In this document: in pieces, positions 1-64,000 of the stretch
Position numbering within the stretch: position 1 is the stretch's first letter
How the letters are laid out: each line of letters opens with the position of its first letter
Position numbers and translations under genes: made by a program
Origin: Lichenicola cladoniae
Lineage (GTDB): Bacteria > Pseudomonadota > Alphaproteobacteria > Acetobacterales > Acetobacteraceae
Direction of reading: 5' to 3'
Length of the DNA: 64,000 nucleotides
Assembly: GCF_013201075.1 (NCBI RefSeq)
Contig: NZ_CP053710.1
Location: 186,001 to 250,000 of the forward strand
Notes under the pieces: generated by a model
Database searches by the model: none
What the model was told of the DNA's origin: nothing
The model's input: only the letters and a program-made list of their open reading frames with translations

Positions 1-410
1 TGCTTTGGGCAAAGCGAGTTGCCCCCCAGGCTTGGGTGCAAGCAATAGTACTGTCCAGCGTCCAAGCAAGAGACACGGAGAGCCGGAATCGCCGCAACAA
101 ATTTTACGAGAAGTTCGGCTTCGAATTTGACTATCGCTCTGTGGACGGTATCAAGGATGCAGAAGGGTCCTCCCAATCCATCAATATAAGCGACATGAAA
201 GTTCCCGATAAAATCGAGACTATCGAAGTGCTTCCTTTGATTAATTTTCTACGGGAGAATTTTGAACAGATGCGGAAGGAGCGAAGTCGCTTCCATAGTG
301 AAGTCCAACGCTACGAACGGGTGGTTGCGGACCATGTCGCACTATGCCGGGAAAATAATCTGCTGATTAGCCTAGGCAGGTGGTTGTACAGAATCCGGAG
401 GCCAGAGTGA
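1..410 (+). CDS. C-terminal part of an unrecognised protein (weak GNAT-like motif)
   Basis: The frame is open from the left edge and stops at 410, so the gene starts outside the window; the first internal start-like codon is a GTG at 36. The stretch FYEKFGF near residue 24 of that reading resembles the end of a GNAT acetyltransferase fold, but the following 90 residues (a charged, helix-rich tail with several Arg/Glu) do not fit a plain GNAT end, so the family is uncertain. An IS5-family element begins 16 bp after the stop, so whatever followed this gene originally has been displaced. Confidence 0.4.
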   Translation, partial: LWAKRVAPQAWVQAIVLSSVQARDTESRNRRNKFYEKFGFEFDYRSVDGIKDAEGSSQSINISDMKVPDKIETIEVLPLINFLRENFEQMRKERSRFHSEVQRYERVVADHVALCRENNLLISLGRWLYRIRRPE

Positions 411-425
411 TTACCTTCCCTAATG

Positions 426-1511
426 GGCGTTGTTGCGTGGACCGGGCGGGAGGCAAGAGCTTGCCCTACCCGGTGATCGCTTCAGACGGTGGGAACGGAG
501 ATGGGCTTGGTGATCCGGATCATTTGGTTGAGGGCACAGATGGCGATGGCGACCTCCGCTTTCTGACCGGTGGTCGACCGTGCTCTGAGCTTTGACCCGA
601 TGATGTGTTTGTAGCAACCGATCGTCGTCTCCACGATGCTGCGTCGGCCGTAACCATTGGCTTTCTGCCAGGCCATGCGTCCCTTCTCGGTAATGTCCCG
701 GACATGACGATTGCGAACGGTCTCGGTGTCGGCGTCAGCTTTGATGACCGAAGATGCTTTTGGCGGGATGACGATATGAGGTGGCGGGTTATGCTGGCGT
801 GCGGCAGCAGCGTCATACACGGACGTGCCATCATAGGCGCCGTCGGCGATCACGCTGGCGATCTTCCCCTCCACCATTGCTAGCAGCCCCGCGACTTCTG
901 ATATGTGCTGGTATCCTTGTCCGTCAGGTTGTGCGCCACGATTTCGCCAGTCTCGGCATTGACGGCCAGATGCAGCTTGCGCCATTACCTGGGTGTGCGG
1001 CCATGCTTCTCGGCATCCCACTCGCCCTGCCCGAAGACCTGCAGGCCCGTGCTGTCCATCACGACATGAACGGGCTCGTCACGCCGGGCGGCACGCGGTT
1101 GACGTCCGGCAAAGGCGCGCCCCCGACGGCTCAAGGTCGAATGATCAGGCACGCAAAGTGCCAGTCCGAGTAGGCGCAGAACCGAGCGCGCGAAACCTTC
1201 TGCCTGGCGTAGAGCCAGATGGAAGACCAATCGCAGGGTCAGCACCAGCTCGATCGCCACCTCGGCATAGACCGGTTGACCGCCTGGTGTCGTCCGGCGC
1301 GGGGCATGCCATCCAGCCAAGGCCGCCGTGTCCAGCCACAACGTCAAATCACCACGTTGCCGCAGACCAGCCTCATAGGCCGCCCAGTTCATGACCCGGC
1401 GACGGGCCTTCGGAATGTGGTGGCGGTGGGACGCGTTGTGCTTGAAGGGCATCCCAGACCTCTATCAGGCCAGGAGAGCCGCGTCAGCCGACCGGTCCAT
1501 GGACCAACGCC
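426..1511 (-). mobile_element. IS5-family element, copy 1 (decayed)
   Basis: The ends are imperfect inverted repeats: left GGCGTTGTTGCGTGGACCGG, right (reverse complement) GGCGTTGGTCCATGGACCGG. It is about 1086 bp and nearly identical to the intact copy at 26536-27622, in the same orientation, so the two are direct repeats 25 kb apart. Flanks show no target duplication: the left is the end of an unknown gene and the right is an IS66 fragment, which indicates rearrangement through this element. Confidence 0.9.
482..1452 (-). pseudogene. IS5-family transposase, broken
   Basis: Homologous over its length to the intact 323-residue transposase at 26592-27563. Two lesions are visible. A CAA-to-TAA change gives a stop after the GRTPR stretch near 985. 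A 1-bp loss near 906-912 shifts the frame in the region that reads DTGDISEV in the intact copy. The N-terminal half (985-1452) and C-terminal half (482 to about 910) remain readable separately. It should be inactive without help from the intact copy. Confidence 0.88.
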
Positions 1512-1778
1512 GGTCAGCGTCCCCGTGGCGCCAGTCAGCATCTGTCGCCGCCACGTGTAGAGCAGCCCGGTGCCGATCCCATGTCGCCGCGCCACATCAG
1601 ATGGCGTCAGACCGGGCTGCAGACTTTCGGCAACGATCTGGCACTTCTGCTCCGTCGTCCAATTCCGCCGGCGCTCTCCGCGGACGATGACCTCCATGGC
1701 AGCGCCGCGCGCGCTCTTACGGTCAATCGTATGAGTGGCTTCAGCATCGGTGAGCGCGGGCGGCAGCATCGTATCCAT
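1512..1778 (-). pseudogene. tnpA: IS66-family accessory protein TnpA, 3' truncated
   Basis: About 89 residues, starting MDTMLPPALTDAEATH. It contains the RRNWTTEQK and DVARRHGIGTGLLYTWRRQ stretches typical of the helix-turn-helix OrfA of IS66-family elements. The reading frame runs directly into the IS5 copy at 1511, so the C-terminus and the rest of the IS66 element (TnpB, TnpC) are missing. The 217 bp upstream (1779-1995) probably include the IS66 left end; I could not fix its tip. Confidence 0.75.
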
Positions 1779-1995
1779 GCAGCCCTTCCAACATATTCAG
1801 CCACGCCAGAGCCATGTGCCGGTCCCGCGACGCTTACGTGGCAGACCCAGCACCGCTACATGCAAACAGAACCGATGGCCGACATCATGGCACCGACCAT
1901 CAACGTCGAACCTGCACAGATTGCCACCGTAGCCGCTTGACCGTAGGCCAACTCAGCTACACCCCAATTTCCACCACGTTGACGGACACGACCGA

Positions 1996-2589
1996 TTAGG
2001 TCGCGCACTTGGAAGCGCGGTCCATCGTAGGTCTTAACAGATCGAGAAGCAGGAAGGCGCTGTCGAGGACGTCGATAAAGCCCTTTTCCGCACGCATTCT
2101 CCCGCCTGCACGTAGATCGAGTAGGCCGTGAAGGTTGGCATAAATGAGGCTCGTCATCGTCGGCGTTGCCACGGCCGGCAAATAGCCGGCCGCCTGCGCC
2201 CCCGCCACCAGTGATGCGAAGCTGGCGAACGTCGTCATTGCCACTGCTTCGAGCTGACCGCCGCGTTTGGCAATATCGGGATCGCCGAAGAGCAGACGGT
2301 AGCGCGCCGGATGGGACTCGCCATAATAGGCAAACGTCCGCAACGCCGCCTTGACCTTGTCGATCGCCGTCCGGTCAGACTGGCCAATTTCATCGAACTC
2401 GACCGAGAAGGCCGCGAAATCCTTCTCGGCCACGCCGGCGAGCAGTGCTGCACGATCGGTGAAATGCCTATATGGCGTATTGTGAGAAACGCCGACCTGA
2501 TGAGCGACCGCGCGCAACGTCACTGCTGCCTCGCCGCCTTGGTCCAGCAACGCCGCCGCGGCCTCGACCAGCTTCTCCCCTGTCCCCAT
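1996..2589 (-). CDS. TetR/AcrR-family transcriptional regulator
   Basis: A 197-residue protein. Residues 1-50 form the TetR helix-turn-helix (AVTLRAVAHQVGVSHNTPYRHF) and the rest is the helical ligand-binding and dimerisation domain. It lies 39 bp downstream of a short-chain dehydrogenase on the same strand, so the two are likely one operon. Two palindromes of the TTGACA-N-TGTCAA type lie just before the dehydrogenase start and are the obvious operators, implying autoregulated repression relieved by a small ligand. The ligand is unknown. Confidence 0.9.
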   Translation of the reverse strand: MGTGEKLVEAAAALLDQGGEAAVTLRAVAHQVGVSHNTPYRHFTDRAALLAGVAEKDFAAFSVEFDEIGQSDRTAIDKVKAALRTFAYYGESHPARYRLLFGDPDIAKRGGQLEAVAMTTFASFASLVAGAQAAGYLPAVATPTMTSLIYANLHGLLDLRAGGRMRAEKGFIDVLDSAFLLLDLLRPTMDRASKCAT

Positions 2590-2628
2590 CGTCGCGCCAA
2601 CTCCCTGAGCGCGTTCGTCTTAGCAGTC

Positions 2629-3600
2629 TCATCCCATCGACAGCAGGGCCGACCGTTCCTCATGATGAAGATAGACGAGCGTTTCGGAATCTCGCCACAG
2701 CTTTGCCGCCGCGGCCGTGTCGTATGATTTGGTGGATGACCGTTGCTCGGTCAGCCGATTGTCCTTCGCCTGAAAGTATTTGCCCGATTCGCTTGCATAG
2801 GTCGGGTCAGCGCATAGCCTCGCTAGGGCTGCGCCGGAGAACTCAGCCGACGACATGGTGATTCCCATACGGCGCATTACCCACTTCATTAACCCTGTCT
2901 TAGCAAGGACCTGAAGGGGTTTCGGATGCGTGCGCAACAACCCGGTTCCTGCCACGGAGCCGGGATCGAAGGCGATGGACACGATTGAGCTGTTGGCTCG
3001 CCGCAGACGTCGGTCCAGCTCATAAGCATAGAGAATGTCGCAGAGCTTGGACGACGTATAGCGGACGCCCGTGGAGAGCGGCTTGCCCCCGCCCTTCCCC
3101 TCGTGCGCGAGCACAAGGGCATCCGGTTCGGCTGCCTTTCCAACCACCTTGCCGTCCGCAGTCTTCGGATCATGGGTACCGCTTGCGGTGAACACGACAC
3201 GGCCACTTTCCGCGAGCCTGTCGATCAGCAGTTCGACTAGGAGAAAGTGACCGAGGCAGTTGGTCGCGAACGTGTTTTCATAGCCATCCGGGCTATAGGT
3301 CACCGGTCCCATGAACTGTGCGCCGGCATTGCAGAGAATGGCTTCAAGTCCATCGATCTCGTTCTTGTCGAGCATGGCACGACAGCGCGCTGCGCCCGTC
3401 CTGACGGACGCCAGCGATGCGACATCTAGCTGGAGTGTCTTGACCTCGACCCCTCGCGTCCGGAGTTGCCGTGCGACAGGCTCGACACGCTCAAGGTCTC
3501 GACCGGCCAGAACCAGCGTGTGTCCGGGCTTGTCAACAAGCCGCTTGGCACACTCGAGGCCGATCCCGCTATGGCCACCCGTAATCAATATGGTTCCCAT
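2629..3600 (-). CDS. Short-chain dehydrogenase/reductase (protochlorophyllide-reductase-like)
   Basis: 323 residues from the ATG at 3600, chosen because the coenzyme-binding TGGHSGIG motif then falls at residues 6-13 as usual for classical SDRs; an in-frame start at 3639 would lie inside the operator region. It also shows CNAGA and the catalytic YTSSK (YxxxK). Length and the long C-terminal part resemble retinol dehydrogenase / protochlorophyllide-reductase-like SDRs. The substrate is unknown. It is the first gene of an operon with the TetR regulator, so it may detoxify or modify that regulator's ligand. Confidence 0.88.
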   Translation of the reverse strand: MGTILITGGHSGIGLECAKRLVDKPGHTLVLAGRDLERVEPVARQLRTRGVEVKTLQLDVASLASVRTGAARCRAMLDKNEIDGLEAILCNAGAQFMGPVTYSPDGYENTFATNCLGHFLLVELLIDRLAESGRVVFTASGTHDPKTADGKVVGKAAEPDALVLAHEGKGGGKPLSTGVRYTSSKLCDILYAYELDRRLRRANSSIVSIAFDPGSVAGTGLLRTHPKPLQVLAKTGLMKWVMRRMGITMSSAEFSGAALARLCADPTYASESGKYFQAKDNRLTEQRSSTKSYDTAAAAKLWRDSETLVYLHHEERSALLSMG

Positions 3601-3615
3601 AATCACCGTCTCCAG

Positions 3616-3657
3616 GTTGACAGTGTCAACATAAGACATAGGTTGACATTGTCAACC
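3616..3657. promoter_or_regulatory. Tandem palindromic operators for the TetR/SDR operon
   Basis: Two near-identical palindromes: GTTGACAGTGTCAAC at 3616-3630 and GGTTGACATTGTCAACC at 3641-3657, with centres 26 bp apart (about 2.5 helical turns). The first lies 16 bp upstream of the SDR start codon. This arrangement suits two TetR dimers binding side by side over the promoter. Confidence 0.8.
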
Positions 3658-3671
3658 TGTGGCTCATCCAC

Positions 3672-3877
3672 CTAAAAGGAGCTTGGACGATCTGCCAACT
3701 TAGCCTGTGCCTTCTGGGTCTCCTGGAACTTCGTGCTTCGAGGCAATTCTTCCCATGTGTCCAGGTCGTGCTGCCGATCGACTATCTTTTGTCGAATCTG
3801 ATCGAGGGCGTCTCCCTCGATCACCAGATGCAGTGGCGGCTGATTAGCTTCGACCGCAGTTATGATTGCCTCCGCCC
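3672..3877 (-). pseudogene. Short-chain dehydrogenase C-terminal fragment
   Basis: About 66 residues ending at 3672. The pattern PPLHLVIEGDAL...IRQKI...LDTWEELPRSTKF matches the C-terminal tail of SDR-family oxidoreductases. The N-terminal part, with the Rossmann motif and active site, is missing: the frame runs straight into the IS5 copy that begins at 3878. It is not part of the intact SDR at 2629-3600. It is a deletion scar. Confidence 0.7.
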
Positions 3878-4783
3878 GGCGTTGGTGCATGGACCGGTCG
3901 GCTGACGCGGTTCTCCTGGCCTGATAGAGGTCTCGGATGCCCTTCAAGCACAACGCGTCTCGCCGCCACCACATCCCGAAAGCCCGTCGCCGGGTCATGA
4001 ACTGGCCGGCCTATGAGGCTGGTCTGCGGCGGCGTGGCGATCTGATGTTATGGCTGGATGAGGCAGCCTTGGCTGGATGGCATGCCCCGCGCCGGACGAC
4101 ACGACGCGGTCAGCCGGTCTACGCCGAGGTGGCGATCGAGCTGGTGCTGACCCTGCGGCTGGTCTTCCAGGTCTCCGGGCAAGGCGAGTGGGATGCCGAG
4201 AAACACGGCCGCACACCCAGGCAGTGGCGAAAGCTGCACCTGGCCGTCGATGCATAGACCGGCGAGATCGTGGCGCACAGCCTGACCGACAAGGACACCG
4301 GCGACATCTTGGAGGTTGCAGGGCTGCCGGCGACGGTGGAGGGGCATATTGCCAGCGTGATCGCCCATGGGGCCTATGATGGCGCGTCGGTCTACGACGC
4401 CGCTGCCGCACGCCAGTTCAACCCACCACCCGACATCATCATTCCTCCGCGAGCTTCGTCGATCGTCAATGGTGCAGACCGGGTCGATACCGTTCGCAAT
4501 CGTCATGTCTGATACATCGAAGAAAAGGGGCGCATGGCCTGGCAGAAGGCCGATAGCTATGGCCGGCGCAGCGCCGTGGAAACCACGATCGGTCGCTACA
4601 AACACATCATCGCCTCGAAGCTCAGGGCACGGTCGACCACCGGTCAAAAAGGTAAGGTCGCCATCGCATTCGCGCCCTCAACCAAGAGATCCGGATCGTC
4701 AAGCCAATCTCCATTCCTGCCGTCTGACGCGACCACCGGGTGGGGTAAGCTCCTGCCTCCAGCCCGATCTATGCAACAACGCC
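3878..4783 (+). mobile_element. IS5-family element, copy 3 (internally deleted)
   Basis: Same inverted-repeat ends as copies 1 and 2 (GGCGTTGGTGCATGGACCGG at the left, a CAACAACGCC end at the right) but in opposite orientation and only 906 bp. About 180 bp encoding the middle of the transposase are missing. No target duplication is seen. Confidence 0.88.
3937..4727 (+). pseudogene. IS5-family transposase, deleted and interrupted
   Basis: Starts like the intact copy (MPFKHNASRRHHIPKARRR) but jumps from LVLTLRLVF directly to SGQGEWDAEKHG, removing about 60 residues. It then carries a TAG stop at 4255, a TGA at 4510 and a frameshift near 4670. More diverged than copy 1, so an older insertion. 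Confidence 0.85.
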
Positions 4784-5044
4784 AAGAGTGCTCGGACTCT
4801 GCTCTAGCTGGGCAGTCCGGAGGCGTGAGCCAGGACAGTTCCAAGGCACGCGGCACTCACTGTCACGCGAACACACCAAACATGGTTTGCGACAATGTGG
4901 CAAAAAGGAGACAACCAAGATTTGGTTAGCCGAGGCATTAACTGGCGTTCACTTCAGCCTTGTTGTAAGCGCATAGCTGTCATAACAATTCAGCATCCGA
5001 GGCCTCACACCTCAGACCACCACCAAAGCCGGAGGCTGCCGACC

Positions 5045-8000
5045 TTGAAGAACTTCCAACGATATCGGAATGTTATGCTGCTTTCCTCGGCCGCTGCCGG
5101 ATGTCTAGCTTTGGAGGTCGCCGCGCCAGCGCGCGCGCAAACTCCTGTAGTGCCAACATCGACAACTGGGACAAGTGGCCCCATCGCCGCACCTCCCCCG
5201 GCGTCCGGCGCGCAGGTCAATCTTGGTGCAGGTTCCACAACGACGCAGACGCCGGAAAAGGTAGAAGACGTCGTTGTGACCGGTTCAATACTTCGCAATC
5301 CCAACCTCTCCGGTGCTTCCCCGGTAACCCACCTAACCGCACGCGATATGCAGGCACGCGGCATCACGACGGTGGCTGCAGCGCTGCAGCAGATCTCGGC
5401 CAACAACGCCGGCAACCTGCCGGCCTCGTTCACCGGCAACGGGGCGTTCGCCAGCGGCGCCAGCGGCGTCTCGTTGCGCGGACTCACGGTGGATTCAACG
5501 CTGGTGCTGATCGACGGTCAGCGTGCCGCCTATTACCCGCTTTCGGATGATGGCGAGCGTAACTTCGTGGATATCAACACGATCCCGCAATCGATCGTGC
5601 AGACCATCGACGTCGAACAGGATGGCGCGTCCGCCACCTACGGCGCCGACGCGGTGGCCGGCGTGGTCAACATCATCACACGCAAGCAGATCGAGGGCTT
5701 CGAGGGCGGCGCGGAAGGCGGCCTGAGCCAGCGCGCCGATAGTGGGCATCAGCGGCTCTATTCGACCTACGGGATCGGCGACCTCAATCGCGACGGCTAC
5801 AACGTCTATCTGAATGGCGAGTATCAGAACGACGACATGCTCTACAACCGCGATCGCGGTTATCCCTACAACACCGGCGACCTGCGCGGTCTTGGTGGTT
5901 TGAACGGCAACGCGAACGGCATTCAGGACGACGGAACCATTTCCGGTGTCGGCGCAACGCGGATTGCCGCAGTACGACCAGTGACCGTGGACCCGACCAC
6001 CGGTGCGCTCACCAGCCTCGCCGGGCTCCGGCCGATCAATTCGACACTGGGATGTAACGGCCTCGCCACGCATGTGGTGTCGCAAGGCACGGTTTGTGAA
6101 CAAAACACGGTCGGCGACTATCGCGTCATCAGCCCGAGCGACCGGCGCATCAGCGCCAACCTGCGCGGGACCGCGAATGTTAGCGACAGGGCGCAGGCCT
6201 ATGCAATGTTTACATATGCGCAGAACCAGGTTTATTTCACCGGAACGCCGAGCTCGATCCGCCAGCAAAGCGCGTCGGCCGATGTGAGCCTGACCAACAT
6301 CGTGCTTCCGGCGCTTCTGGCGAACGGCTCCCTCAACCCGAACAATCCCTTCGCGGCACAAGGACAGGCCGCTCAGATCTACTACCGGTTCGCCGACTTG
6401 CATCCGACAACGACCGACTTCAACCAGACTTTCCGGGGATCCACTGGCATCAACGGCACGATCGGATCGCAGTGGGGATCGGACTGGAGCTACGGTACCT
6501 CGGTTGTCGGCATGACCGACGATCTGCAGGTGACGACGACCGGGGTGCCAACATACGCGGGCATCCTGAACGCGGTAAACACAGGGAGCTACAATTTCGT
6601 TGATCCGTCGAAGAACAGTTCGGCGGTCCGCGAGTCAGTTGCACCAAAATCGGTGCAACATGCGAGCAGCCAGGAGTACGCGTTTGACGTAACGCTGTCG
6701 AAAGGCTTGTTCAGCCTGCCAGGCGGCATGGTGACGCTGGGTATCGGCGGCGCCGCACGCTACGAGTCACTGAACGATCCGAGCGCCAATCCGGATGATC
6801 CATCGAACCCGAATGCGCAGTATCTGCCGCAGATCAACGGCTTCGGCGCCTCTGGCAGCCGCCGGGTCGGGTCTGGTTATTTCGAGGCTGCCATTCCGCT
6901 AATTAAGCGACTGACTGTGAGCGTATCGGGCCGCTACGACAATTACTCCGAAGGGTTCAGCAACTTCGCGCCGAAGGTCGGTGTGATCCTGAAGCCGATC
7001 GACAAGCTCATGCTGCGGGGCACCTTCTCCAAGGGCTTCCGTGTCCCAAGCTTTGCCGAAACCGGCGCATCGCCGACGATCGGCTATATCAGCTATACGC
7101 CGACCGATCCCGCGTTCCTGGCGCAGCACCAGAACAGTAACGGCACCGGCCCGGACGCTTATGCGCAGACCTACAGCCTCGGGTTGAACAGTGTCGGCAA
7201 CCCGGCGCTCAAGCCGGAGAAATCGACCAACTTCACCGGCGGTGGCGTCCTGACGCCTGTCCCCTGGCTAAACCTGACCGCCGACTATTATCACATCAAG
7301 AAGAACAACTTCATCACTCTTGCCGATTATAGCGGGCCGGTGGCGAACTACTTCACCAGCAAGGACTATCCCGCCGGCATCACCGTGACGCCCGACGTCG
7401 CGGATCCGGATCATCCGGAGGCCACGATCCTGCGGCCCGGGATCGTCAATCTCGGCTATATCAACGCCGCCAAGCTGGTGACGTCCGGGGTCGACCTGGC
7501 GCTCTCAGCCCGCATCCCGCTGCCGCGTCCGTTGCAGGACATCAAGTGGACCAGTACAGGCCAGGCGACCTACGTCCTCGGCTACACCATCACTTATCCC
7601 GGCATCGGCCTGGAATCCTATGCCGGGTCACTTGGGCCAGCCAACGTGACCTCGGCCTCCGGCACGCCACGCTGGCGCGCCAACTGGGCAAATACCTTCA
7701 CCTATAAGCGCCTCGCGGTAACCGCGACCGTAAACTATACAAGCGGTTACAAGCTGACCGCAGAAGACGTAACGGGCCCGGGCACACTCAACGATTGCAG
7801 CCAAGCCCAGCAGGGTTTCGCCGGCGATCCGCAGCGCTGCGGTGTCGCCAGCTTCGTCGACGTCGACCTGACGATCAACTATGCCCTGAACGACAGACTA
7901 AACCTCTACACCAACATCTATAACGTCTTCGACAAGGGGCCGCCGCTCGACACCGGCACCTATGGCGGCTACCAGTATAATCCGGCCTGGGCTTCTGCCG

Positions 8001-8047
8001 GCATCCTCGGCCGAGCCTTCCGGTTCGGGGTCACGGGCAAGTTCTAA
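5045..8047 (+). CDS. TonB-dependent outer-membrane receptor
   Basis: About 1000 residues. I chose the TTG at 5045 because it has a GGAGG ribosome site about 8 nt upstream and gives a normal signal peptide (basic start, hydrophobic AAAGCLALEVA, cleavage after ARAQ); an ATG at 5075 is the alternative. After a Pro/Thr-rich linker comes the TonB-box-like VEDVVVTGS, then the plug domain (GVSLRGL, GADAVAGVVNIITR) and a long beta-barrel ending in the aromatic FRFGVTGKF. It should take up a large ligand across the outer membrane using TonB energy; the Sphingomonas/acetic-acid-bacterium style suggests a carbohydrate, siderophore or plant compound, but no neighbour indicates which. It stands alone between mobile elements. 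Confidence 0.93.
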   Translation: MKNFQRYRNVMLLSSAAAGCLALEVAAPARAQTPVVPTSTTGTSGPIAAPPPASGAQVNLGAGSTTTQTPEKVEDVVVTGSILRNPNLSGASPVTHLTARDMQARGITTVAAALQQISANNAGNLPASFTGNGAFASGASGVSLRGLTVDSTLVLIDGQRAAYYPLSDDGERNFVDINTIPQSIVQTIDVEQDGASATYGADAVAGVVNIITRKQIEGFEGGAEGGLSQRADSGHQRLYSTYGIGDLNRDGYNVYLNGEYQNDDMLYNRDRGYPYNTGDLRGLGGLNGNANGIQDDGTISGVGATRIAAVRPVTVDPTTGALTSLAGLRPINSTLGCNGLATHVVSQGTVCEQNTVGDYRVISPSDRRISANLRGTANVSDRAQAYAMFTYAQNQVYFTGTPSSIRQQSASADVSLTNIVLPALLANGSLNPNNPFAAQGQAAQIYYRFADLHPTTTDFNQTFRGSTGINGTIGSQWGSDWSYGTSVVGMTDDLQVTTTGVPTYAGILNAVNTGSYNFVDPSKNSSAVRESVAPKSVQHASSQEYAFDVTLSKGLFSLPGGMVTLGIGGAARYESLNDPSANPDDPSNPNAQYLPQINGFGASGSRRVGSGYFEAAIPLIKRLTVSVSGRYDNYSEGFSNFAPKVGVILKPIDKLMLRGTFSKGFRVPSFAETGASPTIGYISYTPTDPAFLAQHQNSNGTGPDAYAQTYSLGLNSVGNPALKPEKSTNFTGGGVLTPVPWLNLTADYYHIKKNNFITLADYSGPVANYFTSKDYPAGITVTPDVADPDHPEATILRPGIVNLGYINAAKLVTSGVDLALSARIPLPRPLQDIKWTSTGQATYVLGYTITYPGIGLESYAGSLGPANVTSASGTPRWRANWANTFTYKRLAVTATVNYTSGYKLTAEDVTGPGTLNDCSQAQQGFAGDPQRCGVASFVDVDLTINYALNDRLNLYTNIYNVFDKGPPLDTGTYGGYQYNPAWASAGILGRAFRFGVTGKF

Positions 8048-8060
8048 TCCAGATATAGAT

Positions 8061-8098
8061 GCAGCGGCTGGCGCACAATTGGTTCTGCCGGCCGCTGC
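8061..8098 (+). terminator. Possible terminator hairpin after the TonB receptor
   Basis: GCAGCGGCTGGC (8061-8072) pairs with GCCGGCCGCTGC (8087-8098) with one G-T pair and a 14-nt loop, starting 14 bp after the receptor stop codon. There is no clear T-tract, so intrinsic termination is uncertain. Confidence 0.4.
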
Positions 8099-8985
8099 AG
8101 AGGTTACGATGGGGCGGCCTCTAAGAAGGCAGCTTTAGCCAGAATTGGCGTCATCGCAGATGCTATTGAAAAGATCGTCATCATCCAGTACGCCTTGAGC
8201 GTTGGCGCAACTTAGCTATCTGATACAGCGCTGCTGTTATGATTTTGATGCACGTGCGCGATCCCTCGATCGAAGACCGACGGGTTACCACTAATTAGCG
8301 CCTCGGGTGAGAATATTACTCAACATATTCATCACTCAAACACAGAGCGGCACGCAGTCCTGTCAGCCCGTCGGGCGTGCGGACCTCGAGCAAGTCATAC
8401 CGAAAAGGTATTAACAGGGTTCCTGCCTGAAATCGGTGACCGAGGTGTCAAGCTCTGAAGCAGATAACGGCAGCTTCTGGCGATCTCCCGGACATTTCTG
8501 TGCAATGGCCCGATCTTGCTGCCGGACGAAATTACCAGCGGACGCCGTGGTGAGAGCAAGCAGAAGGTGAAGGGCGCTGCTCGACCGCTTGATTGTTTGA
8601 TGGTTTTCCAGACCGTGGTCGCAGCTATACATCGAACTATCAAAGTCCGCAGCTTTTGCCAAATCTTCATGCAGTCAACCCCGTGCTGCAGAATAGAACA
8701 CTGGGTTCTGTCGGAGCTTGCGCCAGCGTTCTGACTGTTTCTTCGGGAGCTTGCGGGGTTACGCGTTCTGCATGATCCCGAGCGCAAGTTTGGCGCCTCT
8801 TGCGAAGCGGAAGCGGCGGAGGGAGGCGGAAACGATTTGGTTGCGACGGCGACGAGGGCGAAGGAGATCGCAAAGTTCACCGTGCTCCCTGCAGAACCGG
8901 CGGCCGGCATCATGGCTCTTGATGGCGCGCATACATCGGATCCTGCCCTTGATGCCGCGGTAGTTCGGTGCCGGACGATCGTCCC
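8099..8985. other. No recognisable gene
   Basis: About 890 bp with only short, mutually overlapping frames of biased composition. I recognise no protein family and no repeat structure. It ends at an IS6-family remnant and may be eroded mobile DNA. Confidence 0.5.
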
Positions 8986-9009
8986 CAGCACCGGGCGGAT
9001 TGGTCTGGG

Positions 9010-9403
9010 CTAGGAGCCATGTCCGTCTGTGGTCACCCGGTCCGGGCGGAAGCCCATGGTCGCTCGGGCGAAGCGGAACAACGCCTTGGCCGCCATCATG
9101 TCGCGGTGCTGTCTCAGCATGGCGTCGATCAGGTTACCCTCCCGATCGATGGCCCGGTAGAGGTAGGCCCAGCGGCCACGCACCTTCAGGTAAGTCTCGT
9201 CTACGAACCAGCTGGCGCTTGCGCAGCGCTTCGCCCATGATCGGCAGCAGCTTTGCCTCCCAGTCTCGAATGGCCTCATGGCTTACCTCGATCCCGCGCA
9301 GCGCCATCCTCTTGCTCAGGCTACGGAGCGTCAGCCGGTAGCGCAGGGGGCAGAACATCACGAACACGATGATGTCCTTGGGCAGGCAGGTTCGGTACGC
9401 CAC
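9010..9403 (-). pseudogene. IS6-family transposase remnant
   Basis: Two overlapping frames together give an IS6-like transposase fragment: VSHEAIRDWEAKLLPIMGEALRKRQ in one frame, then VDETYLKVRGRWAYLYRAIDREGN (first catalytic Asp of the DDE triad) and ATMGFRPDRVTTDGHGS in the other. A frameshift lies near 9230 and the C-terminal third with the last catalytic Glu is missing. It differs from the IS6 fragment immediately to the right. Confidence 0.8.
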
Positions 9404-9475
9404 CGTTGCGCTCGTTGAACTACCACCCGCAAGCTCGGCACCGGAAGCGCCGGTAGCCCCGTGCCGTCACCTCCC

Positions 9476-10019
9476 GGCATTGTCACGTTAACTGGTAGAG
9501 TTTGGAAGTAGGCTTGGGGCAATTGGGTTGGCCACCTCGTAGCTCTTCAGCTTGTCCGTCACCACGACGCGGGGCGTATAAGATAGACCTTTCAGCAGGC
9601 GCTTGAAGAAGCGCTTTGCTGCTGTGCCATTCCGGCGACTTTGCACCAGGATGTCCAGCACGACGCCGTTCTGGTCGACAGCGCGCCAAAGATAGCCCAA
9701 CTCTCCCTGGATGCGGATGAAGACTTCGTCGAAGTGCCATTTGTCACCCGGGCGAGGCCGCCGTCGACGGATGCGGCCCGCGAAATGCGAGCCGAACTTC
9801 AGGCACCATCGCCGAATGCTCTCATAGGAGACGATGACGCCACGCTCGGCCAGCAGGAGCTCCACGTCTCGACAGCTCAGGCTGAACACGTAATAGAGCC
9901 ACACGGCGTGGCTGATGAGCTCGGCCGGAAAGCGGTGACGATGGCGGGGATCAGGCGGCATCTTCATCCAGCTATCCTCGCTCGGACCGCAGCTGAAAGC
10001 CAGTTAACGTGACAATGCC
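9476..10019 (-). mobile_element. IS6-family element with internal deletion
   Basis: Perfect 20-bp inverted repeats, GGCATTGTCACGTTAACTGG at 9476-9495 and its complement at 10000-10019. Total 544 bp, against roughly 800 bp usual for IS6-type elements. The 8 bp on each side do not match, so no target duplication remains. Confidence 0.9.
9488..9967 (-). pseudogene. IS6-family transposase, C-terminally truncated
   Basis: 159 residues with the N-terminal HTH region (MKMPPDPRHRHRFPAELI), then WHFDEVFIRIQGELGYLWRAVDQNG with the first DDE Asp and VVVTDKLKSYEVA with the second. After that the frame runs into the right-hand repeat and stops; the region with the catalytic Glu is deleted. Usual length is about 235 residues, so it should be inactive, although its intact ends could still be mobilised in trans. 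Confidence 0.85.
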
Positions 10020-10053
10020 CCGACAACATCATCAACTGCAGTGCTTGCATTAG

Positions 10054-10680
10054 TCATGCGCTGGTGTCTGTTGTTGCTGCTGGGAATGCGATCTTTCTGC
10101 AATCCGCTGCCGAAAGGCGGCCCCTGACCAGCAATTCGGCTGCAAGCCGTTCAATCAGCAGCCATCGTTCAGCTACTAGCTCTCGGGCTTGGATGTCCCA
10201 AAGTCGCGTCATCAGCTCTGCCTGTTCGGTCGATCCAGTAGCGTCCAGGGCATAAGCAGTCACATGATCGCGCTCTAAAGATTCATGGTATTTGTTCACG
10301 CTGTCAGAACTAAACCGATGCTGTGCAGCCCCCCCCGCCATCACAACGATACCTTGCCCATGTATTCGTTCGATGCTTCCCGCTGATCGCAGGAAACGCA
10401 TACGCCTGGCGTAATCGTTTAAACTTTCGATCGTGATGAAACGAAAGGAAATGGATTTCAACAATGCTGCGATGGCGTGCCCAGCCTCGTGATGTGCAGT
10501 GGCGGCAAGCGCTGATGGTGTCACATGCCTCACCCCCTCATCCTGGGGGCTGGCCCAGTCCAGCGGTCTGCCGCCGCGAGCTGCAGCCCGTGCGATCCGG
10601 AGCAGTGACTGTCGAGTCTCTTCGAATAGATGCGGCCAGAGCTTCAGCAGGTCGTCAAAGGCGGGGTCGTACTGGCTCAT
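10054..10680 (-). CDS. Small M41/FtsH-peptidase-like zinc metalloprotease
   Basis: 208 residues from the ATG at 10680, preceded by a GAGGCG ribosome site; an upstream in-frame start at 10758 would overlap the next gene. HHEAGHAIAAL at about residues 63-73 contains the HExxH zinc motif in the form used by the FtsH protease domain (HEAGHA), and GGAAQHRF near 117 plus HVTAYALDA near 139 follow the order of M41 domains. It has no AAA ATPase domain, no membrane segment and no signal peptide, so it is a free-standing soluble peptidase domain. It sits at the end of a minus-strand block with two HTH proteins, a context suggesting a prophage or integrative element. Target unknown. Confidence 0.7.
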   Translation of the reverse strand: MSQYDPAFDDLLKLWPHLFEETRQSLLRIARAAARGGRPLDWASPQDEGVRHVTPSALAATAHHEAGHAIAALLKSISFRFITIESLNDYARRMRFLRSAGSIERIHGQGIVVMAGGAAQHRFSSDSVNKYHESLERDHVTAYALDATGSTEQAELMTRLWDIQARELVAERWLLIERLAAELLVRGRLSAADCRKIAFPAATTDTSA

Positions 10681-10690
10681 ATTCACGCCT

Positions 10691-10978
10691 CTATCGTGAC
10701 CGGCCAACTGTCTTGTTCCGCTGGGCCAGCCGAGCCGCACGAAGCACCGCCCGTGCAATGGTCATATGCCGATCGTCAGCCGGAGCCTCCACAGGCGTCA
10801 CTGCAACGGTACGCTGGGCTTCGTATTCGACAACCGCAGCGATGGGGATGCGGAACATCTTCGTGCCGATCCGAAAGGCAGGTAGTTGGCCGGACGCGAT
10901 CAGGCTGCGGACCTTGCCTGCGGAACAAGCCCACCGGTCAGCCAGGTCGCGGACCCGGTAGCAGATCGGATTAGCCAC
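10691..10978 (-). CDS. HTH (MerR/excisionase-type) DNA-binding protein
   Basis: 95 residues from the GTG at 10978, with an AAGGCAAG ribosome site 7 nt upstream. Residues 8-50 (YRVRDLADRWACSAGKVRSLIASGQLPAFRIG) are a typical winged helix of the helix-turn-helix 17 / excisionase class that reads DNA as a small architectural or regulatory protein. It is followed 10 bp later by the M41-like gene and preceded by an XRE gene on the same strand, so the three look co-transcribed. Role could be excisionase or regulator; no integrase is visible nearby. Confidence 0.75.
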   Translation of the reverse strand: MANPICYRVRDLADRWACSAGKVRSLIASGQLPAFRIGTKMFRIPIAAVVEYEAQRTVAVTPVEAPADDRHMTIARAVLRAARLAQRNKTVGRSR

Positions 10979-10988
10979 TACTTGCCTT

Positions 10989-11240
10989 TTAGCCAGTCGA
11001 GCTGGGGGTATTTGGCTTCCTAAGTCGTACCCCGGCGCCACCGCCGTTCTCCGGAATGAACACGACTCCGGCTGCCTCAAGAGCGCGCCGCAAAGTCTCC
11101 ATGTTGGCATTCGTTAAAGAGCCGCCAGCTTCAGCCCGCTGGATTGTCGACAGCCCCAAACCGGCCGCCTCTGCCAATTCTCGAGCGGACCAGGACATGA
11201 AGCCTCGGGCAGCACGTATTTGTCCTGGTGTTAGAAGCAA
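10989..11240 (-). CDS. XRE-family transcriptional regulator
   Basis: 83 residues from a TTG at 11240, supported by an AGGTGA ribosome site about 7 nt upstream. LTPGQIRAARGFMSWSARELAEAAGLGLSTIQRAE is the HTH_3 fold, followed by the GSLTNANMETLRRALEAAGVVFI extension common to small XRE proteins in phages and plasmids. It is divergent from the small-gene block starting at 11331 and is likely the repressor of the shared intergenic region. Confidence 0.82.
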   Translation of the reverse strand: MLLTPGQIRAARGFMSWSARELAEAAGLGLSTIQRAEAGGSLTNANMETLRRALEAAGVVFIPENGGGAGVRLRKPNTPSSTG

Positions 11241-11330
11241 TCCGGTTCACCTGGAATAAATCGCTTGACCTGTTGTTTTCGGTGAAACGAATTATGTCAC
11301 ATGAAGCGCGTCGCTTCAAGGGCAAGCCCT
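11241..11330. promoter_or_regulatory. Divergent promoter/operator region of the XRE block
   Basis: TTGACC at 11265-11270 and AATTAT at 11290-11295 (19-bp spacer) could form a weak promoter for the rightward small genes. GGTTCACC (about 11244) and GGTGAAAC (11281) are inverted and flank this region, a plausible operator for the XRE protein. Confidence 0.4.
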
Positions 11331-11720
11331 ATGACCTACCAGAACCGCCACTCCGAAGCAGCCGCCCACCCGTTCCGCTCGATCTCCATGTTCCACCCGG
11401 CCAGCGTCCTCGGCCCTGGGTTCATAGTGAAGCAGGATCCGTTGCCTCTCGCCCGGCAGATCGCCGCTCGCACTCTCGAGCTCGCCTGCTTCGAGATCGC
11501 CGAAGCTTGGGAGGCCTATGGCACCGCGAAGGCGGCTGTCGGCGCGGTCAAACGGCAGAGCCGCAAAGACCGGCACGATCGGGCCATCACATCGGACCGC
11601 TATGTCGCCCGGCGCCGTAGCGAGGCTTTCGGCGCCGTGAACCGCCGCCGCGGGCAATTTCTGCTTGCCCACGAGGCTCTGGCAATTGCCGAGGTCGCTC
11701 TGCTGGCACTGGCGAACTGA
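11331..11720 (+). CDS. Small protein of unknown function (phage/plasmid type)
   Basis: 129 residues from the ATG at 11331, preferred over the one at 11301 because AAGGG lies about 9 nt upstream. Rich in Ala and Arg, with a central helical stretch (LARQIAARTLELACFEIAEAWEAYGTAKAA) and a basic middle (KRQSRKDRHDR). No family recognised. First gene of a rightward run of tightly spaced small genes: the next ATG follows its stop by 1 bp. Confidence 0.6.
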   Translation: MTYQNRHSEAAAHPFRSISMFHPASVLGPGFIVKQDPLPLARQIAARTLELACFEIAEAWEAYGTAKAAVGAVKRQSRKDRHDRAITSDRYVARRRSEAFGAVNRRRGQFLLAHEALAIAEVALLALAN

Positions 11721-11721
11721 G

Positions 11722-11889
11722 ATGATCGGCGTTCTCCTCATGCTCGTGGGTGCGGTGGTGACCTTCGTCCATCGGCTGGTGCTTCGGGTTCCGCGACGCG
11801 GCCAAGTAGGACCGGCGACTATCGATGCGCTGACAGCACCATGGGACGGCATCGAGCGCCGCCAGGACACGGACGGGGTGTCGGTATGA
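11722..11889 (+). CDS. Small one-TM protein of unknown function
   Basis: 55 residues. The first 20 (MIGVLLMLVGAVVTFVHRLV) form a membrane segment, followed by a short basic cytoplasmic tail with the motif WDGIERRQD. It starts 1 bp after the previous stop and overlaps the next start by 4 bp (ATGA), so translation is probably coupled. Resembles small phage or plasmid membrane proteins in context only. Confidence 0.55.
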   Translation: MIGVLLMLVGAVVTFVHRLVLRVPRRGQVGPATIDALTAPWDGIERRQDTDGVSV

Positions 11890-12083
11890 ACCCCGCGATC
11901 GCCATCCCGCCAATGCCGGCGACCCTGAACGCACCGGCCTACACGCCGCTCGCCCTCGCAGCCCGTGAGTGCTTCCTGCGTGACGCTGCATTGGCCCGGG
12001 CGCGTGCCGGTGACGCTCAGACCGCCCTGCTCCTGGCTCATGATGCCGACGTGCAGCACCGCCGCCACCGCCTGGAGAACTGA
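11886..12083 (+). CDS. Small protein of unknown function
   Basis: 65 residues beginning MNPAIAIPPMPATLNAPAY, with an Ala/Arg-rich helical second half (LALAARECFLRDAALARARAGDAQTALLLAHDAD). Start overlaps the previous stop as ATGA. It ends 87 bp before an IS5 element; a further gene of the same block resumes beyond that element at 13468. No family recognised. Confidence 0.5.
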   Translation: MNPAIAIPPMPATLNAPAYTPLALAARECFLRDAALARARAGDAQTALLLAHDADVQHRRHRLEN

Positions 12084-12169
12084 CGAAAACCAGATTGCTC
12101 GCCTGATCCAGGTCGCCGCGCTGCGCGGGGCCTGGACCAGATATGAGCCTTCCGCGCCGGGGCGGTTAA

Positions 12170-13368
12170 TGAGACCTGTGCGCGGGCCCAGCATGGCGGC
12201 GTTTTGAGGGATGGCTACGCTGAACCATAATCGTCATTCGATGTGTTGATCTGTGACAGCCTGCTGATCTCTAGTTGAAGGATAAGCACGGTCACTGAAA
12301 GGCACGAAAGCTATCGAAGGCTGGGCCGTAGCAGGTGTCGGGGCTTAGGCGGTGGCGGCTTGCAAGAGAGTAGCGGTTCGTCTGAAATTATAAGCAATGG
12401 CGGTGATCCGGACCTGAAGTGCCGCCTTGGCGAGGCCTCTCCATCGCATACGCCGCAACCCATAGCAGCGCTTCCACGCCCCGAAGATCTTCTCGATCCG
12501 GCAGCGAACGCGCTGGATGCCGTGGTTCCAACTCCTAAGCTTGCGCAGGGTATCGTCGCCGGGCCTGCCCCATATGCTGGTCTGCACGACACGCGGGATA
12601 CCTTGCTTTGCCAGTACCGCGGCTGCGAAGAGAGAGCCGCGATAACCGCTATCTGCATAGACGTGACCGGATACATCCGGCAGCACGTGGCCGCCGACCT
12701 GGCCTTCATGAACATTGCCCGGTGTGACCAGGAGTTCTTCGACAAGAGCGGTGTCGGCATCGGCTGCGACATGCGCCTTGAAACTGTGGACCGCCTTGCG
12801 CCCTCGATGCCCGGCCCATGCGGCTTCGCCATCCTGATGACTGGCTGAGGCAATCACCGTTGCATCGACCAGCGTGCCCGTCTTCACCGTCGCAGTACGC
12901 CGCTTGAACTGTTTGGTGATTTCGCAAAACAGTCTGGCGTCCAGGCCGCGGGCAAGCAGCTGCTTGCGGAACCGCACGAAGGCAGTGCGTTCCGGCGTCG
13001 GCTCATCCGCGGAGAAGCCGCAGAAACGCCGAAACGACGCCCGATCGTCCAAGGCTTCGGCCAGCTTCACGTCGGACAAATCGTACCAGACGGCGATGAG
13101 CATCGCTTTAAACATCGCCAGAGGTGGCCACCCTGGCTCACCCTTGACCGCGGCGTGGATGTCGATGAGCTCGTTCTCGATTGGTGTCCAATCGATCAGC
13201 CTGGCCAGACCCTCCAGCGATGACCTCCGACTGCCGGTGCCTGCCGTCAACCGCAAGGCTTCCTGACCGATCCGACGACGCGCCATGACGAATGCTCCAT
13301 CCTTTCGAGATAACCGAGCGAATCATGGATTATGGAGCCTGTCGACAATTACCCGCGCACAGGTCTCA
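12170..13368 (-). mobile_element. IS5-family element with TAA target duplication
   Basis: Perfect inverted repeats TGAGACCTGTGCGCGGG (12170-12186) and its complement (13352-13368), bounded by a direct repeat TAA at 12167-12169 and 13369-13371. The intact 3-bp duplication and intact transposase indicate a recent, clean insertion of 1199 bp into the small-gene block. Confidence 0.92.
12345..13286 (-). CDS. IS5-family transposase
   Basis: 313 residues in a single frame. N-terminal DUF772-type segment (PPLAMFKAMLIAVWYDLSD), then DDE domain with TGTLVDATVIAS (first Asp), VYADSGYRG (second Asp) and the C-terminal RCRIEKIFGAWKR region with the Glu of the Y-2-R-3-E signature. Catalyses cut-and-paste movement of the element at 12170-13368. 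All catalytic regions are present, so probably active. Confidence 0.93.
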   Translation of the reverse strand: MARRRIGQEALRLTAGTGSRRSSLEGLARLIDWTPIENELIDIHAAVKGEPGWPPLAMFKAMLIAVWYDLSDVKLAEALDDRASFRRFCGFSADEPTPERTAFVRFRKQLLARGLDARLFCEITKQFKRRTATVKTGTLVDATVIASASHQDGEAAWAGHRGRKAVHSFKAHVAADADTALVEELLVTPGNVHEGQVGGHVLPDVSGHVYADSGYRGSLFAAAVLAKQGIPRVVQTSIWGRPGDDTLRKLRSWNHGIQRVRCRIEKIFGAWKRCYGLRRMRWRGLAKAALQVRITAIAYNFRRTATLLQAATA

Positions 13369-13467
13369 TAAGCCCGGCGAGTCCAGCCTTTACCGGCTGG
13401 GCAAGGTCAGCACGGACGGGACTGCGCTCCCGCCCGTGCCTGACCCCAAACAGAGTGGGGACACCCT

Positions 13468-13731
13468 ATGTCTGAGGCTAGTTTGATTCCTACCATGCGT
13501 CGGTCACGACCCAGCAACGTCATCGTGTTGCCAGTCCACGAGAAGCCACTCGCCGTGCTTTGCGAGGCTGTCGCTGACTTGGCCGCGCACGAGCTGCCGG
13601 CTGTAACTGCTTCGCTGGCCGGACTGGCCCGCACCGCACACGCCGCCGGCCAGATGTCCGACTTCTACGACCGTATCAAGGGCGCATATGCCGCCCTCGA
13701 GCGCGTTCTCCGGGCAGGAGGGCGTATCTGA
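13468..13731 (+). CDS. Small protein of unknown function
   Basis: 87 residues (MSEASLIPTMRRSRPSNVIV), with a helical middle and end (LAVLCEAVADLAAHELPAVTASLAGLARTAHAAG) and a final AALERVLRAGGRI. Its stop overlaps the next ATG by one base. It very likely belongs to the same operon as 11331-12083, now separated by the IS5 insertion. No family recognised. Confidence 0.55.
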   Translation: MSEASLIPTMRRSRPSNVIVLPVHEKPLAVLCEAVADLAAHELPAVTASLAGLARTAHAAGQMSDFYDRIKGAYAALERVLRAGGRI

Positions 13732-14004
13732 TGGCCCGGCTTCCCATTCTCGGTACCCGCATCACCGAGCTGATTGGCCTGACCAAGATACATCGCCGAG
13801 AAGGGCCGCATGGCCTGGCAGAAGGCAACCGGCTACGGGCGCCGCAGCATCGTGGAAACTGCGACCGGCCGCTACAAGCACGAAATCGGTGCGAAACTGC
13901 GAGCCAGATCAGCCGATGGCCAGCGGGGCGAAGTCGCCATCGCCGTCAGCGCGCTCAATCGTATGATCCAAACAGCCAAGCCCGTATCGGTTCGGGCATC
14001 CTAA
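13731..14004 (+). pseudogene. Truncated small gene fused to an IS5 transposase 3' end
   Basis: The frame starting at 13731 reads MARLPILGTRITELIGLT, the beginning of another block gene, and then joins at about 13788 to the 3' end of an IS5-family transposase. The transposase part is read in a different frame at 13789-14004 (YIAEKGRMAWQKATGYGRRSI...) and is related to, but more diverged than, the copies at 426 and 26536. A deletion through an IS copy explains the junction. Confidence 0.7.
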
Positions 14005-14252
14005 CGTTACCCGCAGGTAGCGTGGTCCAAACCCTGTAGATGATCCATGCATCAACGCCATTGACGGCCGGAACCCGCTCGTCGTCACATCGCACCGTTT
14101 TCTTCCGCCAAGACGACCTTAATCGAGCTTGTGTTACACAATCCGAGCGTCGTATTTGGACCGACATCGCAACTTCTTCCACAGATCATCAAGACGATCA
14201 CTTGAACTAATTAAATTCTCCTAGCCGAACTTCAACGGTTTAAGTATTATCT

Positions 14253-17174
14253 CTAACAACCGGTATTAGTTGACACGACGATCCGGTTACGCCCAGCTCG
14301 TTTTGCATCATAGAGAGCTCGATCGGCGCGACCGATTAGCGACATCCAATCGTCCTCTTCTCGTGCTTGTGTAACACCAATACTGCATGTGACATCAATC
14401 ATATACGTCCCGATAGTGTAGACGTGGCGAAACGCGGCAAGCTCTAACTCATGTATTCTCTCGAGAGCGTTGTCAGAGCTGGATGAAAGGGCGAGGAGTA
14501 TCTCCTCGCCTCCATATCTGCCGGCATACTCCCCGGACCTCATCTCCGCCGTCAAACGCCTCCCCAGCTCTCGTAGTACTTCGTCCCCAGCCAGATGCCC
14601 GTGTGCATCGTTGATCCGCTTGAAGTGGTCAATATCCAAAAGACCAATCGTTAAGTCCAAATTGCTATCCACGACGTCGATGAGGTCATCTATGCGCCTC
14701 TGTATTTCTGCTCTCGTCAGAAGCTTTGTCAGGCCATCCTGTGTCGCCTGCAAAAACAGTGCGGCCTGTGCATCCCTGATTTGCCGTGTCTGTCGCTCGA
14801 CCTCGTGCTGAAGCTGTCTTTGTTGCTTCAGAAGCAATGCAATGCGAACACGTAGTAAGCCGAAAAGACTGGCTATAAAAACTGTGGCATAGAAAACAAG
14901 AAATGGCCACCGCTCCCACGTCGGAACCCGCATACGAAGGACAACCGACACCGGGATAGAGACTTGATGCTTGAGTGGGTCGTAGGCAATGACTGTGAAG
15001 CGATGGTGTCCGGGTGGAAGGCTTGGATACCGCGCAAAGCCGACCGAGGTTTCTGCCCAGGCCTGATCGACACCATCGAGCCGATAGCGAAACCGGATGA
15101 CGGTGTCTGACGGAGCATTGAGGATCCCAAACTTTAGAGTCAGCGGTTGACGTGAGAATGGTATTGCCCGCCCCGGGTAGGCGGACTCGCCGATGTCGAC
15201 CGAGGTAATGACGGGCTGAAGCTTATCCTGCCTAAACAGCCGCGCTGGCTCAAGCAGATGAGACAAGCCGTGACTGGTCCCAAGCCAGATTGAGCCGTCA
15301 TCATCGGCTAGAATACTATTTTGATCCATATCGTCGGAGATAAGCCCGTCGTCGGTTGTGATGGAAATCCATCGCATACCATTGAAGACGGATACGCCAC
15401 GGTCCGTGCCGACCCATACCCACCCACGCTTATCGATCGAAAGCGAGACGACGCTGTTGGACTGAATGTCAGCGGAACCAAACTGGGTCAGAGTGGCGAC
15501 GCGTTCATCCGACAGCGTCAAGCGATACAGTCCCCCGCCGGCGCCGCCAATCCAAAGAACATTTGGAGCCTGAACAGCTATGACTGTTGGGTCAAAATCG
15601 GTCTGCGGCCAGTGGAATTCGAGAGTTGAAAGGCTACCATCATTATGGCGATGAACGACGTGCTTGGGGTCGAGGGTCCACAAACTTCCGTCCGCCCCCA
15701 TGGCAGCACCAACTACTCTGTTAGCAAGTCCTGCAATCGGCATTGGTTTGCTCAAAAGAGCTGTCGTGTTCGTCAGCACAAACACGCCGCCTTCCGTGAT
15801 GAACCACAAGCGGTCGTCAGTCCCCTGCACAATCTGGTTGACTGGCGGCAGATGGAAGTACTTGCTCACACCCGTTAACACATCGGTCGCAGTAACTCCT
15901 GTGGCTCCGAGGGAATGCCAGACACGGCCGAAACGATCCGTCACAACAGCATAGGATGGATCGGGGAAGTGATTATATGGTGGCAGTTGCTGACCACCAG
16001 TCATGAGAGCGCTGACGCCTCCATCGGAGGCAACCCAGAGAGGTCCATTTCGATGCCGCGCGATCTGCCAGACCAACCCTTTGGTTAGACCGTCACGCTG
16101 GTCCCAGCTTTGCCACGTTCCATAACCTTTGGCACTGAGTACGCCGCTTCCAACAGACCCTAGCCATAGCCGTTTCTGTTGGTCAAACAGAACGGCACTA
16201 ATAGGTGTATCAGGAAAACCGTTTGCATTGCTCAAGTCCTTCCAGCCTGACGTCTGTAAGATCATCAGTCCATCTTTAGACTGTGTGAGAAGTTCACCGG
16301 ACGGCGTGAAATTCAGGACCATCCGGCGCCAACTCACAAGAGCAGCCTTGCTCTGAAAAGGTAGAGCGCTTGTGACAACATGATTGTTGCCAATTTCAAC
16401 ATCTGCAAGAATAAGGTCAGACCGGGCAATCAGATGCCCGTTGGGGGCCACGATCAAACTAAGCCATTTTACTGACGGGAGGTCGTCTTTCACTCCGACA
16501 CAGCGCGTCAAGCGTTGGCTTAGTCGGCAAATCCGTCCATCGACCCGGGAGAACCAGATATCCTGGCCATCAGCAACAAGCGCTGACGTGTTCAAAGCGG
16601 TCGGTTCGGGCTGACCTAAAATTGGAGCTAACGGAACAATCTTCGCTCGAACGGAGGTACTGTGAAGATCCAGATACCAAAGCCGACCATTACCAATGAA
16701 AGCTGCACCGCCGTGCCAAGGCACCAGTTGTCCACTCTGCTGATTGTCAAGTTCAATGTACACCGGAACAACGGCGTCAAATCTTAGCCCTTCCGGCGGG
16801 TCAGTCAAACTTAGCGGTTTTCGAGAGACATATATCTGGTGAAGGTAACGTAGGATGATACGTTGGTCTTGACTAGAGGCAAGGTCGTAGACGACACCCC
16901 CCTCCGGAAGTCCCTGTACAGGGCCGAGGTTCAGGAATCGGCGCCCATCATAAATGTATAGTCCGTGTTCACCACAAGACAGGATGTACCCGGTCTTATC
17001 TTGCTTGAGACAGGTTACGACGGCATTAGATAGCCCGTCGCCTTGAGTATAGTATCGGAAAGCTATCTGCTGCGCATAAGCATTACTCGCCATAAGCAGA
17101 CCGACTACTAGAGCAAGTGCCGCTGCGAGACGAGCTACGGCGGTCCACCCGGTACAGTAAGCGTTTTGTCTCAA
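14253..17174 (-). CDS. Two-component-propeller sensor diguanylate cyclase
   Basis: 973 residues. A signal peptide (1-35, ending SNAYAQ) is followed by a large periplasmic beta-propeller of two-component-regulator repeats (about 40-640; repeats such as VWQIARHRNGPLWVASDGGVS and SIDKRGWVWVGTDRGVSVF), a Y_Y_Y-type beta-sandwich (about 680-750), one membrane helix (WPFLVFYATVFIASLFGLL), a short coiled coil and a C-terminal GGDEF domain. The catalytic motif reads YGGEEIL, compatible with an active cyclase making c-di-GMP. The inhibitory I-site RxxD is not seen (RSGE instead). This layout senses an extracellular ligand. It lies 169 bp downstream of the small secreted LHHW protein on the same strand. 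Confidence 0.92.
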   Translation of the reverse strand: MRQNAYCTGWTAVARLAAALALVVGLLMASNAYAQQIAFRYYTQGDGLSNAVVTCLKQDKTGYILSCGEHGLYIYDGRRFLNLGPVQGLPEGGVVYDLASSQDQRIILRYLHQIYVSRKPLSLTDPPEGLRFDAVVPVYIELDNQQSGQLVPWHGGAAFIGNGRLWYLDLHSTSVRAKIVPLAPILGQPEPTALNTSALVADGQDIWFSRVDGRICRLSQRLTRCVGVKDDLPSVKWLSLIVAPNGHLIARSDLILADVEIGNNHVVTSALPFQSKAALVSWRRMVLNFTPSGELLTQSKDGLMILQTSGWKDLSNANGFPDTPISAVLFDQQKRLWLGSVGSGVLSAKGYGTWQSWDQRDGLTKGLVWQIARHRNGPLWVASDGGVSALMTGGQQLPPYNHFPDPSYAVVTDRFGRVWHSLGATGVTATDVLTGVSKYFHLPPVNQIVQGTDDRLWFITEGGVFVLTNTTALLSKPMPIAGLANRVVGAAMGADGSLWTLDPKHVVHRHNDGSLSTLEFHWPQTDFDPTVIAVQAPNVLWIGGAGGGLYRLTLSDERVATLTQFGSADIQSNSVVSLSIDKRGWVWVGTDRGVSVFNGMRWISITTDDGLISDDMDQNSILADDDGSIWLGTSHGLSHLLEPARLFRQDKLQPVITSVDIGESAYPGRAIPFSRQPLTLKFGILNAPSDTVIRFRYRLDGVDQAWAETSVGFARYPSLPPGHHRFTVIAYDPLKHQVSIPVSVVLRMRVPTWERWPFLVFYATVFIASLFGLLRVRIALLLKQQRQLQHEVERQTRQIRDAQAALFLQATQDGLTKLLTRAEIQRRIDDLIDVVDSNLDLTIGLLDIDHFKRINDAHGHLAGDEVLRELGRRLTAEMRSGEYAGRYGGEEILLALSSSSDNALERIHELELAAFRHVYTIGTYMIDVTCSIGVTQAREEDDWMSLIGRADRALYDAKRAGRNRIVVSTNTGC

Positions 17175-17343
17175 AGCATGCTTCCAGCTCTACGCAATCA
17201 TAGAGCGTTAGCATAACCCGGCCAAGCCGTCGCCGAAAAGCTTACTGCTTCAAAAAGCGGATCATCCCTGTCGAGCATCTCGATGCACGACAAAGATGAT
17301 CAACACCTGTCTTCCGGCCTACTTCGTCAACGCCTCTCGGCAT

Positions 17344-17661
17344 TCAGTCCACATACCGCCAGTGGTGCAAGCCTGCTGGGGACGACGCCGGCTCAATCGC
17401 GGCGACCTGAAAGGAGGAACTTACGGTCGGCCAGTGATGCAGGGCGTTCGCAGCCGCACCCGGGCTTGAATCGGTCAATGTAATGCTCAAGGTAGGCCAA
17501 TGATGGAGAGCATCTGGCGACGGGATCGAAGTTGCGCTAGTCAAGTAACCAGTCCCAGAGCCGAAATGACTCGATACTGCAGGTGCAGGAATGACGGTAG
17601 ACAACCCGAATACAAGGGCGCATGCCGATGTTGTCTGAACGAAAAGTTTACCGACTTGCAT
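17344..17661 (-). CDS. Small secreted protein with three LHHW motifs
   Basis: 105 residues with a clear signal peptide (MQVGKLFVQTTSACALVFGL..., likely cleaved after about residue 28 near PAPAVS). The mature part, about 75 residues rich in Ser/Pro/Ala, contains LHHW at 52-55, 74-77 and 98-101, the first two within ALHHWPT followed by a Ser-rich stretch. An AGGGG ribosome site precedes the ATG. No family recognised. It precedes a propeller-type sensor cyclase in the same orientation and could be its ligand, a metal-binding (His/His/Trp) peptide or a processed peptide precursor; all of these are inference. Confidence 0.65.
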   Translation of the reverse strand: MQVGKLFVQTTSACALVFGLSTVIPAPAVSSHFGSGTGYLTSATSIPSPDALHHWPTLSITLTDSSPGAAANALHHWPTVSSSFQVAAIEPASSPAGLHHWRYVD

Positions 17662-17879
17662 AATATACCCCTAAGCTCGGTCGCGACTGCGACCACGGCA
17701 TGAGACATATATCAGAAATCTGAACATTTCGAGGATAGACACTAAAATTGATGGGTTTCTTGAGTTTTTATCGTTAAGTGAGCAAGTCGGAGCACGATAG
17801 CTGCCTGCCCAAGCCAAGTTGGCACGATGGTTTTGTGCATCATGGTTGACGGAATCGGTCAGACATCGGCGACTAGGTC

Positions 17880-18906
17880 TTTAGTCCCGGAGTGTGGTGA
17901 TACGGATCATCAGGCTCCACGGGATAGATTATGGGACAGGTTCTACACGGCTGCGTCCGCACGACAGCGGCGGTACGTCTCGCGATCCAGGGTGGTGAAG
18001 AGAGCGTAAGGACGCTGGCGGCTCGCTACGGGGTCAGCCCCACGACGATCCAGAAATGGCGTAAGCGGGATCACGTGCATGACGCCGCCATGGGCCCCAA
18101 GGAGATCCGGTCGTCGACGCTGACGCTGGGAGAGGAGGCTGCGGTGGTAGCGTTTCGGCGCCACACCCTACTGCCGCTCGACGACTGTCTGTATGCCCTG
18201 CAGCCGTCGCTACCCCATTTGACGCGATCCAGCCTGCACCGCTGCCTGCAGCGCCATGGTTCAGCGGTCACTTGCCGCTGAACTCGTCTGCCCGACGTTG
18301 AGGGCGACAACCCGGCAAGCGGAAGTTCAAGATCTACCCGATCGGCTTTTTCCACGTCGATATTGCCGAGGTGCGTACCGGCGAGGGCAAGCTGTATCTG
18401 TTCGTTGCCATTGACCGGACCTCGAAGTTCGCTATCGCGCATCTAGCACAGACAGCAGAGCGACAAAGCGCAGTGGCGTTTCTGGATGCCGTGATCGACG
18501 CCGTTCCGTATCGCATCCACACCGTTCTGACCGACAATGGTATCCAGTTCTGCCATCCGCCGCGCTACCGCTCTGGGCCCACGGCGCAGTTCAGCATGCA
18601 TCTGTTCGACAGGCTCTGCCGCCAGCACGGCATCGAGCACAGGCTCACCAAGCCGAACCACCCCTGGACCAACGGCCAGGTCGAACGGATGAACCGCACC
18701 ATCAAGGACGCGACCGTCAAGCGATACTACTACGCCGACCATCAGCAGCTGCTGGCGCACCTCGAACTGTTCCTGAGCGCCTACAACCACGCTCGTCGGC
18801 TCAAGACCCTGAAAGGCCTTACGCCGCACGAATACGTTTGCCGCATCTGGACCGAAGAGCCTGAACGCTTCAAACTCAACCCGCATCACCACACTCCCGG
18901 ACTAAA
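17880..18906 (+). mobile_element. IS481-family element (decayed)
   Basis: Inverted ends TTTAGTCCCGGAGTGTGGTG (17880) and, complementary at the right (to 18906), TTTAGTCCGGGAGTGTGGTG: one mismatch in 20 bp. About 1027 bp. No convincing target duplication. Different from the two IS481 copies at 20514 and 23885. Confidence 0.82.
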
Positions 18907-18913
18907 CAACTAG
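17931..18913 (+). pseudogene. IS481-family transposase, frameshifted
   Basis: The N-terminal part (17931-18281) carries the HTH (VRTLAARYGVSPTTIQKWRKRD). The C-terminal part (from about 18310) carries the rve/DDE core: HVDIAEVRTGEGKLYLFVAIDRTSKFA, VLTDNGIQF and NGQVERMNRTIKD. Frameshifts between 18275 and 18370 separate them, around SLHRCLQRHG, where the intact family continues into PDVEGD and KRKFK. Inactive. Confidence 0.87.
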
Positions 18914-19062
18914 TTCCCATACTGAGCCGTGCACTCCTGCAGATAGATAATTTTTAGGCGATACTTGACTTGCTGGCGTGCGTGCTGGACCGCGAAGGCG
19001 AAGGGGCTTTTTTGCCCAAAGCTGAGTGCACCCGGCAGGCATTATAGACTAATTGATAGGGC

Positions 19063-20513
19063 CCTAGCACTACTTTGGCAGATTCTTTTGTTGTGGGCGA
19101 GTTTGAGGATTCCCAGGAGCGAGTTTGCATGATTCATGGAGGTCGGCTTTTGGAAGGCTGACCGATGAACGAGGACTGGCGCACGGATTTGGATTGCTGG
19201 CTGTCGCCGTTTATCACCGCGCTTAGGCATAAGACGAGGGCGCGGATGTGTCCCGCCTATATCGCCGGGCTGATTGGTCCAGGAGACCGCAAAAGCGTCC
19301 AACCGATGGCGGCACGTGCTGACGAAGTCGGCTACGATCAGCTTCATCACTTCGTTGCCGTCGGCGCTTGGGACAGTGCTCCACTTGAGGCGGCCCTGCT
19401 GAAAAAGGCCGATGACCTGGTTGGCGACAAGGCGGGTTTTCTTGTCATCGATGACACGGCGTTGCCGAAGAAGGGATGCCACTCGGTTGGCGTGGCCCCT
19501 CAGTATGCCTCCTCGCTCGGAAAGACTGCCAACTGCCAGTCGCTGGTCTCGGTAACGTTGGCGTCGCGCGAGGTGCCGGTGATGGTGGGACTGCGGCTAT
19601 TCCTGCCCGAGAGCTGGACCGGTGATCCGGAGCGCATGGCGCGGGCTGGCGTGCCGAAAGATAGACGGACGGCTCTGACGAAGCCGGAGATTGCCATTGA
19701 GGAGATCGACCGCATCGTCGCCTCCGGTGTGCGTTTCCATTGTGTGCTTGCCGATTCAGGGTATGGCTCCAGCGGCCCTTTTCGTCAGGCTTTGAGCGAG
19801 CGCCGCCTGCTGTGGGCGGTCGGTTTGTCGCGACGCCAGAATGTCTATCCCGCCGACGTCGCTCTGATCTTCCCCGTCGCGAAGACCGGCAAACCCCGCC
19901 AATACCATGTCCCGAGTCAGCCCCCGGTTGCTGCTGAAGCACTGCTGGCCAAAGAGAAATGGCAGAGGGTCAGTTGGCGGCGCGGCACCAAAGGTCGGCT
20001 GACATGCCTGTTTGCGGCCCGTCGTGTTCGCGTTGCAGATGGGCACAAGCACCGCATGCTCGACAACCGGATGCAATGTATGCCGGGCGATGAGGTTTGG
20101 CTCGTCGGCGAACGCCGATCGACTGGCGAACAAAAATACTATGTGTCGAACCTACCGGCCGATGTGAGCATCAAGACACTTGCCGCCACAATCAAAGCCA
20201 GATGGATTTGCGAGCAGGCGCATCAGCAACTCAAGGAGGAGCTTGGCCTCGATCACTTCGAAGGTCGATCCTGGACCGGGTTACACCGACACGCCTTGAT
20301 GACCATGATCGCCTACGCCTTCCTCCAATCCCGCCGCCTCAGCGCAGCGGGACGGAAAAAAAAGAATCGGGGGACCACCGCCACAACCGAGCATGCCAGC
20401 CATCAGACAAGCTATCCTCGACCTCTTCGCACGATCTCCACCCAGGCGATGCCCGTACTGTGAGAAACTCCTTGTCCACCCCGGCAAACCTAATCTGCCA
20501 AAGTAGTGCTAGG
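19063..20513 (+). mobile_element. IS701-family element A
   Basis: Perfect 22-bp inverted repeats beginning CCTAGCACTACTTTGGCAG (19063) and ending with the complement at 20513. The right tip contains CTAG, into which an IS481-family element has inserted. No duplicated flank is recognisable on the left. Confidence 0.9.
19165..20463 (+). CDS. IS701-family transposase (element A)
   Basis: 432 residues. Shows the IS701/DDE_5 features: GFLVIDDTALPKKGCHSVGVAPQY (first Asp), FHCVLADSGYGSSGPFR (second Asp) and KARWICEQAHQQLKEELGLDHFEGRSW (region of the catalytic Glu). The frame is uninterrupted. The C-terminal tail after RKKKNRG is low in complexity and may be slightly altered, but the core is complete. 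Confidence 0.92.
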   Translation: MNEDWRTDLDCWLSPFITALRHKTRARMCPAYIAGLIGPGDRKSVQPMAARADEVGYDQLHHFVAVGAWDSAPLEAALLKKADDLVGDKAGFLVIDDTALPKKGCHSVGVAPQYASSLGKTANCQSLVSVTLASREVPVMVGLRLFLPESWTGDPERMARAGVPKDRRTALTKPEIAIEEIDRIVASGVRFHCVLADSGYGSSGPFRQALSERRLLWAVGLSRRQNVYPADVALIFPVAKTGKPRQYHVPSQPPVAAEALLAKEKWQRVSWRRGTKGRLTCLFAARRVRVADGHKHRMLDNRMQCMPGDEVWLVGERRSTGEQKYYVSNLPADVSIKTLAATIKARWICEQAHQQLKEELGLDHFEGRSWTGLHRHALMTMIAYAFLQSRRLSAAGRKKKNRGTTATTEHASHQTSYPRPLRTISTQAMPVL

Positions 20514-21501
20514 TGTCTGGTTGTGAGACCTCCTTGGCGGCTTCTACGATCAGTCGAGCCTTGGTGAGGTCGCATGGACCTGCTCTGGTGTTTGCCTCGC
20601 GATGATCGGTTGAACAGATAGAAGCCAGTCGTTCCTGCACGACCTGGTTTGGTGTTCTGGCAGCGAGGACCCGCTGGCGGCGCGCGTTGTAGGCGACGTT
20701 GAAGCCGCGGAGAACCTGCTCGAGAGCACGATGCGAGTAGATGTTGATGCCCAATACCTCGCTGCTAATGCGGCCGTTGAAGCGCTCCACCATGCCATTG
20801 GTTTGTGGGGTTCGCGGCTTGGTATGGCGATAGTGCGCGCCCAGGCTTGCGCATACCTTTGCGAAGGCCGGCGTGAAGCAGCTGCCGTTATCGGTCAGCA
20901 CGTGGGTGAGCGGGAATGGAAAGGCAGCGGCCGCCTCGCGGAGGAAGGCAATGGCGCTCTTTTCGGTTTCGTCGTCCTTGACGGCAAGGTGGACCGAGCG
21001 TGAGCATCGATCGATAGCCACGTAGAGATACCGCTTGCGTCTTTCGGCATTAGCTGTCTGCAGCTTTGGCAGATGCTTGATGTCGATATGCACGAAGCCA
21101 AGGTCGTATTCACGGAACGTTCCCTGGCCTTTGGTGGGCTGTTCGGAGGAGGGCTTAGGTCTGCGATTGAGACCGGCTGCCTTGAGGATACGCCAGATAC
21201 TGTCGCGATTGAGGTGTGGCAGGAAGTGGCAGACGGCGAAAGTCAGGTCATCCAGAGGAAAGTTGGTTTCACGTCGCAGGGTGCAGACGATTGCACGCTC
21301 TTCATCAGTCGCCTTCCAGGGAAGTCGGTGCGGGCGCGCTGAGTGATCAAGGCAGTCAGCGGCACCTCGCTTGCGCCACTTGCGTACCGTTTCGGCGCTG
21401 ATGCCGTAGCGCCTGGCTACAGTGCTACTCGGCTCCGTGGATCGGGCGATCTCGATACGGGTGGCGGGTGTGGTACGGGCTTGCGGATGGATCTGCGGCA
21501 T
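20509..21501 (-). CDS. IS481-family transposase (copy 1)
   Basis: 330 residues: HTH (SSTVARRYGISAETVRKWRKRG), rve integrase core with HIDIKHLPKLQ, YLYVAIDRCSRSV, HVLTDNGSCFTPAF and TNGMVERFNGRI. Nearly identical to copy 2 at 23987-24979: I see four differing residues, R14/C, P278/S, V317/A and the last residue T/S. The stop codon TAG lies outside the element, in the duplicated CTAG target. Confidence 0.94.
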   Translation of the reverse strand: MPQIHPQARTTPATRIEIARSTEPSSTVARRYGISAETVRKWRKRGAADCLDHSARPHRLPWKATDEERAIVCTLRRETNFPLDDLTFAVCHFLPHLNRDSIWRILKAAGLNRRPKPSSEQPTKGQGTFREYDLGFVHIDIKHLPKLQTANAERRKRYLYVAIDRCSRSVHLAVKDDETEKSAIAFLREAAAAFPFPLTHVLTDNGSCFTPAFAKVCASLGAHYRHTKPRTPQTNGMVERFNGRISSEVLGINIYSHRALEQVLRGFNVAYNARRQRVLAARTPNQVVQERLASICSTDHREANTRAGPCDLTKARLIVEAAKEVSQPDT

Positions 21502-21603
21502 GCGTCACCTGTGTCCGGCTACAGCGGCAAGGCGGTTAAACCTGTAGGCATAGTCCTGGATCGCCAACCCTACCGGATCCCAACAATGTTCCGCAACCAA
21601 ACA
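20514..21603 (-). mobile_element. IS481-family element, copy 1
   Basis: Ends TGTCTGGTTGTGAG (20514) and, complementary, TGTTTGGTTGCGGAAC (to 21603); 1090 bp. Flanked by a perfect 6-bp duplication GCTAGG at 20508-20513 and 21604-21609, matching the NCTAGN target preference known for IS481. It interrupts the right tip of IS701 element A. Confidence 0.93.
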
Positions 21604-21614
21604 GCTAGGTTGCC

Positions 21615-22409
21615 GACTCAATCAGGCCAGCCAAAAACAGATGGTTGCGACGAGTGCGACAGCGGAGAGGAAGTTTCTGGCGAGCCGGTCGTAGCGCGTG
21701 GCGATGCGTCGCCAGTCCTTCATCCTGCAGAACATGCGCTCGATGACGTTGCGCCTGCGATACGCGATCCGGTTCAGGGGATAGGGATGGCGGCGCGTGC
21801 CATTTGACGGAATGACCACTTCGGTGCCGAGAGCTTCGAGTGGTTTGCGGAAGTGATCGGCATCGTAGGCTTTGTCCGCCAGCAATCGCATTGGCGGCGC
21901 GACGTCGTCGAGCAACGTTGCTGCGACGCTGATGTCGGCAATGTTGCCTGGCGTCAGGACGAAGGCGATCGGCTTGCCTTGAGCATTGGCCAGAGCGTGG
22001 ATCTTGCTGGTCCGTCCGCCACGTGACCGGCCGATCGCCTGCGCCGCATCCCCTTTTTTGACCCTGCCGCGGAGCGGTGGGCCTTGATGTGGGTGCTGTC
22101 GATGCTGAGCTCGTCCGGGATGTTCCCGGCCGCAGCCAGACGCGCGAACAGCTTGTGCCACAGCCCCTGCGCACTCCACCGGTTGTAGCGGTTATAGATC
22201 GTCGTGGGCGGCCCATACTCGGGCGGACAGTCCTTCCATCGGCAACCTGACCGCAGCACGTGCAGAATGCCGCTGATGACCCGGCGATCGTCGACACGCG
22301 GGGCACCCGGCCGGTTCTTCGGCAGATGCGGTTCAAGCACCGTCCACGCCTCGTCGCTCAGCCAGTCCAGTTCGCTCATGCCGATCCCTCCCGATCAGCT
22401 CAGCGAATC
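21615..22409 (-). mobile_element. IS5-family (IS427-type) element
   Basis: Boundaries are approximate. Weak inverted ends GACTCAATCAGGCC (21615) and, complementary, GATTCGCTGAGCTG (to 22409) flank the transposase. No target duplication seen. It lies between the two IS481 copies. Confidence 0.55.
21622..22379 (-). CDS. IS427-type transposase by programmed -1 frameshift
   Basis: The first frame starts at 22379 (MSELDWLSDEAWTVLEPHLP) with the DUF4096-type domain and DSTHIKAHRSAAGSKKG. The second frame continues RGGRTSKIHALANAQGKPIAF, LADKAYDADHF and RRRNVIERMFCRMKDWRRIATRYD to the stop at 21622. The junction is an A6G run (22054-22059 on the other strand), the slippery site normally used for -1 frameshifting in this group, so the split is functional rather than a mutation. 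Confidence 0.88.
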
Positions 22410-22450
22410 ACATCAGGAAAGCTAAATCAATACGTTGATCGGGTTGTCAC

Positions 22451-23884
22451 CCTAGCATTACAGTTGCGCTTTTTGTGAACCTCTGAATCAATAGGCAACC
22501 ATGATGCGAGAGGCCATGGATGCTGAGTGCTTCGATCGAGACGACGCTGGAGTTGTGGGCGTCTTCGCTACGCGACATCAAAGCGCGGATACAGCCCTTG
22601 TTTACCCAGCAGCGTGTTGCGGCATCGGCGAACCTGTTCCTGGACGGCTTGCTGGGGGATGAACGGCGTAAAACTGGCTGGATGCGCGCGGAGGCTGCGG
22701 GTGACCCTGGCCCGTGGCGTCAACAGGCCATCCTCGGTCGTGGTAGATGGGATGCGGATGATCTGCGCGACGTCGTGCGGGGCTATGTCGTCGAGCACCT
22801 TGCCGCTGATGATGCGGTGCTCGTCATTGATGAAACCGGGTTTCTCAAGCAGGGACGTGCAACCTGTGGCGTAGGGCGGCAATATACCGGTTCTGCGGGC
22901 AAGATCACCAACTGTCAGATCGGGGTGTTTGCGGCCTACGTGTCGCGGCATGGCCATGCCTTCATCGACCGCGCCTTGTATCTACCCAAGGCCTGGACCG
23001 GTAATGCGGCCCGGATGGCGGCGGCACATGTGCCTGATGGAACAGCCTTCGCAACCAAGCCTTGCCTTGCTATCCAGATGATCGAGCGCGCCATCGCCGC
23101 TGCAGTACCGTTCGCCTGGGTAGCGGCTGACAGCGTCTATGGTGTTGGCGACATCGAGATGGCGTTGCGGCGGGCAGGCCGCGGCTACGTGCTCGGCGTC
23201 CATGCCGACCGCCACTTCGGCTCTTGGGCCGACAAGCCACCGGTTGCAGGACAAGCAGAGGAGATCGCTCGTGATCTTGATCCCTCCGCCTGGCAACGCC
23301 TGTCGGCCGGAGACGGCACCAAAGGTCCGCGACTGCACGATTGGGCTTATTGCGAACTGGCTGATCTCGATGCGGCCGAATACGATGAGGCCCGTGCCGG
23401 TGTGTGGACGCGTGGCTTGCTCATACGCCGCAACATTGCTGACGCAGACATGGCTTTCATCTCAACATGGTGTCCCGCTGGGACAACCGTGAAGACACTC
23501 GTGGAGGTCGAAGGGCATCGATGGGCGATCGAGGACAGCTTCGAAACTGCCAAGAATGAACTTGGTCTTGACCACAACGAAACCAGGTCCTGGCATGGCT
23601 GGCACCGCCATGTTTCACTCGTCATGCTTGCCTTTGCCATGATGGCTGCCATCCGCCACCAGGCAAACACCTCGGCACCCAAAAAAACAATTCGAATGGC
23701 AGCACGGATGCAGCACCGCCGTTGATCCGATGGTCGATCCAGGAAATCAGACGCATCGCCGTCAGACTAGCAAAGAGACGTATCGCGCCCGCTTACATCA
23801 TCGCATGGTCACTCTGGCGACGGGCGCACCAAGCTTCAGCCCAAAAGGCTCATCTCCGGTATAAAGTGCAACTGTAATGCTAGC
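22451..23884 (+). mobile_element. IS701-family element B
   Basis: Left end CCTAGCATTACAGTTGCGC (22451), right end GCAACTGTAATGCTAG (to 23883); the last bases of its right tip continue after the inserted IS481 copy 2 (GCTAGG at 24975-24980). It shares only the outermost CCTAGCA-TAC with element A. It interrupts the 3' end of an IS3 element whose sequence resumes at 24981. Confidence 0.88.
22520..23725 (+). CDS. IS701-family transposase (element B)
   Basis: 401 residues in one frame: AVLVIDETGFLKQGRATCGVGRQY (first Asp), FAWVAADSVYGVGDIEMALR (second Asp) and WAIEDSFETAKNELGLDHNETRSW (catalytic Glu). Only distantly related to the element A enzyme. No lesion seen, so probably functional. Confidence 0.93.
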   Translation: MLSASIETTLELWASSLRDIKARIQPLFTQQRVAASANLFLDGLLGDERRKTGWMRAEAAGDPGPWRQQAILGRGRWDADDLRDVVRGYVVEHLAADDAVLVIDETGFLKQGRATCGVGRQYTGSAGKITNCQIGVFAAYVSRHGHAFIDRALYLPKAWTGNAARMAAAHVPDGTAFATKPCLAIQMIERAIAAAVPFAWVAADSVYGVGDIEMALRRAGRGYVLGVHADRHFGSWADKPPVAGQAEEIARDLDPSAWQRLSAGDGTKGPRLHDWAYCELADLDAAEYDEARAGVWTRGLLIRRNIADADMAFISTWCPAGTTVKTLVEVEGHRWAIEDSFETAKNELGLDHNETRSWHGWHRHVSLVMLAFAMMAAIRHQANTSAPKKTIRMAARMQHRR

Positions 23885-24974
23885 TGTATGGTTGCGGAAC
23901 ATTGTTGGGATCCGGTAGGGTTGGCGATCCAGGACTATGCCTACAGGTTTAACCGCCTTGCCGCTGTAACCGGACGCAGGTGACGCATGCCGCAGATCCA
24001 TCCGCAAGCCCGTACCACACCCGCCACCTGTATCGAGATCGCCCGCTCCACGGAGCCGAGTAGCACTGTAGCCAGGCGCTACGGCATCAGCGCCGAAACG
24101 GTACGCAAGTGGCGCAAGCGAGGTGCCGCTGACTGCCTTGATCACTCAGCGCGCCCGCACCGACTTCCCTGGAAGGCGACTGATGAAGAGCGTGCAATCG
24201 TCTGCACCCTGCGACGTGAAACCAACTTTCCTCTGGATGACCTGACTTTCGCCGTCTGCCACTTCCTGCCACACCTCAATCGCGACAGTATCTGGCGTAT
24301 CCTCAAGGCAGCCGGTCTCAATCGCAGACCTAAGCCCTCCTCCGAACAGCCCACCAAAGGCCAGGGAACGTTCCGTGAATACGACCTTGGCTTCGTGCAT
24401 ATCGACATCAAGCATCTGCCAAAGCTGCAGACAGCTAATGCCGAAAGACGCAAGCGGTATCTCTACGTGGCTATCGATCGATGCTCACGCTCGGTCCACC
24501 TTGCCGTCAAGGACGACGAAACCGAAAAGAGCGCCATTGCCTTCCTCCGCGAGGCGGCCGCTGCCTTTCCATTCCCGCTCACCCACGTGCTGACCGATAA
24601 CGGCAGCTGCTTCACGCCGGCCTTCGCAAAGGTATGCGCAAGCCTGGGCGCGCACTATCGCCATACCAAGCCGCGAACCCCACAAACCAATGGCATGGTG
24701 GAGCGCTTCAACGGCCGCATTAGCAGCGAGGTATTGGGCATCAACATCTACTCGCATCGTGCTCTCGAGCAGGTTCTCCGCGGCTTCAACGTCGCCTACA
24801 ACGCGCGCCGCCAGCGGGTCCTCGCTGCCAGAACATCAAACCAGGTCGTGCAGGAACGACTGGCTTCTATCTGTTCAACCGATCATCGCGAGGCAAACAC
24901 CAGAGCAGGTCCATGCGACCTCACCAAGGCTCGACTGATCGCAGAAGCCGCCAAGGAGGTCTCACAACCAGACA
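23885..24974 (+). mobile_element. IS481-family element, copy 2
   Basis: Same element as 20514-21603, in the opposite orientation, with TGT...ACA tips. Flanked by GCTAGC (23879-23884) and GCTAGG (24975-24980): the central CTAG is duplicated and the last base differs. Inserted in the right tip of IS701 element B. Confidence 0.92.
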
Positions 24975-24979
24975 GCTAG
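23987..24979 (+). CDS. IS481-family transposase (copy 2)
   Basis: 330 residues, the same protein as 20509-21501 apart from four residues. HTH, rve core and the D-D-E surroundings (HIDIKHLP, LTDNGSCF, NGMVERFNG) are intact. The terminal Ser and the TAG stop are read from the target-site sequence GCTAG rather than from the element itself. Confidence 0.94.
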   Translation: MPQIHPQARTTPATCIEIARSTEPSSTVARRYGISAETVRKWRKRGAADCLDHSARPHRLPWKATDEERAIVCTLRRETNFPLDDLTFAVCHFLPHLNRDSIWRILKAAGLNRRPKPSSEQPTKGQGTFREYDLGFVHIDIKHLPKLQTANAERRKRYLYVAIDRCSRSVHLAVKDDETEKSAIAFLREAAAAFPFPLTHVLTDNGSCFTPAFAKVCASLGAHYRHTKPRTPQTNGMVERFNGRISSEVLGINIYSHRALEQVLRGFNVAYNARRQRVLAARTSNQVVQERLASICSTDHREANTRAGPCDLTKARLIAEAAKEVSQPDS

Positions 24980-24980
24980 G

Positions 24981-26006
24981 GCGGAGTGCAGCCTGGCGGG
25001 GTTATACCAGCCCTCGATGTAGCTGAAGCAGGCCATCCGCGCCTCCGCCTGGGAGGCGAACCGGCGTCGACTCAGCAACTCGGCCTCCAGCGTCGAGAAG
25101 AAGCTTTCGGCCATGGCGTTGTCGTATGCATCACTCACCGAGCCCATCGATGGCCGTACGCCAGCCTCGCCGCAGCGCTTGCCGAAGGCCAGTGATGTAT
25201 ATTGGGTAGATTCAACCGGTCGTCGCAACATCTGGATGAAGGAGGTTGCAATGGGCATTCGGAAACGGCGTTCGGCTCGATCTGGGCGTGCTCCATTACG
25301 CTCACCAGGTCGGCCACCGGTGGCAAGAAGGGATGAACAGCGACGGTTCTGGGTAGCAATCGCGGCAGGTAAAACGACTGAGGATGCTGCCGTCGGACTG
25401 GGTGTGCCGCAGGCTGTGGGAACAAGATGGTTCCGGAAGGCAGGCGGCATGCGACCGGCGATGTTTGGGCTATCGGCGAAGCCACCTTCCGGCCGATATC
25501 TCTCGTTTGCAGAGCGGGAAGAAATTTCGCTTCTTCGAGTGCAAGGCTGCTCCATGCATGAAACCGCTCGCCAGCTTTGGACACGCCGAGCACGTGTGCC
25601 ATGGTGGCGATCGGAAAGCAGGCCTGGTTCGCGCTCATGAACCGGAAGAGCCCGACGGAACCGCCCCGCTCTCCCGTGCAAACCAGGCCGCGGCTTTTGA
25701 GAGGATGTCGCGCTCCACTCGGAGTTGCTTGTTCTCCCGACGCAGCCGCGCCAGCTCGTCCCGCTCAGACCCAGCAAGGCCTGGAACCGCTTCCTCCCGT
25801 CGGCCCTCTTGCTTGTCGGCTGCAGCGACCCAGGCACCGATCGATTGCGCCGTCGGTTCGAACTCTCGGGAAAGATCCTCGGCTGATCGTCCAGCACGGA
25901 CCAGATCAACCATCTGACGGCGAAACTCAGGTGAATACGGCGGTCGGCTTTTGGGCATCAGGAACACCTCTGGCGAAAGTCTCAGGGTGTCCACCAAACC
26001 GGGTCA
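24981..26006 (-). pseudogene. IS3-family element, interrupted and truncated
   Basis: The left-end repeat TGACCCGGTTTGGTGGACA reads inward from 26006. OrfA starts at 25958 (MPKSRPPYSPEFRRQMVDLV, HTH plus leucine-zipper region RRENKQLRVERDILSKAAAWFA). OrfB begins around 25640 (SANQACFPIATMAHVLGVSKAG), then stops at an inserted IS30 fragment, and resumes after it with GSVSDAYDNAMAESFFSTLEAELL and WYNPARLHSAL. The extreme 3' end is cut off by IS701 element B. The middle of OrfB with two catalytic residues is gone. Confidence 0.82.
25200..25573 (+). pseudogene. IS30-family transposase N-terminal fragment
   Basis: Begins with an IS30-like end (AGATTCAACCGGTCGTCGCA near 25208) and encodes MGIRKRRSARS, RFWVAIAAGKTTEDAAVGLGVP, WFRKAGGMRP and RYLSFAEREEISLLRVQGCSMHETARQL, the N-terminal HTH of an IS30 transposase. 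It ends within IS3 orfB sequence at about 25573, so only about 110 residues remain. Confidence 0.75.
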
Positions 26007-26195
26007 ATCCCAACCTCACATCGCCAGCGAATAGCTTCGTGGATGGCAGGATCAACACCTTTGATCACCAGATCGCGCAGCTCAGAGTTCAGCCAGGAGG
26101 GAAATCCTTGGCGGAGCATCAGCCTCAACCCGGGTCGGTATCAGCCGACAGATAGTCTCGACGAGTGTTGTCCGCCGGCGGGGCACCTGTTCCTC
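26007..26195 (-). other. Scar sequence, weak DUF1801-like remnant
   Basis: On the minus strand the segment nearest the IS3 end reads WLNSELRDLVIKGVDPAIHE, vaguely like the start of a DUF1801 (YdhG-type) domain, but it is cut after about 35 residues by the IS3 end. The rest has no recognisable content. Confidence 0.25.
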
Positions 26196-26535
26196 TCAGC
26201 TCCTCCACCCGCCCCCCAGCGCGTCGCAAAGGCTCACCAGCGCCTGCAGCCGCGCGGTTTCGGCCTTTGCTACCAACTGGTCGGCGGTGATCAGGGCGCC
26301 CTCGGCGTTCAGCACGTCGAGGATGGTCGTGGTGCCGGCATGGAAGCCTTCCTGCGCCATCCCGGCGCCCGTCTGCGCGCTCCTCAGGCTCTGCGCCTGC
26401 GCCTCGGCCGCCATCCTCGTCTCTCCGACCGCGTCGAGCGCGTTTTCGACATCGCCGAACGCCGACAGCGCCGTCTTCTGGTAGTCCTGCAGGTCCTCGC
26501 GATACACCGCCTTGGCGTAGTCGAGCTGGCCGCGC
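26196..26535 (-). pseudogene. NodT/TolC-type efflux outer-membrane protein, C-terminal fragment
   Basis: About 110 residues: the end of the RND outer-membrane channel fold, with LDYAKAVYREDLQDYQKTAL, FGDVENALDAV, HAGTTTILDVLNAEGAL and a final LCDALGGGWRS. The first three quarters, including the lipoprotein signal, are missing because the IS5 copy starts at 26536. The partner pump genes are not in the window. Confidence 0.8.
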
Positions 26536-27622
26536 GGCGTTGTTGCGTGGAGCGGGCGGGAGGCAAGAGCTTGCCCTACCCGGTGATCGCGTCAGACGGC
26601 GGGAACGGAGATGGGCTTGGCGATCCGGATCATTTGGTTGAGAGCGCAGATGGCGATGGCGACCTCAGCTTTCTGACCAGCGGTCGACCGCGCTCTGAGC
26701 GTCGGACCGATGATGTGTTTGTAGCGACCGATCGTCGTCTCCACGATGCTGCGTCGGCCGTAACCATTGGCTTTCTGCCAGGCCATGCGTCCCTTCTCGG
26801 TAATGTCCCGGACATGACGATTGCGAACGGTCTCGGTGTCAGCGTCAGCTTTGATGACCGAAGAAGCTCTTGGCGGGATGACGATATGAGGTGGCGGGTT
26901 ATGCTGGCGTGCGGCAGCAGCGTCATACACGGACGTGCCATCATAGGCGCCGTCGGCGATCACGCTGGCGATCTTCCCCTCCACCGTTGCCAGCAGCCCC
27001 GCGACTTCTGATATGTCGCCGGTATCCTTGTCCGTCAGGTTGTGCGCCACGATTTCGCCAGTCTCGGCATTGACGGCCAGATGCAGCTTGCGCCATTGCC
27101 TGGGTGTGCGGCCATGCTTCTCGGCATCCCACTCGCCCTGCCCGAAGACCTGCAGGCCCGTGCTGTCCAACACGACATGAACGGGCTCGTCACGCCGGGC
27201 GGCACGCGGTTGACGTCCGGCAAAGGCGCGCCCCCGACGGCTCAAGGTCGAATGATCAGGCACGCAAAGATCCAGTCCGAGCAGGCGCAGAACCGAGCGC
27301 GCGAAACCTTCGACCTGACGTAGAGCCAGATGGAAGACCAATCGCAGGGTCAGCACCAGCTCGATCGCCACCTCGGCATAGACCGGTTGACCGCCTGGTG
27401 TCGTCCGGCGCGGGGCATGCCATCCAGCCAAGGCCGTCTCGTCCAGCCACAACGTCAAATCACCACGTTGCCGCAGACCAGCCTCATAGGCCGGCCAGTT
27501 CATGACCCGGCGACGGGCCTTCGGGATGTGGTGGCGGCGGGACGCGTTGTGCTTGAAGGGCATCCCAGACCTCTATCAGGCCAGGAGAGCGGCGTCAGCC
27601 GACCGGTCCATGCACCAACGCC
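26536..27622 (-). mobile_element. IS5-family element, copy 2 (intact)
   Basis: Ends GGCGTTGTTGCGTGGAGCGG (26536) and, complementary, GGCGTTGGTGCATGGACCGG (to 27622); 1087 bp. The flanks (NodT-type fragment on one side, ECF sigma fragment on the other) do not duplicate, so this copy has taken part in a deletion or recombination. Direct repeat of copy 1. Confidence 0.92.
26592..27563 (-). CDS. IS5-family transposase (copy 2, intact)
   Basis: 323 residues in one frame: DUF772-type N-terminus (NWPAYEAGLRQRGDLTLWLDE), HVVLDSTGLQVFGQGEWD (first Asp), VIADGAYDGTSVYDAAA (second Asp) and KANGYGRRSIVETTIGRYKHI (Glu region). The broken copies at 482-1452 and 3937-4727 can be read against it. Likely the active source. 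Confidence 0.94.
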   Translation of the reverse strand: MPFKHNASRRHHIPKARRRVMNWPAYEAGLRQRGDLTLWLDETALAGWHAPRRTTPGGQPVYAEVAIELVLTLRLVFHLALRQVEGFARSVLRLLGLDLCVPDHSTLSRRGRAFAGRQPRAARRDEPVHVVLDSTGLQVFGQGEWDAEKHGRTPRQWRKLHLAVNAETGEIVAHNLTDKDTGDISEVAGLLATVEGKIASVIADGAYDGTSVYDAAAARQHNPPPHIVIPPRASSVIKADADTETVRNRHVRDITEKGRMAWQKANGYGRRSIVETTIGRYKHIIGPTLRARSTAGQKAEVAIAICALNQMIRIAKPISVPAV

Positions 27623-27796
27623 CATCCAGGCTGGAAAATTAGTTCCTGGTATGAAGCTCGCTTGAGCTGCTAACGCATTGCAAACCGCGTCATGCGCCAG
27701 ATCCTCGGCGGCCGTGCGGTTGCGGGTCAGGGAAAACGCCTGAACCCGCAGCTTCGGCAGGATCGCGATGACCTGCTTGTGGAAGGTTTCTGGCAT
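27623..27796 (-). pseudogene. ECF-type RNA polymerase sigma factor, N-terminal fragment
   Basis: From the ATG at 27796 (MPETFHKQVIAILPKLRVQA) through LTRNRTAAEDLAHDAVCNALAAQASFIPGTNFPAW, the start of sigma region 2 including the core-binding AEDLVQD-like stretch. It is cut at 27622 by IS5 copy 2 after 58 residues, so regions 2.4 and 4 are lost and it cannot work as a sigma factor. Confidence 0.8.
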
Positions 27797-27991
27797 AGGT
27801 TGCGGCCCCCGCGTTATCTGAACAGCAAATGAACAAGGTCGATGAAACGTTGCATCTTTCATAGTTCATTGTCTTCGTAAAAATACAGTGAAATCACAGT
27901 CAACACTTTATTGCTTATACGCCGTATCTATTTTGCATACGGTTTGAAAGTCATCCAAATTTCGTTGTGCTGCTCCATCGTTGATACCAGT

Positions 27992-29201
27992 TGACCCTGC
28001 CCCCTGTAATGCCCTCGTTCTGAGCTAGAATCCGTCACCACGAGACGGATGATGAAGCGATCGAGGTTTACGCAAGAGCAGGTGATAGCGGTGCTGAAGG
28101 AGCACCAAGCTGGGGCGGCGGTAGCTGATCTCTGCCGCAAGCGCGGCATCAGCGATGCGACGTTCTACACGTAACGCTCGAAGTAGGGCGGCATGGAGGT
28201 GTCGGATGCGCGGCGGCTGAAGGCGTTTGAGGACGAGAATGGCAAGCTCAAGAAGCTGCTGGCAGAGTCGATACTGGATGTATCGACTCTGAAAGATTTG
28301 CTCGCAAAAAGCTTCTGACGCCTGGCTCGCGGCGCGCTGCTGTGATCTGGGCAATAGAACAGAAGTGCTATTCGCAGCGTTGCGCGTGCGGGCTCGTTGG
28401 CATGGACCCCAAGACGTTCCGCTATGCCAGCCAACGGCCGGACGACACGCAGGTCCGGCAGCGGTTGCGGGTGTTGGCGGCTGAACGGCGACGGTTAGGC
28501 TACCGGCGACTGCATCTTTTGCTGGAACGAGAGGGCATTCCGTCTAACCACAAGAAGCTGTTTCGGCTCTACCGGCAGGAGAAGCTTGGCGTTCGCAGGC
28601 AGGGCGGACGGAAGCGAGCATTGGGCACGCGATCGCCGATGCTTCTGCCGGAGGCATCGAACCGGCGCTGGTCGCTCGACTTCATATCGGACGCTCTCCC
28701 CAGCGGCCGTCGGTTCCGGGTGATGGCTGTCATGGACGACTTTACCCGGGAGTCCTGGCCCTTGTGGTCGACACGCCGCTCTCTGGGAGACGGGTTGGAC
28801 GTGAACTCGACCACGTCATTGACCTTCGTGGTCGTCCGACAATGATCGTCAGCGACAATGGAACCGAACTGACGTTGAACTCGATCTTGCGCTGGCAGGA
28901 GGTGCCAGCGTGCTGTGGCATTATATCACACCTGGTAAGCCGCAACAGAACGGGTTCAAGGAAAGCTTCAACGGACGGTTCAGAGACGATGGACGCATGC
29001 GTCGATCTGCAACGAGCACTTGTTTAGGAACCTGGTTGCCGCTCGTCGGATCATCGAGGCATGGAGGATCGACTACAACCACAGCCGCCGACACACGAGC
29101 CTCAACGGACTCACCCCAGCAACCTTTGCAACACGTCGCGAGCAGCGGCATACAGAAACAGCATTCTGCTTATGAACGAGGGCACGTGAGGGGCAGGGTC
29201 A
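27992..29201 (+). mobile_element. IS3-family (IS407-type) element, decayed
   Basis: 12-bp inverted ends TGACCCTGCCCC (27992) and GGGGCAGGGTCA (to 29201) bound a 1210-bp element. No clear target duplication. Both reading frames inside carry multiple lesions. Confidence 0.85.
28051..29175 (+). pseudogene. IS407-type OrfA/OrfB transposase, multiply frameshifted
   Basis: OrfA: MKRSRFTQEQVIAVLKEHQA, then two in-frame stops where relatives read FYKWRSKYGG (near 28173 and 28185), then VSDARRLKAFEDENGKLKKLLAES. OrfB starts about 28322 and reads CGLVGMDPKTFRYASQRPDD, GYRRLHLLLEREG, RWSLDFISDALPSGRRFRVM and DDFTRE. It then shifts frame near 28755, 28850, 28900 and 29020 before RHTSLNGLTPATFATRREQ. Inactive. 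Confidence 0.85.
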
Positions 29202-29336
29202 CGGATTACCGCATTGGCAATGAGCGCACGTCCGCAGGCGTGCCAGCCTCAGACCTTGGTGACGCAAATCGCCGGTTTCCGGATGCTGACTAGGACGTGT
29301 GGGTCAGCGCAAGGGCCGCTCCCGACCCTTTGCGAG

Positions 29337-29882
29337 CTACAGCAGAAATCGTGCCATAAAGGCCGCCTTCCCGTATGAGGACGAAGCGGCCCGAGTTTCC
29401 TCCCGCTCGATGACCTCGAAACCGTTCCTTCGCCAGAAACGCGGCGAGCTGCCGACAGCGACGAGCGACATGCTCGTCATGCCGTCCAGTTCGGCCCGCC
29501 GCGCAAGGAGATCAACGGCCTTAGCTCCAAGGTCACCGCCTCTCACTTCCGGCACCAGAGCCAGATCGTGGATGTAAAATGTGTCTGCCCGAACCGGTAG
29601 ACCTCCTAGCAGCGAATTGAGGGGCGGCGGTCGTCCGAAGAACCATGGATGCGCCACAGTGTAGCCCCGGATGCTCCGTCCATCATCGAGCACGAGGCAG
29701 CCCGCCGGATATAGTTTCAGTCGCTCGGCGATGATGGCAGCATCCTCCGGGTAGTCGAGATGGACCGCGTCGCCAACGCGGCCAACGCTGACGAGGTCGG
29801 GTTCCACCATTTTTCTCCAGTGAACGAGACCTACTGCTGCCATGCACTCATCCTGCGCCGAGAAATATCGAGTTTCCACCAA
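29337..29882 (-). CDS. GNAT-family N-acetyltransferase
   Basis: 181 residues. The core from about 30 to 165 shows FYIHDLALVPEVRGGDLGAKAVDLL (beta4 and the acetyl-CoA P-loop, R-G-x-x-L-G-type) and SLVAVGSSPRFWRRNGFEV (last strands, FWxRxGF). The start is uncertain: GTG/ATG candidates at 29882 and at MVEPDLVSVG about 24 codons later. Transfers acetyl from acetyl-CoA to an unknown amine. Its position next to the arginine decarboxylase, in the same direction and 118 bp downstream, could hint at polyamine or agmatine acetylation, but this is only context. Confidence 0.85.
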   Translation of the reverse strand: MVETRYFSAQDECMAAVGLVHWRKMVEPDLVSVGRVGDAVHLDYPEDAAIIAERLKLYPAGCLVLDDGRSIRGYTVAHPWFFGRPPPLNSLLGGLPVRADTFYIHDLALVPEVRGGDLGAKAVDLLARRAELDGMTSMSLVAVGSSPRFWRRNGFEVIEREETRAASSSYGKAAFMARFLL

Positions 29883-30000
29883 TTCCAGCGATAGCGGCTA
29901 CCACGGTGCTTGTTAGCTAAGTTGTCTTTCTGCACGGCTTCGGCACGCCGCGTCTAAACCTTAGGAGCTGTGGCGGCCTGAGACGTATGCCGGAGTTGCA

Positions 30001-32343
30001 TCATCCTACTGCAGGAACTGCTGAGGGCCGTGTTGTGGCTGTCAGGCACAGTATCCGATAGCAACCATCGACGACTTCGACGCCATGGATATCATGCGTA
30101 AAGCTTGGGTGCTGCCGGTCATACGCCTCCAGCGCCCGGAGGTAGCTAAGGACTACACCGTCGTCTGCGCCAATGCCCTCACCCGGCATGAGCAGCGGTA
30201 TTCCTGGCGGGTACGGGACCACCGCGGTGGCAACGGTCCGTTGCGCGATATGATCAAGCGCTACGGCTTCCACGTTACCCCGCACCAGGCTCTCGTAGGC
30301 ACCGCTGGGGTTCACCTCGGGACGCGGGAGCGTTGAGAAGGCCATGTCTAGCAGCTTCAAGGTTTGCAGCTCACGCATGGTGCCGAACATCGCGTCTCCG
30401 ACGTCTTTCAGTCCCATCCCTTCGTAGGTTTTGGGATTGGCCGCCGCAAGCCGCGGCAGGACTTGGAGCAGCGGCGCGTTCGCATCGTAGTCGCGCTTGA
30501 ACCCAAGAAAAGCGCTGACCAACGTTCCCCACTTCCCCTTCGTAATACCGATGGAGAATAGGAACAGGATAGTGAAATCTGTTGTCTTCTCGACCTCGAT
30601 GCCCTGTTGGTCTAGGTAGGCCGTGACGAGCGGCGCTGGGATGCCATGCTTGGCCATCCGGCCATCACCCTCCACCCCTGGCGTCAGGATGGACACCTTA
30701 ATCGGGTCGAGCATGCAATACCCGTCCTCAAGCGCGCCGAAACCGTGCCAGAGCTCGTCCGGATGCAACACCCAGCAGTCGGGATCCGTTACCAGTTGCT
30801 CAGGAGACGCCGCGTAAAACGGCACTGACACGCCACTCACCGCATCATGAACTGACTGGGGCTGCCAGCCGTCGAAGAACCATTCGCCTTGTTTGGCGAA
30901 GTCGGAGCTGAGCCTCGCCATCACCTGACGAAAGGCAACCGCCTCGCAGATCGACTCCGTAGTCAGGTGTTCGCCGCCCGCGCCGTCCATCATCGCGGCG
31001 CTTACATCATTAGAAGCTATGATCGCGTATTGCGGCGAGGTCGAAGCATGCATCATGAAGGCCTCGTTGAAGCGGCTATGGCTTATGGGATTCCGGCCGT
31101 CGCGCACATGAATCATCGACGCCTGCGAGAGCGCCGCGAGCAACTTGTGTGTAGACTGGGTCGCAAAGATCGTCGGCCTTGTCGCCCCGTGTGCTTCCGA
31201 AGCACCGTTCATTGCGAAGCGCTGCCGATAAATCGGGTTGAAGCGCGCATAACCGTACCAGGCTTCATCGAAATGCAGTCGATCAACGCCGCCGTCCAGA
31301 ATTTCCTCAACCCGCGTTACATTGTAGCAAAGCCCGTCATAAGTTGAGTTCGTTATCACTACGTGTGCCGGCTTCGGATCAATCCCCTCATGAACCAGCG
31401 GATTCTCGGTAATGAGTTGCCGCACGAAAGCTGGTGCAAGACTTGCCGCGTGAATTGGGCCAATAATTCCATAACGATTCCGCGATGGCATCAAATAGGT
31501 CGGGATCGCGCCGCTCAGGGTCATCCCGTGCTCGACAGACTTGTGACAGTTTCGGTCGCAGAGCGCCACTTGGTCCCGCGTGACGCTGGCCGTGAGGATG
31601 ATGCGGTTGGACGTTGAGGATCCGTTGGTGACGTAGTATGTGCGGTGTGCCCCGAACACACCGGCCGCATAACGCTCGCTGTCGCCGATCGGGCCGGAGT
31701 GATCGAGCAGAGAGCCAAGCTCGCCGACGGAAATCGATAAGTCGGATCGAAGCAAGTTCTCACCGAAGAACTCAAAGAACGCCCGCCCGGCAGGCGATTT
31801 AAGGAAGGCGACGCCGCCGGTATGACCTGGGGTATGCCACGAGTACTCGTACACCTTGGCGAAACGCACCAGCGCTCCGAACATAGGTGGCAGTAGATGT
31901 TCTCGATAGCGCTCAGTTGCAGCGACAATGCGTCCGCTGATAAAGTCGGGCGTATCCTCGAGCAGCCAGATAAAGTCGTTGCTCTGCTGCATGACCGCAA
32001 GCGGAACTGCGGCAATGGCGCTGCGATCCGCAATGAGGAAGATTGGTAACCGGTTATTGTGCTCCCGGATGCGTACGAGGACTCTGGACGCGCTCTCATG
32101 ACCGACCTCGCCCGCTAGGTCCCAGTCGAGCAGGACGCACTGAATCGAGGCGTCGGAGGCCGTGAGGGCGCCGCCTTCGGTAGCCGAGCTTGCTCGAACA
32201 ATATCTACATCACGGCTTTCCAGTTCGGAAATCAGCCGCCGGGCCGCCGCGCCGGTAGCAGTGTCCCTGGTTAACTCATCGTGGATGATAAGGATCCTAA
32301 GTCCAAGTCGCCAACCGGGTTGCGTTGTCACCGCGATCTCCAA
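30001..32343 (-). CDS. adiA: PLP-dependent Orn/Lys/Arg decarboxylase, probably arginine-specific
   Basis: 780 residues, the usual size of fold-type-I inducible decarboxylases. An N-terminal response-regulator-like wing domain (1-145: LGLRILIIHDELT, VLLDWDLAGE) precedes the catalytic core (HTPGHTGGVAFLKSPAGR, HFDEAWYGYARFNPIY) with the PLP lysine at K400 in STHKLLAALSQASM. Such enzymes consume a cytoplasmic proton per amino acid. Arginine is inferred from the neighbours (antiporter, pyruvoyl arginine decarboxylase, agmatine deiminase, carbamoylputrescine amidase); lysine or ornithine cannot be excluded from the sequence. It lies 64 bp downstream of the porin gene on the same strand, so it is probably controlled from the divergent promoter region at 33.8-34.2 kb. 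Confidence 0.9.
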   Translation of the reverse strand: MEIAVTTQPGWRLGLRILIIHDELTRDTATGAAARRLISELESRDVDIVRASSATEGGALTASDASIQCVLLDWDLAGEVGHESASRVLVRIREHNNRLPIFLIADRSAIAAVPLAVMQQSNDFIWLLEDTPDFISGRIVAATERYREHLLPPMFGALVRFAKVYEYSWHTPGHTGGVAFLKSPAGRAFFEFFGENLLRSDLSISVGELGSLLDHSGPIGDSERYAAGVFGAHRTYYVTNGSSTSNRIILTASVTRDQVALCDRNCHKSVEHGMTLSGAIPTYLMPSRNRYGIIGPIHAASLAPAFVRQLITENPLVHEGIDPKPAHVVITNSTYDGLCYNVTRVEEILDGGVDRLHFDEAWYGYARFNPIYRQRFAMNGASEAHGATRPTIFATQSTHKLLAALSQASMIHVRDGRNPISHSRFNEAFMMHASTSPQYAIIASNDVSAAMMDGAGGEHLTTESICEAVAFRQVMARLSSDFAKQGEWFFDGWQPQSVHDAVSGVSVPFYAASPEQLVTDPDCWVLHPDELWHGFGALEDGYCMLDPIKVSILTPGVEGDGRMAKHGIPAPLVTAYLDQQGIEVEKTTDFTILFLFSIGITKGKWGTLVSAFLGFKRDYDANAPLLQVLPRLAAANPKTYEGMGLKDVGDAMFGTMRELQTLKLLDMAFSTLPRPEVNPSGAYESLVRGNVEAVALDHIAQRTVATAVVPYPPGIPLLMPGEGIGADDGVVLSYLRALEAYDRQHPSFTHDIHGVEVVDGCYRILCLTATTRPSAVPAVG

Positions 32344-32407
32344 AAGAAAGTTCTGCCCCGCTCCGGCACCGGATCAAGCGATGTCCCGGCCCGGCGCATT
32401 GCGCATG

Positions 32408-33814
32408 TCAAAATAGAAAGCCAGCGCCGAGAGCTGCCGTCGCTTGATCTCGACCACTTCCTTTTGAGCCGTAGCCAATACCATCGCCGATGTCGATCAG
32501 GCGCAAGACGCCGAGACTTGCACGAACGAAGAGATACTTTCTTTGCCAAGTCGGGCTAATCGAGAGGCCGACTCCCTTTGAGCGCGGATTGATAAACCAA
32601 AGATCGGGCCCGTTGCTTGAGAAACACTCGGCCCAGGCACCGATGGACCACGGCGATTTCCCGAACTTATAATCTGCAAAAAGCGCGGCCCCTAGGTTGC
32701 CCGACGCCTTATCAAGACCGATTTTGTGGTCTATCTTTGCATAAACATACTGCACCTCCGGTACAAGCGTAAGGTTGCCCTTTGTAAAACTGTAATATGC
32801 GCCGATCATATTAGAGTTCACGAGCGCGGCTGCAGACGTAGGGCCCGATCCGACAAATGACCGACTGTATGGAAGAGATGCCGAACCGTAAAAATGTGCG
32901 CCCGGATTCGTTCGGCCAAGATTCGATGCGCCATAGATGTTGAGTGAGTTATCGCTATTGAGCGTATAGGTTACAAGAGCCTGAGCAAAATTCCATACAC
33001 CGGTATCGAAGCCGTCACCGAAGATGGCTTTTACGGTAATCGCTCCGATTTTATAAGTCGCGGTCACGCCAACGCTCTTAGAGTTCTGGACGTAGAATAT
33101 ATCGGTCGTAAGAAGGTCTGTGTTGTTCCAGTCGAGTGTCGACTCGTAGCCCTCCACTGAACCAACCAGACCTGCAGAAATCTTGAAGTTTGAGGTCGGC
33201 GCGATAATAAGAGAACCAGCGTACAATGGGCCGGTCGAGAGCGTCTGCACCGAGGAGCGTGACGGCTCGGTGCCTAAAGTTAGCGACGTCGTGGATCCCA
33301 TCTGGACCGTGAACTGTATCAGCCCGTCCGACTTACGCAGCCGGATCAACCCGTTCAAGAACTCGTCTCCAAAGGACCTATCGGTGCCTAGCAGGCCGGG
33401 CCTTGCGGCGTCGCCGGTTCCCGATAAAGCGTACGTATAGCCGGTCATGCCACCTGAAATCTGAAGCGGTCCGAGCGGACCGGCGTCGAACGTGATCGGT
33501 GACGCTCCGTCAAAAGCGAAGGCTTTTCCTACCGTCATCCGCATGGCGCAGGTGCCGACGCCAAGATACAACATCGCGATCGCCGTCAACTTCCCTGGGT
33601 TTGCGAATGACTGCGGCAGATGTCGCATCGCCGACGAACGGGACAGCTTGCTCACCGCCGCCTGTCTATTGTCGGCTCCATAACCACGAAAAAGGGTCGA
33701 AAGAGACGCGCCCAGCGGATCGTCATCGGTATCCTGGCCAGTCGTCATAGACGAGAAGTCGGTGGACACCTTGTTGCGACCTGTGCCCAGAACAAGTTCC
33801 ATGAATCCGCGCAC
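32408..33814 (-). CDS. Outer-membrane beta-barrel porin (OmpL-like), AaxA-like by context
   Basis: 468 residues from a GTG at 33814 that has an AAAGG ribosome site 7 nt upstream. A normal signal peptide only appears after residue 63 (MRHLPQSFANPGKLTAIAMLYLGVG...KAFA), so either the start at 33628 is used or there is an unusual 62-residue extension. The rest alternates beta-strands (LIQFTVQMGSTTSLTLG, FKISAGLVGSVEGYES, NLTLVPEVQYVYAKI) and ends LGAGFLF with the terminal Phe of a barrel. In Chlamydia the aaxABC acid-resistance set pairs an arginine porin with the same antiporter and decarboxylase types found next door. Divergent from the antiporter gene. Confidence 0.78.
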   Translation of the reverse strand: MRGFMELVLGTGRNKVSTDFSSMTTGQDTDDDPLGASLSTLFRGYGADNRQAAVSKLSRSSAMRHLPQSFANPGKLTAIAMLYLGVGTCAMRMTVGKAFAFDGASPITFDAGPLGPLQISGGMTGYTYALSGTGDAARPGLLGTDRSFGDEFLNGLIRLRKSDGLIQFTVQMGSTTSLTLGTEPSRSSVQTLSTGPLYAGSLIIAPTSNFKISAGLVGSVEGYESTLDWNNTDLLTTDIFYVQNSKSVGVTATYKIGAITVKAIFGDGFDTGVWNFAQALVTYTLNSDNSLNIYGASNLGRTNPGAHFYGSASLPYSRSFVGSGPTSAAALVNSNMIGAYYSFTKGNLTLVPEVQYVYAKIDHKIGLDKASGNLGAALFADYKFGKSPWSIGAWAECFSSNGPDLWFINPRSKGVGLSISPTWQRKYLFVRASLGVLRLIDIGDGIGYGSKGSGRDQATAALGAGFLF

Positions 33815-33923
33815 GAATCGACCTTTCTAACCTAGCAGTCGAACTGACCGTGAGCTACTAGTATGTTCAGCTACGATCTCTATAGACATCCCTATACTGA
33901 TAAACTGCGATCTGCCTAAGGTT

Positions 33924-33938
33924 CGGGAACTACCTACT
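33924..33938 (-). promoter_or_regulatory. 15-bp motif site A (porin/decarboxylase direction)
   Basis: GTAGGTAGTTCCCGA on the minus strand, one mismatch to the consensus GTAGGTAGTTTCCGA. Lies 110 bp before the porin GTG and is oriented toward it. Pairs divergently with site B. Confidence 0.7.
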
Positions 33939-33991
33939 TAGATACGCTCCCCTCGCTCCCGCAGCCGCCCCTGCATTACGATCGACTCGAA

Positions 33992-34006
33992 GTAAGTAGA
34001 TTCCGA
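33992..34006 (+). promoter_or_regulatory. 15-bp motif site B (antiporter direction)
   Basis: GTAAGTAGATTCCGA, two mismatches to the consensus, oriented toward the antiporter operon and about 244 bp upstream of its leader. A long 5' untranslated region would be implied if it is the promoter site. Confidence 0.65.
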
Positions 34007-34249
34007 ACGTTGTCGCGGGGTAGCTTAAGGCGTTTTCTGTTCCGGGGAGCTACGCATCTCATAGCTAGCACAGGCCGCTTGACGCTGCACGTACCGGCTT
34101 TCGTTGTCTGCGCATACGTCTCTCGTGGGAATGATCAGAAACGACAGAATCCTGTGGCTTTAGTAACGTGTACTGGCGGTGTCTGGCATCGCCCGCTCAG
34201 TCAGTTCGTGAGCACTATCTCTTCGGGCCATCGAAAGGAATACGATCCC

Positions 34250-34273
34250 ATGAATATTATTAGACTACGATGA
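34250..34273 (+). CDS. Seven-residue leader peptide coupled to the antiporter gene
   Basis: ATG at 34250 has a strong AAAGGAA ribosome site at 34234-34240 (9-nt spacing) and encodes MNIIRLR. Its TGA overlaps the antiporter ATG (ATGA). The antiporter start has no ribosome site of its own, so translation is probably coupled through this leader. Two of seven residues are Arg, the presumed substrate of the operon. Confidence 0.5.
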   Translation: MNIIRLR

Positions 34274-35760
34274 CTGCGGCCACCACAAAATCGCCCGTCA
34301 CGTTTGCAGCTTCCACTTCTAAACCGGAAGGTCCGGCCGATCGGAAGCTGGGGCTTGTTCTGCTCAGCGGCATCGTCATCAGCTCGATGATCGGCGGTGG
34401 AACGTTCAACCTTCCTCAGAACATGGCGCAGAAAGCGGGGCTTGCCGCGATCTGCATTGCTTGGGCAATGACGCTGGTCGGCATGTACTTCCTGGCGAAT
34501 AGCTTCCGGATTCTTGCTGACAAGCGGCCAGATCTGAAAGCCGGCATTTACTCGTACGCACGGGCTGGCTTCGGCTCGTTCGCCGGATTTCAGATGTCCT
34601 GGGGATATTGGCTCAGTTCGGTTTTTGGCAATGTTGCCTTCGCCGTGTTGATCATGCAGATCCTAGGCTACTTCTTCCCGATCTTTGCGACCGGACAGAA
34701 TTGGCCTTCTATCATCGGCGCGTCACTGCTGATCTGGGTGATGTGCGGCATTGTGCTGCTAGGCGTCAAGCGTACCGCCCTACTGAACGTAATGGCCAGC
34801 GTGCTCAACATCACGTCGATACTAGCAGCGCTCGTAGTTATGGCGTTTTTCGTTAGCGGTGGCATGTTCGCGTTCGACATCTGGGGTCGGGCTGGGCATC
34901 TCGGGAGCGTCTTCACCCAAGTAAAGAGCACCATGCTGGTAACGCTCTGGGTGTTCATCGGGATCGAAGCCGCAGTCGTCGTCTCGGGACGAGCGCGCTC
35001 CATGTCAAGCGTCGGACCAGCCACCTTCATCGGCCTCGGCGTCTGCACGGTGCTATACTCAGTGTTATCGATCCTGCCATTCGGGATCATGCACCAGGAT
35101 GCGCTAGCTAAGCTCGCCAATCCCTCCGCCGCCTATGTATTACAGGCCGTGGTGGGACATTGGGGAGCCGCCTTCGTAAACGTTTCCCTGCTGCTGTCAG
35201 TGTTGAGTTGCTGGCTTGCCTGGACCATCCTAGTCGCGGAGTTGCCGCTGGAAGGCGCAAAAGGGGGCGTATTCCCGAAATTTCTTGCCAATGAAAATCG
35301 CTTTCATGCGCCCGCTCCGTCACTGGTGGTTTCGTCGGTTGCGATGCAGGCATCGCTGTTTGTGGTGCTCTTTGCCCATAACGCGTGGTTGTGGTTGGTA
35401 GATATTACGGGCGTTATGATCCTTCCGCCGTATTTCGCCAGCACGCTGTACCTAAGCGTCTACGCTGCGAACCCCGCTTATGTTGCCACTCACTCCGAAT
35501 CCCGGCGCAACGCCCTGGTGACCGGCATTCTGGGGTCGATCTACGCGGCGTGGCTACTTTATGCCGCCGGTGCAGAGTTCATCCTGATGTCCACCATCAT
35601 ATTTTCGATCGGTGTGCCAGTCTTCTGGTGGGCGCGTCACGATCACGCGCCCGGCGAGCCGGTCTTCACCAGACGCGAGAAAATTGCCACCTTCTTGCTG
35701 TTGACAATCGGTATCTTGTCCATTGGACTTTTCGCCACGGGCGTGATCAGCGTCACCTGA
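34270..35760 (+). CDS. APC-family basic amino acid/agmatine antiporter (ArcD/AaxC-like)
   Basis: 496 residues with about 12 membrane helices. The first helix carries LVLLSGIVISSMIGGGTFNLPQNMA, the substrate-binding GxG-type break of APC transporters, and the family-typical FGSFAGFQMSWGYWLSSVFGNVAFAV follows. It should exchange external arginine for internal agmatine across the inner membrane. It is the first large gene of an operon with pyruvoyl arginine decarboxylase, carbamoylputrescine amidase and agmatine deiminase. An arginine:ornithine exchange role is possible from sequence alone but fits the neighbours less well. It lacks its own ribosome site (see leader peptide). Confidence 0.88.
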   Translation: MTAATTKSPVTFAASTSKPEGPADRKLGLVLLSGIVISSMIGGGTFNLPQNMAQKAGLAAICIAWAMTLVGMYFLANSFRILADKRPDLKAGIYSYARAGFGSFAGFQMSWGYWLSSVFGNVAFAVLIMQILGYFFPIFATGQNWPSIIGASLLIWVMCGIVLLGVKRTALLNVMASVLNITSILAALVVMAFFVSGGMFAFDIWGRAGHLGSVFTQVKSTMLVTLWVFIGIEAAVVVSGRARSMSSVGPATFIGLGVCTVLYSVLSILPFGIMHQDALAKLANPSAAYVLQAVVGHWGAAFVNVSLLLSVLSCWLAWTILVAELPLEGAKGGVFPKFLANENRFHAPAPSLVVSSVAMQASLFVVLFAHNAWLWLVDITGVMILPPYFASTLYLSVYAANPAYVATHSESRRNALVTGILGSIYAAWLLYAAGAEFILMSTIIFSIGVPVFWWARHDHAPGEPVFTRREKIATFLLLTIGILSIGLFATGVISVT

Positions 35761-35802
35761 GCGACTGTCCTAAACCCTGAAACTCTATTAAAGGCTTTCC
35801 AC

Positions 35803-36384
35803 ATGACTCTAGGCACCCGCTTCCCGACGCTGGGGTTCACCACCGGCGGCACTGGTGAGGCCAATGATGGAATTCCTCCCCAGCCTTACGAGACCTTTTG
35901 CTATGACTCAGCGTTGCTTGACGCCAAGATCCACAACTTCAACATCATTCCTTATACGTCGGTGCTCCCCAAAGAAATCTTTGGGCGAATTGTGCCGGTA
36001 GAGCAAGTAAAGCGACATTTCCACCATGGCGCCGTGCTGGAGGTGATCATGGCGGCGACGGGTGCGCAGCTCAGCGAGCATCGCGCGATCGCGACAGGCC
36101 TCGGTATCTGCTGGGGTAAGGACTCGAAGGGCGAGCTGATCGGCGGCTGGGTAGCTGAGTATGTCGAATACTTTCAAACACCCATCGATGACGGCATTGC
36201 CGAGGCACATGCCCACATGTGGCTGACCAAGTCGCTGAATCATGAGCTGAGTCTACGTGGTATAGAGAAGCACAGCGAGTTCAAGTTCTGGCATAACTTC
36301 CTTAATCTTACCCAGCCCTATGGCTACTGTCTGACAGCCATGGGATTTTTAAACTTCGACTACGCAGAGGCGGTCACGGTTTAG
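35803..36384 (+). CDS. Pyruvoyl-dependent arginine decarboxylase (AaxB-like)
   Basis: 193 residues. The self-cleavage site is in [14 protein letters not shown]: Thr52-Ser53, where Ser53 would become the pyruvoyl group of the alpha chain. [40 protein letters not shown] and [17 protein letters not shown] follow, as in PvlArgDC proteins. A Thr-Ser junction is the form I recall for Chlamydia AaxB. Converts arginine to agmatine and CO2. The ribosome site AAAGG precedes the ATG by about 8 nt. It is the second, non-homologous decarboxylase of the locus and sits directly between antiporter and agmatine-degrading genes, so it is probably the dedicated partner of this operon. Confidence 0.9.
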
Positions 36385-36398
36385 CGGAAGGACAGTCC

Positions 36399-37298
36399 AT
36401 GACACGCGTTGTCACCGTGGCTGCCACGCAAATGCGCTGCAGCTGGGATATAGACGACAACATCCGCCGCGCCGAAGGACTTGTACGGGCTGCGCACGCC
36501 AAGGGGGCCCAAATCATCCTGCTTCAGGAACTCTTTGGGACGCCGTATTTTTGCATCGATCAGGACTTGTCTCACCTGACACTGGCGCAGCCGGCCGACG
36601 ACAGCCGGCTGATCCAGCATTTTCAGGCGTTGGCAGCGGAACTGCACGTGGTCTTGCCGCTTAGCTTTTTCGAAAAGGCGAATCGCGCCTACTTCAACTC
36701 GCTCGCAATGATTGATGCAGACGGCGCAATATTGGGCGTTTATCGCAAAACCCATATTCCCAATGACAACGGCTACCAGGAGAAGCAGTTCTTTACGCCT
36801 GGGGACACCGGCTTCCAGGTCTGGGATACCGCCTTTGCCCGTATCGGTGTCGGAATCTGTTGGGATCAGTGGTTCCCGGAGACACAACGTAGTCTTTCTC
36901 TCCTAGGCGCTGAGCTCATCTTCCATCCCACTGCCATCGGCTCGGAACCCGGGGTGGCTACCTATGACAGCCAGCCGCATTGGACGCGCGTGCAGCAAGG
37001 CGCCGCCGGCGCAAATCTCACGCCGGTGATCGTTTCCAACCGCATCGGTACGGAGACGAGCAAGACCGCCTCCAACCTGTCGTTGACCTTTTACGGTTCG
37101 GCGTTCATTGCCGATCAAACCGGCGCGTTGGTGGCGCAGGGCGACCGCGTTACCGAGGGGGTACAGGTGCACAGCTTCGATCTGGATGCCATTGCCGTGC
37201 AACGCGACTGGTGGGGCGTCTTTCGCGATCGTCGTCCAGGCATGTATCGCACGCTATTGACGTCAGACGGTGTCCACGCCGTCGATGGCGGGATCTGA
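36399..37298 (+). CDS. aguB: N-carbamoylputrescine amidase
   Basis: 299 residues of the nitrilase superfamily with the catalytic triad E44 (LLQELFG), K117 (YRKTHIPND) and C154 (GICWDQWFPE). The IPNDNGYQEKQFFTPGDTGF and HPTAIGSEP segments are those of the plant/bacterial AguB (CPA) branch. Hydrolyses N-carbamoylputrescine to putrescine, CO2 and ammonia. Starts 15 bp after the decarboxylase stop and ends 1 bp before the next gene's GTG, so clearly in the same operon. Confidence 0.93.
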   Translation: MTRVVTVAATQMRCSWDIDDNIRRAEGLVRAAHAKGAQIILLQELFGTPYFCIDQDLSHLTLAQPADDSRLIQHFQALAAELHVVLPLSFFEKANRAYFNSLAMIDADGAILGVYRKTHIPNDNGYQEKQFFTPGDTGFQVWDTAFARIGVGICWDQWFPETQRSLSLLGAELIFHPTAIGSEPGVATYDSQPHWTRVQQGAAGANLTPVIVSNRIGTETSKTASNLSLTFYGSAFIADQTGALVAQGDRVTEGVQVHSFDLDAIAVQRDWWGVFRDRRPGMYRTLLTSDGVHAVDGGI

Positions 37299-37299
37299 G

Positions 37300-38430
37300 G
37301 TGACCCGCACTACCCTGACCAGCCGGCCAAGTTCTGACGGCTTCTGGATGCCCCCGGAATGGGCCCCCCAAGAGGCGGTGTGGATGCTGTGGCCATACCG
37401 CCCTGACAACTGGCGCGAGGCCGCGCGACCGGCGCAGGAGGCCTATGCCGCGGTCGCGGAGGCGATCATGGGCGCGACGCCGGTCATCATGGGCGTGCCA
37501 GCTGAATTCATGGCGCAGGCCGAACGCCGGCTGCCGGCTGGTATCAATCTGGTATCGATGGCGAGCGACGACGCTTGGATCCGTGATTCTGGTCCCTCTA
37601 TAGTAGTTGACACTCATGGGGAGCGGCGTGGCGTCAGTTGGATCTTTAATGCCTACGGCGGCCTCAAGGGGGGGCTCTATTCGCCGTGGGACCGCGACGC
37701 TCAGGTGAGCTCCCTCGTATGTGACCACCACCATTTCGCTCGCTACGCCGCGCCGCTTGTAATGGAAGGTGGCTCGATCCATAGCGACGGCGAGGGCACG
37801 CTGCTGGTGACCGAGGAGGTGTTGCTCAACCCGGATCGCAATCCCGCGCTGACCAAACAGCAGATTGGTGACTTCCTGGAGGACTATCTCAATATCGACA
37901 AGATCATCTGGCTTCCGTCTGGCGTGTTCGCCGACGAGACCAGTGGCCATGTCGACAACATCTGCTGTTTCTCCCGGCCCGCCGAGGTAATCCTCACCTG
38001 GACGGAGGATGCCACCGACCCGCAGGCTGCACGTTCGCAGGCGGCTCTTGCGGTGCTCGAGTGCGAAGTGGACGCCAAAGGCCGGAGCTTTAAGGTGCAT
38101 AAGGTGCAACAGCCCGGGCCTCTGACTATCAGCAACGAGGAAGCAGTAACCACCATGAGCGGGCCGGGTATGAACCGGAGAGCCGGCACCAGGCTTGCAG
38201 GCTCATATGTCAATTTCCTGATCACCAACGGTCGTCTCATTTTGCCGATGTTAGATCGCGCTACCGACGAGCAGGCGCTAAGCATGATGAGAGACATCTT
38301 TCCCAAACATGAAGTGATCGGCGTTCCTGCCCGCGAGATTCTTCTTGGCGGCGGTAATATTCACTGCATTACTCAGCAGGTTCCTGCTGGCGCATTTCTT
38401 TCATCTACCCATGGTGGGGACGGCCACTAA
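37300..38430 (+). CDS. aguA: Agmatine deiminase
   Basis: About 376 residues from the GTG at 37300 (an upstream ATG at 37270 would overlap aguB by 29 bp). Contains FWMPPEWAPQEAVWMLWPYRPDNW, SDDAWIRDSGPS, VMEGGSIHSDGEGTLL, ADETSGHVDNICCF and the catalytic Cys in LGGGNIHCITQQVPAG near the end. Converts agmatine to N-carbamoylputrescine and ammonia. The reading frame is complete, but its stop TAA is exactly the target duplicated by the IS5 element that follows, so the operon's original 3' end is displaced. Confidence 0.94.
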   Translation: MTRTTLTSRPSSDGFWMPPEWAPQEAVWMLWPYRPDNWREAARPAQEAYAAVAEAIMGATPVIMGVPAEFMAQAERRLPAGINLVSMASDDAWIRDSGPSIVVDTHGERRGVSWIFNAYGGLKGGLYSPWDRDAQVSSLVCDHHHFARYAAPLVMEGGSIHSDGEGTLLVTEEVLLNPDRNPALTKQQIGDFLEDYLNIDKIIWLPSGVFADETSGHVDNICCFSRPAEVILTWTEDATDPQAARSQAALAVLECEVDAKGRSFKVHKVQQPGPLTISNEEAVTTMSGPGMNRRAGTRLAGSYVNFLITNGRLILPMLDRATDEQALSMMRDIFPKHEVIGVPAREILLGGGNIHCITQQVPAGAFLSSTHGGDGH

Positions 38431-39293
38431 GAGCGCCTTTCAAAACCTTGTACTGCCCGGCGATCTGATTCATGAGGAGACATGGCTTCTCCTCTCGTCT
38501 CCGACGCCCTCTGGTCGATCATCGAGCCGTTGCTGCCCGTGCCTCCGCCACGACCGCGGGGCGGTAGGCCGCGGGTACCGGATCGGGCGGCGCTGACCGG
38601 GATCCTGTTCGTGCTACGGACCGGCATCCAGTGGGAGATGCTACCGCTTGAGGTGGGGTGCGGCTCGGGCATCACGTGCTGGCGTCGCTTGCGGGATTGG
38701 CAAGAGGCGGGCGTGTGGGATGCACTGCACCGCGAACTGCTGCGTCGGCTGCGGGCGGCCGACCGGATCGACTGGAGCCGGGCCTGCCTGGACAGCGCAT
38801 CGCTGGCTGCAAAAAGGGGGGCGACAAGACAGGGCCAAACCCGACCGATCGAGGCAGGCTCGGCACGAAACGCCATCTCGTCACGGACCGGAGCGGCATC
38901 CCGCTCGCCTTCATACTGACCGGCGCCAACACCAACGACAGCATGCCGTTCGAGGAACTGCTCGACAGCATCCTGCCGATCGGCGGCAAGCCGGGCCGGG
39001 CACGACACCGGCCGGACAAGCTGCACGCCGACAAGGCCTACGATCACCGACGTTGCCGCCAGGCCTGCCGCCGCCGTGGGATCTCACCCCGCATCGCCCG
39101 GCGCGGCGTCGAGACCAGCCAGAAGCTGGGCCGACACAGGTGGGTCATCGAGCGGACCTTCGCGTGGATCAACCGCTACCGCCGGCTCGTCACGCGCTAC
39201 GAGCGCAGAAGCGATATCCACCACGCATTCACCGCTCTCGCCTGCTCATTGATCTGCTTCAACACGCTGCAGAAGAGGTTTTGAAAGGCGCTC
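38431..39293 (+). mobile_element. IS5-family (IS1031-type) element at the aguA stop
   Basis: Inverted ends GAGCGCCTTTCAAAACC (38431-38447) and its complement (39277-39293), 863 bp, bounded by TAA at 38428-38430 and 39294-39296. The left TAA is the aguA stop codon and the right TAA precedes the ammonium-transporter remnant. Confidence 0.93.
38482..39284 (+). CDS. IS1031-type transposase by programmed -1 frameshift
   Basis: Frame one: MASPLVSDALWSIIEPLLPVPPP to SRACLDSASLAAK. Frame two: RGRLGTKRHLVTDRSGIPLA, ADKAYDHRRCRQAC, RRGVETSQKLGRHRWVIERTFAWINRYRRL to LQKRF at 39284. The shift occurs at the A5G6 run 38811-38821, a typical slippery site for this group. All DDE regions are present across the two frames. 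Confidence 0.9.
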
Positions 39294-39296
39294 TAA

Positions 39297-39797
39297 CGCC
39301 GGTGATACAGCCTGGATGCTCATCTGCGGCGTGCTGATGATGACGATTTCCGGCTTAGTGTTGTCTTGTGGCGTCATGGTGCGCTGTAAAGACGTGCTAA
39401 CGATCATGATGCAGAGCATCATCATCTGCTCTTTGGTCACGCTTGTATGAACGCTGGTCGGCTACAGCTTGGCGTTCAACAATGGGTCGTATTGGATAGG
39501 CGATCTCTCGGCGGCTGGACTTAATAATTCGACCTTTGGCTCGCACCGACCGTTCAGCCTCAATGCTGGGCTGCTACTTACGCTGGTGATGACGGTGCCA
39601 CAGAGCACACTCGTTTTCTTCCAAATGACCTTCGCCAACATAGCTCCGGCGGTCATCAGCGGCAGCTTTGCCGATCGGATGAAGTTCCCAGCGTTGGTGC
39701 TGTTCACCTCGCTGTGGTCGCTCCTCCTGTACGCCCCTGTCGCGCACTGAGTCTGGAGCCCGGCGGGATGGCTACACATGCTGGGTTTGGGCGACTA
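39297..39797 (+). pseudogene. amtB: Ammonium transporter remnant
   Basis: Reads in frame as GDTAWMLICGVLMMTISGL, CGVMVRCKDVLTIMMQSI, GYSLAFNNGS, LVFFQMTFANIAPAVISGSFADRM and LLYAPVAH, all recognisable Amt/MEP segments. It lacks the start (cut by the IS5 element), has a TGA in place of the Trp of the VLWVLVGYS segment (39448), a second TGA after APVAH (39748), and fuses near 39797 to another IS fragment. Ammonium uptake by this gene is lost. Confidence 0.85.
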
Positions 39798-40048
39798 TGC
39801 CGGCGGACAAGAGCTACGTCAGCTAGGCCCTGCGGGAGTGGCTGAGCGAGCGCGGCACCAAGCCCGTGCTCCCGCCACGCAAGAACCAGCATGATTATGA
39901 CGGTACGATCTACAAGCAGCGCAACCTCCTCGAGCGAATGTTCTGCCGCCTCAAGGAGTGGCGTCGCATCGCGACGCGTTTCGATCGCAACGGCAAAAAC
40001 ATCATGAGCGCCATCACCCTCGCAGCGACCGTCATCTGGTGGCTGTAA
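39798..40048 (+). pseudogene. IS5-family transposase C-terminal fragment
   Basis: Reads SYVS, a stop, then LREWLSERGTKPVLPPRKNQ, IYKQRNLLERMFCRLKEWRRIATRFDRNGKN and ITLAATVIWWL to the stop at 40048: the C-terminal third of an IS427/IS6501-type transposase. It belongs to a different subtype from the element at 38431. It truncates the amtB remnant. Confidence 0.8.
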
Positions 40049-40060
40049 TGAGTCCGGGCC

Positions 40061-40075
40061 CTAGGTATTTTCCGG
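40061..40075 (+). promoter_or_regulatory. 15-bp motif site C
   Basis: CTAGGTATTTTCCGG, three mismatches to the consensus GTAGGTAGTTTCCGA, oriented toward the unknown membrane protein whose ATG is 68 bp downstream. Confidence 0.65.
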
Positions 40076-40142
40076 GGCTTGGCCAGCCCGTTAAATCGCG
40101 CTCTACAGATCTTAGAAGTCTTGATCAATGACTTAGCCAGAA

Positions 40143-40646
40143 ATGAATGCCGAATTTGCGAAGGATAGAAACTTGGCTAACGTGTTCGCCCTCCGGGACT
40201 CTGGTCTAGCAACTTTCCTTTACTCGGATGTTGGCACGGAAGCCAATGGCTCTAGCATAACAGTACTTTCGGTGCTGGCGCGGCTTGGAAAGGATCCTTG
40301 GGAAGAGGCCGCTGTTTGGTCCCGTAAATCAAAGGACTCTGCGGTCGATGACCTTACCCAGAGCATCGCGCTGATGCAGCTACGTCATTTGCCGGACGAG
40401 TCCGCGCGTTCGACTGCGCTGCGTTTGATCGACCTGCTTCCACTTGGTCCACGGTCTTCCAAGGCCACCGCGGGCTCCGGCCCGGAGGCTGCCTCTTCGG
40501 TCGTAGTAACCAGCTTATGGTTATTCATTGCCTGCGCCTTGATCGGCTTCACTATCGCGATCAGCATGAGCATCGGAACTGGTCTAGGTCCAGATACGAG
40601 GCCCGTTACACCGAAAACACACATGACCACTCTAACAAGCAAATAG
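40143..40646 (+). CDS. Unknown protein with one C-terminal membrane segment
   Basis: 167 residues. The N-terminal 95 residues look like a folded cytoplasmic domain (FALRDSGLATFLYSDVGTE, TVLSVLARLGKDPWEEAAVW, LTQSIALMQLRHLPDE). A linker follows, then one transmembrane helix (VVVTSLWLFIACALIGFTIAI) and a short basic/Thr-rich tail. No family recognised. A copy of the shared 15-bp motif lies in its promoter region, placing it in the putative regulon. The flanks on both sides are IS debris. Confidence 0.65.
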   Translation: MNAEFAKDRNLANVFALRDSGLATFLYSDVGTEANGSSITVLSVLARLGKDPWEEAAVWSRKSKDSAVDDLTQSIALMQLRHLPDESARSTALRLIDLLPLGPRSSKATAGSGPEAASSVVVTSLWLFIACALIGFTIAISMSIGTGLGPDTRPVTPKTHMTTLTSK

Positions 40647-41507
40647 TAACAATTGGGTTGATCGTCAGCGCTTCATTGCACCTTCGACCAGGAAAGGTTT
40701 GCCGTCTTGGGAGCAGAGACGACTAAACACGCAGACATCCGACATTCACGATGGCGAAGGCGAGGTCGCCAACCTTCATGTATCATTGGATCTGGTGATC
40801 CGTTGTTTGAGGGCCTTGACGCAGTTAATAGTGAATGCTTATCAGGCGGACTTTCGGCTCATGGCCGTAGGCTGGGCTTGCCGGGTGAACCGACTACAAA
40901 GTGACTGCAGGCTCCTAATCCTTACTCGGACGCCATCTTCAAACGGGCGCACGTGGAAGCCATCGTCGTGTGTTTACCATCCTAAGATGAAGTACACGTG
41001 AACTTATCGTTCAGAAGATAGTGTTTAACGAACCGGGACTACCAGGTAGCTCTTTGGCAAATACGTTTAAAGCTGTTTACGATTTGAGCGGTATCTATCG
41101 AAGCAAGAAGCCAAGCCGGTATCATCACTGTCGAGCGGTGCCTGACAAAGTTGTAACCACGGGCCGCGCCCGCCAAGAGGATCCCTCACGATCACCATAA
41201 ACGTCTTCATTGGTTGGTGTCTCGACCCGCTTGATGGCGCTGCCGGAGAAGAAGACAATATAGAGCCACTCGATCTGCACCACACCAGTGTACAAGGCGG
41301 TAACCGGGCCTGCGGCCGACTTGGAGTTCTCAGCGCCTTCGATACAAAGGGAGATTTTCAAGGCCCGCAAGATCACATGCTCGTCCCGTCTCTGGCGAAC
41401 CCGTGATCTAGTCGCTAGTCTTTATCGCATACCTGAAAAACCCCGAACTGAGCTGGTCGCTCGCTTGTATGTTGGTGCGAGCGGGACTGCTTACGGATTA
41501 CATCCTA
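40647..41507. other. No confident gene
   Basis: Only short overlapping frames. A minus-strand frame at 41125-41376 (KISLCIEGAENSKSAAGPVT..., 83 residues) and a plus-strand frame at 40699-41001 look protein-like in places but match nothing I recognise. Probably eroded coding DNA beside the IS at 41508. Confidence 0.4.
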
Positions 41508-42962
41508 AGCTCGACTTTGGCCATTTGACGTGGACGTAGGCGTCGAGGCGAGTGGCTGATTAGCATAGCGGTGTCCCCCCAAGAGACGCCACCATGCTTC
41601 GTCTGCCATCCCGCTTCGCCCCAGTGATCCTGAGCTTTGCGCCGCTGTTTTTCCAACGCAGCTGGCGACATGCCGAGGTGCTGCTGCTGGGTGCGATCCT
41701 GGCACCGGGGAAGCGCACCGTGACGAGCCTGCTGCGGATCTCGGGGCTCGCCCAGGGGCGGCGGTTCGTGAACTATCATCGCGTGCTCAACCGTGCCGCC
41801 TGGAACCCACTGGCCGCGTCCCGCCTGTTGCTCGGCTTGTTGATTGCGGCCTTTGCGCCGACTGGACCACTGGTTCTGGGTATCGACGACACCATCGAGC
41901 GGCGCCGGGGCAAGCGCATCAGCGCCAAGGGGATCTACCGTGACCCGGTGCGCTCATCCCATGGGCACTTTGTGAAAGCTTCTGGCCTGCGCTGGCTTAG
42001 TCTGATGCTGCTGGTGCCGATCCCGTGGGCCGGGCGGGTCTGGGCACTGCCGCTCCTTACGTCCCTGGCCCCGTCCGAGCGGGCCTGCCGGTAGCACGGC
42101 TGGCGGCACAGGAGGCTGACTGATTGGGCTAGGCAACTGGTGATGCAGACACGGCGCTGGTTGCCGGAACGCGACCTCGTGCTGGTCGGCGACAGCGGCT
42201 TTGCCGCTCTGGAACTGCTGGATGCGCTCGGCCGGCAAAGCATCGTCTGCATCACCCGCCTGCGTCTCGATGCAGCACTCTACAAGCCAGCACCCCCACG
42301 ACTGCCCGGCACGAACGGCCGGCCACCGACCAAGGGAGCACGTCTGCCGAACCTGTCCGAGATCCTGACCGGGACCGACACAGCCTGGCAGCAGGTTGTC
42401 GTGCCCGGGTGGTATGGTGAGGGCGAGCGTATCATCGAGCTCTGCTCGGCCACCGCCGTGTGGCGTCATGCCGGCATGCCCGTCGTGCCAATCCGCTGGG
42501 TGCTGGTGCGCGATCCACGTAGCCGGTTCGAGCCGCAGGCTCTGCTCTGTACCGGTCTGGCCTGCGCGCCAGAGCAGATCCTGCGCTGGTTCGTCCAGCG
42601 CTGGCAGATTGAAGTCACGTTCCAAGAAACCAGAGCCCATCTTGGTGTCGAGACCCAGCGTCAGTGGTCGGACCTGGCCATCGCCCGGACTACGCCCTGC
42701 CTGCTCGGGCTGTTCTCCATTGTGACCTTGCTCGCGGATCGGCTCAACTCGACCCAGCGACGGTGAATGGCGACAACAGCCTGGTATCGAAAGCAACGCC
42801 CGACGTTCAGCGACACCCTTGCCACAGTCCGCCGCCACATCTGGCAAGAACAGGGTTTACTCATATCCCGGCGCAAGACCCCCAGCACAAAACCCCGGCC
42901 AGTTCTCCAGCGCGCTATAGCCGACGCCCTTTGCCATGCCGCCTAATGGCCAAAGTCGAGCT
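41508..42962 (+). mobile_element. DDE_5-type (IS701-like) insertion sequence, one nonsense codon
   Basis: 18-bp perfect inverted ends AGCTCGACTTTGGCCATT (41508-41525) and the complement at 42945-42962. About 1455 bp. No target duplication detected. The right tip overlaps the end of the DedA gene. Confidence 0.85.
41594..42766 (+). pseudogene. DDE_5-type transposase with internal TAG
   Basis: One frame throughout: MLRLPSRFAPVILSFAPLFF, VLGIDDTIERRRGKRISAKG (first Asp), then TAG at 42092 where relatives continue, then LTDWARQLVMQTRRWLPERD, LVLVGDSGFAALELLDAL (second Asp) and WQIEVTFQETRAHLGVETQRQWSD (Glu). Apart from the single stop the frame is complete, so this is a young lesion (or a sequencing error). 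Confidence 0.83.
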
Positions 42963-43626
42963 AAGACCGGGAGGCCCCACCTCTTCCGATCTCAATCGTG
43001 CCTTGCTCGGCCTTGGCCGCCTGCATCGCCTCTGCCACCAGCCGTTTCTCGTTGCGCTTGAGGAAAAGGAAAGCGCTGCCGATGACAGTAATCGCGGCGA
43101 TGCCGAACGCGATGCCGAGCGGGCCGGAAAACCTCTCGACTTCACTGCCAAGCTCATACGCGGCCAGACTGTATCCGCCCGCCCACCCGATGCTGCCCAG
43201 TGCATTAAAGATCAAGAAGCTATGCCAGGGCATGCGATTAGCACCCGCTAGAAGGGCGGCGAACGTGCGGAGAATGGCGATAAACCGGCCAAAGAAAACC
43301 ACCATGCCGCCATGTTGGTGAAATAAATAGCGACCCAGTGTCAGCCGCTCTTTGGTAAGGCCGATATATTGACCCCAGCGGGCCAGTGCACGGGAGCCGA
43401 GGCTACGTCCGATTAGGTAACCAACATTGTCGCCCATGATTGCGCCAGCGATCGCAACGACGATCACCCAGACGATGTTCAACTTGTGGGTCGTCGCGCA
43501 ATAAAGCCCGGTGGCGATCAGCAGGGTCTCGCCAGGCAATGGTGCGCCCATACTTTCAAGCATGATAATGAGGCCGACTACGCTGTAGCCGTAATGGACG
43601 AGTAGATAGTCGAGACTATGGAACAG
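42961..43626 (-). CDS. DedA-family membrane protein
   Basis: The first ATG in frame (43563) would delete the conserved N-terminal helix. Translating upstream gives LFHSLDYLLVHYGYSVVGLI before MLESMGAPLPGETLL, which matches DedA proteins. The only plausible start is then a non-standard CTG at 43626 (or ATC at 43629), with AAGGA 8 nt upstream. It shows MGDNVGYLIGRSLG, RFIAILRTFAALLAGANRM (the conserved F/R-x3-G-x4-R region) and about five membrane helices. DedA proteins act in lipid flipping and proton-motive-force homeostasis. The stop codon lies in the tip of the adjacent IS, so the C-terminus may be shortened. Confidence 0.85.
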   Translation of the reverse strand: MFHSLDYLLVHYGYSVVGLIIMLESMGAPLPGETLLIATGLYCATTHKLNIVWVIVVAIAGAIMGDNVGYLIGRSLGSRALARWGQYIGLTKERLTLGRYLFHQHGGMVVFFGRFIAILRTFAALLAGANRMPWHSFLIFNALGSIGWAGGYSLAAYELGSEVERFSGPLGIAFGIAAITVIGSAFLFLKRNEKRLVAEAMQAAKAEQGTIEIGRGGASRS

Positions 43627-43844
43627 GATTGGGGTTCCTTCAGCTGTCTTGTTACATCGGCTAGCACAGGAGATCGGATGTTAAGACGTACCACCTGGGC
43701 GTGGCTGCCACCGCGGTCGCACGCGAAGGTGATCTAAAGCTAAATCAACGCGTCCGCCGCATCCTTATTTTCCATCTAAACTTCCGATACAACGCAGCCG
43801 TATTGGACTCTGAGGATAGTCGGGAAGGTCACGCGACTACCAGC

Positions 43845-44085
43845 CACCAATCTTTCAAATGCAAGCATCTCCTACTGGATGCCGTTCCGCAGGACGAACA
43901 GGATCCTGGTCAGAGCCGTGCGATCCGACACGCGCGGCCTGTCACATCTTGGTCGTGGCACACTGCCGCGAGTAGCAATGGCTCGATGATCGACCCGAGA
44001 GTATGGACTGGAGAGGAGCCATGTTCCTTCATGAATCAGGTGGCGACGTCCTTCAAGAGTTTTGGAGGGCGTTCTAAAACTAACG
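43845..44085 (-). pseudogene. IS1031-type element remnant
   Basis: On the minus strand it reads RVSDRTALTRILFVLRNGIQ, a stop and EML, matching RVPDRAALTGILFVLRTGIQ of the element at 38431. The end AGAACGCCCTCCAAAAC (near 44080) is a decayed version of that element's terminal repeat. Only the first 240 bp survive. The long plus-strand frame over it is a shadow. Confidence 0.7.
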
Positions 44086-44121
44086 ATGCCCTTTCAATCA
44101 TATGTTATGCGGAAATCCCGC

Positions 44122-44715
44122 TCAGATCGGCTTCCGTTCAGCTCGGCGAACCATGGTGGCAATCTCGTCGCTGACGACAGCTATGGGCGGGAGGCCGCTT
44201 AGGCACTCCAGCTTTCCTTGCGCGTGATAATACGCCAATAGCGGCGACGCAGTACGATGATAGACAGCTAATCTGTTCTTAAGTGTCTCAGCGTTATCGT
44301 CCTGCCGGCCTGATCCGGCTGCCTCGCGCTGTTTGACCCTTTTCACAAGAATATCGTCCACAATCTCGAGACTGATTACGAGGTCAATCTCTGCATGTTG
44401 TCCGGCAAGTATGTCATCGAGTTCCTTTGCTTGCCTAATCGTTCGGGGAAATCCGTCGAAGATGGCGCCGTGGGCACAGTCTGCTATCAATAGTCGCTCC
44501 TTTATAAGCCCTACCACAATGTCATCTGACACTAGGTCACCGTCGACGAGGGTTTTATCAACCGATGCAGCAAGCGCCGAACCCGACGCTGCTGCGTCGC
44601 GTAACATATCGCCTGTCGAGATCCTCGGAGTATTCATAAGTTTGGAAAGTAATTCTCCTTGTGTTCCTTTGCCCGCGCCTGGCGGTCCCAGCAAAACAAT
44701 GTTCACAATTTCCAC
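44122..44715 (-). CDS. adk: Adenylate kinase (short form)
   Basis: 197 residues from a GTG at 44715. P-loop GPPGAGKGTQ at 10-19, NMP-binding PRISTGDMLRDAAASGS, GAIFDGFPRTIRQAKELD and the short LID typical of the non-zinc form. Interconverts 2 ADP and ATP + AMP. The location outside a ribosomal protein operon, and within a set of stress genes with a shared promoter motif (site D), suggests an extra, stress-induced adenylate kinase rather than the housekeeping one; that is inference. Confidence 0.92.
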   Translation of the reverse strand: MEIVNIVLLGPPGAGKGTQGELLSKLMNTPRISTGDMLRDAAASGSALAASVDKTLVDGDLVSDDIVVGLIKERLLIADCAHGAIFDGFPRTIRQAKELDDILAGQHAEIDLVISLEIVDDILVKRVKQREAAGSGRQDDNAETLKNRLAVYHRTASPLLAYYHAQGKLECLSGLPPIAVVSDEIATMVRRAERKPI

Positions 44716-44872
44716 CCCGTCGGTGCGTGGCTGATTGCTTTATGCCGATGCGGCAAAAGGTAAGGTTGGCTTGTTCATTCAGTTGCTCTGGCCAGCGCGA
44801 AAGTTGATGCAACAGATACCTTAGGCTTCGACTTGGCAGACAATCCATGACGATTACTACAACGGGGAAGGC

Positions 44873-44887
44873 TCGGAAACTACTCAC
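44873..44887 (-). promoter_or_regulatory. 15-bp motif site D (adk direction)
   Basis: GTGAGTAGTTTCCGA on the minus strand, two mismatches to the consensus, oriented toward adk (158 bp to its GTG). Divergent pair with site E, 55 bp apart. Confidence 0.65.
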
Positions 44888-44942
44888 ACCTCAATGGTCC
44901 TCTATACGCGGCCCGAACTGAGTAGAACCTTTGATTGGACGG

Positions 44943-44957
44943 CTAGGTAGTTTCCGA
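44943..44957 (+). promoter_or_regulatory. 15-bp motif site E (NAD(P)HX repair direction)
   Basis: CTAGGTAGTTTCCGA, one mismatch to the consensus. A possible -10 TATAGT lies at about 44984. Oriented toward the operon starting with the 24-residue leader at 45077. Confidence 0.7.
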
Positions 44958-45076
44958 TGCTCCTTGGTATGGGCATCAACAACTATAGTCCAAGGGTAAC
45001 CGAGTTATCCGGTTCACGCTTGGCTCGCGCACTTCCGGTGGACGGGGCGGCGACAACGCGGAAGGCAAGGTGTTCA

Positions 45077-45151
45077 ATGAACGGTTTGGGTATTTCGGGA
45101 TATCAATGGATTGAATTCGTTCAATCGATACGTTCTCTGCCTCAGCGATGA
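45077..45151 (+). CDS. 24-residue leader peptide coupled to the NAD(P)HX repair gene
   Basis: ATG at 45077 with AAGG 6 nt upstream, encoding MNGLGISGYQWIEFVQSIRS and four more residues. Its TGA overlaps the next ATG as ATGA. The following gene has no ribosome site of its own. Function, if any, is probably translational coupling. Confidence 0.4.
   Translation: MNGLGISGYQWIEFVQSIRSLPQR
45111..45124. promoter_or_regulatory. Palindrome resembling an FNR/FixK box
   Basis: TTGAATTCGTTCAA, spaced like TTGAT-N4-ATCAA but with A for T in both half-sites. It lies inside the leader frame, 24 bp before the NAD(P)HX repair gene, downstream of site E. Confidence 0.3.
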
Positions 45152-46653
45152 GATCACGAAATCGACTCGAGGGCGGCGATAACGCTCTACTCACGTCCCT
45201 ACAGATGCAGGAGGCCGATCAGGCCGCGATCGCCGGGGGCGCCGAGGGGTCTGCGCTCATGCAGGCGGCTGGTGCTGCTGTTGCCGTGGCAGTCGGCGTT
45301 CGCTGGAAGATGCGGCCGGTAATAGTCCTTTGCGGTCCCGGGAACAATGGCGGCGACGGCTTCGTTGCGGCTAGTCATTTGAGGTCAGCGGGATGGCCGG
45401 TAAAACTTGCCCTTCTAGGATCACGTGACGCGCTTGTAGGCGAAGCCGCAGGCGCTGCGGACCTGTGGCATGGTTCAACAGTGCCATTTCTCCCAGGCTG
45501 CCTTGACGGAGCCGGAATCGTGGTGGACGCAATGTTTGGCGCAGGGCTCTCAAGGCCCCTCGCAGGCCCGGCTCTTGATCTGGTCATGGCACTAAAACAC
45601 CGTCACATTCCGGTCTGTGCGATCGACGTCCCAAGCGGCGTCGATGGGTCCACTGGCGACGTGCTGGGAGCCGCAGCACGGGCTGAAGTGACGGTTACGT
45701 TCTTTCGCAAGAAGCCGGGCCATCTGCTCTATCCGGGTCGGGGCCTCTGTGGCGACGTCGTTCTAGCGGACATTGGCATACCCGCTTCTGTCCTCAACGC
45801 GGGCAGTCAAGATACATGGGAAAATGGCCCCGATCTGTGGCTGGAGAGTTACCCTTGGCCGCAACCCGAAGGCTTCAAATATAAGCGCGGCGAGGTGCTT
45901 GTGCTCGGGGGTGAAGCCGTTACGGGCGCAAGCCGTATGACGGCCCTTGCAGCATCGCGCGCCGGTGCGGGCTTGGTTACAGTAGCGGCCCCTGTAAGGG
46001 TCTGGAGTATTTATGCCGCCTCCCTGATGAACGCCATCGTCCACAGCTTCGATGGCCCGACCGACTTTAATACGATGCTTGCGGACGCCCGTCGTAACGT
46101 GATCGCGATCGGTCCGGGGGCGGGCGTCAATGCATCGACCCGCGACTACGTCCTTGCGGCGTTGGCCACAAAACGCGCCGTGGTGCTCGATGCGGACGCC
46201 CTCACCTCCTTCGCGGAGGCCCCGGAGCAGCTATTCGACGCCATCAAGGGGCCCTGTGTGCTGACACCGCATGCCGGCGAGTTCCTGCGCTTGTTCGATG
46301 TCGACGGCGACAAGCTGCACCGCACGCGAAGGGCTGCCCAGCGGTGCGGTGCCGTGGTTATCCTTAAGGGGCCAGACACGGTCATCGCCGCACCGGATGG
46401 TCGCGCCATAATCAACGCCAATGCACCCCCTCAGCTTGCGACTGGCGGCTCCGGTGATGTGCTCACTGGTTTTGTCGCGGCGTTGTTGGCACAAGGCATG
46501 GCGCCCTTCGAGGCCGCCGCGGCGGCGGTTTGGCTTCATGGTGCGGCCGCTTCTCATTTCGGCTTGGGCCTTGTCGCGCAGGATCTACCTGACGTGCTCC
46601 CCGCCGTGCTTCAAAACCTCAAAGCGTTGTCAGACACCGTAGGAAGATCATGA
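45148..46653 (+). CDS. nnr: Bifunctional NAD(P)H-hydrate epimerase / ADP-dependent dehydratase
   Basis: 501 residues. The N-terminal YjeF_N domain (about 15-215: LLTSLQMQEADQAAI, VLCGPGNNGGDGFVAASHL, VDAMFGAGLSRPL, AIDVPSGVDGSTG) epimerises R-NAD(P)HX. The C-terminal YjeF_C domain (about 230-500: VLVLGGEAVTGASRMTALAA, AIGPGAGVN, LTPHAGEFLRLF, LATGGSGDVLTGFVAALLAQ with the catalytic Asp) dehydrates S-NAD(P)HX using ADP. The family repairs damaged NADH/NADPH, which accumulates under acid and heat. Overlaps the alcohol dehydrogenase start by 4 bp. Confidence 0.94.
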   Translation: MRSRNRLEGGDNALLTSLQMQEADQAAIAGGAEGSALMQAAGAAVAVAVGVRWKMRPVIVLCGPGNNGGDGFVAASHLRSAGWPVKLALLGSRDALVGEAAGAADLWHGSTVPFLPGCLDGAGIVVDAMFGAGLSRPLAGPALDLVMALKHRHIPVCAIDVPSGVDGSTGDVLGAAARAEVTVTFFRKKPGHLLYPGRGLCGDVVLADIGIPASVLNAGSQDTWENGPDLWLESYPWPQPEGFKYKRGEVLVLGGEAVTGASRMTALAASRAGAGLVTVAAPVRVWSIYAASLMNAIVHSFDGPTDFNTMLADARRNVIAIGPGAGVNASTRDYVLAALATKRAVVLDADALTSFAEAPEQLFDAIKGPCVLTPHAGEFLRLFDVDGDKLHRTRRAAQRCGAVVILKGPDTVIAAPDGRAIINANAPPQLATGGSGDVLTGFVAALLAQGMAPFEAAAAAVWLHGAAASHFGLGLVAQDLPDVLPAVLQNLKALSDTVGRS

Positions 46654-47636
46654 TGAAGGCAATGGTGTTGAGCGAGCCGAAGACGCCGCTGGTTTGGACC
46701 GAGCTTCCGGATCGCCATCCCGGGCCCGGGCAGATCCGGGTGAAGGTGCTGGCTTGCGGTGTCTGCCGTACCGACCTTCATGTGCTTGATGGCGAATTGC
46801 CCAACTCGAAAACGCCGATCATTCCGGGCCATGAGATTGTCGGCCGTATCGACGAGGTCGGTCCGGGTGTGACTGAGCTTAAGCTCGGCGAGCGTGTTGG
46901 CATTCCATGGCTCGGCCACACGTGCGGCGTGTGTCCTTATTGCGAGGAGAAGCGCGAGAACCTCTGTGATGCACCGCTCTTCACTGGCTACACGCGCGAC
47001 GGTGGGTTCGCAACCGCGACCATCGCCGATGCGCGCTTCGCCTTTCCTTTAGGCGAAACCGGCAGCGACGTATCACTCGCGCCGCTTCTCTGCGCCGGCC
47101 TAATAGGCTGGCGCTCTCTAGCACTTGCCGGCGAAGGGAAGAATATCGGGCTCTACGGATTCGGTGCTGCGGGCCATATCATCGCGCAAGTCGCCAATTG
47201 GCAGGGGCGAAAGGTTTTCGCCTTTACACGGCCGGGTGATAAGGCGAACCAAGCCTTTGCTAGGAGCTTAGGCGCCAGTTGGGCCGGTGGTTCTGACGAG
47301 ATGCCGCCGGACCCTTTGGATGCGGCGATCATCTACGCAACCGTTGGAGACCTCGTGCCGCTCGCGCTGAAGGCGGTAAAGAAGGGCGGACGGGTCGTCT
47401 GCGCCGGTATTCACATGAGCAGCATTCCGGGCTTCCCTTACGAAATCCTCTGGGAAGAGCGCCAATTGGTCTCTGTGGCCAACCTCACTCGGCAGGACGG
47501 CATCGACTTCTTCGACCAGATCCCCAAGATGGGAATCGTTGTCAAAACGACAACCTACCCACTGGAGGACGCGAACATCGCCCTTGCCGATTTGCGCGCT
47601 GGACGTTTCGAGGGGGCAGCGGTTCTTATACCGTGA
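46650..47636 (+). CDS. Zinc-dependent alcohol dehydrogenase
   Basis: 328 residues of the medium-chain family. Catalytic zinc ligands C39 (ACGVCRTDLH) and H61 (PGHEIVG); structural zinc cluster CGVCPYCEEKRENLC; NAD-binding LYGFGAAGHIIAQVA; C-terminal IALADLRAGRFEGAAVLIP. Closest in style to AdhA-type NAD alcohol dehydrogenases that sit in fermentative or low-oxygen clusters. The ATGA overlap with nnr shows translational coupling. It would reoxidise NADH by aldehyde reduction or oxidise ethanol. Confidence 0.9.
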   Translation: MMKAMVLSEPKTPLVWTELPDRHPGPGQIRVKVLACGVCRTDLHVLDGELPNSKTPIIPGHEIVGRIDEVGPGVTELKLGERVGIPWLGHTCGVCPYCEEKRENLCDAPLFTGYTRDGGFATATIADARFAFPLGETGSDVSLAPLLCAGLIGWRSLALAGEGKNIGLYGFGAAGHIIAQVANWQGRKVFAFTRPGDKANQAFARSLGASWAGGSDEMPPDPLDAAIIYATVGDLVPLALKAVKKGGRVVCAGIHMSSIPGFPYEILWEERQLVSVANLTRQDGIDFFDQIPKMGIVVKTTTYPLEDANIALADLRAGRFEGAAVLIP

Positions 47637-47723
47637 ATGGCCGCTCATCGGGTGATAGTCATACTGAAGGCTCGCGGAGTTGGTCTGCGATCGCCGGGCG
47701 AGCCAACATCGTGAGGGCTGCAG

Positions 47724-48800
47724 TTGAGACAGTTTGAAAATCCTGAGGATGCTCAGACGCTGGCCCTGGCGCTCGTTGAGGCAATTCCTGAGCCGTTCGT
47801 CATTCTCGACGATAAGTTCTGCGTTGTCGCTGCCAACGATCCGTTCTATGACACTTTTCAAGTCGATCCTACGCGCGCGCACGGCATCACGCTCTATGAT
47901 CTCGACAAGCCGCAGTGGGACATTCCAGACCTTCACCGGTTCCTGGAGACAGTCGTGTCCCAGCACACCCAAATCTCGGGAATCGAGGTCGAACGAGACG
48001 TTCCAGGCCTCGGCCGCCGGGTCATGCTGATGAGCGCGAGGAAGGTAGATTATGCGCGGACTACGAACTCGAACACCCTGTTGGCCTTCCAAGACATCAC
48101 CGAGCGGCGAAGGGCAGAAGCGGAAAAGCAGGCTTTGCTCGAGCATACGGAAGCGCTCCTGGCACAGCAGCGCGTGCTTTTCCAGGAGATGCAGCACCGG
48201 GTCGCCAACAGCTTGCAGATCATCGCTAACATCCTGACCCTCAAGGCTCGGGGTGTGGCGTTGGAAGAGACCCGGCAGCATCTGGAGGACGCCCGTCAAC
48301 GGGTGATGTCAGTGGCGACGGTACAGAGCCATCTCCATCTGACGGATGGGATCGACCAGATCGAGATGTCAGGATACTTGGAGAAACTATGCGCCGGCCT
48401 TGCGGCATCGATGATCATAAACAGTAGACCAGTAAGAATCGACGTGATTGCCGACGAAGGGTTGGTCCCCTCTCAGAATGCCATCAGCCTGGGTCTCATC
48501 GTAACCGAACTAGTAATTAATGCGATTAAGTACGCTTTCCCTGGCCCCAGACCCAATGCTCGTATTTTTGTCAGTTACGAGATTTCTGATATGAATTGGA
48601 AGCTGACTGTATCGGACAATGGCGTCGGTAGAGCGGCGGTATCAGAGCCGGCGAAACCGGGATCCGGTCTCGGTTCTATAATCGTTGGCGCGCTTTCCAA
48701 GCAGCTTGAAGCTCACGTGGACATATCGTCTACCGTCGCTGGCATGAGCGTAGTCATCACGCGTGGAACCTTCACCTCACGAATCTTCAATGCAGCCTGA
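47724..48800 (+). CDS. PAS sensor histidine kinase (HisKA_2 family)
   Basis: 358 residues from a TTG at 47724 with GAGGG just upstream. A PAS domain (about 15-125: PEPFVILDDKFCVVAANDPFY, LLAFQDITERR) is followed by a HisKA_2 segment with H158 (EMQHRVANSLQIIANIL) and an HATPase_c domain (LIVTELVINAIKYAFPG, VSDNGVG, GSGLGSIIVGAL). Cytoplasmic, no membrane segment. The second PAS-like half is followed by the coiled RRRAEAEKQALLEHTEALL linker. It lacks a receiver; the stand-alone receiver at 52696-53118 or the receiver of the LOV kinase are candidate partners. Confidence 0.9.
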   Translation: MRQFENPEDAQTLALALVEAIPEPFVILDDKFCVVAANDPFYDTFQVDPTRAHGITLYDLDKPQWDIPDLHRFLETVVSQHTQISGIEVERDVPGLGRRVMLMSARKVDYARTTNSNTLLAFQDITERRRAEAEKQALLEHTEALLAQQRVLFQEMQHRVANSLQIIANILTLKARGVALEETRQHLEDARQRVMSVATVQSHLHLTDGIDQIEMSGYLEKLCAGLAASMIINSRPVRIDVIADEGLVPSQNAISLGLIVTELVINAIKYAFPGPRPNARIFVSYEISDMNWKLTVSDNGVGRAAVSEPAKPGSGLGSIIVGALSKQLEAHVDISSTVAGMSVVITRGTFTSRIFNAA

Positions 48801-49360
48801 AGGCATTCCGACGCTGCGGATGCGAGATGGTCGAATGGGTATATTCAGCTTTTAAGGGGTCCTAACCACTAATGGGATCCCCGGGGAGGCGGGCTCGTGA
48901 TTCACTGTCTCGGTATGGAAGGTGTGAGATAGCTGAATCGTTTTGGTTTTCTGATCCACAGCTGGCAGATAATGCCGCTTTCTGTCGCAGCACTTGGTGC
49001 GTGCCGAGCTCTTCAGCCCGATCACTTGGGAAACCAATCCAGCGACACCGGTTCGGTTTGCACCGGCAGCAGCCGGGTGATCCAAGCGAGTGTATTCGCG
49101 AGCGTCCAGAACGGCAACCGCCGCAGATTGCAGACGATCGCGGGGGACGGCAGGCCTCACGCTACGAGGCACGCCTTGAGAAGTGCTGTCAGATTGTCGC
49201 GACCAATGTCAGCCGCCCCCTCGTCATCAGCGGGGAAGCATTCCGCGACACGGCGGTGTCTGAAGTCGGCGGCTTAAATATGGCACAGTTTGCACGTTGG
49301 CTGCCCGATACCTTTGCAATCGCCGGCAAGCGCATAATCAATCTTCGCAGGCGGAGCGCT
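48801..49360. other. No recognisable gene
   Basis: Several overlapping frames up to 179 residues but none with family features. A weak motif-like GGGTATATTCAGC occurs at 48837-48849 right after the kinase gene. Probably eroded DNA before the promoter of the FAD protein. Confidence 0.4.
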
Positions 49361-49375
49361 GTAGGTAGTTTCCGA
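49361..49375 (+). promoter_or_regulatory. 15-bp motif site F (FAD protein direction)
   Basis: GTAGGTAGTTTCCGA, identical to the consensus, 92 bp before the start of the FAD-binding protein and oriented toward it. Confidence 0.75.
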
Positions 49376-49466
49376 TACTACTACCCGCAACGTCCGCCAC
49401 TAAGTTCATGATCATCGATCGGATGCCAGCAGATAGGCTAGGCAGACGGTCCGCCGGAGGTTCGTC

Positions 49467-50954
49467 ATGACCGAAGATCTGCCTGCCTGGAACAGTGAGT
49501 ACGATGTCATCGTCATCGGCTATGGCTTTGCCGGCGCTACCGCTGCGATCACCGCCCATGATGCCGGCGCGAAGGTCCTGCTCATAGAAAAGGCCCCCGA
49601 AGCCGACAAAGGCGGTAACAGCCGGGTATCCGCCAATCTCGTCTTCTGGCCGAATGACGTGGCGTTGGCCAAGGCGTATTTTGTGGCGCTGGCTGGCCCT
49701 TACATGGACGACATCTCAAATACTATGGTCGACGTCTGGGCGAACGAGATGTACGCCAACCGGACTTGGCTTGAAGGTCTTGGCATGACGCCGTTCGAAC
49801 TTCCATATGTAGAATTCCCCGAAATGGCTGGCTCAGAGTGCGTTCGGGTATTGATGAACGGCCCGGGGCCAATGGGCGGAGAACGCCTCTGGCGGATCAT
49901 CGAGGCTGCCGTCTCGGCACGCGACATCGATGTCCTCTATGAAGCGCCTGCGATCAACCTGATAAAGGATTGCAGCAATATCGTGGGTGTCATGACCAAA
50001 CAACGCGGCAAGAACGTCGCTATCAAAGCAACCCGCGCCATCGTATTAACCTGCGGCGGCTTTGAGAACAATCCGGCTATGGTCCGAAACTACGTAGATG
50101 GCCTGCCGAGGATCTTCCCGAACGGAACGCCGTACAATACCGGCGACGGCATTCGTATGGGGCTGGAAGTGGGTGCTCAGCTTTGGCACATGAACAACAT
50201 TTCGGGTCCACTGCTATCGTTTAAGGCACCCGAGATTGCGGTCGCGCAGTGGCTTAATCTACCGCATGGCAAAAGCTATCTCTTCGTCGCTAGCGACGGG
50301 TCGCGCTTCACGATGGAAGGCGATCCTTGTCTCACTGGTGACCTGCACGGCAAAGTCAAACGTCATGGCCAATGGGGACAGCAGGCACTACCGGTGCCGA
50401 TCCATATGATCTTTGATGAAACGTTCCGCAAATCCGGCCATATCGGTAAAGCCACTACGGACTGGGATGTCAGCCACGGGAATCTCTACGACTGGAGCGA
50501 CGACAATATTCGCGAAATCGAAAAGGGCTGGATCAAACGGGCGGACACACTCAGCGAACTCGCTGACTTGATCGGCATTCCCGCAGAGGCGTTGGAAGCC
50601 AGTGTGGTCCGCTTCGACGAATTCGCTTCCGGTGGCGTGGACGCAGACTGGAACCGGGCTGCCGATAAGATGGCACCCCTCGATACGCCGCCCTTCTATG
50701 CCATGGAACTGACTCCGGCATTCGTAAATACTCAGGGCGGCCCTTGCCGCAACGAGAACGCACAGGTAATGGGCGCTGACGGCAACCCAATTGGACGGCT
50801 TTACTCCGCGGGAGAACTCGGTTCGATCTATTCGTTCCTCTACCAAGCCGGCGGCAACATCGGTGAGTGTTTCGCCTTTGGCCGGATCGCTGGCCGGAAT
50901 GCTGCGGCGCAGACACCCGCGCCAAGTATGGCCAAGCCATTCGCTTTCACCTGA
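49467..50954 (+). CDS. FAD-dependent fumarate-reductase/tricarballylate-dehydrogenase-like flavoprotein
   Basis: 495 residues of the FAD_binding_2 family, with GGAGG 7 nt before the ATG. FAD site YDVIVIGYGFAGATAAITAHDAG at 12-34 and LLIEKAP; LTCGGFENN; catalytic-region features such as NTGDGIRMGLEVGAQLWHM and TQGGPCRNENAQVMG; C-terminal YSAGELGSIYSFLYQAGGNIGECFAFGRIAG. Members include fumarate reductase flavoproteins, urocanate reductase, tricarballylate dehydrogenase and ketosteroid dehydrogenases; I cannot choose by eye. No FMN or heme domain is attached, so an external electron donor is needed, and the overlapping TrxR-like gene is a candidate. Confidence 0.85.
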   Translation: MTEDLPAWNSEYDVIVIGYGFAGATAAITAHDAGAKVLLIEKAPEADKGGNSRVSANLVFWPNDVALAKAYFVALAGPYMDDISNTMVDVWANEMYANRTWLEGLGMTPFELPYVEFPEMAGSECVRVLMNGPGPMGGERLWRIIEAAVSARDIDVLYEAPAINLIKDCSNIVGVMTKQRGKNVAIKATRAIVLTCGGFENNPAMVRNYVDGLPRIFPNGTPYNTGDGIRMGLEVGAQLWHMNNISGPLLSFKAPEIAVAQWLNLPHGKSYLFVASDGSRFTMEGDPCLTGDLHGKVKRHGQWGQQALPVPIHMIFDETFRKSGHIGKATTDWDVSHGNLYDWSDDNIREIEKGWIKRADTLSELADLIGIPAEALEASVVRFDEFASGGVDADWNRAADKMAPLDTPPFYAMELTPAFVNTQGGPCRNENAQVMGADGNPIGRLYSAGELGSIYSFLYQAGGNIGECFAFGRIAGRNAAAQTPAPSMAKPFAFT

Positions 50955-51886
50955 TGGACGCCATCGCCGCGCCCCTCGACTGTCTTGTGATCGGCGGCGG
51001 CCCAGCAGGCCTCACGGCGGCAACATACCTAGGCCGCTTTCGCCGGCGCGTAACGGTAATTGACAAAGGCTGGAGTCGCGCTGAATGGATCACGCGCAGC
51101 CGCAACGTTCCGGGGTTCCCCGCCGGAGTGGGCGGCCCGGTGCTACTCGACCTCATGCGAAGCCAGGCGCGCTGCTATGATGCTGAACTTCAGCTCGGCA
51201 CGATCGACACCCTGAGTCGGGGTTCAGACGGGCTGTTCACCGCCAGACTGGCAAATACGCAGCTCACTGCTCACACGGTTCTGCTCGCCAGCGGTGTTGT
51301 TGAAAACAAGCCGCCATTAGCGCATCTTGCCGATGCGGTGAAGCGCGGCTTGATCCGGACCTGTCCAGTCTGTGATGGTTATGAAGCGATCGACAAGTGT
51401 ATCGCCGTCTTCGGCAACGGGGAGCATGCTGCCAGAGAGACGCTCTTTCTTCGCACATATTCGTCGCGGATCTCGCTGCTGCTCACACTTGCAGATACGG
51501 CAGCCCTATCTGATCAAACGAAGGCGGCATTAGAAGCAGCCGGGATCGAACTCAACCATGTGGTTGTTGGCTCGGTCGGCATCGATCAGGACGGCATCAC
51601 TGTACTAAGCGCCGAAGATGGGCGACAACACCACTTCGACTTGGTCTATTCGGCGTTCGGGATGACACCCCAGAGCTCACTGGCTGCGGCGCTTTCCGCA
51701 CGTGTCAACGAACTCGGACGTCTTTTCGTCAACGAACATCAGCAGACGTCAGTCCAAGGGCTCTACGCCGCCGGCGATCTCGTGCGCGGTCTAAACCAAA
51801 TCAGCGTTGCTGCGGGCGAAGCAGCGATCGCAGCGACAGCAATTCACAATAGCCTACCGCGGTCGTTCGCGTCTCAAATTGCGTAA
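50954..51886 (+). CDS. Thioredoxin-reductase-like NAD(P)H/FAD oxidoreductase
   Basis: 310 residues from the ATG overlapping the previous stop (TGATG). FAD motif CLVIGGGPAGLTAATYLG at 10-27, the redox-active CPVCDG with C137 and C140 (TrxR proteins have CATCDG at the same place), NAD(P) motif IAVFGNGEHAARETLFL and the final LYAAGDLVRGLNQISVAAGEAAIAA. Length matches low-molecular-weight TrxR. Being translationally coupled to a flavoprotein without its own donor site suggests it passes electrons to it; a role as a genuine thioredoxin reductase is the alternative. Confidence 0.88.
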   Translation: MDAIAAPLDCLVIGGGPAGLTAATYLGRFRRRVTVIDKGWSRAEWITRSRNVPGFPAGVGGPVLLDLMRSQARCYDAELQLGTIDTLSRGSDGLFTARLANTQLTAHTVLLASGVVENKPPLAHLADAVKRGLIRTCPVCDGYEAIDKCIAVFGNGEHAARETLFLRTYSSRISLLLTLADTAALSDQTKAALEAAGIELNHVVVGSVGIDQDGITVLSAEDGRQHHFDLVYSAFGMTPQSSLAAALSARVNELGRLFVNEHQQTSVQGLYAAGDLVRGLNQISVAAGEAAIAATAIHNSLPRSFASQIA

Positions 51887-51938
51887 AGTCCAATTCGGGC
51901 CACGCCGGGTGGCTCATCTGAGCCTGCTACGGAAGGGT

Positions 51939-52499
51939 CTATAATTCCGTCCGCTCCCCGGTATTTGCCGGCATTTGCGAAATGGCACGCACTAGGTCTG
52001 CACGGCTGACGATCCCCACCATCCGGCCGTTCCGCAGGATCGGTAGCCGCTTGATGCGGTGACGGGTCAGCAAATCGGACAGTTGGGGCAGTGTGGCCGT
52101 GTCTGGGGCAGTGATAACGGGAGTCGTCATCACGTCGCGAGCCTGACGATGATCCTGACGCACGTAGTCGGTAAATTCCGGAGCTAGGTCATTTCCTTCG
52201 GCAATTAGGGACAACCACCAAGCACGTCTCAGCCGGTTGCTTTCACCAAAGGGGCGCAGCAGGTCACCTTCGCTTACCAAGCCGACAAGGACACCGGACT
52301 GATCACAGACCGGCACCGCGCTGATATCGTGTGTCGCTAGGACCCTAGCGATGGCCGCTATAGTGGCATCGGGAGTGACAGAATAGACTTCACGGGTCAT
52401 TATTGCAGATGCGTCGTCCAACATGGCGTTCTTGAATCCTCGAAAACGCTTTGCGATGAACTCTCGCAAAGTGGCCGGAGACCATAAGGTCTGAAGCAC
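51939..52499 (-). CDS. CBS-domain protein
   Basis: 186 residues. Two CBS domains: about 30-88 (IMTREVYSVTPDATIAAIARVLATHDISAVPVCDQSGVLVGLVSEGDLL) and 128-180 (VMTTPVITAPDTATLPQLSDLLTRHRIKRLPILRNGRMVGIVSRADLV). Such pairs bind adenine nucleotides and sense energy state. An N-terminal basic segment (REFIAKRFRGFKNA) precedes them; an alternative start is the ATG at 52424. Site G lies 49 bp upstream of the 52499 start. Confidence 0.9.
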   Translation of the reverse strand: MLQTLWSPATLREFIAKRFRGFKNAMLDDASAIMTREVYSVTPDATIAAIARVLATHDISAVPVCDQSGVLVGLVSEGDLLRPFGESNRLRRAWWLSLIAEGNDLAPEFTDYVRQDHRQARDVMTTPVITAPDTATLPQLSDLLTRHRIKRLPILRNGRMVGIVSRADLVRAISQMPANTGERTEL

Positions 52500-52547
52500 A
52501 ACCAGAGTGTGGCTGTGTCTATCGCCTAACTCGAGCCTAGATCAGAA

Positions 52548-52562
52548 TCGGAAACTACCTAT
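52548..52562 (-). promoter_or_regulatory. 15-bp motif site G (CBS gene direction)
   Basis: ATAGGTAGTTTCCGA on the minus strand, one mismatch to the consensus, oriented toward the CBS gene. Confidence 0.72.
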
Positions 52563-52695
52563 CGCCGGGGCGTCGAGAACCTGGACAGATGCTCTAGTGG
52601 TTGGAATTAAAACGCCTTGCGGTCGTTAACCGGTAGTCGGTTCCACCGTCTGACCAATTATAGCTGCTATGATCGCTACGCTATGCCGGTATTGC

Positions 52696-53118
52696 TCAAA
52701 CAACCGGCGACGGGCGTAGTAGCCGAAAGCCCGTAGGATGGGGCAGCGCCGAGTGACCCTTGGTAACAATATCGATTACGATCGCCAGTGCGCTCAACAG
52801 GTCAGCTGGCCGGTAGGGCTTGCTTATAAAGCCGACACCGTGCGCAGCTTTAAGCTGTGCGCCATTCACATGGTCGCTCGCATATAATATACCGAGCCCA
52901 TTTAGGCCGCCCAATTCACCGACTATTTCTGTGCCTACTCGACCATCGGCAAGCTGCAGGTCAATAAGGGCATAGTCCGGCTTGTGAAGACTGCAAGGCT
53001 TAACCGCTTCCGTCACCGTACGGGCGATTCCTATGACAGCATAGCCCTCCAATACGAGTAGGGTCTCTACGAGGTCGGCAATCATGAGGTCGTCTTCTAC
53101 AATGAGAATACGGGTCAT
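52696..53118 (-). CDS. Stand-alone response-regulator receiver protein
   Basis: 140 residues: a single REC domain with the acidic pocket VEDD (8-10), phospho-acceptor D53 (YALIDLQLADG) and the conserved Lys in GFISKPYRPADLL. No output domain. It could be a phosphate sink or shuttle between the two kinases of this region. Site H lies 84 bp upstream. Confidence 0.92.
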   Translation of the reverse strand: MTRILIVEDDLMIADLVETLLVLEGYAVIGIARTVTEAVKPCSLHKPDYALIDLQLADGRVGTEIVGELGGLNGLGILYASDHVNGAQLKAAHGVGFISKPYRPADLLSALAIVIDIVTKGHSALPHPTGFRLLRPSPVV

Positions 53119-53201
53119 ATGGTTACTTGTCTTCGGTCAGGGTACGAGGGCCTTGGCTTTTGTTAGAACCTTTTACAGATCCCTGCATATTATTGACTGG
53201 G

Positions 53202-53216
53202 TCGGAATATACCTAC
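53202..53216 (-). promoter_or_regulatory. 15-bp motif site H (response regulator direction)
   Basis: GTAGGTATATTCCGA on the minus strand, two mismatches to the consensus. It overlaps the last codons of the LOV kinase gene and is oriented toward the receiver gene. An AATAAT stretch follows about 8 bp downstream. Confidence 0.68.
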
Positions 53217-55516
53217 GTCACGTATTGTTCATCCCAGTTTGCTGCCAGGGCAAGACGGGCTAAGGCCGGAAGCGACTTGGTATTCGTCTTACGCATGATC
53301 GATGCCCGGTGATTCTCGACCGTTCGCTGGCTGATTCCAAGGTCGACAGCAATATTCTTGCTGGGGTGTCCCGCGAGGACCATGGCCATGATCTCCCGCT
53401 GACGGACGGTTAGATCTGCGACCAAGCTCGCCGCCTTCTCCCGGCGGTCGGCGAGATCCTCAGAGCTATGCATGTGAGTGAGCGCGTTCCTTAGACTGGC
53501 AATCAGATCGGAACCACCAACCGGCTTCTCTATGAAGTCGGACGCCCCTGCTTTCATAGCCTGGACCGCCATAGCTACGTCACTGGCACCCGTAATCATG
53601 ATCACCGGCACGACATCTCCGTCTTCACGAAGCTTTTGAAGGAGCGCGAGGCCGCTCATGCCCGGTAGGTATGCATCCAGCAGTAAGCATGAATTACGTC
53701 CTGGCCTGTAGACGGCGCAGAACGCTTCCGAACTAGCATAGGCCTGAACAACTCCCCCTGCACTCTCAATCACGGACCCCATGGCATCGATCACGTCTCG
53801 ATTGTCATCAATCACGAATATTGTCGCCTCATTGAGGCTGAGATCGGTGCCCTTCTTGGGGGGCGCTGACGCGGCGCGGCTGGAGCGCGAGACAGACAGG
53901 CTACGCTGGATGGCGGCGGTCAGCTCCCTCAGCTTGACGGGTTTTGTCAACCGCACGGCGTTCTGACTACCGGTCCCATGCGCCGCATGGGTCGAGGCGT
54001 CACCGCTTAAAATAATGACTGGTATCTCGGCGCTCAAGTGCCCCTGCAGTCTCGTCGCGATTTCGGGGCCGCTCCGACTTGTTTCGTGCTTTGAGTCCGT
54101 CACAAATATGTCCGGCCGCATACCTTCGACCTCTATTAGCTCCAGCGCTTCTAGCCCGTTATGTGCCAACACGACCCGATAACCTTCGTCTCCGAGCAAG
54201 TTCTGTAAAATCTCACCGGTTTCCAAGTCGTCTTCGATCAGCAAAATGCTGCTTGCCTCCGCAAGGGGCGGGCTTCCCCGCCCTTTGAATTGCCGCACAA
54301 CTGGGCTTGCAGACGGCGCCGAATCGGCAGCTTGTAGAAGCTCGATTGCAAACACCGATCCTTTGCCAACCTCGGAGCGTACGCGTATGCGATGACCGAG
54401 CAGATTTCCGAACCGATGGACGATCGACAGACCGAGCCCCAACCCCCTTGTCGACCGCCCCTCCTGGGTATCAAGCTGGTGATACTCCCGAAAGATAGTC
54501 TCAACAGCGTTTTCCGGTATACCAATCCCGGTATCCCAGACTTCAAGGCTGAGTGCGGTACCGTTGCGGCGGCAGCCGACAAGGACCTTTCCTTCAGGGC
54601 TATATTTAATGGCGTTCGCAAGCAGGTTTCTAATCATCTGCTCGAGCAGGCGACGATCGCTTTTTACAAAGAGACTACATGGAACTACCCGCAGCAGGAC
54701 ACCTTTAGCCTGTGCATCGTAGACAAACCCATCTTTGAGTCGATCGAGTATGTCGTTGATGCTAAATTCTGTGATATTTGTTCTCACGGCGCCCGCTTCG
54801 ACCTGGTTGAGGTCGAGAAGCGAGTTCAGCATGCTTGACATTGACTCAAGCGTCTGGCCCAGTCGTAGAACAAGTCTTTCGGCTGGATCGCCTTGGATGG
54901 TTCTGGCCAGGATACCTTGCAGTAAGACCAGTGATTGTAGTGGCTGACGGATATCGTGGCTGGCCACGGCAAGGAAGCGTGACTTTTCGGCATTCGCAGC
55001 GTCTGCCTGATGGCGAGCATCTTTCTCGGTAAGAAGGTCGGCATTGTGACGCTCTAAGAACTGCAGCCGGTCTAGTTCGCCCGTTACATCAAGCTGACTA
55101 GCAAAGAAATATATTAGATCGCCGCTTGCGTCGTGAAGCGGCACCATGTGCAGCCGATTCCAAAACGGTGTCCCGTCTTTGCGATAGTTGCGTACCTCAA
55201 GATCGAGTGGCTTCCCGGATCGCGCTGCGGCGCGCATTAGGGCTACCTTGGCAGGTTCAGTTTCGGGCCCCTGCAAAAAGCGGCAGTTTCGGCCTATGCT
55301 CTCCTCGCGGGAATAGCCAGTTAAATTGCAGAATGCGTCATTGACAAACGCGATCGGATTGTCAGCTTCCCTTGGATTGGTGATGACGACTGGCATGCGT
55401 GTCGAGCACACGATGGCGGCAAACGGATCACTGCTAGCGCCTACACGTCCGAGCGCCGCATCCATGTGGGCAAGCGCTCCTCTGTCCGTTAATCGGTCGG
55501 TCTGATCATAGGACAT
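53213..55516 (-). CDS. LOV-domain hybrid histidine kinase with FixJ/LuxR-type DNA-binding output
   Basis: 767 residues. LOV domain (about 30-150) with the flavin-adduct motif GRNCRFLQ, Cys78, and the usual NPIAFVNDAF and YRKDGTPFWNRL; HisKA with H187 (FLAVASHDIRQPLQ); HATPase_c (NLLANAIKYSPEG, WDTGIGIP, GLGLGLSIV); a first receiver (425-545, D474 in FVTDS); a second receiver (565-685, D614 in LLLDAYLPGMSG, K664 in FIEKPVG); and a C-terminal LuxR/FixJ helix-turn-helix (701-760: LTVRQREIMAMVLAGHPSKNIAVDLGISQRTVENHRASIM). The final receiver-HTH unit is FixJ-like. The protein thus joins sensor, phosphorelay and transcription factor in one cytoplasmic chain. Expected input is blue light (or redox, as for some LOV proteins). 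It may bind the shared 15-bp motif. Confidence 0.93.
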   Translation of the reverse strand: MSYDQTDRLTDRGALAHMDAALGRVGASSDPFAAIVCSTRMPVVITNPREADNPIAFVNDAFCNLTGYSREESIGRNCRFLQGPETEPAKVALMRAAARSGKPLDLEVRNYRKDGTPFWNRLHMVPLHDASGDLIYFFASQLDVTGELDRLQFLERHNADLLTEKDARHQADAANAEKSRFLAVASHDIRQPLQSLVLLQGILARTIQGDPAERLVLRLGQTLESMSSMLNSLLDLNQVEAGAVRTNITEFSINDILDRLKDGFVYDAQAKGVLLRVVPCSLFVKSDRRLLEQMIRNLLANAIKYSPEGKVLVGCRRNGTALSLEVWDTGIGIPENAVETIFREYHQLDTQEGRSTRGLGLGLSIVHRFGNLLGHRIRVRSEVGKGSVFAIELLQAADSAPSASPVVRQFKGRGSPPLAEASSILLIEDDLETGEILQNLLGDEGYRVVLAHNGLEALELIEVEGMRPDIFVTDSKHETSRSGPEIATRLQGHLSAEIPVIILSGDASTHAAHGTGSQNAVRLTKPVKLRELTAAIQRSLSVSRSSRAASAPPKKGTDLSLNEATIFVIDDNRDVIDAMGSVIESAGGVVQAYASSEAFCAVYRPGRNSCLLLDAYLPGMSGLALLQKLREDGDVVPVIMITGASDVAMAVQAMKAGASDFIEKPVGGSDLIASLRNALTHMHSSEDLADRREKAASLVADLTVRQREIMAMVLAGHPSKNIAVDLGISQRTVENHRASIMRKTNTKSLPALARLALAANWDEQYVT

Positions 55517-55912
55517 GAACGGTTTCTCGCTCTATGGACGTCATCCAGCGCGGGTGCGCGTTCCAGTCTCGCCGTCGGCGAGTTCGATGATGTAGGCGGT
55601 TACCGCTTCTCTGTTACTCAAGCGTCCAAAATTTAAAGTTTGCCTAGACGGCGGTTTGCTTTAGATTAAGACTGCGGTCTCGATTGGCCGCACGGTAGAA
55701 CATCGACGGGTCGACGCATCGCGCACCGGCTATTTTCTGCTTGACTCCATTAGCGTCTACTCCAACCGGAAACTTTCCAGAGGCTTCGCCGAAGCTGATC
55801 ATTAAGCACAAAGACTTGATAACAACAAGCGATGATGTGTCATAGTGTGAAACTGAGACCAGGTTCGGAGACGGCGAACATCGACACCGCATCCGCGTGG
55901 GGGAGGGAGTCG

Positions 55913-56098
55913 TTGACCCCTAGTCCGATTTGGTTCGAAACGATCCGCGTATCAGTCTGGCTCATCGCGAACGCACCGCGGGAGACCCTCGAGTCGTTGG
56001 TTCGATATACGACGCTCTGGTCGCCGGTCGCCAATACGATCCACAGCCCTGTCCACCTCGACGTGACTCCTGAGCCGGAAGCTACCGCGGTAACCTGA
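55913..56098 (+). pseudogene. OsmC-like C-terminal fragment
   Basis: Reads SPIWFETIRVSVWLIANAP, LESLVRYTTLWSPVANTIHS and PVHLDVTPE; the SPVANT stretch resembles the end of OsmC/Ohr-type peroxidases. No start or peroxidatic Cys region precedes it in frame. The remaining DNA between the LOV kinase start and this fragment (55517-55912) holds nothing I recognise. Confidence 0.4.
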
Positions 56099-56127
56099 TT
56101 GCTATGTTTCCGCTGGGGGTGGTTACT

Positions 56128-57060
56128 ACTGGTAGAAGCAGCACCGGGCGCGGCTTCTGGCCCGCGTCGCGTTCGGAAATGGCCGCACAGACGCCGACGG
56201 AGTTGACGTTGGCACGAAATTTGTGGGTTGTATCGCTGAAATGCTCGTTGATGAAGAAGACCTGGTCAGGACCGGCCAGCTTGTCACACGCATGCATACG
56301 AGCGACCAAAAGGCGACGTTGGGCAGAGATGAAGCCCTGGTGCTTCAGGCCAGGAACACGCTGAACAACCGCGCTGCCGACATCGCTTAACGGAAAACGG
56401 CGGCGGACTTCGACGGGCTGGAACTCAACCGAGCGACTGTCCTGGTGCGGCAAGGTTATGCCACCCACCAACAGCCCGGCCAGCAGGAGCAGCAACTGAA
56501 TGCCTCGACCGCGGCCGTGACGATGGCGTTTTCCGGGGTGGGGAGGCAAAACAGGCGCTCAATGCGTCCAAGCACCCAGTCGCGCTGGATCAGGTCGACA
56601 TCGCCGACAATACGCTGGTAGCGCCCGGCGGCGGGCGGATCGAGTATCGCATATCGAAACCGGCGAGGTGTTGCCGGCGGGCGGCAAGGTCCGTACCATG
56701 ATCGACCTGACCTATGTCTATATGGATGTCTACTTGTCGACAGCGAACGCGGGACCCATCGGGCTGGGCGGTAACGCGACGCGCGCATCGTGCTGGGCGC
56801 CAATCCGATTAGCCCACCGCCGGCAAGGATCACCTTCCTCACCTCGGAAGCACAATTCACGCCCAAAGACGTCGAGACCGAGGACGACCAAGACAAGCTG
56901 ATGTTCGGTGTCGGTGTCGGTGTCGGTGTCCGAATCGACCCGGTCCCCTTGTTCGCCGCATTCGACCGGGTCAAGACGGGTCCGCCCGGCTTGGCTTACG
57001 TCCTTCGCGATCCTCACGTTCCCTGGCCGACGCAGCTGCGACCGAAGCCACTCCCGTGAC
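56128..57060 (+). pseudogene. HlyD-family membrane-fusion protein, decayed
   Basis: Pieces in several frames are collinear with YhiI/YbhG-type efflux adaptors: LLARVAFGNGRTDADGVDVG, GCIAEMLVDEEDLVRTGQLVTRMHTSD, an alpha-hairpin region (RNTLNN, LNRATVLVRQGYATHQQ), ARIVLGANPISPPPARITFL and TSEAQFTPKDVETEDDQDKLMF. Stops and frameshifts occur near 56388, 56540, 56640 and 56780. The N-terminal membrane anchor is missing. Confidence 0.7.
56907..56930 (+). repeat. Four perfect GGTGTC hexamers
   Basis: Tandem GGTGTC x4 inside the HlyD remnant turns the expected LMFRVKxRID-type ending into LMF plus a run of Gly-Val pairs. Typical of slipped-strand expansion. Confidence 0.85.
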
Positions 57061-57300
57061 GGCTACCGGCAAACAGATGACCCGGCTTACAGGGGTCAGC
57101 CACCGCTATGGTCGCGTTGTAGCGCTGGATGCCCTCACGCTGGACATTCCGTAGGAAGTCATGATCGGGTTCATCGGCCCAGACGGGTTTGGCAAATCAA
57201 CACTTCTCGGCCTGATCTCGGGGACCAAGCGGGTCCAGGGTGGATAGGTCTGGGTGCTGGACGGAGACATGGCGCAGCCAGAGCGCGAACCGCCATCTGC
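57058..57300 (+). pseudogene. ABC transporter ATP-binding remnant (RbbA/YhiH-like)
   Basis: Reads MTRLTGVSHRYGRVVALDAL, TLDIP, a TAG, EVMIGFIGPDGFGKSTLLGLISGTKRVQGG (Walker A), another TAG, and VWVLDGDMAQPE. The order after an HlyD adaptor matches the yhiI-rbbA type efflux operon. Only the first 80 residues remain; the rest, up to about 57800, has no recognisable gene. Confidence 0.7.
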
Positions 57301-57817
57301 AGCACCGAACGCATCGGAATCTGCTGTTTTTGTACTTTACTGCCATACCTTGTGGGCCCGGAGTCAGTTTTACGAATGATATACCGGCCAGCTTTAGCGA
57401 TCGCCACTTCGGCACCAGTCTAGCCAATGCTCCACTCTCTCATTCGTTACGCTGTCATTGTGGACCGGGGACATGGGGTGATTAATCAAGCCAAAGGACG
57501 CAACCGGTTCTGGGACCCGATGACCGACCGGACCATCTTCTCAAAACATGCGTGTAATCCCCGCAAGCCGAGCCGCCGGTTGTCAATTGGGGGGTAGGGT
57601 ATGCACCATCTCAATCAACATCGGAGGAAGAAGTCGATGAAGAAGCGGATCCCTGCCCGGCAGCACTCGAGGTGTCGCTAAAATAGTTACATTGGTAAAC
57701 ACTGATGGTATTATCGCCGCCAGTTAATTTTGTTGATGTTCGAGGCGACGTGCACCCCAGGGCCTGCTACCGTGAGAGATGCATGCCATACTCGATCACC
57801 CTCAAGCCGAGAGTGAG

Positions 57818-58681
57818 ATGCATTCGATGTCAATCCAGACAATATTCGTCCCGCTACAGAAGGAAGATCTTCTATTGCCGAAGCTAGGATATGCTCTAGC
57901 CCTCGCAGGCGGTCTGGATTCCAGTATAGAGGTAGGTTTTATTCATGAAGGGCACGATCCAGCAACAATCGATGTTAATTTCACCGGCGGTGACGTGGCA
58001 AAAGGCTTTGCTCTGAACGCGGAATATAGGGATCAGATAGACGTCGATGCACTACGCCGCGACCTTTCGACCTGGCCCGAGACATATCGTCCGCCTGCCG
58101 GCGGTAGACATCCCAGGATCGAGATGCACGAATACTGGAAAGGTATTGATAATGTTCTCGCACGGGTGGGACGGTTAAGGGACCTGATCCTGACAGGCCC
58201 TTGCCGTTCACGCTCAAACATCTTCGCAGACTCAATGAGCCGTGCGTCGCTTTTAATGAGCGCGCGACTGATCCTCGGGCTTGGAGACGTACAAGTTGAG
58301 CCGGCTCGTATGCTGGAGCGCGTCGTCATCGCATGGGATGGAGGCGCCAGCGCCACCCGCACCGTCGTTCAAGCTCTCCCTATTCTCAGGCTCGCCGTTA
58401 ACGTAAGCGTGGTGGTCATCGGCAACCCTTCATCATCGGGTCCCAGCACCGACGATCTGGTGGACTATCTCAGTGCGCGCCAAGTAACTGCCCAAGCCGT
58501 CTCACATCCAAAAGATCTTCACACAACCGGTAGTGCTCTTTTGAAATACCTCGACCTGGAAAAGGCTACACTGCTCCTCATGGGAGCCTACAGTCATAAC
58601 CGGACGGGAGAACTTATCTTTGGTGGTACAACAGTCGACGTTCTTGAACGGATAAGAATGCCTGTCTTAACCTCATTCTAA
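57818..58681 (+). CDS. Universal stress protein (two-domain type)
   Basis: 287 residues from the ATG at 57818 (ATGs at 57779 and 57827 are alternatives). The first half is a diverged USP fold (MSIQTIFVPLQKEDLLLPKLGYALALAGGLDSSIEVGFIH). The second half has the clear C-terminal pattern VVIAWDGGASATRTVVQALPIL and LLMGAYSHNRTGELIFGGTTVDVLERIRMPVL, including the G-2-x-9-G-type ATP loop. Cytoplasmic nucleotide-binding stress protein, common in low-oxygen and dormancy gene sets. No copy of the 15-bp motif was found upstream. Confidence 0.88.
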   Translation: MHSMSIQTIFVPLQKEDLLLPKLGYALALAGGLDSSIEVGFIHEGHDPATIDVNFTGGDVAKGFALNAEYRDQIDVDALRRDLSTWPETYRPPAGGRHPRIEMHEYWKGIDNVLARVGRLRDLILTGPCRSRSNIFADSMSRASLLMSARLILGLGDVQVEPARMLERVVIAWDGGASATRTVVQALPILRLAVNVSVVVIGNPSSSGPSTDDLVDYLSARQVTAQAVSHPKDLHTTGSALLKYLDLEKATLLLMGAYSHNRTGELIFGGTTVDVLERIRMPVLTSF

Positions 58682-58789
58682 GAACAGAATTACCGCGCAG
58701 CATACCTTGCTCATCCCACGTGCGTTTAAAAGAATACTACGCAATGGAGACCGGTTCGACGGCATTGACACCGCTTCGCTGTGTAGCGT

Positions 58790-58823
58790 GTAGGTATATT
58801 CCGCAGGAACGGCCGGTTATAAT
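58790..58823 (+). promoter_or_regulatory. 15-bp motif site I plus TATAAT -10 (Crp/Fnr gene)
   Basis: GTAGGTATATTCCGC at 58790-58804 (three mismatches to consensus) followed 13 bp later by a perfect TATAAT at 58818-58823. The motif thus covers the -35 region, as expected for an activator that replaces a -35 box. Confidence 0.7.
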
Positions 58824-58868
58824 CCAGGCACAATCATGGTAGATAAGGAGCTTGTCCTGGAGAGCTTG

Positions 58869-59555
58869 ATGAACCTGTCATTCACGGCCCCTACCTTCCC
58901 AATCACTGCTGCCATCCCCGCGTCGATAGCAACTTCCTGGGCAGAAGAGGCAGATGGACGGATTCGGTCGGACGGCGTCATTCTGCGGTTTGGTTCCGAC
59001 CAGACAATCTATACTGAAGGTGAACGCGGCCACATCTTCTTCAAGGTTTTGTCCGGCACGGTACGAGCCTGCAAGTTTTTCTACGACGGAAGGCGGCAGA
59101 TCAATGCCTTTCATACTGCTGGCGACGTCTTCGGTGTAGAGGCCGGCACCGACTACAGCTATACGGCGGAAGCAGTATGCGATTGCAGTGTCATCTCTTA
59201 CCGACGACAGGAGCTGGACAGACTTACGCTCCTGGACGCCGGGTTGTCCAGGCAGTTATTCTTCTACGCGATGCGCAACTTGGCCCATGCTCAGGGCCAT
59301 GGACTGCTGCTCGGACGTAAAAGCGCTATCGAAAAAGTGGCAACGTTCCTGATAGATTGGTCGGAACAATCGTCCGAGAAAGGCATCATCGTCCTGTCGA
59401 TGACTCGTAAAGACTTGGCGGACTATCTCGGCCTTACCATCGAGACGGTGTCCCGCACCCTGTCATCCCTGGAGCGGCAGGGCATCATCGGGCTGGATTC
59501 CGCTCGGCAGATCCGCCTCGTCAATCCGGCAGCGCTTCAGGGAATGCAATCCTGA
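58869..59555 (+). CDS. Crp/Fnr-family transcriptional regulator (FixK-like)
   Basis: 228 residues from the ATG at 58869, chosen for its GGAGAG ribosome site; 58836 is an in-frame alternative too close to the promoter. Cyclic-nucleotide-binding-like domain (about 35-140: GSDQTIYTEGERGHIFFKVLSGTVR) and a C-terminal HTH (KDLADYLGLTIETVSRTLSSLERQGII) with the E-x-x-SR pattern of FNR/FixK readers of TTGAT-N4-ATCAA. No N-terminal Cys cluster, so not an iron-sulfur FNR; more like FixK, which is transcriptionally controlled by FixJ in other alphaproteobacteria. Site I before it fits that hierarchy. Confidence 0.9.
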   Translation: MNLSFTAPTFPITAAIPASIATSWAEEADGRIRSDGVILRFGSDQTIYTEGERGHIFFKVLSGTVRACKFFYDGRRQINAFHTAGDVFGVEAGTDYSYTAEAVCDCSVISYRRQELDRLTLLDAGLSRQLFFYAMRNLAHAQGHGLLLGRKSAIEKVATFLIDWSEQSSEKGIIVLSMTRKDLADYLGLTIETVSRTLSSLERQGIIGLDSARQIRLVNPAALQGMQS

Positions 59556-59568
59556 TCGCCCGGCCTGA

Positions 59569-61111
<1,543 letters not shown>

Positions 61112-61266
61112 CGATCGTCATCCCCATTTGATGATGAACTAATCCTAGATCACCATCCGGCAAACCTTGGCTGCCAGCTTGAACCGCCCACCGTCGCTGA
61201 ACGTGATGATCGAATGACGTGACGAGTACTGATACTTGGGTCCAGCTATCGATACAGCCGCTGGCT

Positions 61267-61845
61267 TCAAGAAGGACGTGTCGCCAAACTGTTCGGCCCC
61301 ACACTGGGCGACTGCGCCGGATGCGATTGCCGGATCCGCGTGTGCGCAACAAACCGGCTGTCCAGCCCGAGTACGGATTCAATAAGCGCATGCAGGTGCT
61401 CTGGAAGCTGGATTTCACCATCAAAGCTGCGGAACTTGGTGCTACCATCCTTGTAGAGCGCCAGCTTGACGCCGAATGCCGCATGGATCGCCGAGGGGCT
61501 GCCCGCGACCCTGATCAAGAGCCGTGCGGGTGCGAGCGCCGTCACAAATAGCCCATGCGATTTCACGAAGTCCGACACCTCGCGCAGATCGTCGCGATAG
61601 AGTGCGGTGCGTGCATTAGCCTGTACCATGCGGCGCACCTCCGGATCGGCGATGCCGCCAAGCTTCGTCATGATCGCCGCCTCGTCACGGGTTCGTAAGT
61701 AGACGCTTGCTTCGATAATCTGGCTCTCCGACACCTCACCCGCATGCTGACTACCCTTCGGCAAAGCCCGGGAACTGCCGACGATGGTCTGGATGCCTGC
61801 TCCTAGCGCAGGATCGCCAGAAGCTGGATGTTCATTCTCGGTCAT
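61267..61845 (-). CDS. Pro-kumamolisin (S53) activation domain without protease
   Basis: 192 residues. YLRTRDEAAIMTKLGGIADP, YRDDLREVSDFVKSHGLFVTAL, RLLIRVAGSPSAIHAAFGVKLALYKDG and FRSFDGEIQLPEHLHALIESVLGLDSR follow the S53 propeptide fold. In full-length enzymes the Ser-Glu-Asp catalytic domain of 350 or more residues follows; here the frame ends about 20 residues after the propeptide and no S53 core is found downstream. It has no signal peptide. Either a truncated gene or a stand-alone inhibitor/chaperone-like propeptide. Confidence 0.75.
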   Translation of the reverse strand: MTENEHPASGDPALGAGIQTIVGSSRALPKGSQHAGEVSESQIIEASVYLRTRDEAAIMTKLGGIADPEVRRMVQANARTALYRDDLREVSDFVKSHGLFVTALAPARLLIRVAGSPSAIHAAFGVKLALYKDGSTKFRSFDGEIQLPEHLHALIESVLGLDSRFVAHTRIRQSHPAQSPSVGPNSLATRPS

Positions 61846-61914
61846 CGCGTCCTCACCGGTGCATGTGGGATAGACGTCCGAACGAAATACGCCGCCGCGC
61901 GCATGGGCATGCTA

Positions 61915-63084
61915 TCACGTCCCGGTAGGTCCTCTGTTGGCTCCGACTGCCTCCAGAATAGGCAACGAGCCGTGCGCCAGCTCCGCTGCTGGATAGTCGA
62001 TATAGCCGTGGGGGCTACCGCCATAGAGCGTCGCGGGCTCCATGAGCGGCGACAGTGGGAGATCCTCTCTAAGACGCCGGACGAGGTCTGGGTTGGAGAT
62101 GAAGGCCCGTCCGAAGGAGACCAGGTCAGCGCGGCCGGACGCGATAGCATCCATCGCCATTGCACGGTCGTAGCCGTTATTCACCATCCAGACTCCATCG
62201 AAACGATCCTGAAGGGCTGTGTAATCGAACGGCAGGTTATCCCGCGCGCCGCCTGTGGCTCCCTCCACAATATGCAAGTAGGCAAGGCCGAAGGTGCTCA
62301 ACTGCTCGACAACGTAATTGAACAGCATCTGAGGATTGCTGTCCCGCTGATCACCGGCGGGTGAGACCGGAGATAGACGAACGCCCAAACGGTTGGCGCC
62401 GATCTGCTCCGCTACAGCTTCCGTCGTCTCCAGGATTAAGCGGGCTCGGCGTTCAACCGAGCCCCCATATAGGTCGGTGCGATGATTGGATCCGTCACGC
62501 AGGAACGCGTCTAGAAGATAGCCATGCGCGCCGTGAAGCTCGACACCATCAAAGCCCGCCTCAATCGCACGTGCCGCCGCATAGCGGAAGTCTGCAATGA
62601 TGCCGGGGATTTCGGAGAGGTCGAGGGCACGCGGCATGGAGACGTCGATCAGCCCCAGGCTTGCAGCGAAAGTTTTAGCGTTCGCGCGGATTGCAGAAGG
62701 TCCAACCGGCGCCGCGCCGTCCTTCTGAAAGATCGTGTGCGACATGCGTCCAGTGTGCCAAAGCTGGATGACGATGGTGCCGCCTCTGGCGTGGACAGCG
62801 TCCGTGACCTTCTTCCAGCCGGCGACCTGAGCGTCAGTGTAGCAACCCGGTGTATCCGCATAGCCCTGAGCTTGTGCCGAGATCTGGGTAGCCTCGGCAA
62901 TGATCAGGCCAGCAGTGGCGCGTTGCGTATAATATTCTGCCGCGAACGGGCCCGGAACCAGGGCCGGCCCGGCCCGGCTGCGTGTTAGTGGCGCCATCAC
63001 GATCCTGTTCGCGAGCTTCAGGGCACCAGCCGCTGTCGGTTCGAATAACGACCGGGATAAAGGCTCGCGATACAATTTCAGCAC
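61915..63084 (-). CDS. Old yellow enzyme-type ene reductase
   Basis: 389 residues, FMN-dependent TIM barrel. SLFEPTAAGALKLANRIVMAPLTRSRA (start of barrel), IIAEATQISAQAQGYADTPG, IVIQLWHTGRMSH, GFDGVELHGAHGYLLDAFL with the His-x-x-His pair of the NemA/PETN-reductase branch, RTDLYGGSVERRARLILE, GVRLSPVSPAGD and ADLVSFGRAFISNPDLVRRL. Reduces activated C=C bonds and nitro esters of electrophiles with NADPH. Stands alone; no regulator gene visible beside it. Confidence 0.94.
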   Translation of the reverse strand: MLKLYREPLSRSLFEPTAAGALKLANRIVMAPLTRSRAGPALVPGPFAAEYYTQRATAGLIIAEATQISAQAQGYADTPGCYTDAQVAGWKKVTDAVHARGGTIVIQLWHTGRMSHTIFQKDGAAPVGPSAIRANAKTFAASLGLIDVSMPRALDLSEIPGIIADFRYAAARAIEAGFDGVELHGAHGYLLDAFLRDGSNHRTDLYGGSVERRARLILETTEAVAEQIGANRLGVRLSPVSPAGDQRDSNPQMLFNYVVEQLSTFGLAYLHIVEGATGGARDNLPFDYTALQDRFDGVWMVNNGYDRAMAMDAIASGRADLVSFGRAFISNPDLVRRLREDLPLSPLMEPATLYGGSPHGYIDYPAAELAHGSLPILEAVGANRGPTGT

Positions 63085-63198
63085 AAATACGTTTCCTTAG
63101 AAAAGTCTCTGATGCAATCCTTGCTTCACCAGAGGGGAATCTTGATCCACCAGCTTGAATTGTTCAGACCGGATGATGCAATGGCTCCTTTGACCAGT

Positions 63199-63238
63199 GC
63201 CTCCGTGACAGGTGACAGGTGGGGCTGTCACGGAGGCA
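63199..63238. promoter_or_regulatory. Perfect 14-bp inverted repeat
   Basis: TGCCTCCGTGACAG (63199-63212) and its complement (63225-63238) with a 12-nt spacer, between the dnaK end and the ene reductase start. There is no T-tract on either strand, so a protein-binding site or RNA hairpin is as likely as a terminator. The rest of 63085-63319 holds no gene. Confidence 0.5.
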
Positions 63239-63319
63239 TGTCCTATCGATCAGGTCGCCTGCTTGTCCTACCGAGCGTGCTGTGTTGGCATGCTCACTGC
63301 ATCGAGCCTGAGCGCGGTT

Positions 63320-64000
63320 TTAGGCTGCACTTTTCCGGTCACTTGGCTCCTCGAACTCGGCGTCCACAACTTCACTTTCTTTGTCTTTGACTGAGCTTGC
63401 CTCGGTCGGATTTTCATGATCCTGCGAGGTCGCGAGCAGGTTGGTCATGATGTGGTTGAGCCGTTCGATAGCTTTCTGCAGCAGGCCCTCGTCAGTCCCC
63501 GTCATTGCAGAGCGTGCAACGGCCATGGCGCTCTCCGCCTCGGAACGATTCTGGATCGAGACGGACGCGCCCTGCTCGGTCACGGTCTTCTGCAACTGGC
63601 CAATGAGCTGATCGCACTGGTTTTTGGCCTCGACGAACGCGCGACGTTTTTTGTCGGAGCCGGCATTTGTTGCAGCCTCCTGGACCATCGCCTTGATATC
63701 GGCGTCCGATAGCCCGCCATTGGACTGGATGCGGATCTGCTGTTCCTTGCCGCTTGCTTTATCCCTGGCTTGAACGCTGACGATTCCATTGGCATCGATA
63801 TCGAACGTGACTTCGACCTGCGGAACCCCGCGCGGCGCTGGAGGAATACCAGTCAGGTCGAAATTACCGAGCACCTTATTGTCTTCGGCCATCTCACGCT
63901 CGCCCTGGAAGACCTTGATGGTTACTGCCCCCTGGTTGTCGGCGGCGGTTGAGAACACCTGGCTTTTCTTGGTCGGGATCGTCGTGTTGCGCTCGATCAG
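63320..64000 (-). CDS. dnaK: Chaperone DnaK, C-terminal part (runs off the right edge)
   Basis: About 226 residues are visible, starting within the substrate-binding domain: [20 protein letters not shown] at the window edge, then [55 protein letters not shown] and the helical lid to [17 protein letters not shown]. The ending differs from the classical DnaK EEVKDKK tail, and the lid is short and diverged; in a stress island this may be a second DnaK paralogue. The ATPase domain lies outside the window. Confidence 0.93.

What the first reader, a model, noticed from the sequence alone, without database searches (positions are those of the whole stretch)
33924..58804. Nine oriented copies of a 15-bp motif define a putative regulon
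Seen: sites at 33924(-), 33992(+), 40061(+), 44873(-), 44943(+), 49361(+), 52548(-), 53202(-) and 58790(+). The consensus is GTAGGTAGTTTCCGA with 0-3 mismatches. All lie in promoter regions or intergenic gaps (one touches the 3' end of a gene), and all point toward the downstream gene. Targets are the porin/decarboxylase, antiporter operon, unknown membrane protein, adk, nnr-adh, FAD-TrxR pair, CBS, receiver and Crp/Fnr. Two pairs are divergent (A/B, D/E). Inference: binding site of one FixJ/LuxR-type activator that coordinates the arginine locus and the stress/fermentation island.
Basis: partly seen in the sequence, partly recalled or inferred. Interest (0 to 1): 0.88.

Follow-up and report, generated by a model that had tools for sequence, protein, structure and literature searches.

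The report
FixJ-class promoter motif of stress island
A short DNA sign in front of some twenty stress and fermentation genes marks a set of genes that travels with its own one-piece sensor-regulator, a relative of the oxygen-response regulator FixJ; here one copy of that regulator carries a domain of the blue-light-sensing kind.

Summary
Ten matches lie in the window against 0.62 expected. The refined element is an 18-bp motif, TRRGTAGTTTCCGAnnCT. In the 6.06-Mb genome all 19 sites with at most one mismatch lie in one 111-kb stretch of a 354-kb contig, 14 of them beyond the window. A -10-like TA sits 40-41 bases after the motif's first T in 83 of 136 sites from other genomes, so the motif would cover about -52 to -35, a class II activator position.

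The motif tracks a FixJ-like DNA-binding domain that ends a hybrid histidine kinase: present in 50 of 55 genomes with that domain and 27 of 340 without, and in 9 of 9 named genome loci. The core equals a published FixJ site at 11 of 12 bases. The window's 767-aa protein is a LOV variant; a CheB-CheR form lies in the same island.

Of its nine sites five are strong, two moderate, one weak but well placed, one doubtful. Binding, light response and target control are predictions.

The parts
33919..33936 (-). motif site, 1 mismatch, toward porin and arginine decarboxylase genes
   Evidence: TA at offset 40
33993..34010 (+). motif site, 2 mismatches, toward permease/agmatine gene row
   Evidence: no TA at the expected -10 offset
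40062..40079 (+). motif site, 2 mismatches, toward a 167-aa ORF without Pfam match
   Evidence: TA two bases late (offset 42)
44869..44886 (-). motif site, 0 mismatches, toward adk; divergent with the next
   Evidence: no TA at the expected -10 offset
44944..44961 (+). motif site, 0 mismatches, toward nnr-adh
   Evidence: TATAGT at offset 40
49362..49379 (+). motif site, 0 mismatches, toward FAD oxidoreductase and TrxR-like pair
   Evidence: TA at offset 39; orthologous promoter in Polymorphobacter, L049:19864, also 0 mismatches
52544..52561 (-). motif site, 0 mismatches, toward CBS-domain gene
   Evidence: TA at offset 40
53198..53215 (-). motif site, 3 mismatches, touching the 3' end of the regulator gene and pointing to the single-domain receiver
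   Evidence: TAAAAG at offset 40 (read); a site also touches the regulator's 3' end at L049:11068; receivers in L113, L150 and L154 have a site upstream
58790..58804 (+). weak, doubtful site upstream of the Crp/Fnr gene
   Evidence: only; no CT tail; absent
53213..55516 (-). candidate regulator: LOV-HisKA-HATPase-REC-REC-GerE, 767 aa
   Evidence: Pfam; LOV part best matches blue-light-activated histidine kinase 3t50; family co-occurrence
52696..53118 (-). single-domain receiver, predicted target
   Evidence: Pfam
32408..33814 (-). BBP2 porin, predicted target
30001..32343 (-). PLP-type Orn/Lys/Arg decarboxylase, downstream of the porin gene on the same strand
34270..38430 (+). gene row: amino-acid permease, pyruvoyl-type arginine decarboxylase, carbon-nitrogen hydrolase, PAD_porph (agmatine-deiminase type)
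   Evidence: one transcript is inferred
44122..44715 (-). adenylate kinase, predicted target
45148..47636 (+). nnr (NAD(P)H-hydrate repair) and alcohol dehydrogenase, predicted target
49467..51886 (+). FAD-binding oxidoreductase and thioredoxin-reductase-like pair, predicted target
51939..52499 (-). CBS-domain protein, predicted target

Best explanation
The motif is the binding site of a FixJ-class activator domain that sits at the end of a one-piece hybrid histidine kinase (sensor - HisKA - HATPase - REC - REC - GerE). In this genome two such proteins lie in the island: a LOV (blue-light type) form at window 53213-55516 and a CheB-CheR-PAS form at C3:321249-325628. On a signal the kinase would phosphorylate its own receivers; the activated GerE domain would bind TRRGTAGTTTCCGAnnCT at about -52 to -35, in the place of a -35 box, and recruit RNA polymerase to a promoter that keeps its -10 element (class II activation). 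It would switch on an island of energy-shortage and stress genes: arginine/agmatine, alcohol dehydrogenases, phosphoketolase and acetate kinase, DnaK, GroES, BON, PRC, band-7 and a P-type ATPase. Shown: the motif, its confinement, its phasing to a -10-like element, and its co-occurrence with the regulator family. Inferred: binding, activation rather than repression, the signal, and which of the two regulators acts.
For: Confinement: 19 of 19 sites with at most 1 mismatch in 111 kb of 6.06 Mb. Phased -10: TA at offset 40 or 41 in 83 of 136 sites from other genomes, at most 11 of 136 at any other offset from 18 to 69; on C3 12 of 29 at offset 40. Co-occurrence, 395 genomes of the order: 50 of 55 with the HTH have the motif, 27 of 340 without; 436 of 500 sites are in the former. 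385 genomes of the class: 18 of 19 against 19 of 366. Named genome loci: 9 of 9 with the regulator carry 24 sites; 67 of 67 loci with other kinase/receiver relatives carry none; backwards control 0. Plasmid records: 9 of 9 with the regulator have matches at up to 2 mismatches, 2 of 2 with fixJ only have none. Core agrees with the S. meliloti fixK-promoter FixJ site quoted in PMC4999443 at 11 of 12 bases. HTH parts 48-52% identical to S. meliloti FixJ; best solved relative of the receiver-HTH profile is FixJ 5xso.
Against: 5 of 55 order genomes, 1 of 19 class genomes (G409) and 1 of 2 further genomes found in the phylum set (G987) have the HTH but no site at 1 mismatch. Ten order genomes outside the member cut have 2-10 sites; one of them, G209, has 8 sites and a 54% HTH in a 1466-aa frame that my cut left out, the others were not followed up. 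In two of the nine plasmid records the sites barely pass or fail the backwards control (Asticcacaulis 3 against 2, Phyllobacterium 3 against 8). Of the five strong window sites one has no TA near the expected -10 offset and one has it one base early. Counts are not corrected for shared ancestry. Neither regulator gene has a site of 3 or fewer mismatches pointing at its own start here. No binding, expression or start-site data.
Confidence: 0.85

Rival explanations
1. The motif is bound by another regulator that merely travels with the island, such as the window's Crp/Fnr protein or the free FixJ-type regulator at C3:109971-110759.
For: Both are coded on the same contig.
Against: In 9 of 9 named loci and 50 of 55 genomes the partner searched for, the hybrid kinase with this HTH, is present with the motif; in G574 and G655 the genome's only site lies 98 and 46 bp past the HTH match. 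The free regulator's HTH is 39% identical to both island HTHs and lies 109 kb outside the site cluster. The core resembles FixJ sites. Co-occurrence of the Crp/Fnr protein or the free regulator was not tested.
Confidence: 0.08
2. The motif is part of a promoter read by an alternative sigma factor rather than an activator site.
For: It lies at a fixed distance from a -10-like element.
Against: It reaches to about -52, resembles FixJ sites and tracks an HTH protein. Sigma-factor co-occurrence was not tested.
Confidence: 0.04
3. The sites are leftovers of a dispersed repeat or insertion element.
For: Transposase-like ORFs lie among them; eight identical 2-mismatch copies, TGAGCAGTTTCAGAAGCT, on five contigs look repeat-borne.
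Against: Outside the motif and the -10-like columns the flanks of 27 sites share no sequence; the identical copies are a separate set.
Confidence: 0.02

Closest known systems
FixLJ two-component system and FixJ sites of Sinorhizobium meliloti
   Same: REC-GerE output with 48-52% identical HTH; site core shared at 11 of 12 bases with the fixK-promoter site, and like the SELEX class GTAGTTTCCC (PMC4999443, passages).
   Different: Kinase and output are one chain with two receivers; the sensor is LOV or CheB-CheR-PAS; the right part of the site is CGAnnCT; far more promoters than the one to four FixJ targets given there; the S. meliloti pB record with fixLJ has 0 of these sites at up to 2 mismatches.
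low-oxygen-activated (lxa) locus of Burkholderia cenocepacia
   Same: A locus of metabolism, stress and transport genes with six universal stress proteins, upregulated together in low oxygen (PMC9104464 and PMC6127331, passages). The Caballeronia plasmid locus here has alcohol dehydrogenases, a USP, slipin and arginine deiminase around the regulator.
   Different: In the passages read a CRP-family protein, BCAM0049, is proposed as oxygen regulator and B. dolosa FixLJ controls its homologue fixK; those passages mention no CheB-CheR hybrid and no such motif. Homology to the lxa locus was not tested.
LOV blue-light histidine kinases (PDB 3t50, 6ph3, 6ph4)
   Same: LOV domain with the stretch GRNCRFLQ; best PDB matches.
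   Different: Here LOV precedes a kinase fused to two receivers and a FixJ-like HTH.

Membership tests
FixJ-type output (REC-GerE) | FixJ-like receiver plus GerE HTH | tested here: met
FixJ-type output (REC-GerE) | binds a FixJ-class site | tested here: inconclusive
   site core shared and co-occurrence strong; no binding data
FixLJ system | separate FixL kinase with a heme PAS sensor | tested here: not met
   kinase and output in one chain; LOV or CheB-CheR-PAS N-terminus. Heme binding by the PAS domain of the CheB-CheR form was not testable
FixLJ system | control of fixK and nif genes | not tested
   only a doubtful site precedes the Crp/Fnr gene; nif genes were not searched for
LOV blue-light histidine kinase | LOV domain with the cysteine stretch GxNCRFLQ | tested here: met
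LOV blue-light histidine kinase | light-dependent kinase activity | not testable with these tools
   needs protein
lxa-type low-oxygen island | induced by low oxygen | not testable with these tools
   gene content only

The most novel reading that the evidence does not exclude
A stress-and-fermentation regulon scattered through Alphaproteobacteria, on plasmids in several of them and in at least one betaproteobacterium, is run by self-contained CheB-CheR-PAS-kinase-FixJ proteins; in the window's genome a sensor swap has put a LOV domain on the same output, so that blue light can drive or damp an energy-shortage and acid-stress island.
Probability: 0.4. Interest if true: 0.75.

Novelty: new variant of a known kind. 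Interest (0 to 1): 0.64.

Why it matters
It ties a family of CheB-CheR hybrid kinases, annotated in the records only as chemotaxis protein CheB or CheR methyltransferase, to a precise DNA site and to their likely target genes, so the role of many island genes can be tested at once. It is also a natural case in which one DNA-binding output carries different sensors (CheB-CheR-PAS or LOV), and of a dedicated regulon that appears with its regulator on different replicons and in two bacterial classes, comparable in kind to a dormancy regulon (comparison recalled). I found no paper on it, but the search was limited to open-access papers and to the listings shown: 20 of 262 papers for the core letters, 15 of 25 for longer forms, and the word searches (1, 3 and 0 papers).

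Tried and rejected
Rejected: the genome-wide 3-mismatch 15-mer as evidence, because it is not enriched over its control. Rejected: the tenth window site at 50083 and the Crp/Fnr site at 58790 as firm members. Rejected: repeat or IS origin. Tried: a tree of 28 kinase-to-HTH cores to place the LOV protein; it falls in an unresolved fork, so a sensor swap within the family fits (its core is 50% identical to the CheB-CheR form of the same island from residue 166 on) but its history is not resolved. Tried: a look for further LOV members by the NCRFL signature; none in the other 27 cores or in the 16 stretches (the sets overlap; some are truncated or masked). Of the hits only part was read in full length. 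Tried: papers on the motif and on the CheB-type regulator; only unrelated titles in the listings shown. One search, on LOV kinases, was seen as a listing only. The two structure predictions allowed were not used.

Limits of the counts. The ORF-avoidance test uses crude longest-ORF calls. With the records' own annotation, tables read by eye against the 18 sites in those five loci, 16 of 18 sites point to an annotated gene within about 400 bp; the misses are L052:10958 and L053:10191. Three further sites, in L055, have no annotation to compare with. In the class set a single site in a genome is weak evidence by itself, since 19 of 366 non-members have one or more, and G656 has 1 site against 3 in its backwards control.
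Full report
Observation. The pattern search gives 10 window matches with up to 3 mismatches against 0.62 expected; the nine reported sites are among them. The window is C3:186001-250000 of a 6.06-Mb genome in 8 contigs. On the whole genome 16 sites have at most 2 mismatches to the 15-mer; 15 lie in C3:219923-331123 and one in C1. At 3 mismatches the pattern is no more frequent than its backwards control (80 against 104), so only good matches count.

Refined motif. Of the 30 C3 matches, 27 were aligned (dropped: the two far-off ones at 60705 and 85739, and the intragenic window site 50083). They give TRRGTAGTTTCCGAnnCT, with no other conserved flank except T, A and A columns about 40 bases on. 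With this 18-mer all 19 sites with at most 1 mismatch lie in C3:219919-331122, 5 in the window and 14 beyond it. Eight identical 2-mismatch copies of TGAGCAGTTTCAGAAGCT on five contigs look like a repeat and were set aside.

Promoter geometry. On C3 it is 12 of 29 at offset 40, sites with up to 2 mismatches. If TA begins the -10 hexamer, the motif covers about -52 to -35, the place of a class II activator (inference). Sites lie inside ORFs of 100 aa or more in 45 of 155 cases against 84% of random places; 87 of 155 have an ORF start within 350 bp downstream, 55 of 155 in the opposite direction, random places 15% either way. With the records' own annotation 16 of 18 sites in five plasmid loci point to a gene (by eye).

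The partner protein. The genome has 8 GerE domains. Two lie in the site cluster: the window's LOV-HisKA-HATPase-REC-REC-GerE protein and a CheB-CheR-PAS-HisKA-HATPase-REC-REC-GerE protein at C3:321249-325628. Their HTH parts are 73% identical to each other and 52% and 48% identical to S. meliloti FixJ. A search with the 70-aa HTH in 395 genomes of the order gave 88 genomes at E 1e-13; I took as members those at 62% identity or more (55 genomes), a cut placed after seeing the list; it left out some long frames at 54-60% identity, among them G209 with 8 sites. Of the 55, 50 have at least one motif (at most 1 mismatch); of the other 340, 27 do; 436 of 500 sites lie in the 55. In 385 genomes of the class, with the cut of 1e-17 set before that search, it is 18 of 19 against 19 of 366. 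The two sets share the window genome and four relatives. A third set, 388 genomes of the phylum, gave two further members: G1105 (56% HTH in a 192-aa frame) has one site, 82 bp past the HTH match, and G987 has none. Nine plasmid records with the family member all have sites at up to 2 mismatches, 3 to 36 each; Asticcacaulis has 3 against 2 in the backwards control and Phyllobacterium 3 against 8; two fixJ-only records have none. Nine of nine named genome loci with the regulator carry 24 sites in the fetched stretch; 67 of 67 loci with other relatives carry none.

Conserved promoters. The FAD-TrxR pair has a 0-mismatch site starting 105 bases before the start codon in the window and 107 in Polymorphobacter megasporae. 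The site that touches the 3' end of the regulator gene (53198 here) has a counterpart at L049:11068 in Polymorphobacter. Single-domain receivers like the window's 52696-53118 have a site upstream in L113, L150 and L154; the one in L050 has its site about 400 bp away, outside the 350-bp limit used. The receiver may be a phosphate sink or feedback part (inference).

Targets beyond the window. Sites with at most 1 mismatch precede DnaK, two BON-domain proteins, two alcohol dehydrogenases, a membrane transport protein, a HAD/GH65 pair, a band-7 protein, a 2891-aa GH94 protein, phosphoketolase, a SHOCT protein with triosephosphate isomerase behind it, acetate kinase and a PRC-barrel protein; sites with 2 mismatches precede a cation P-type ATPase, GroES, a second PRC-barrel protein and an AAA_33 kinase. 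With the window's arginine, adh, nnr and adk genes this reads as fermentation plus damage control in energy shortage (inference).

The LOV sensor. The N-terminal domain matches blue-light-activated histidine kinases best (3t50, 6.3e-38) and holds GRNCRFLQ. From residue 166 on the protein is 50% identical to the CheB-CheR form. No other LOV member was seen among the cores compared. A light input is plausible but untested; LOV proteins may also answer to redox state (recalled).

Comparison with the known. PMC4999443 (passages) reports two SELEX classes for FixJ, GTAGTTTCCC and GTAMGTAG, and the fixK-promoter site TAAGTAATTTCCCTTA; the core TRRGTAGTTTCC agrees with the latter at 11 of 12 places and continues differently. 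That paper lists four FixJ targets in Rhizobiales and one in Caulobacterales. I therefore file the output domain as FixJ-type and the system as a one-piece variant, not as FixLJ. The lxa locus of Burkholderia is the nearest island in content that I know (passages); homology was not tested. Whether C3 is a plasmid was not tested.

Noticed in passing
30001-32343 and 35803-36384: Two arginine decarboxylases of different families, a PLP type (OKR_DC_1) and a pyruvoyl type (PvlArgDC), stand on either side of a divergent promoter region, with an agmatine-deiminase-type gene and a carbon-nitrogen hydrolase.
   Followed up: partly
   Followed up: partly
38658-39284 and 41594-42766: Transposase-like ORFs sit among the sites; the second region matches Roseomonas plasmid transposases at about 78%.
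   Followed up: no
47724-48800: A PAS-HisKA_2 kinase gene lies downstream of nnr-adh on the same strand and could share the transcript.
   Followed up: no
L052 (Caballeronia sp. SBC2 plasmid): A betaproteobacterial plasmid carries the regulator, six sites and stress genes of a similar kind, suggesting transfer of the unit between classes.
   Followed up: partly
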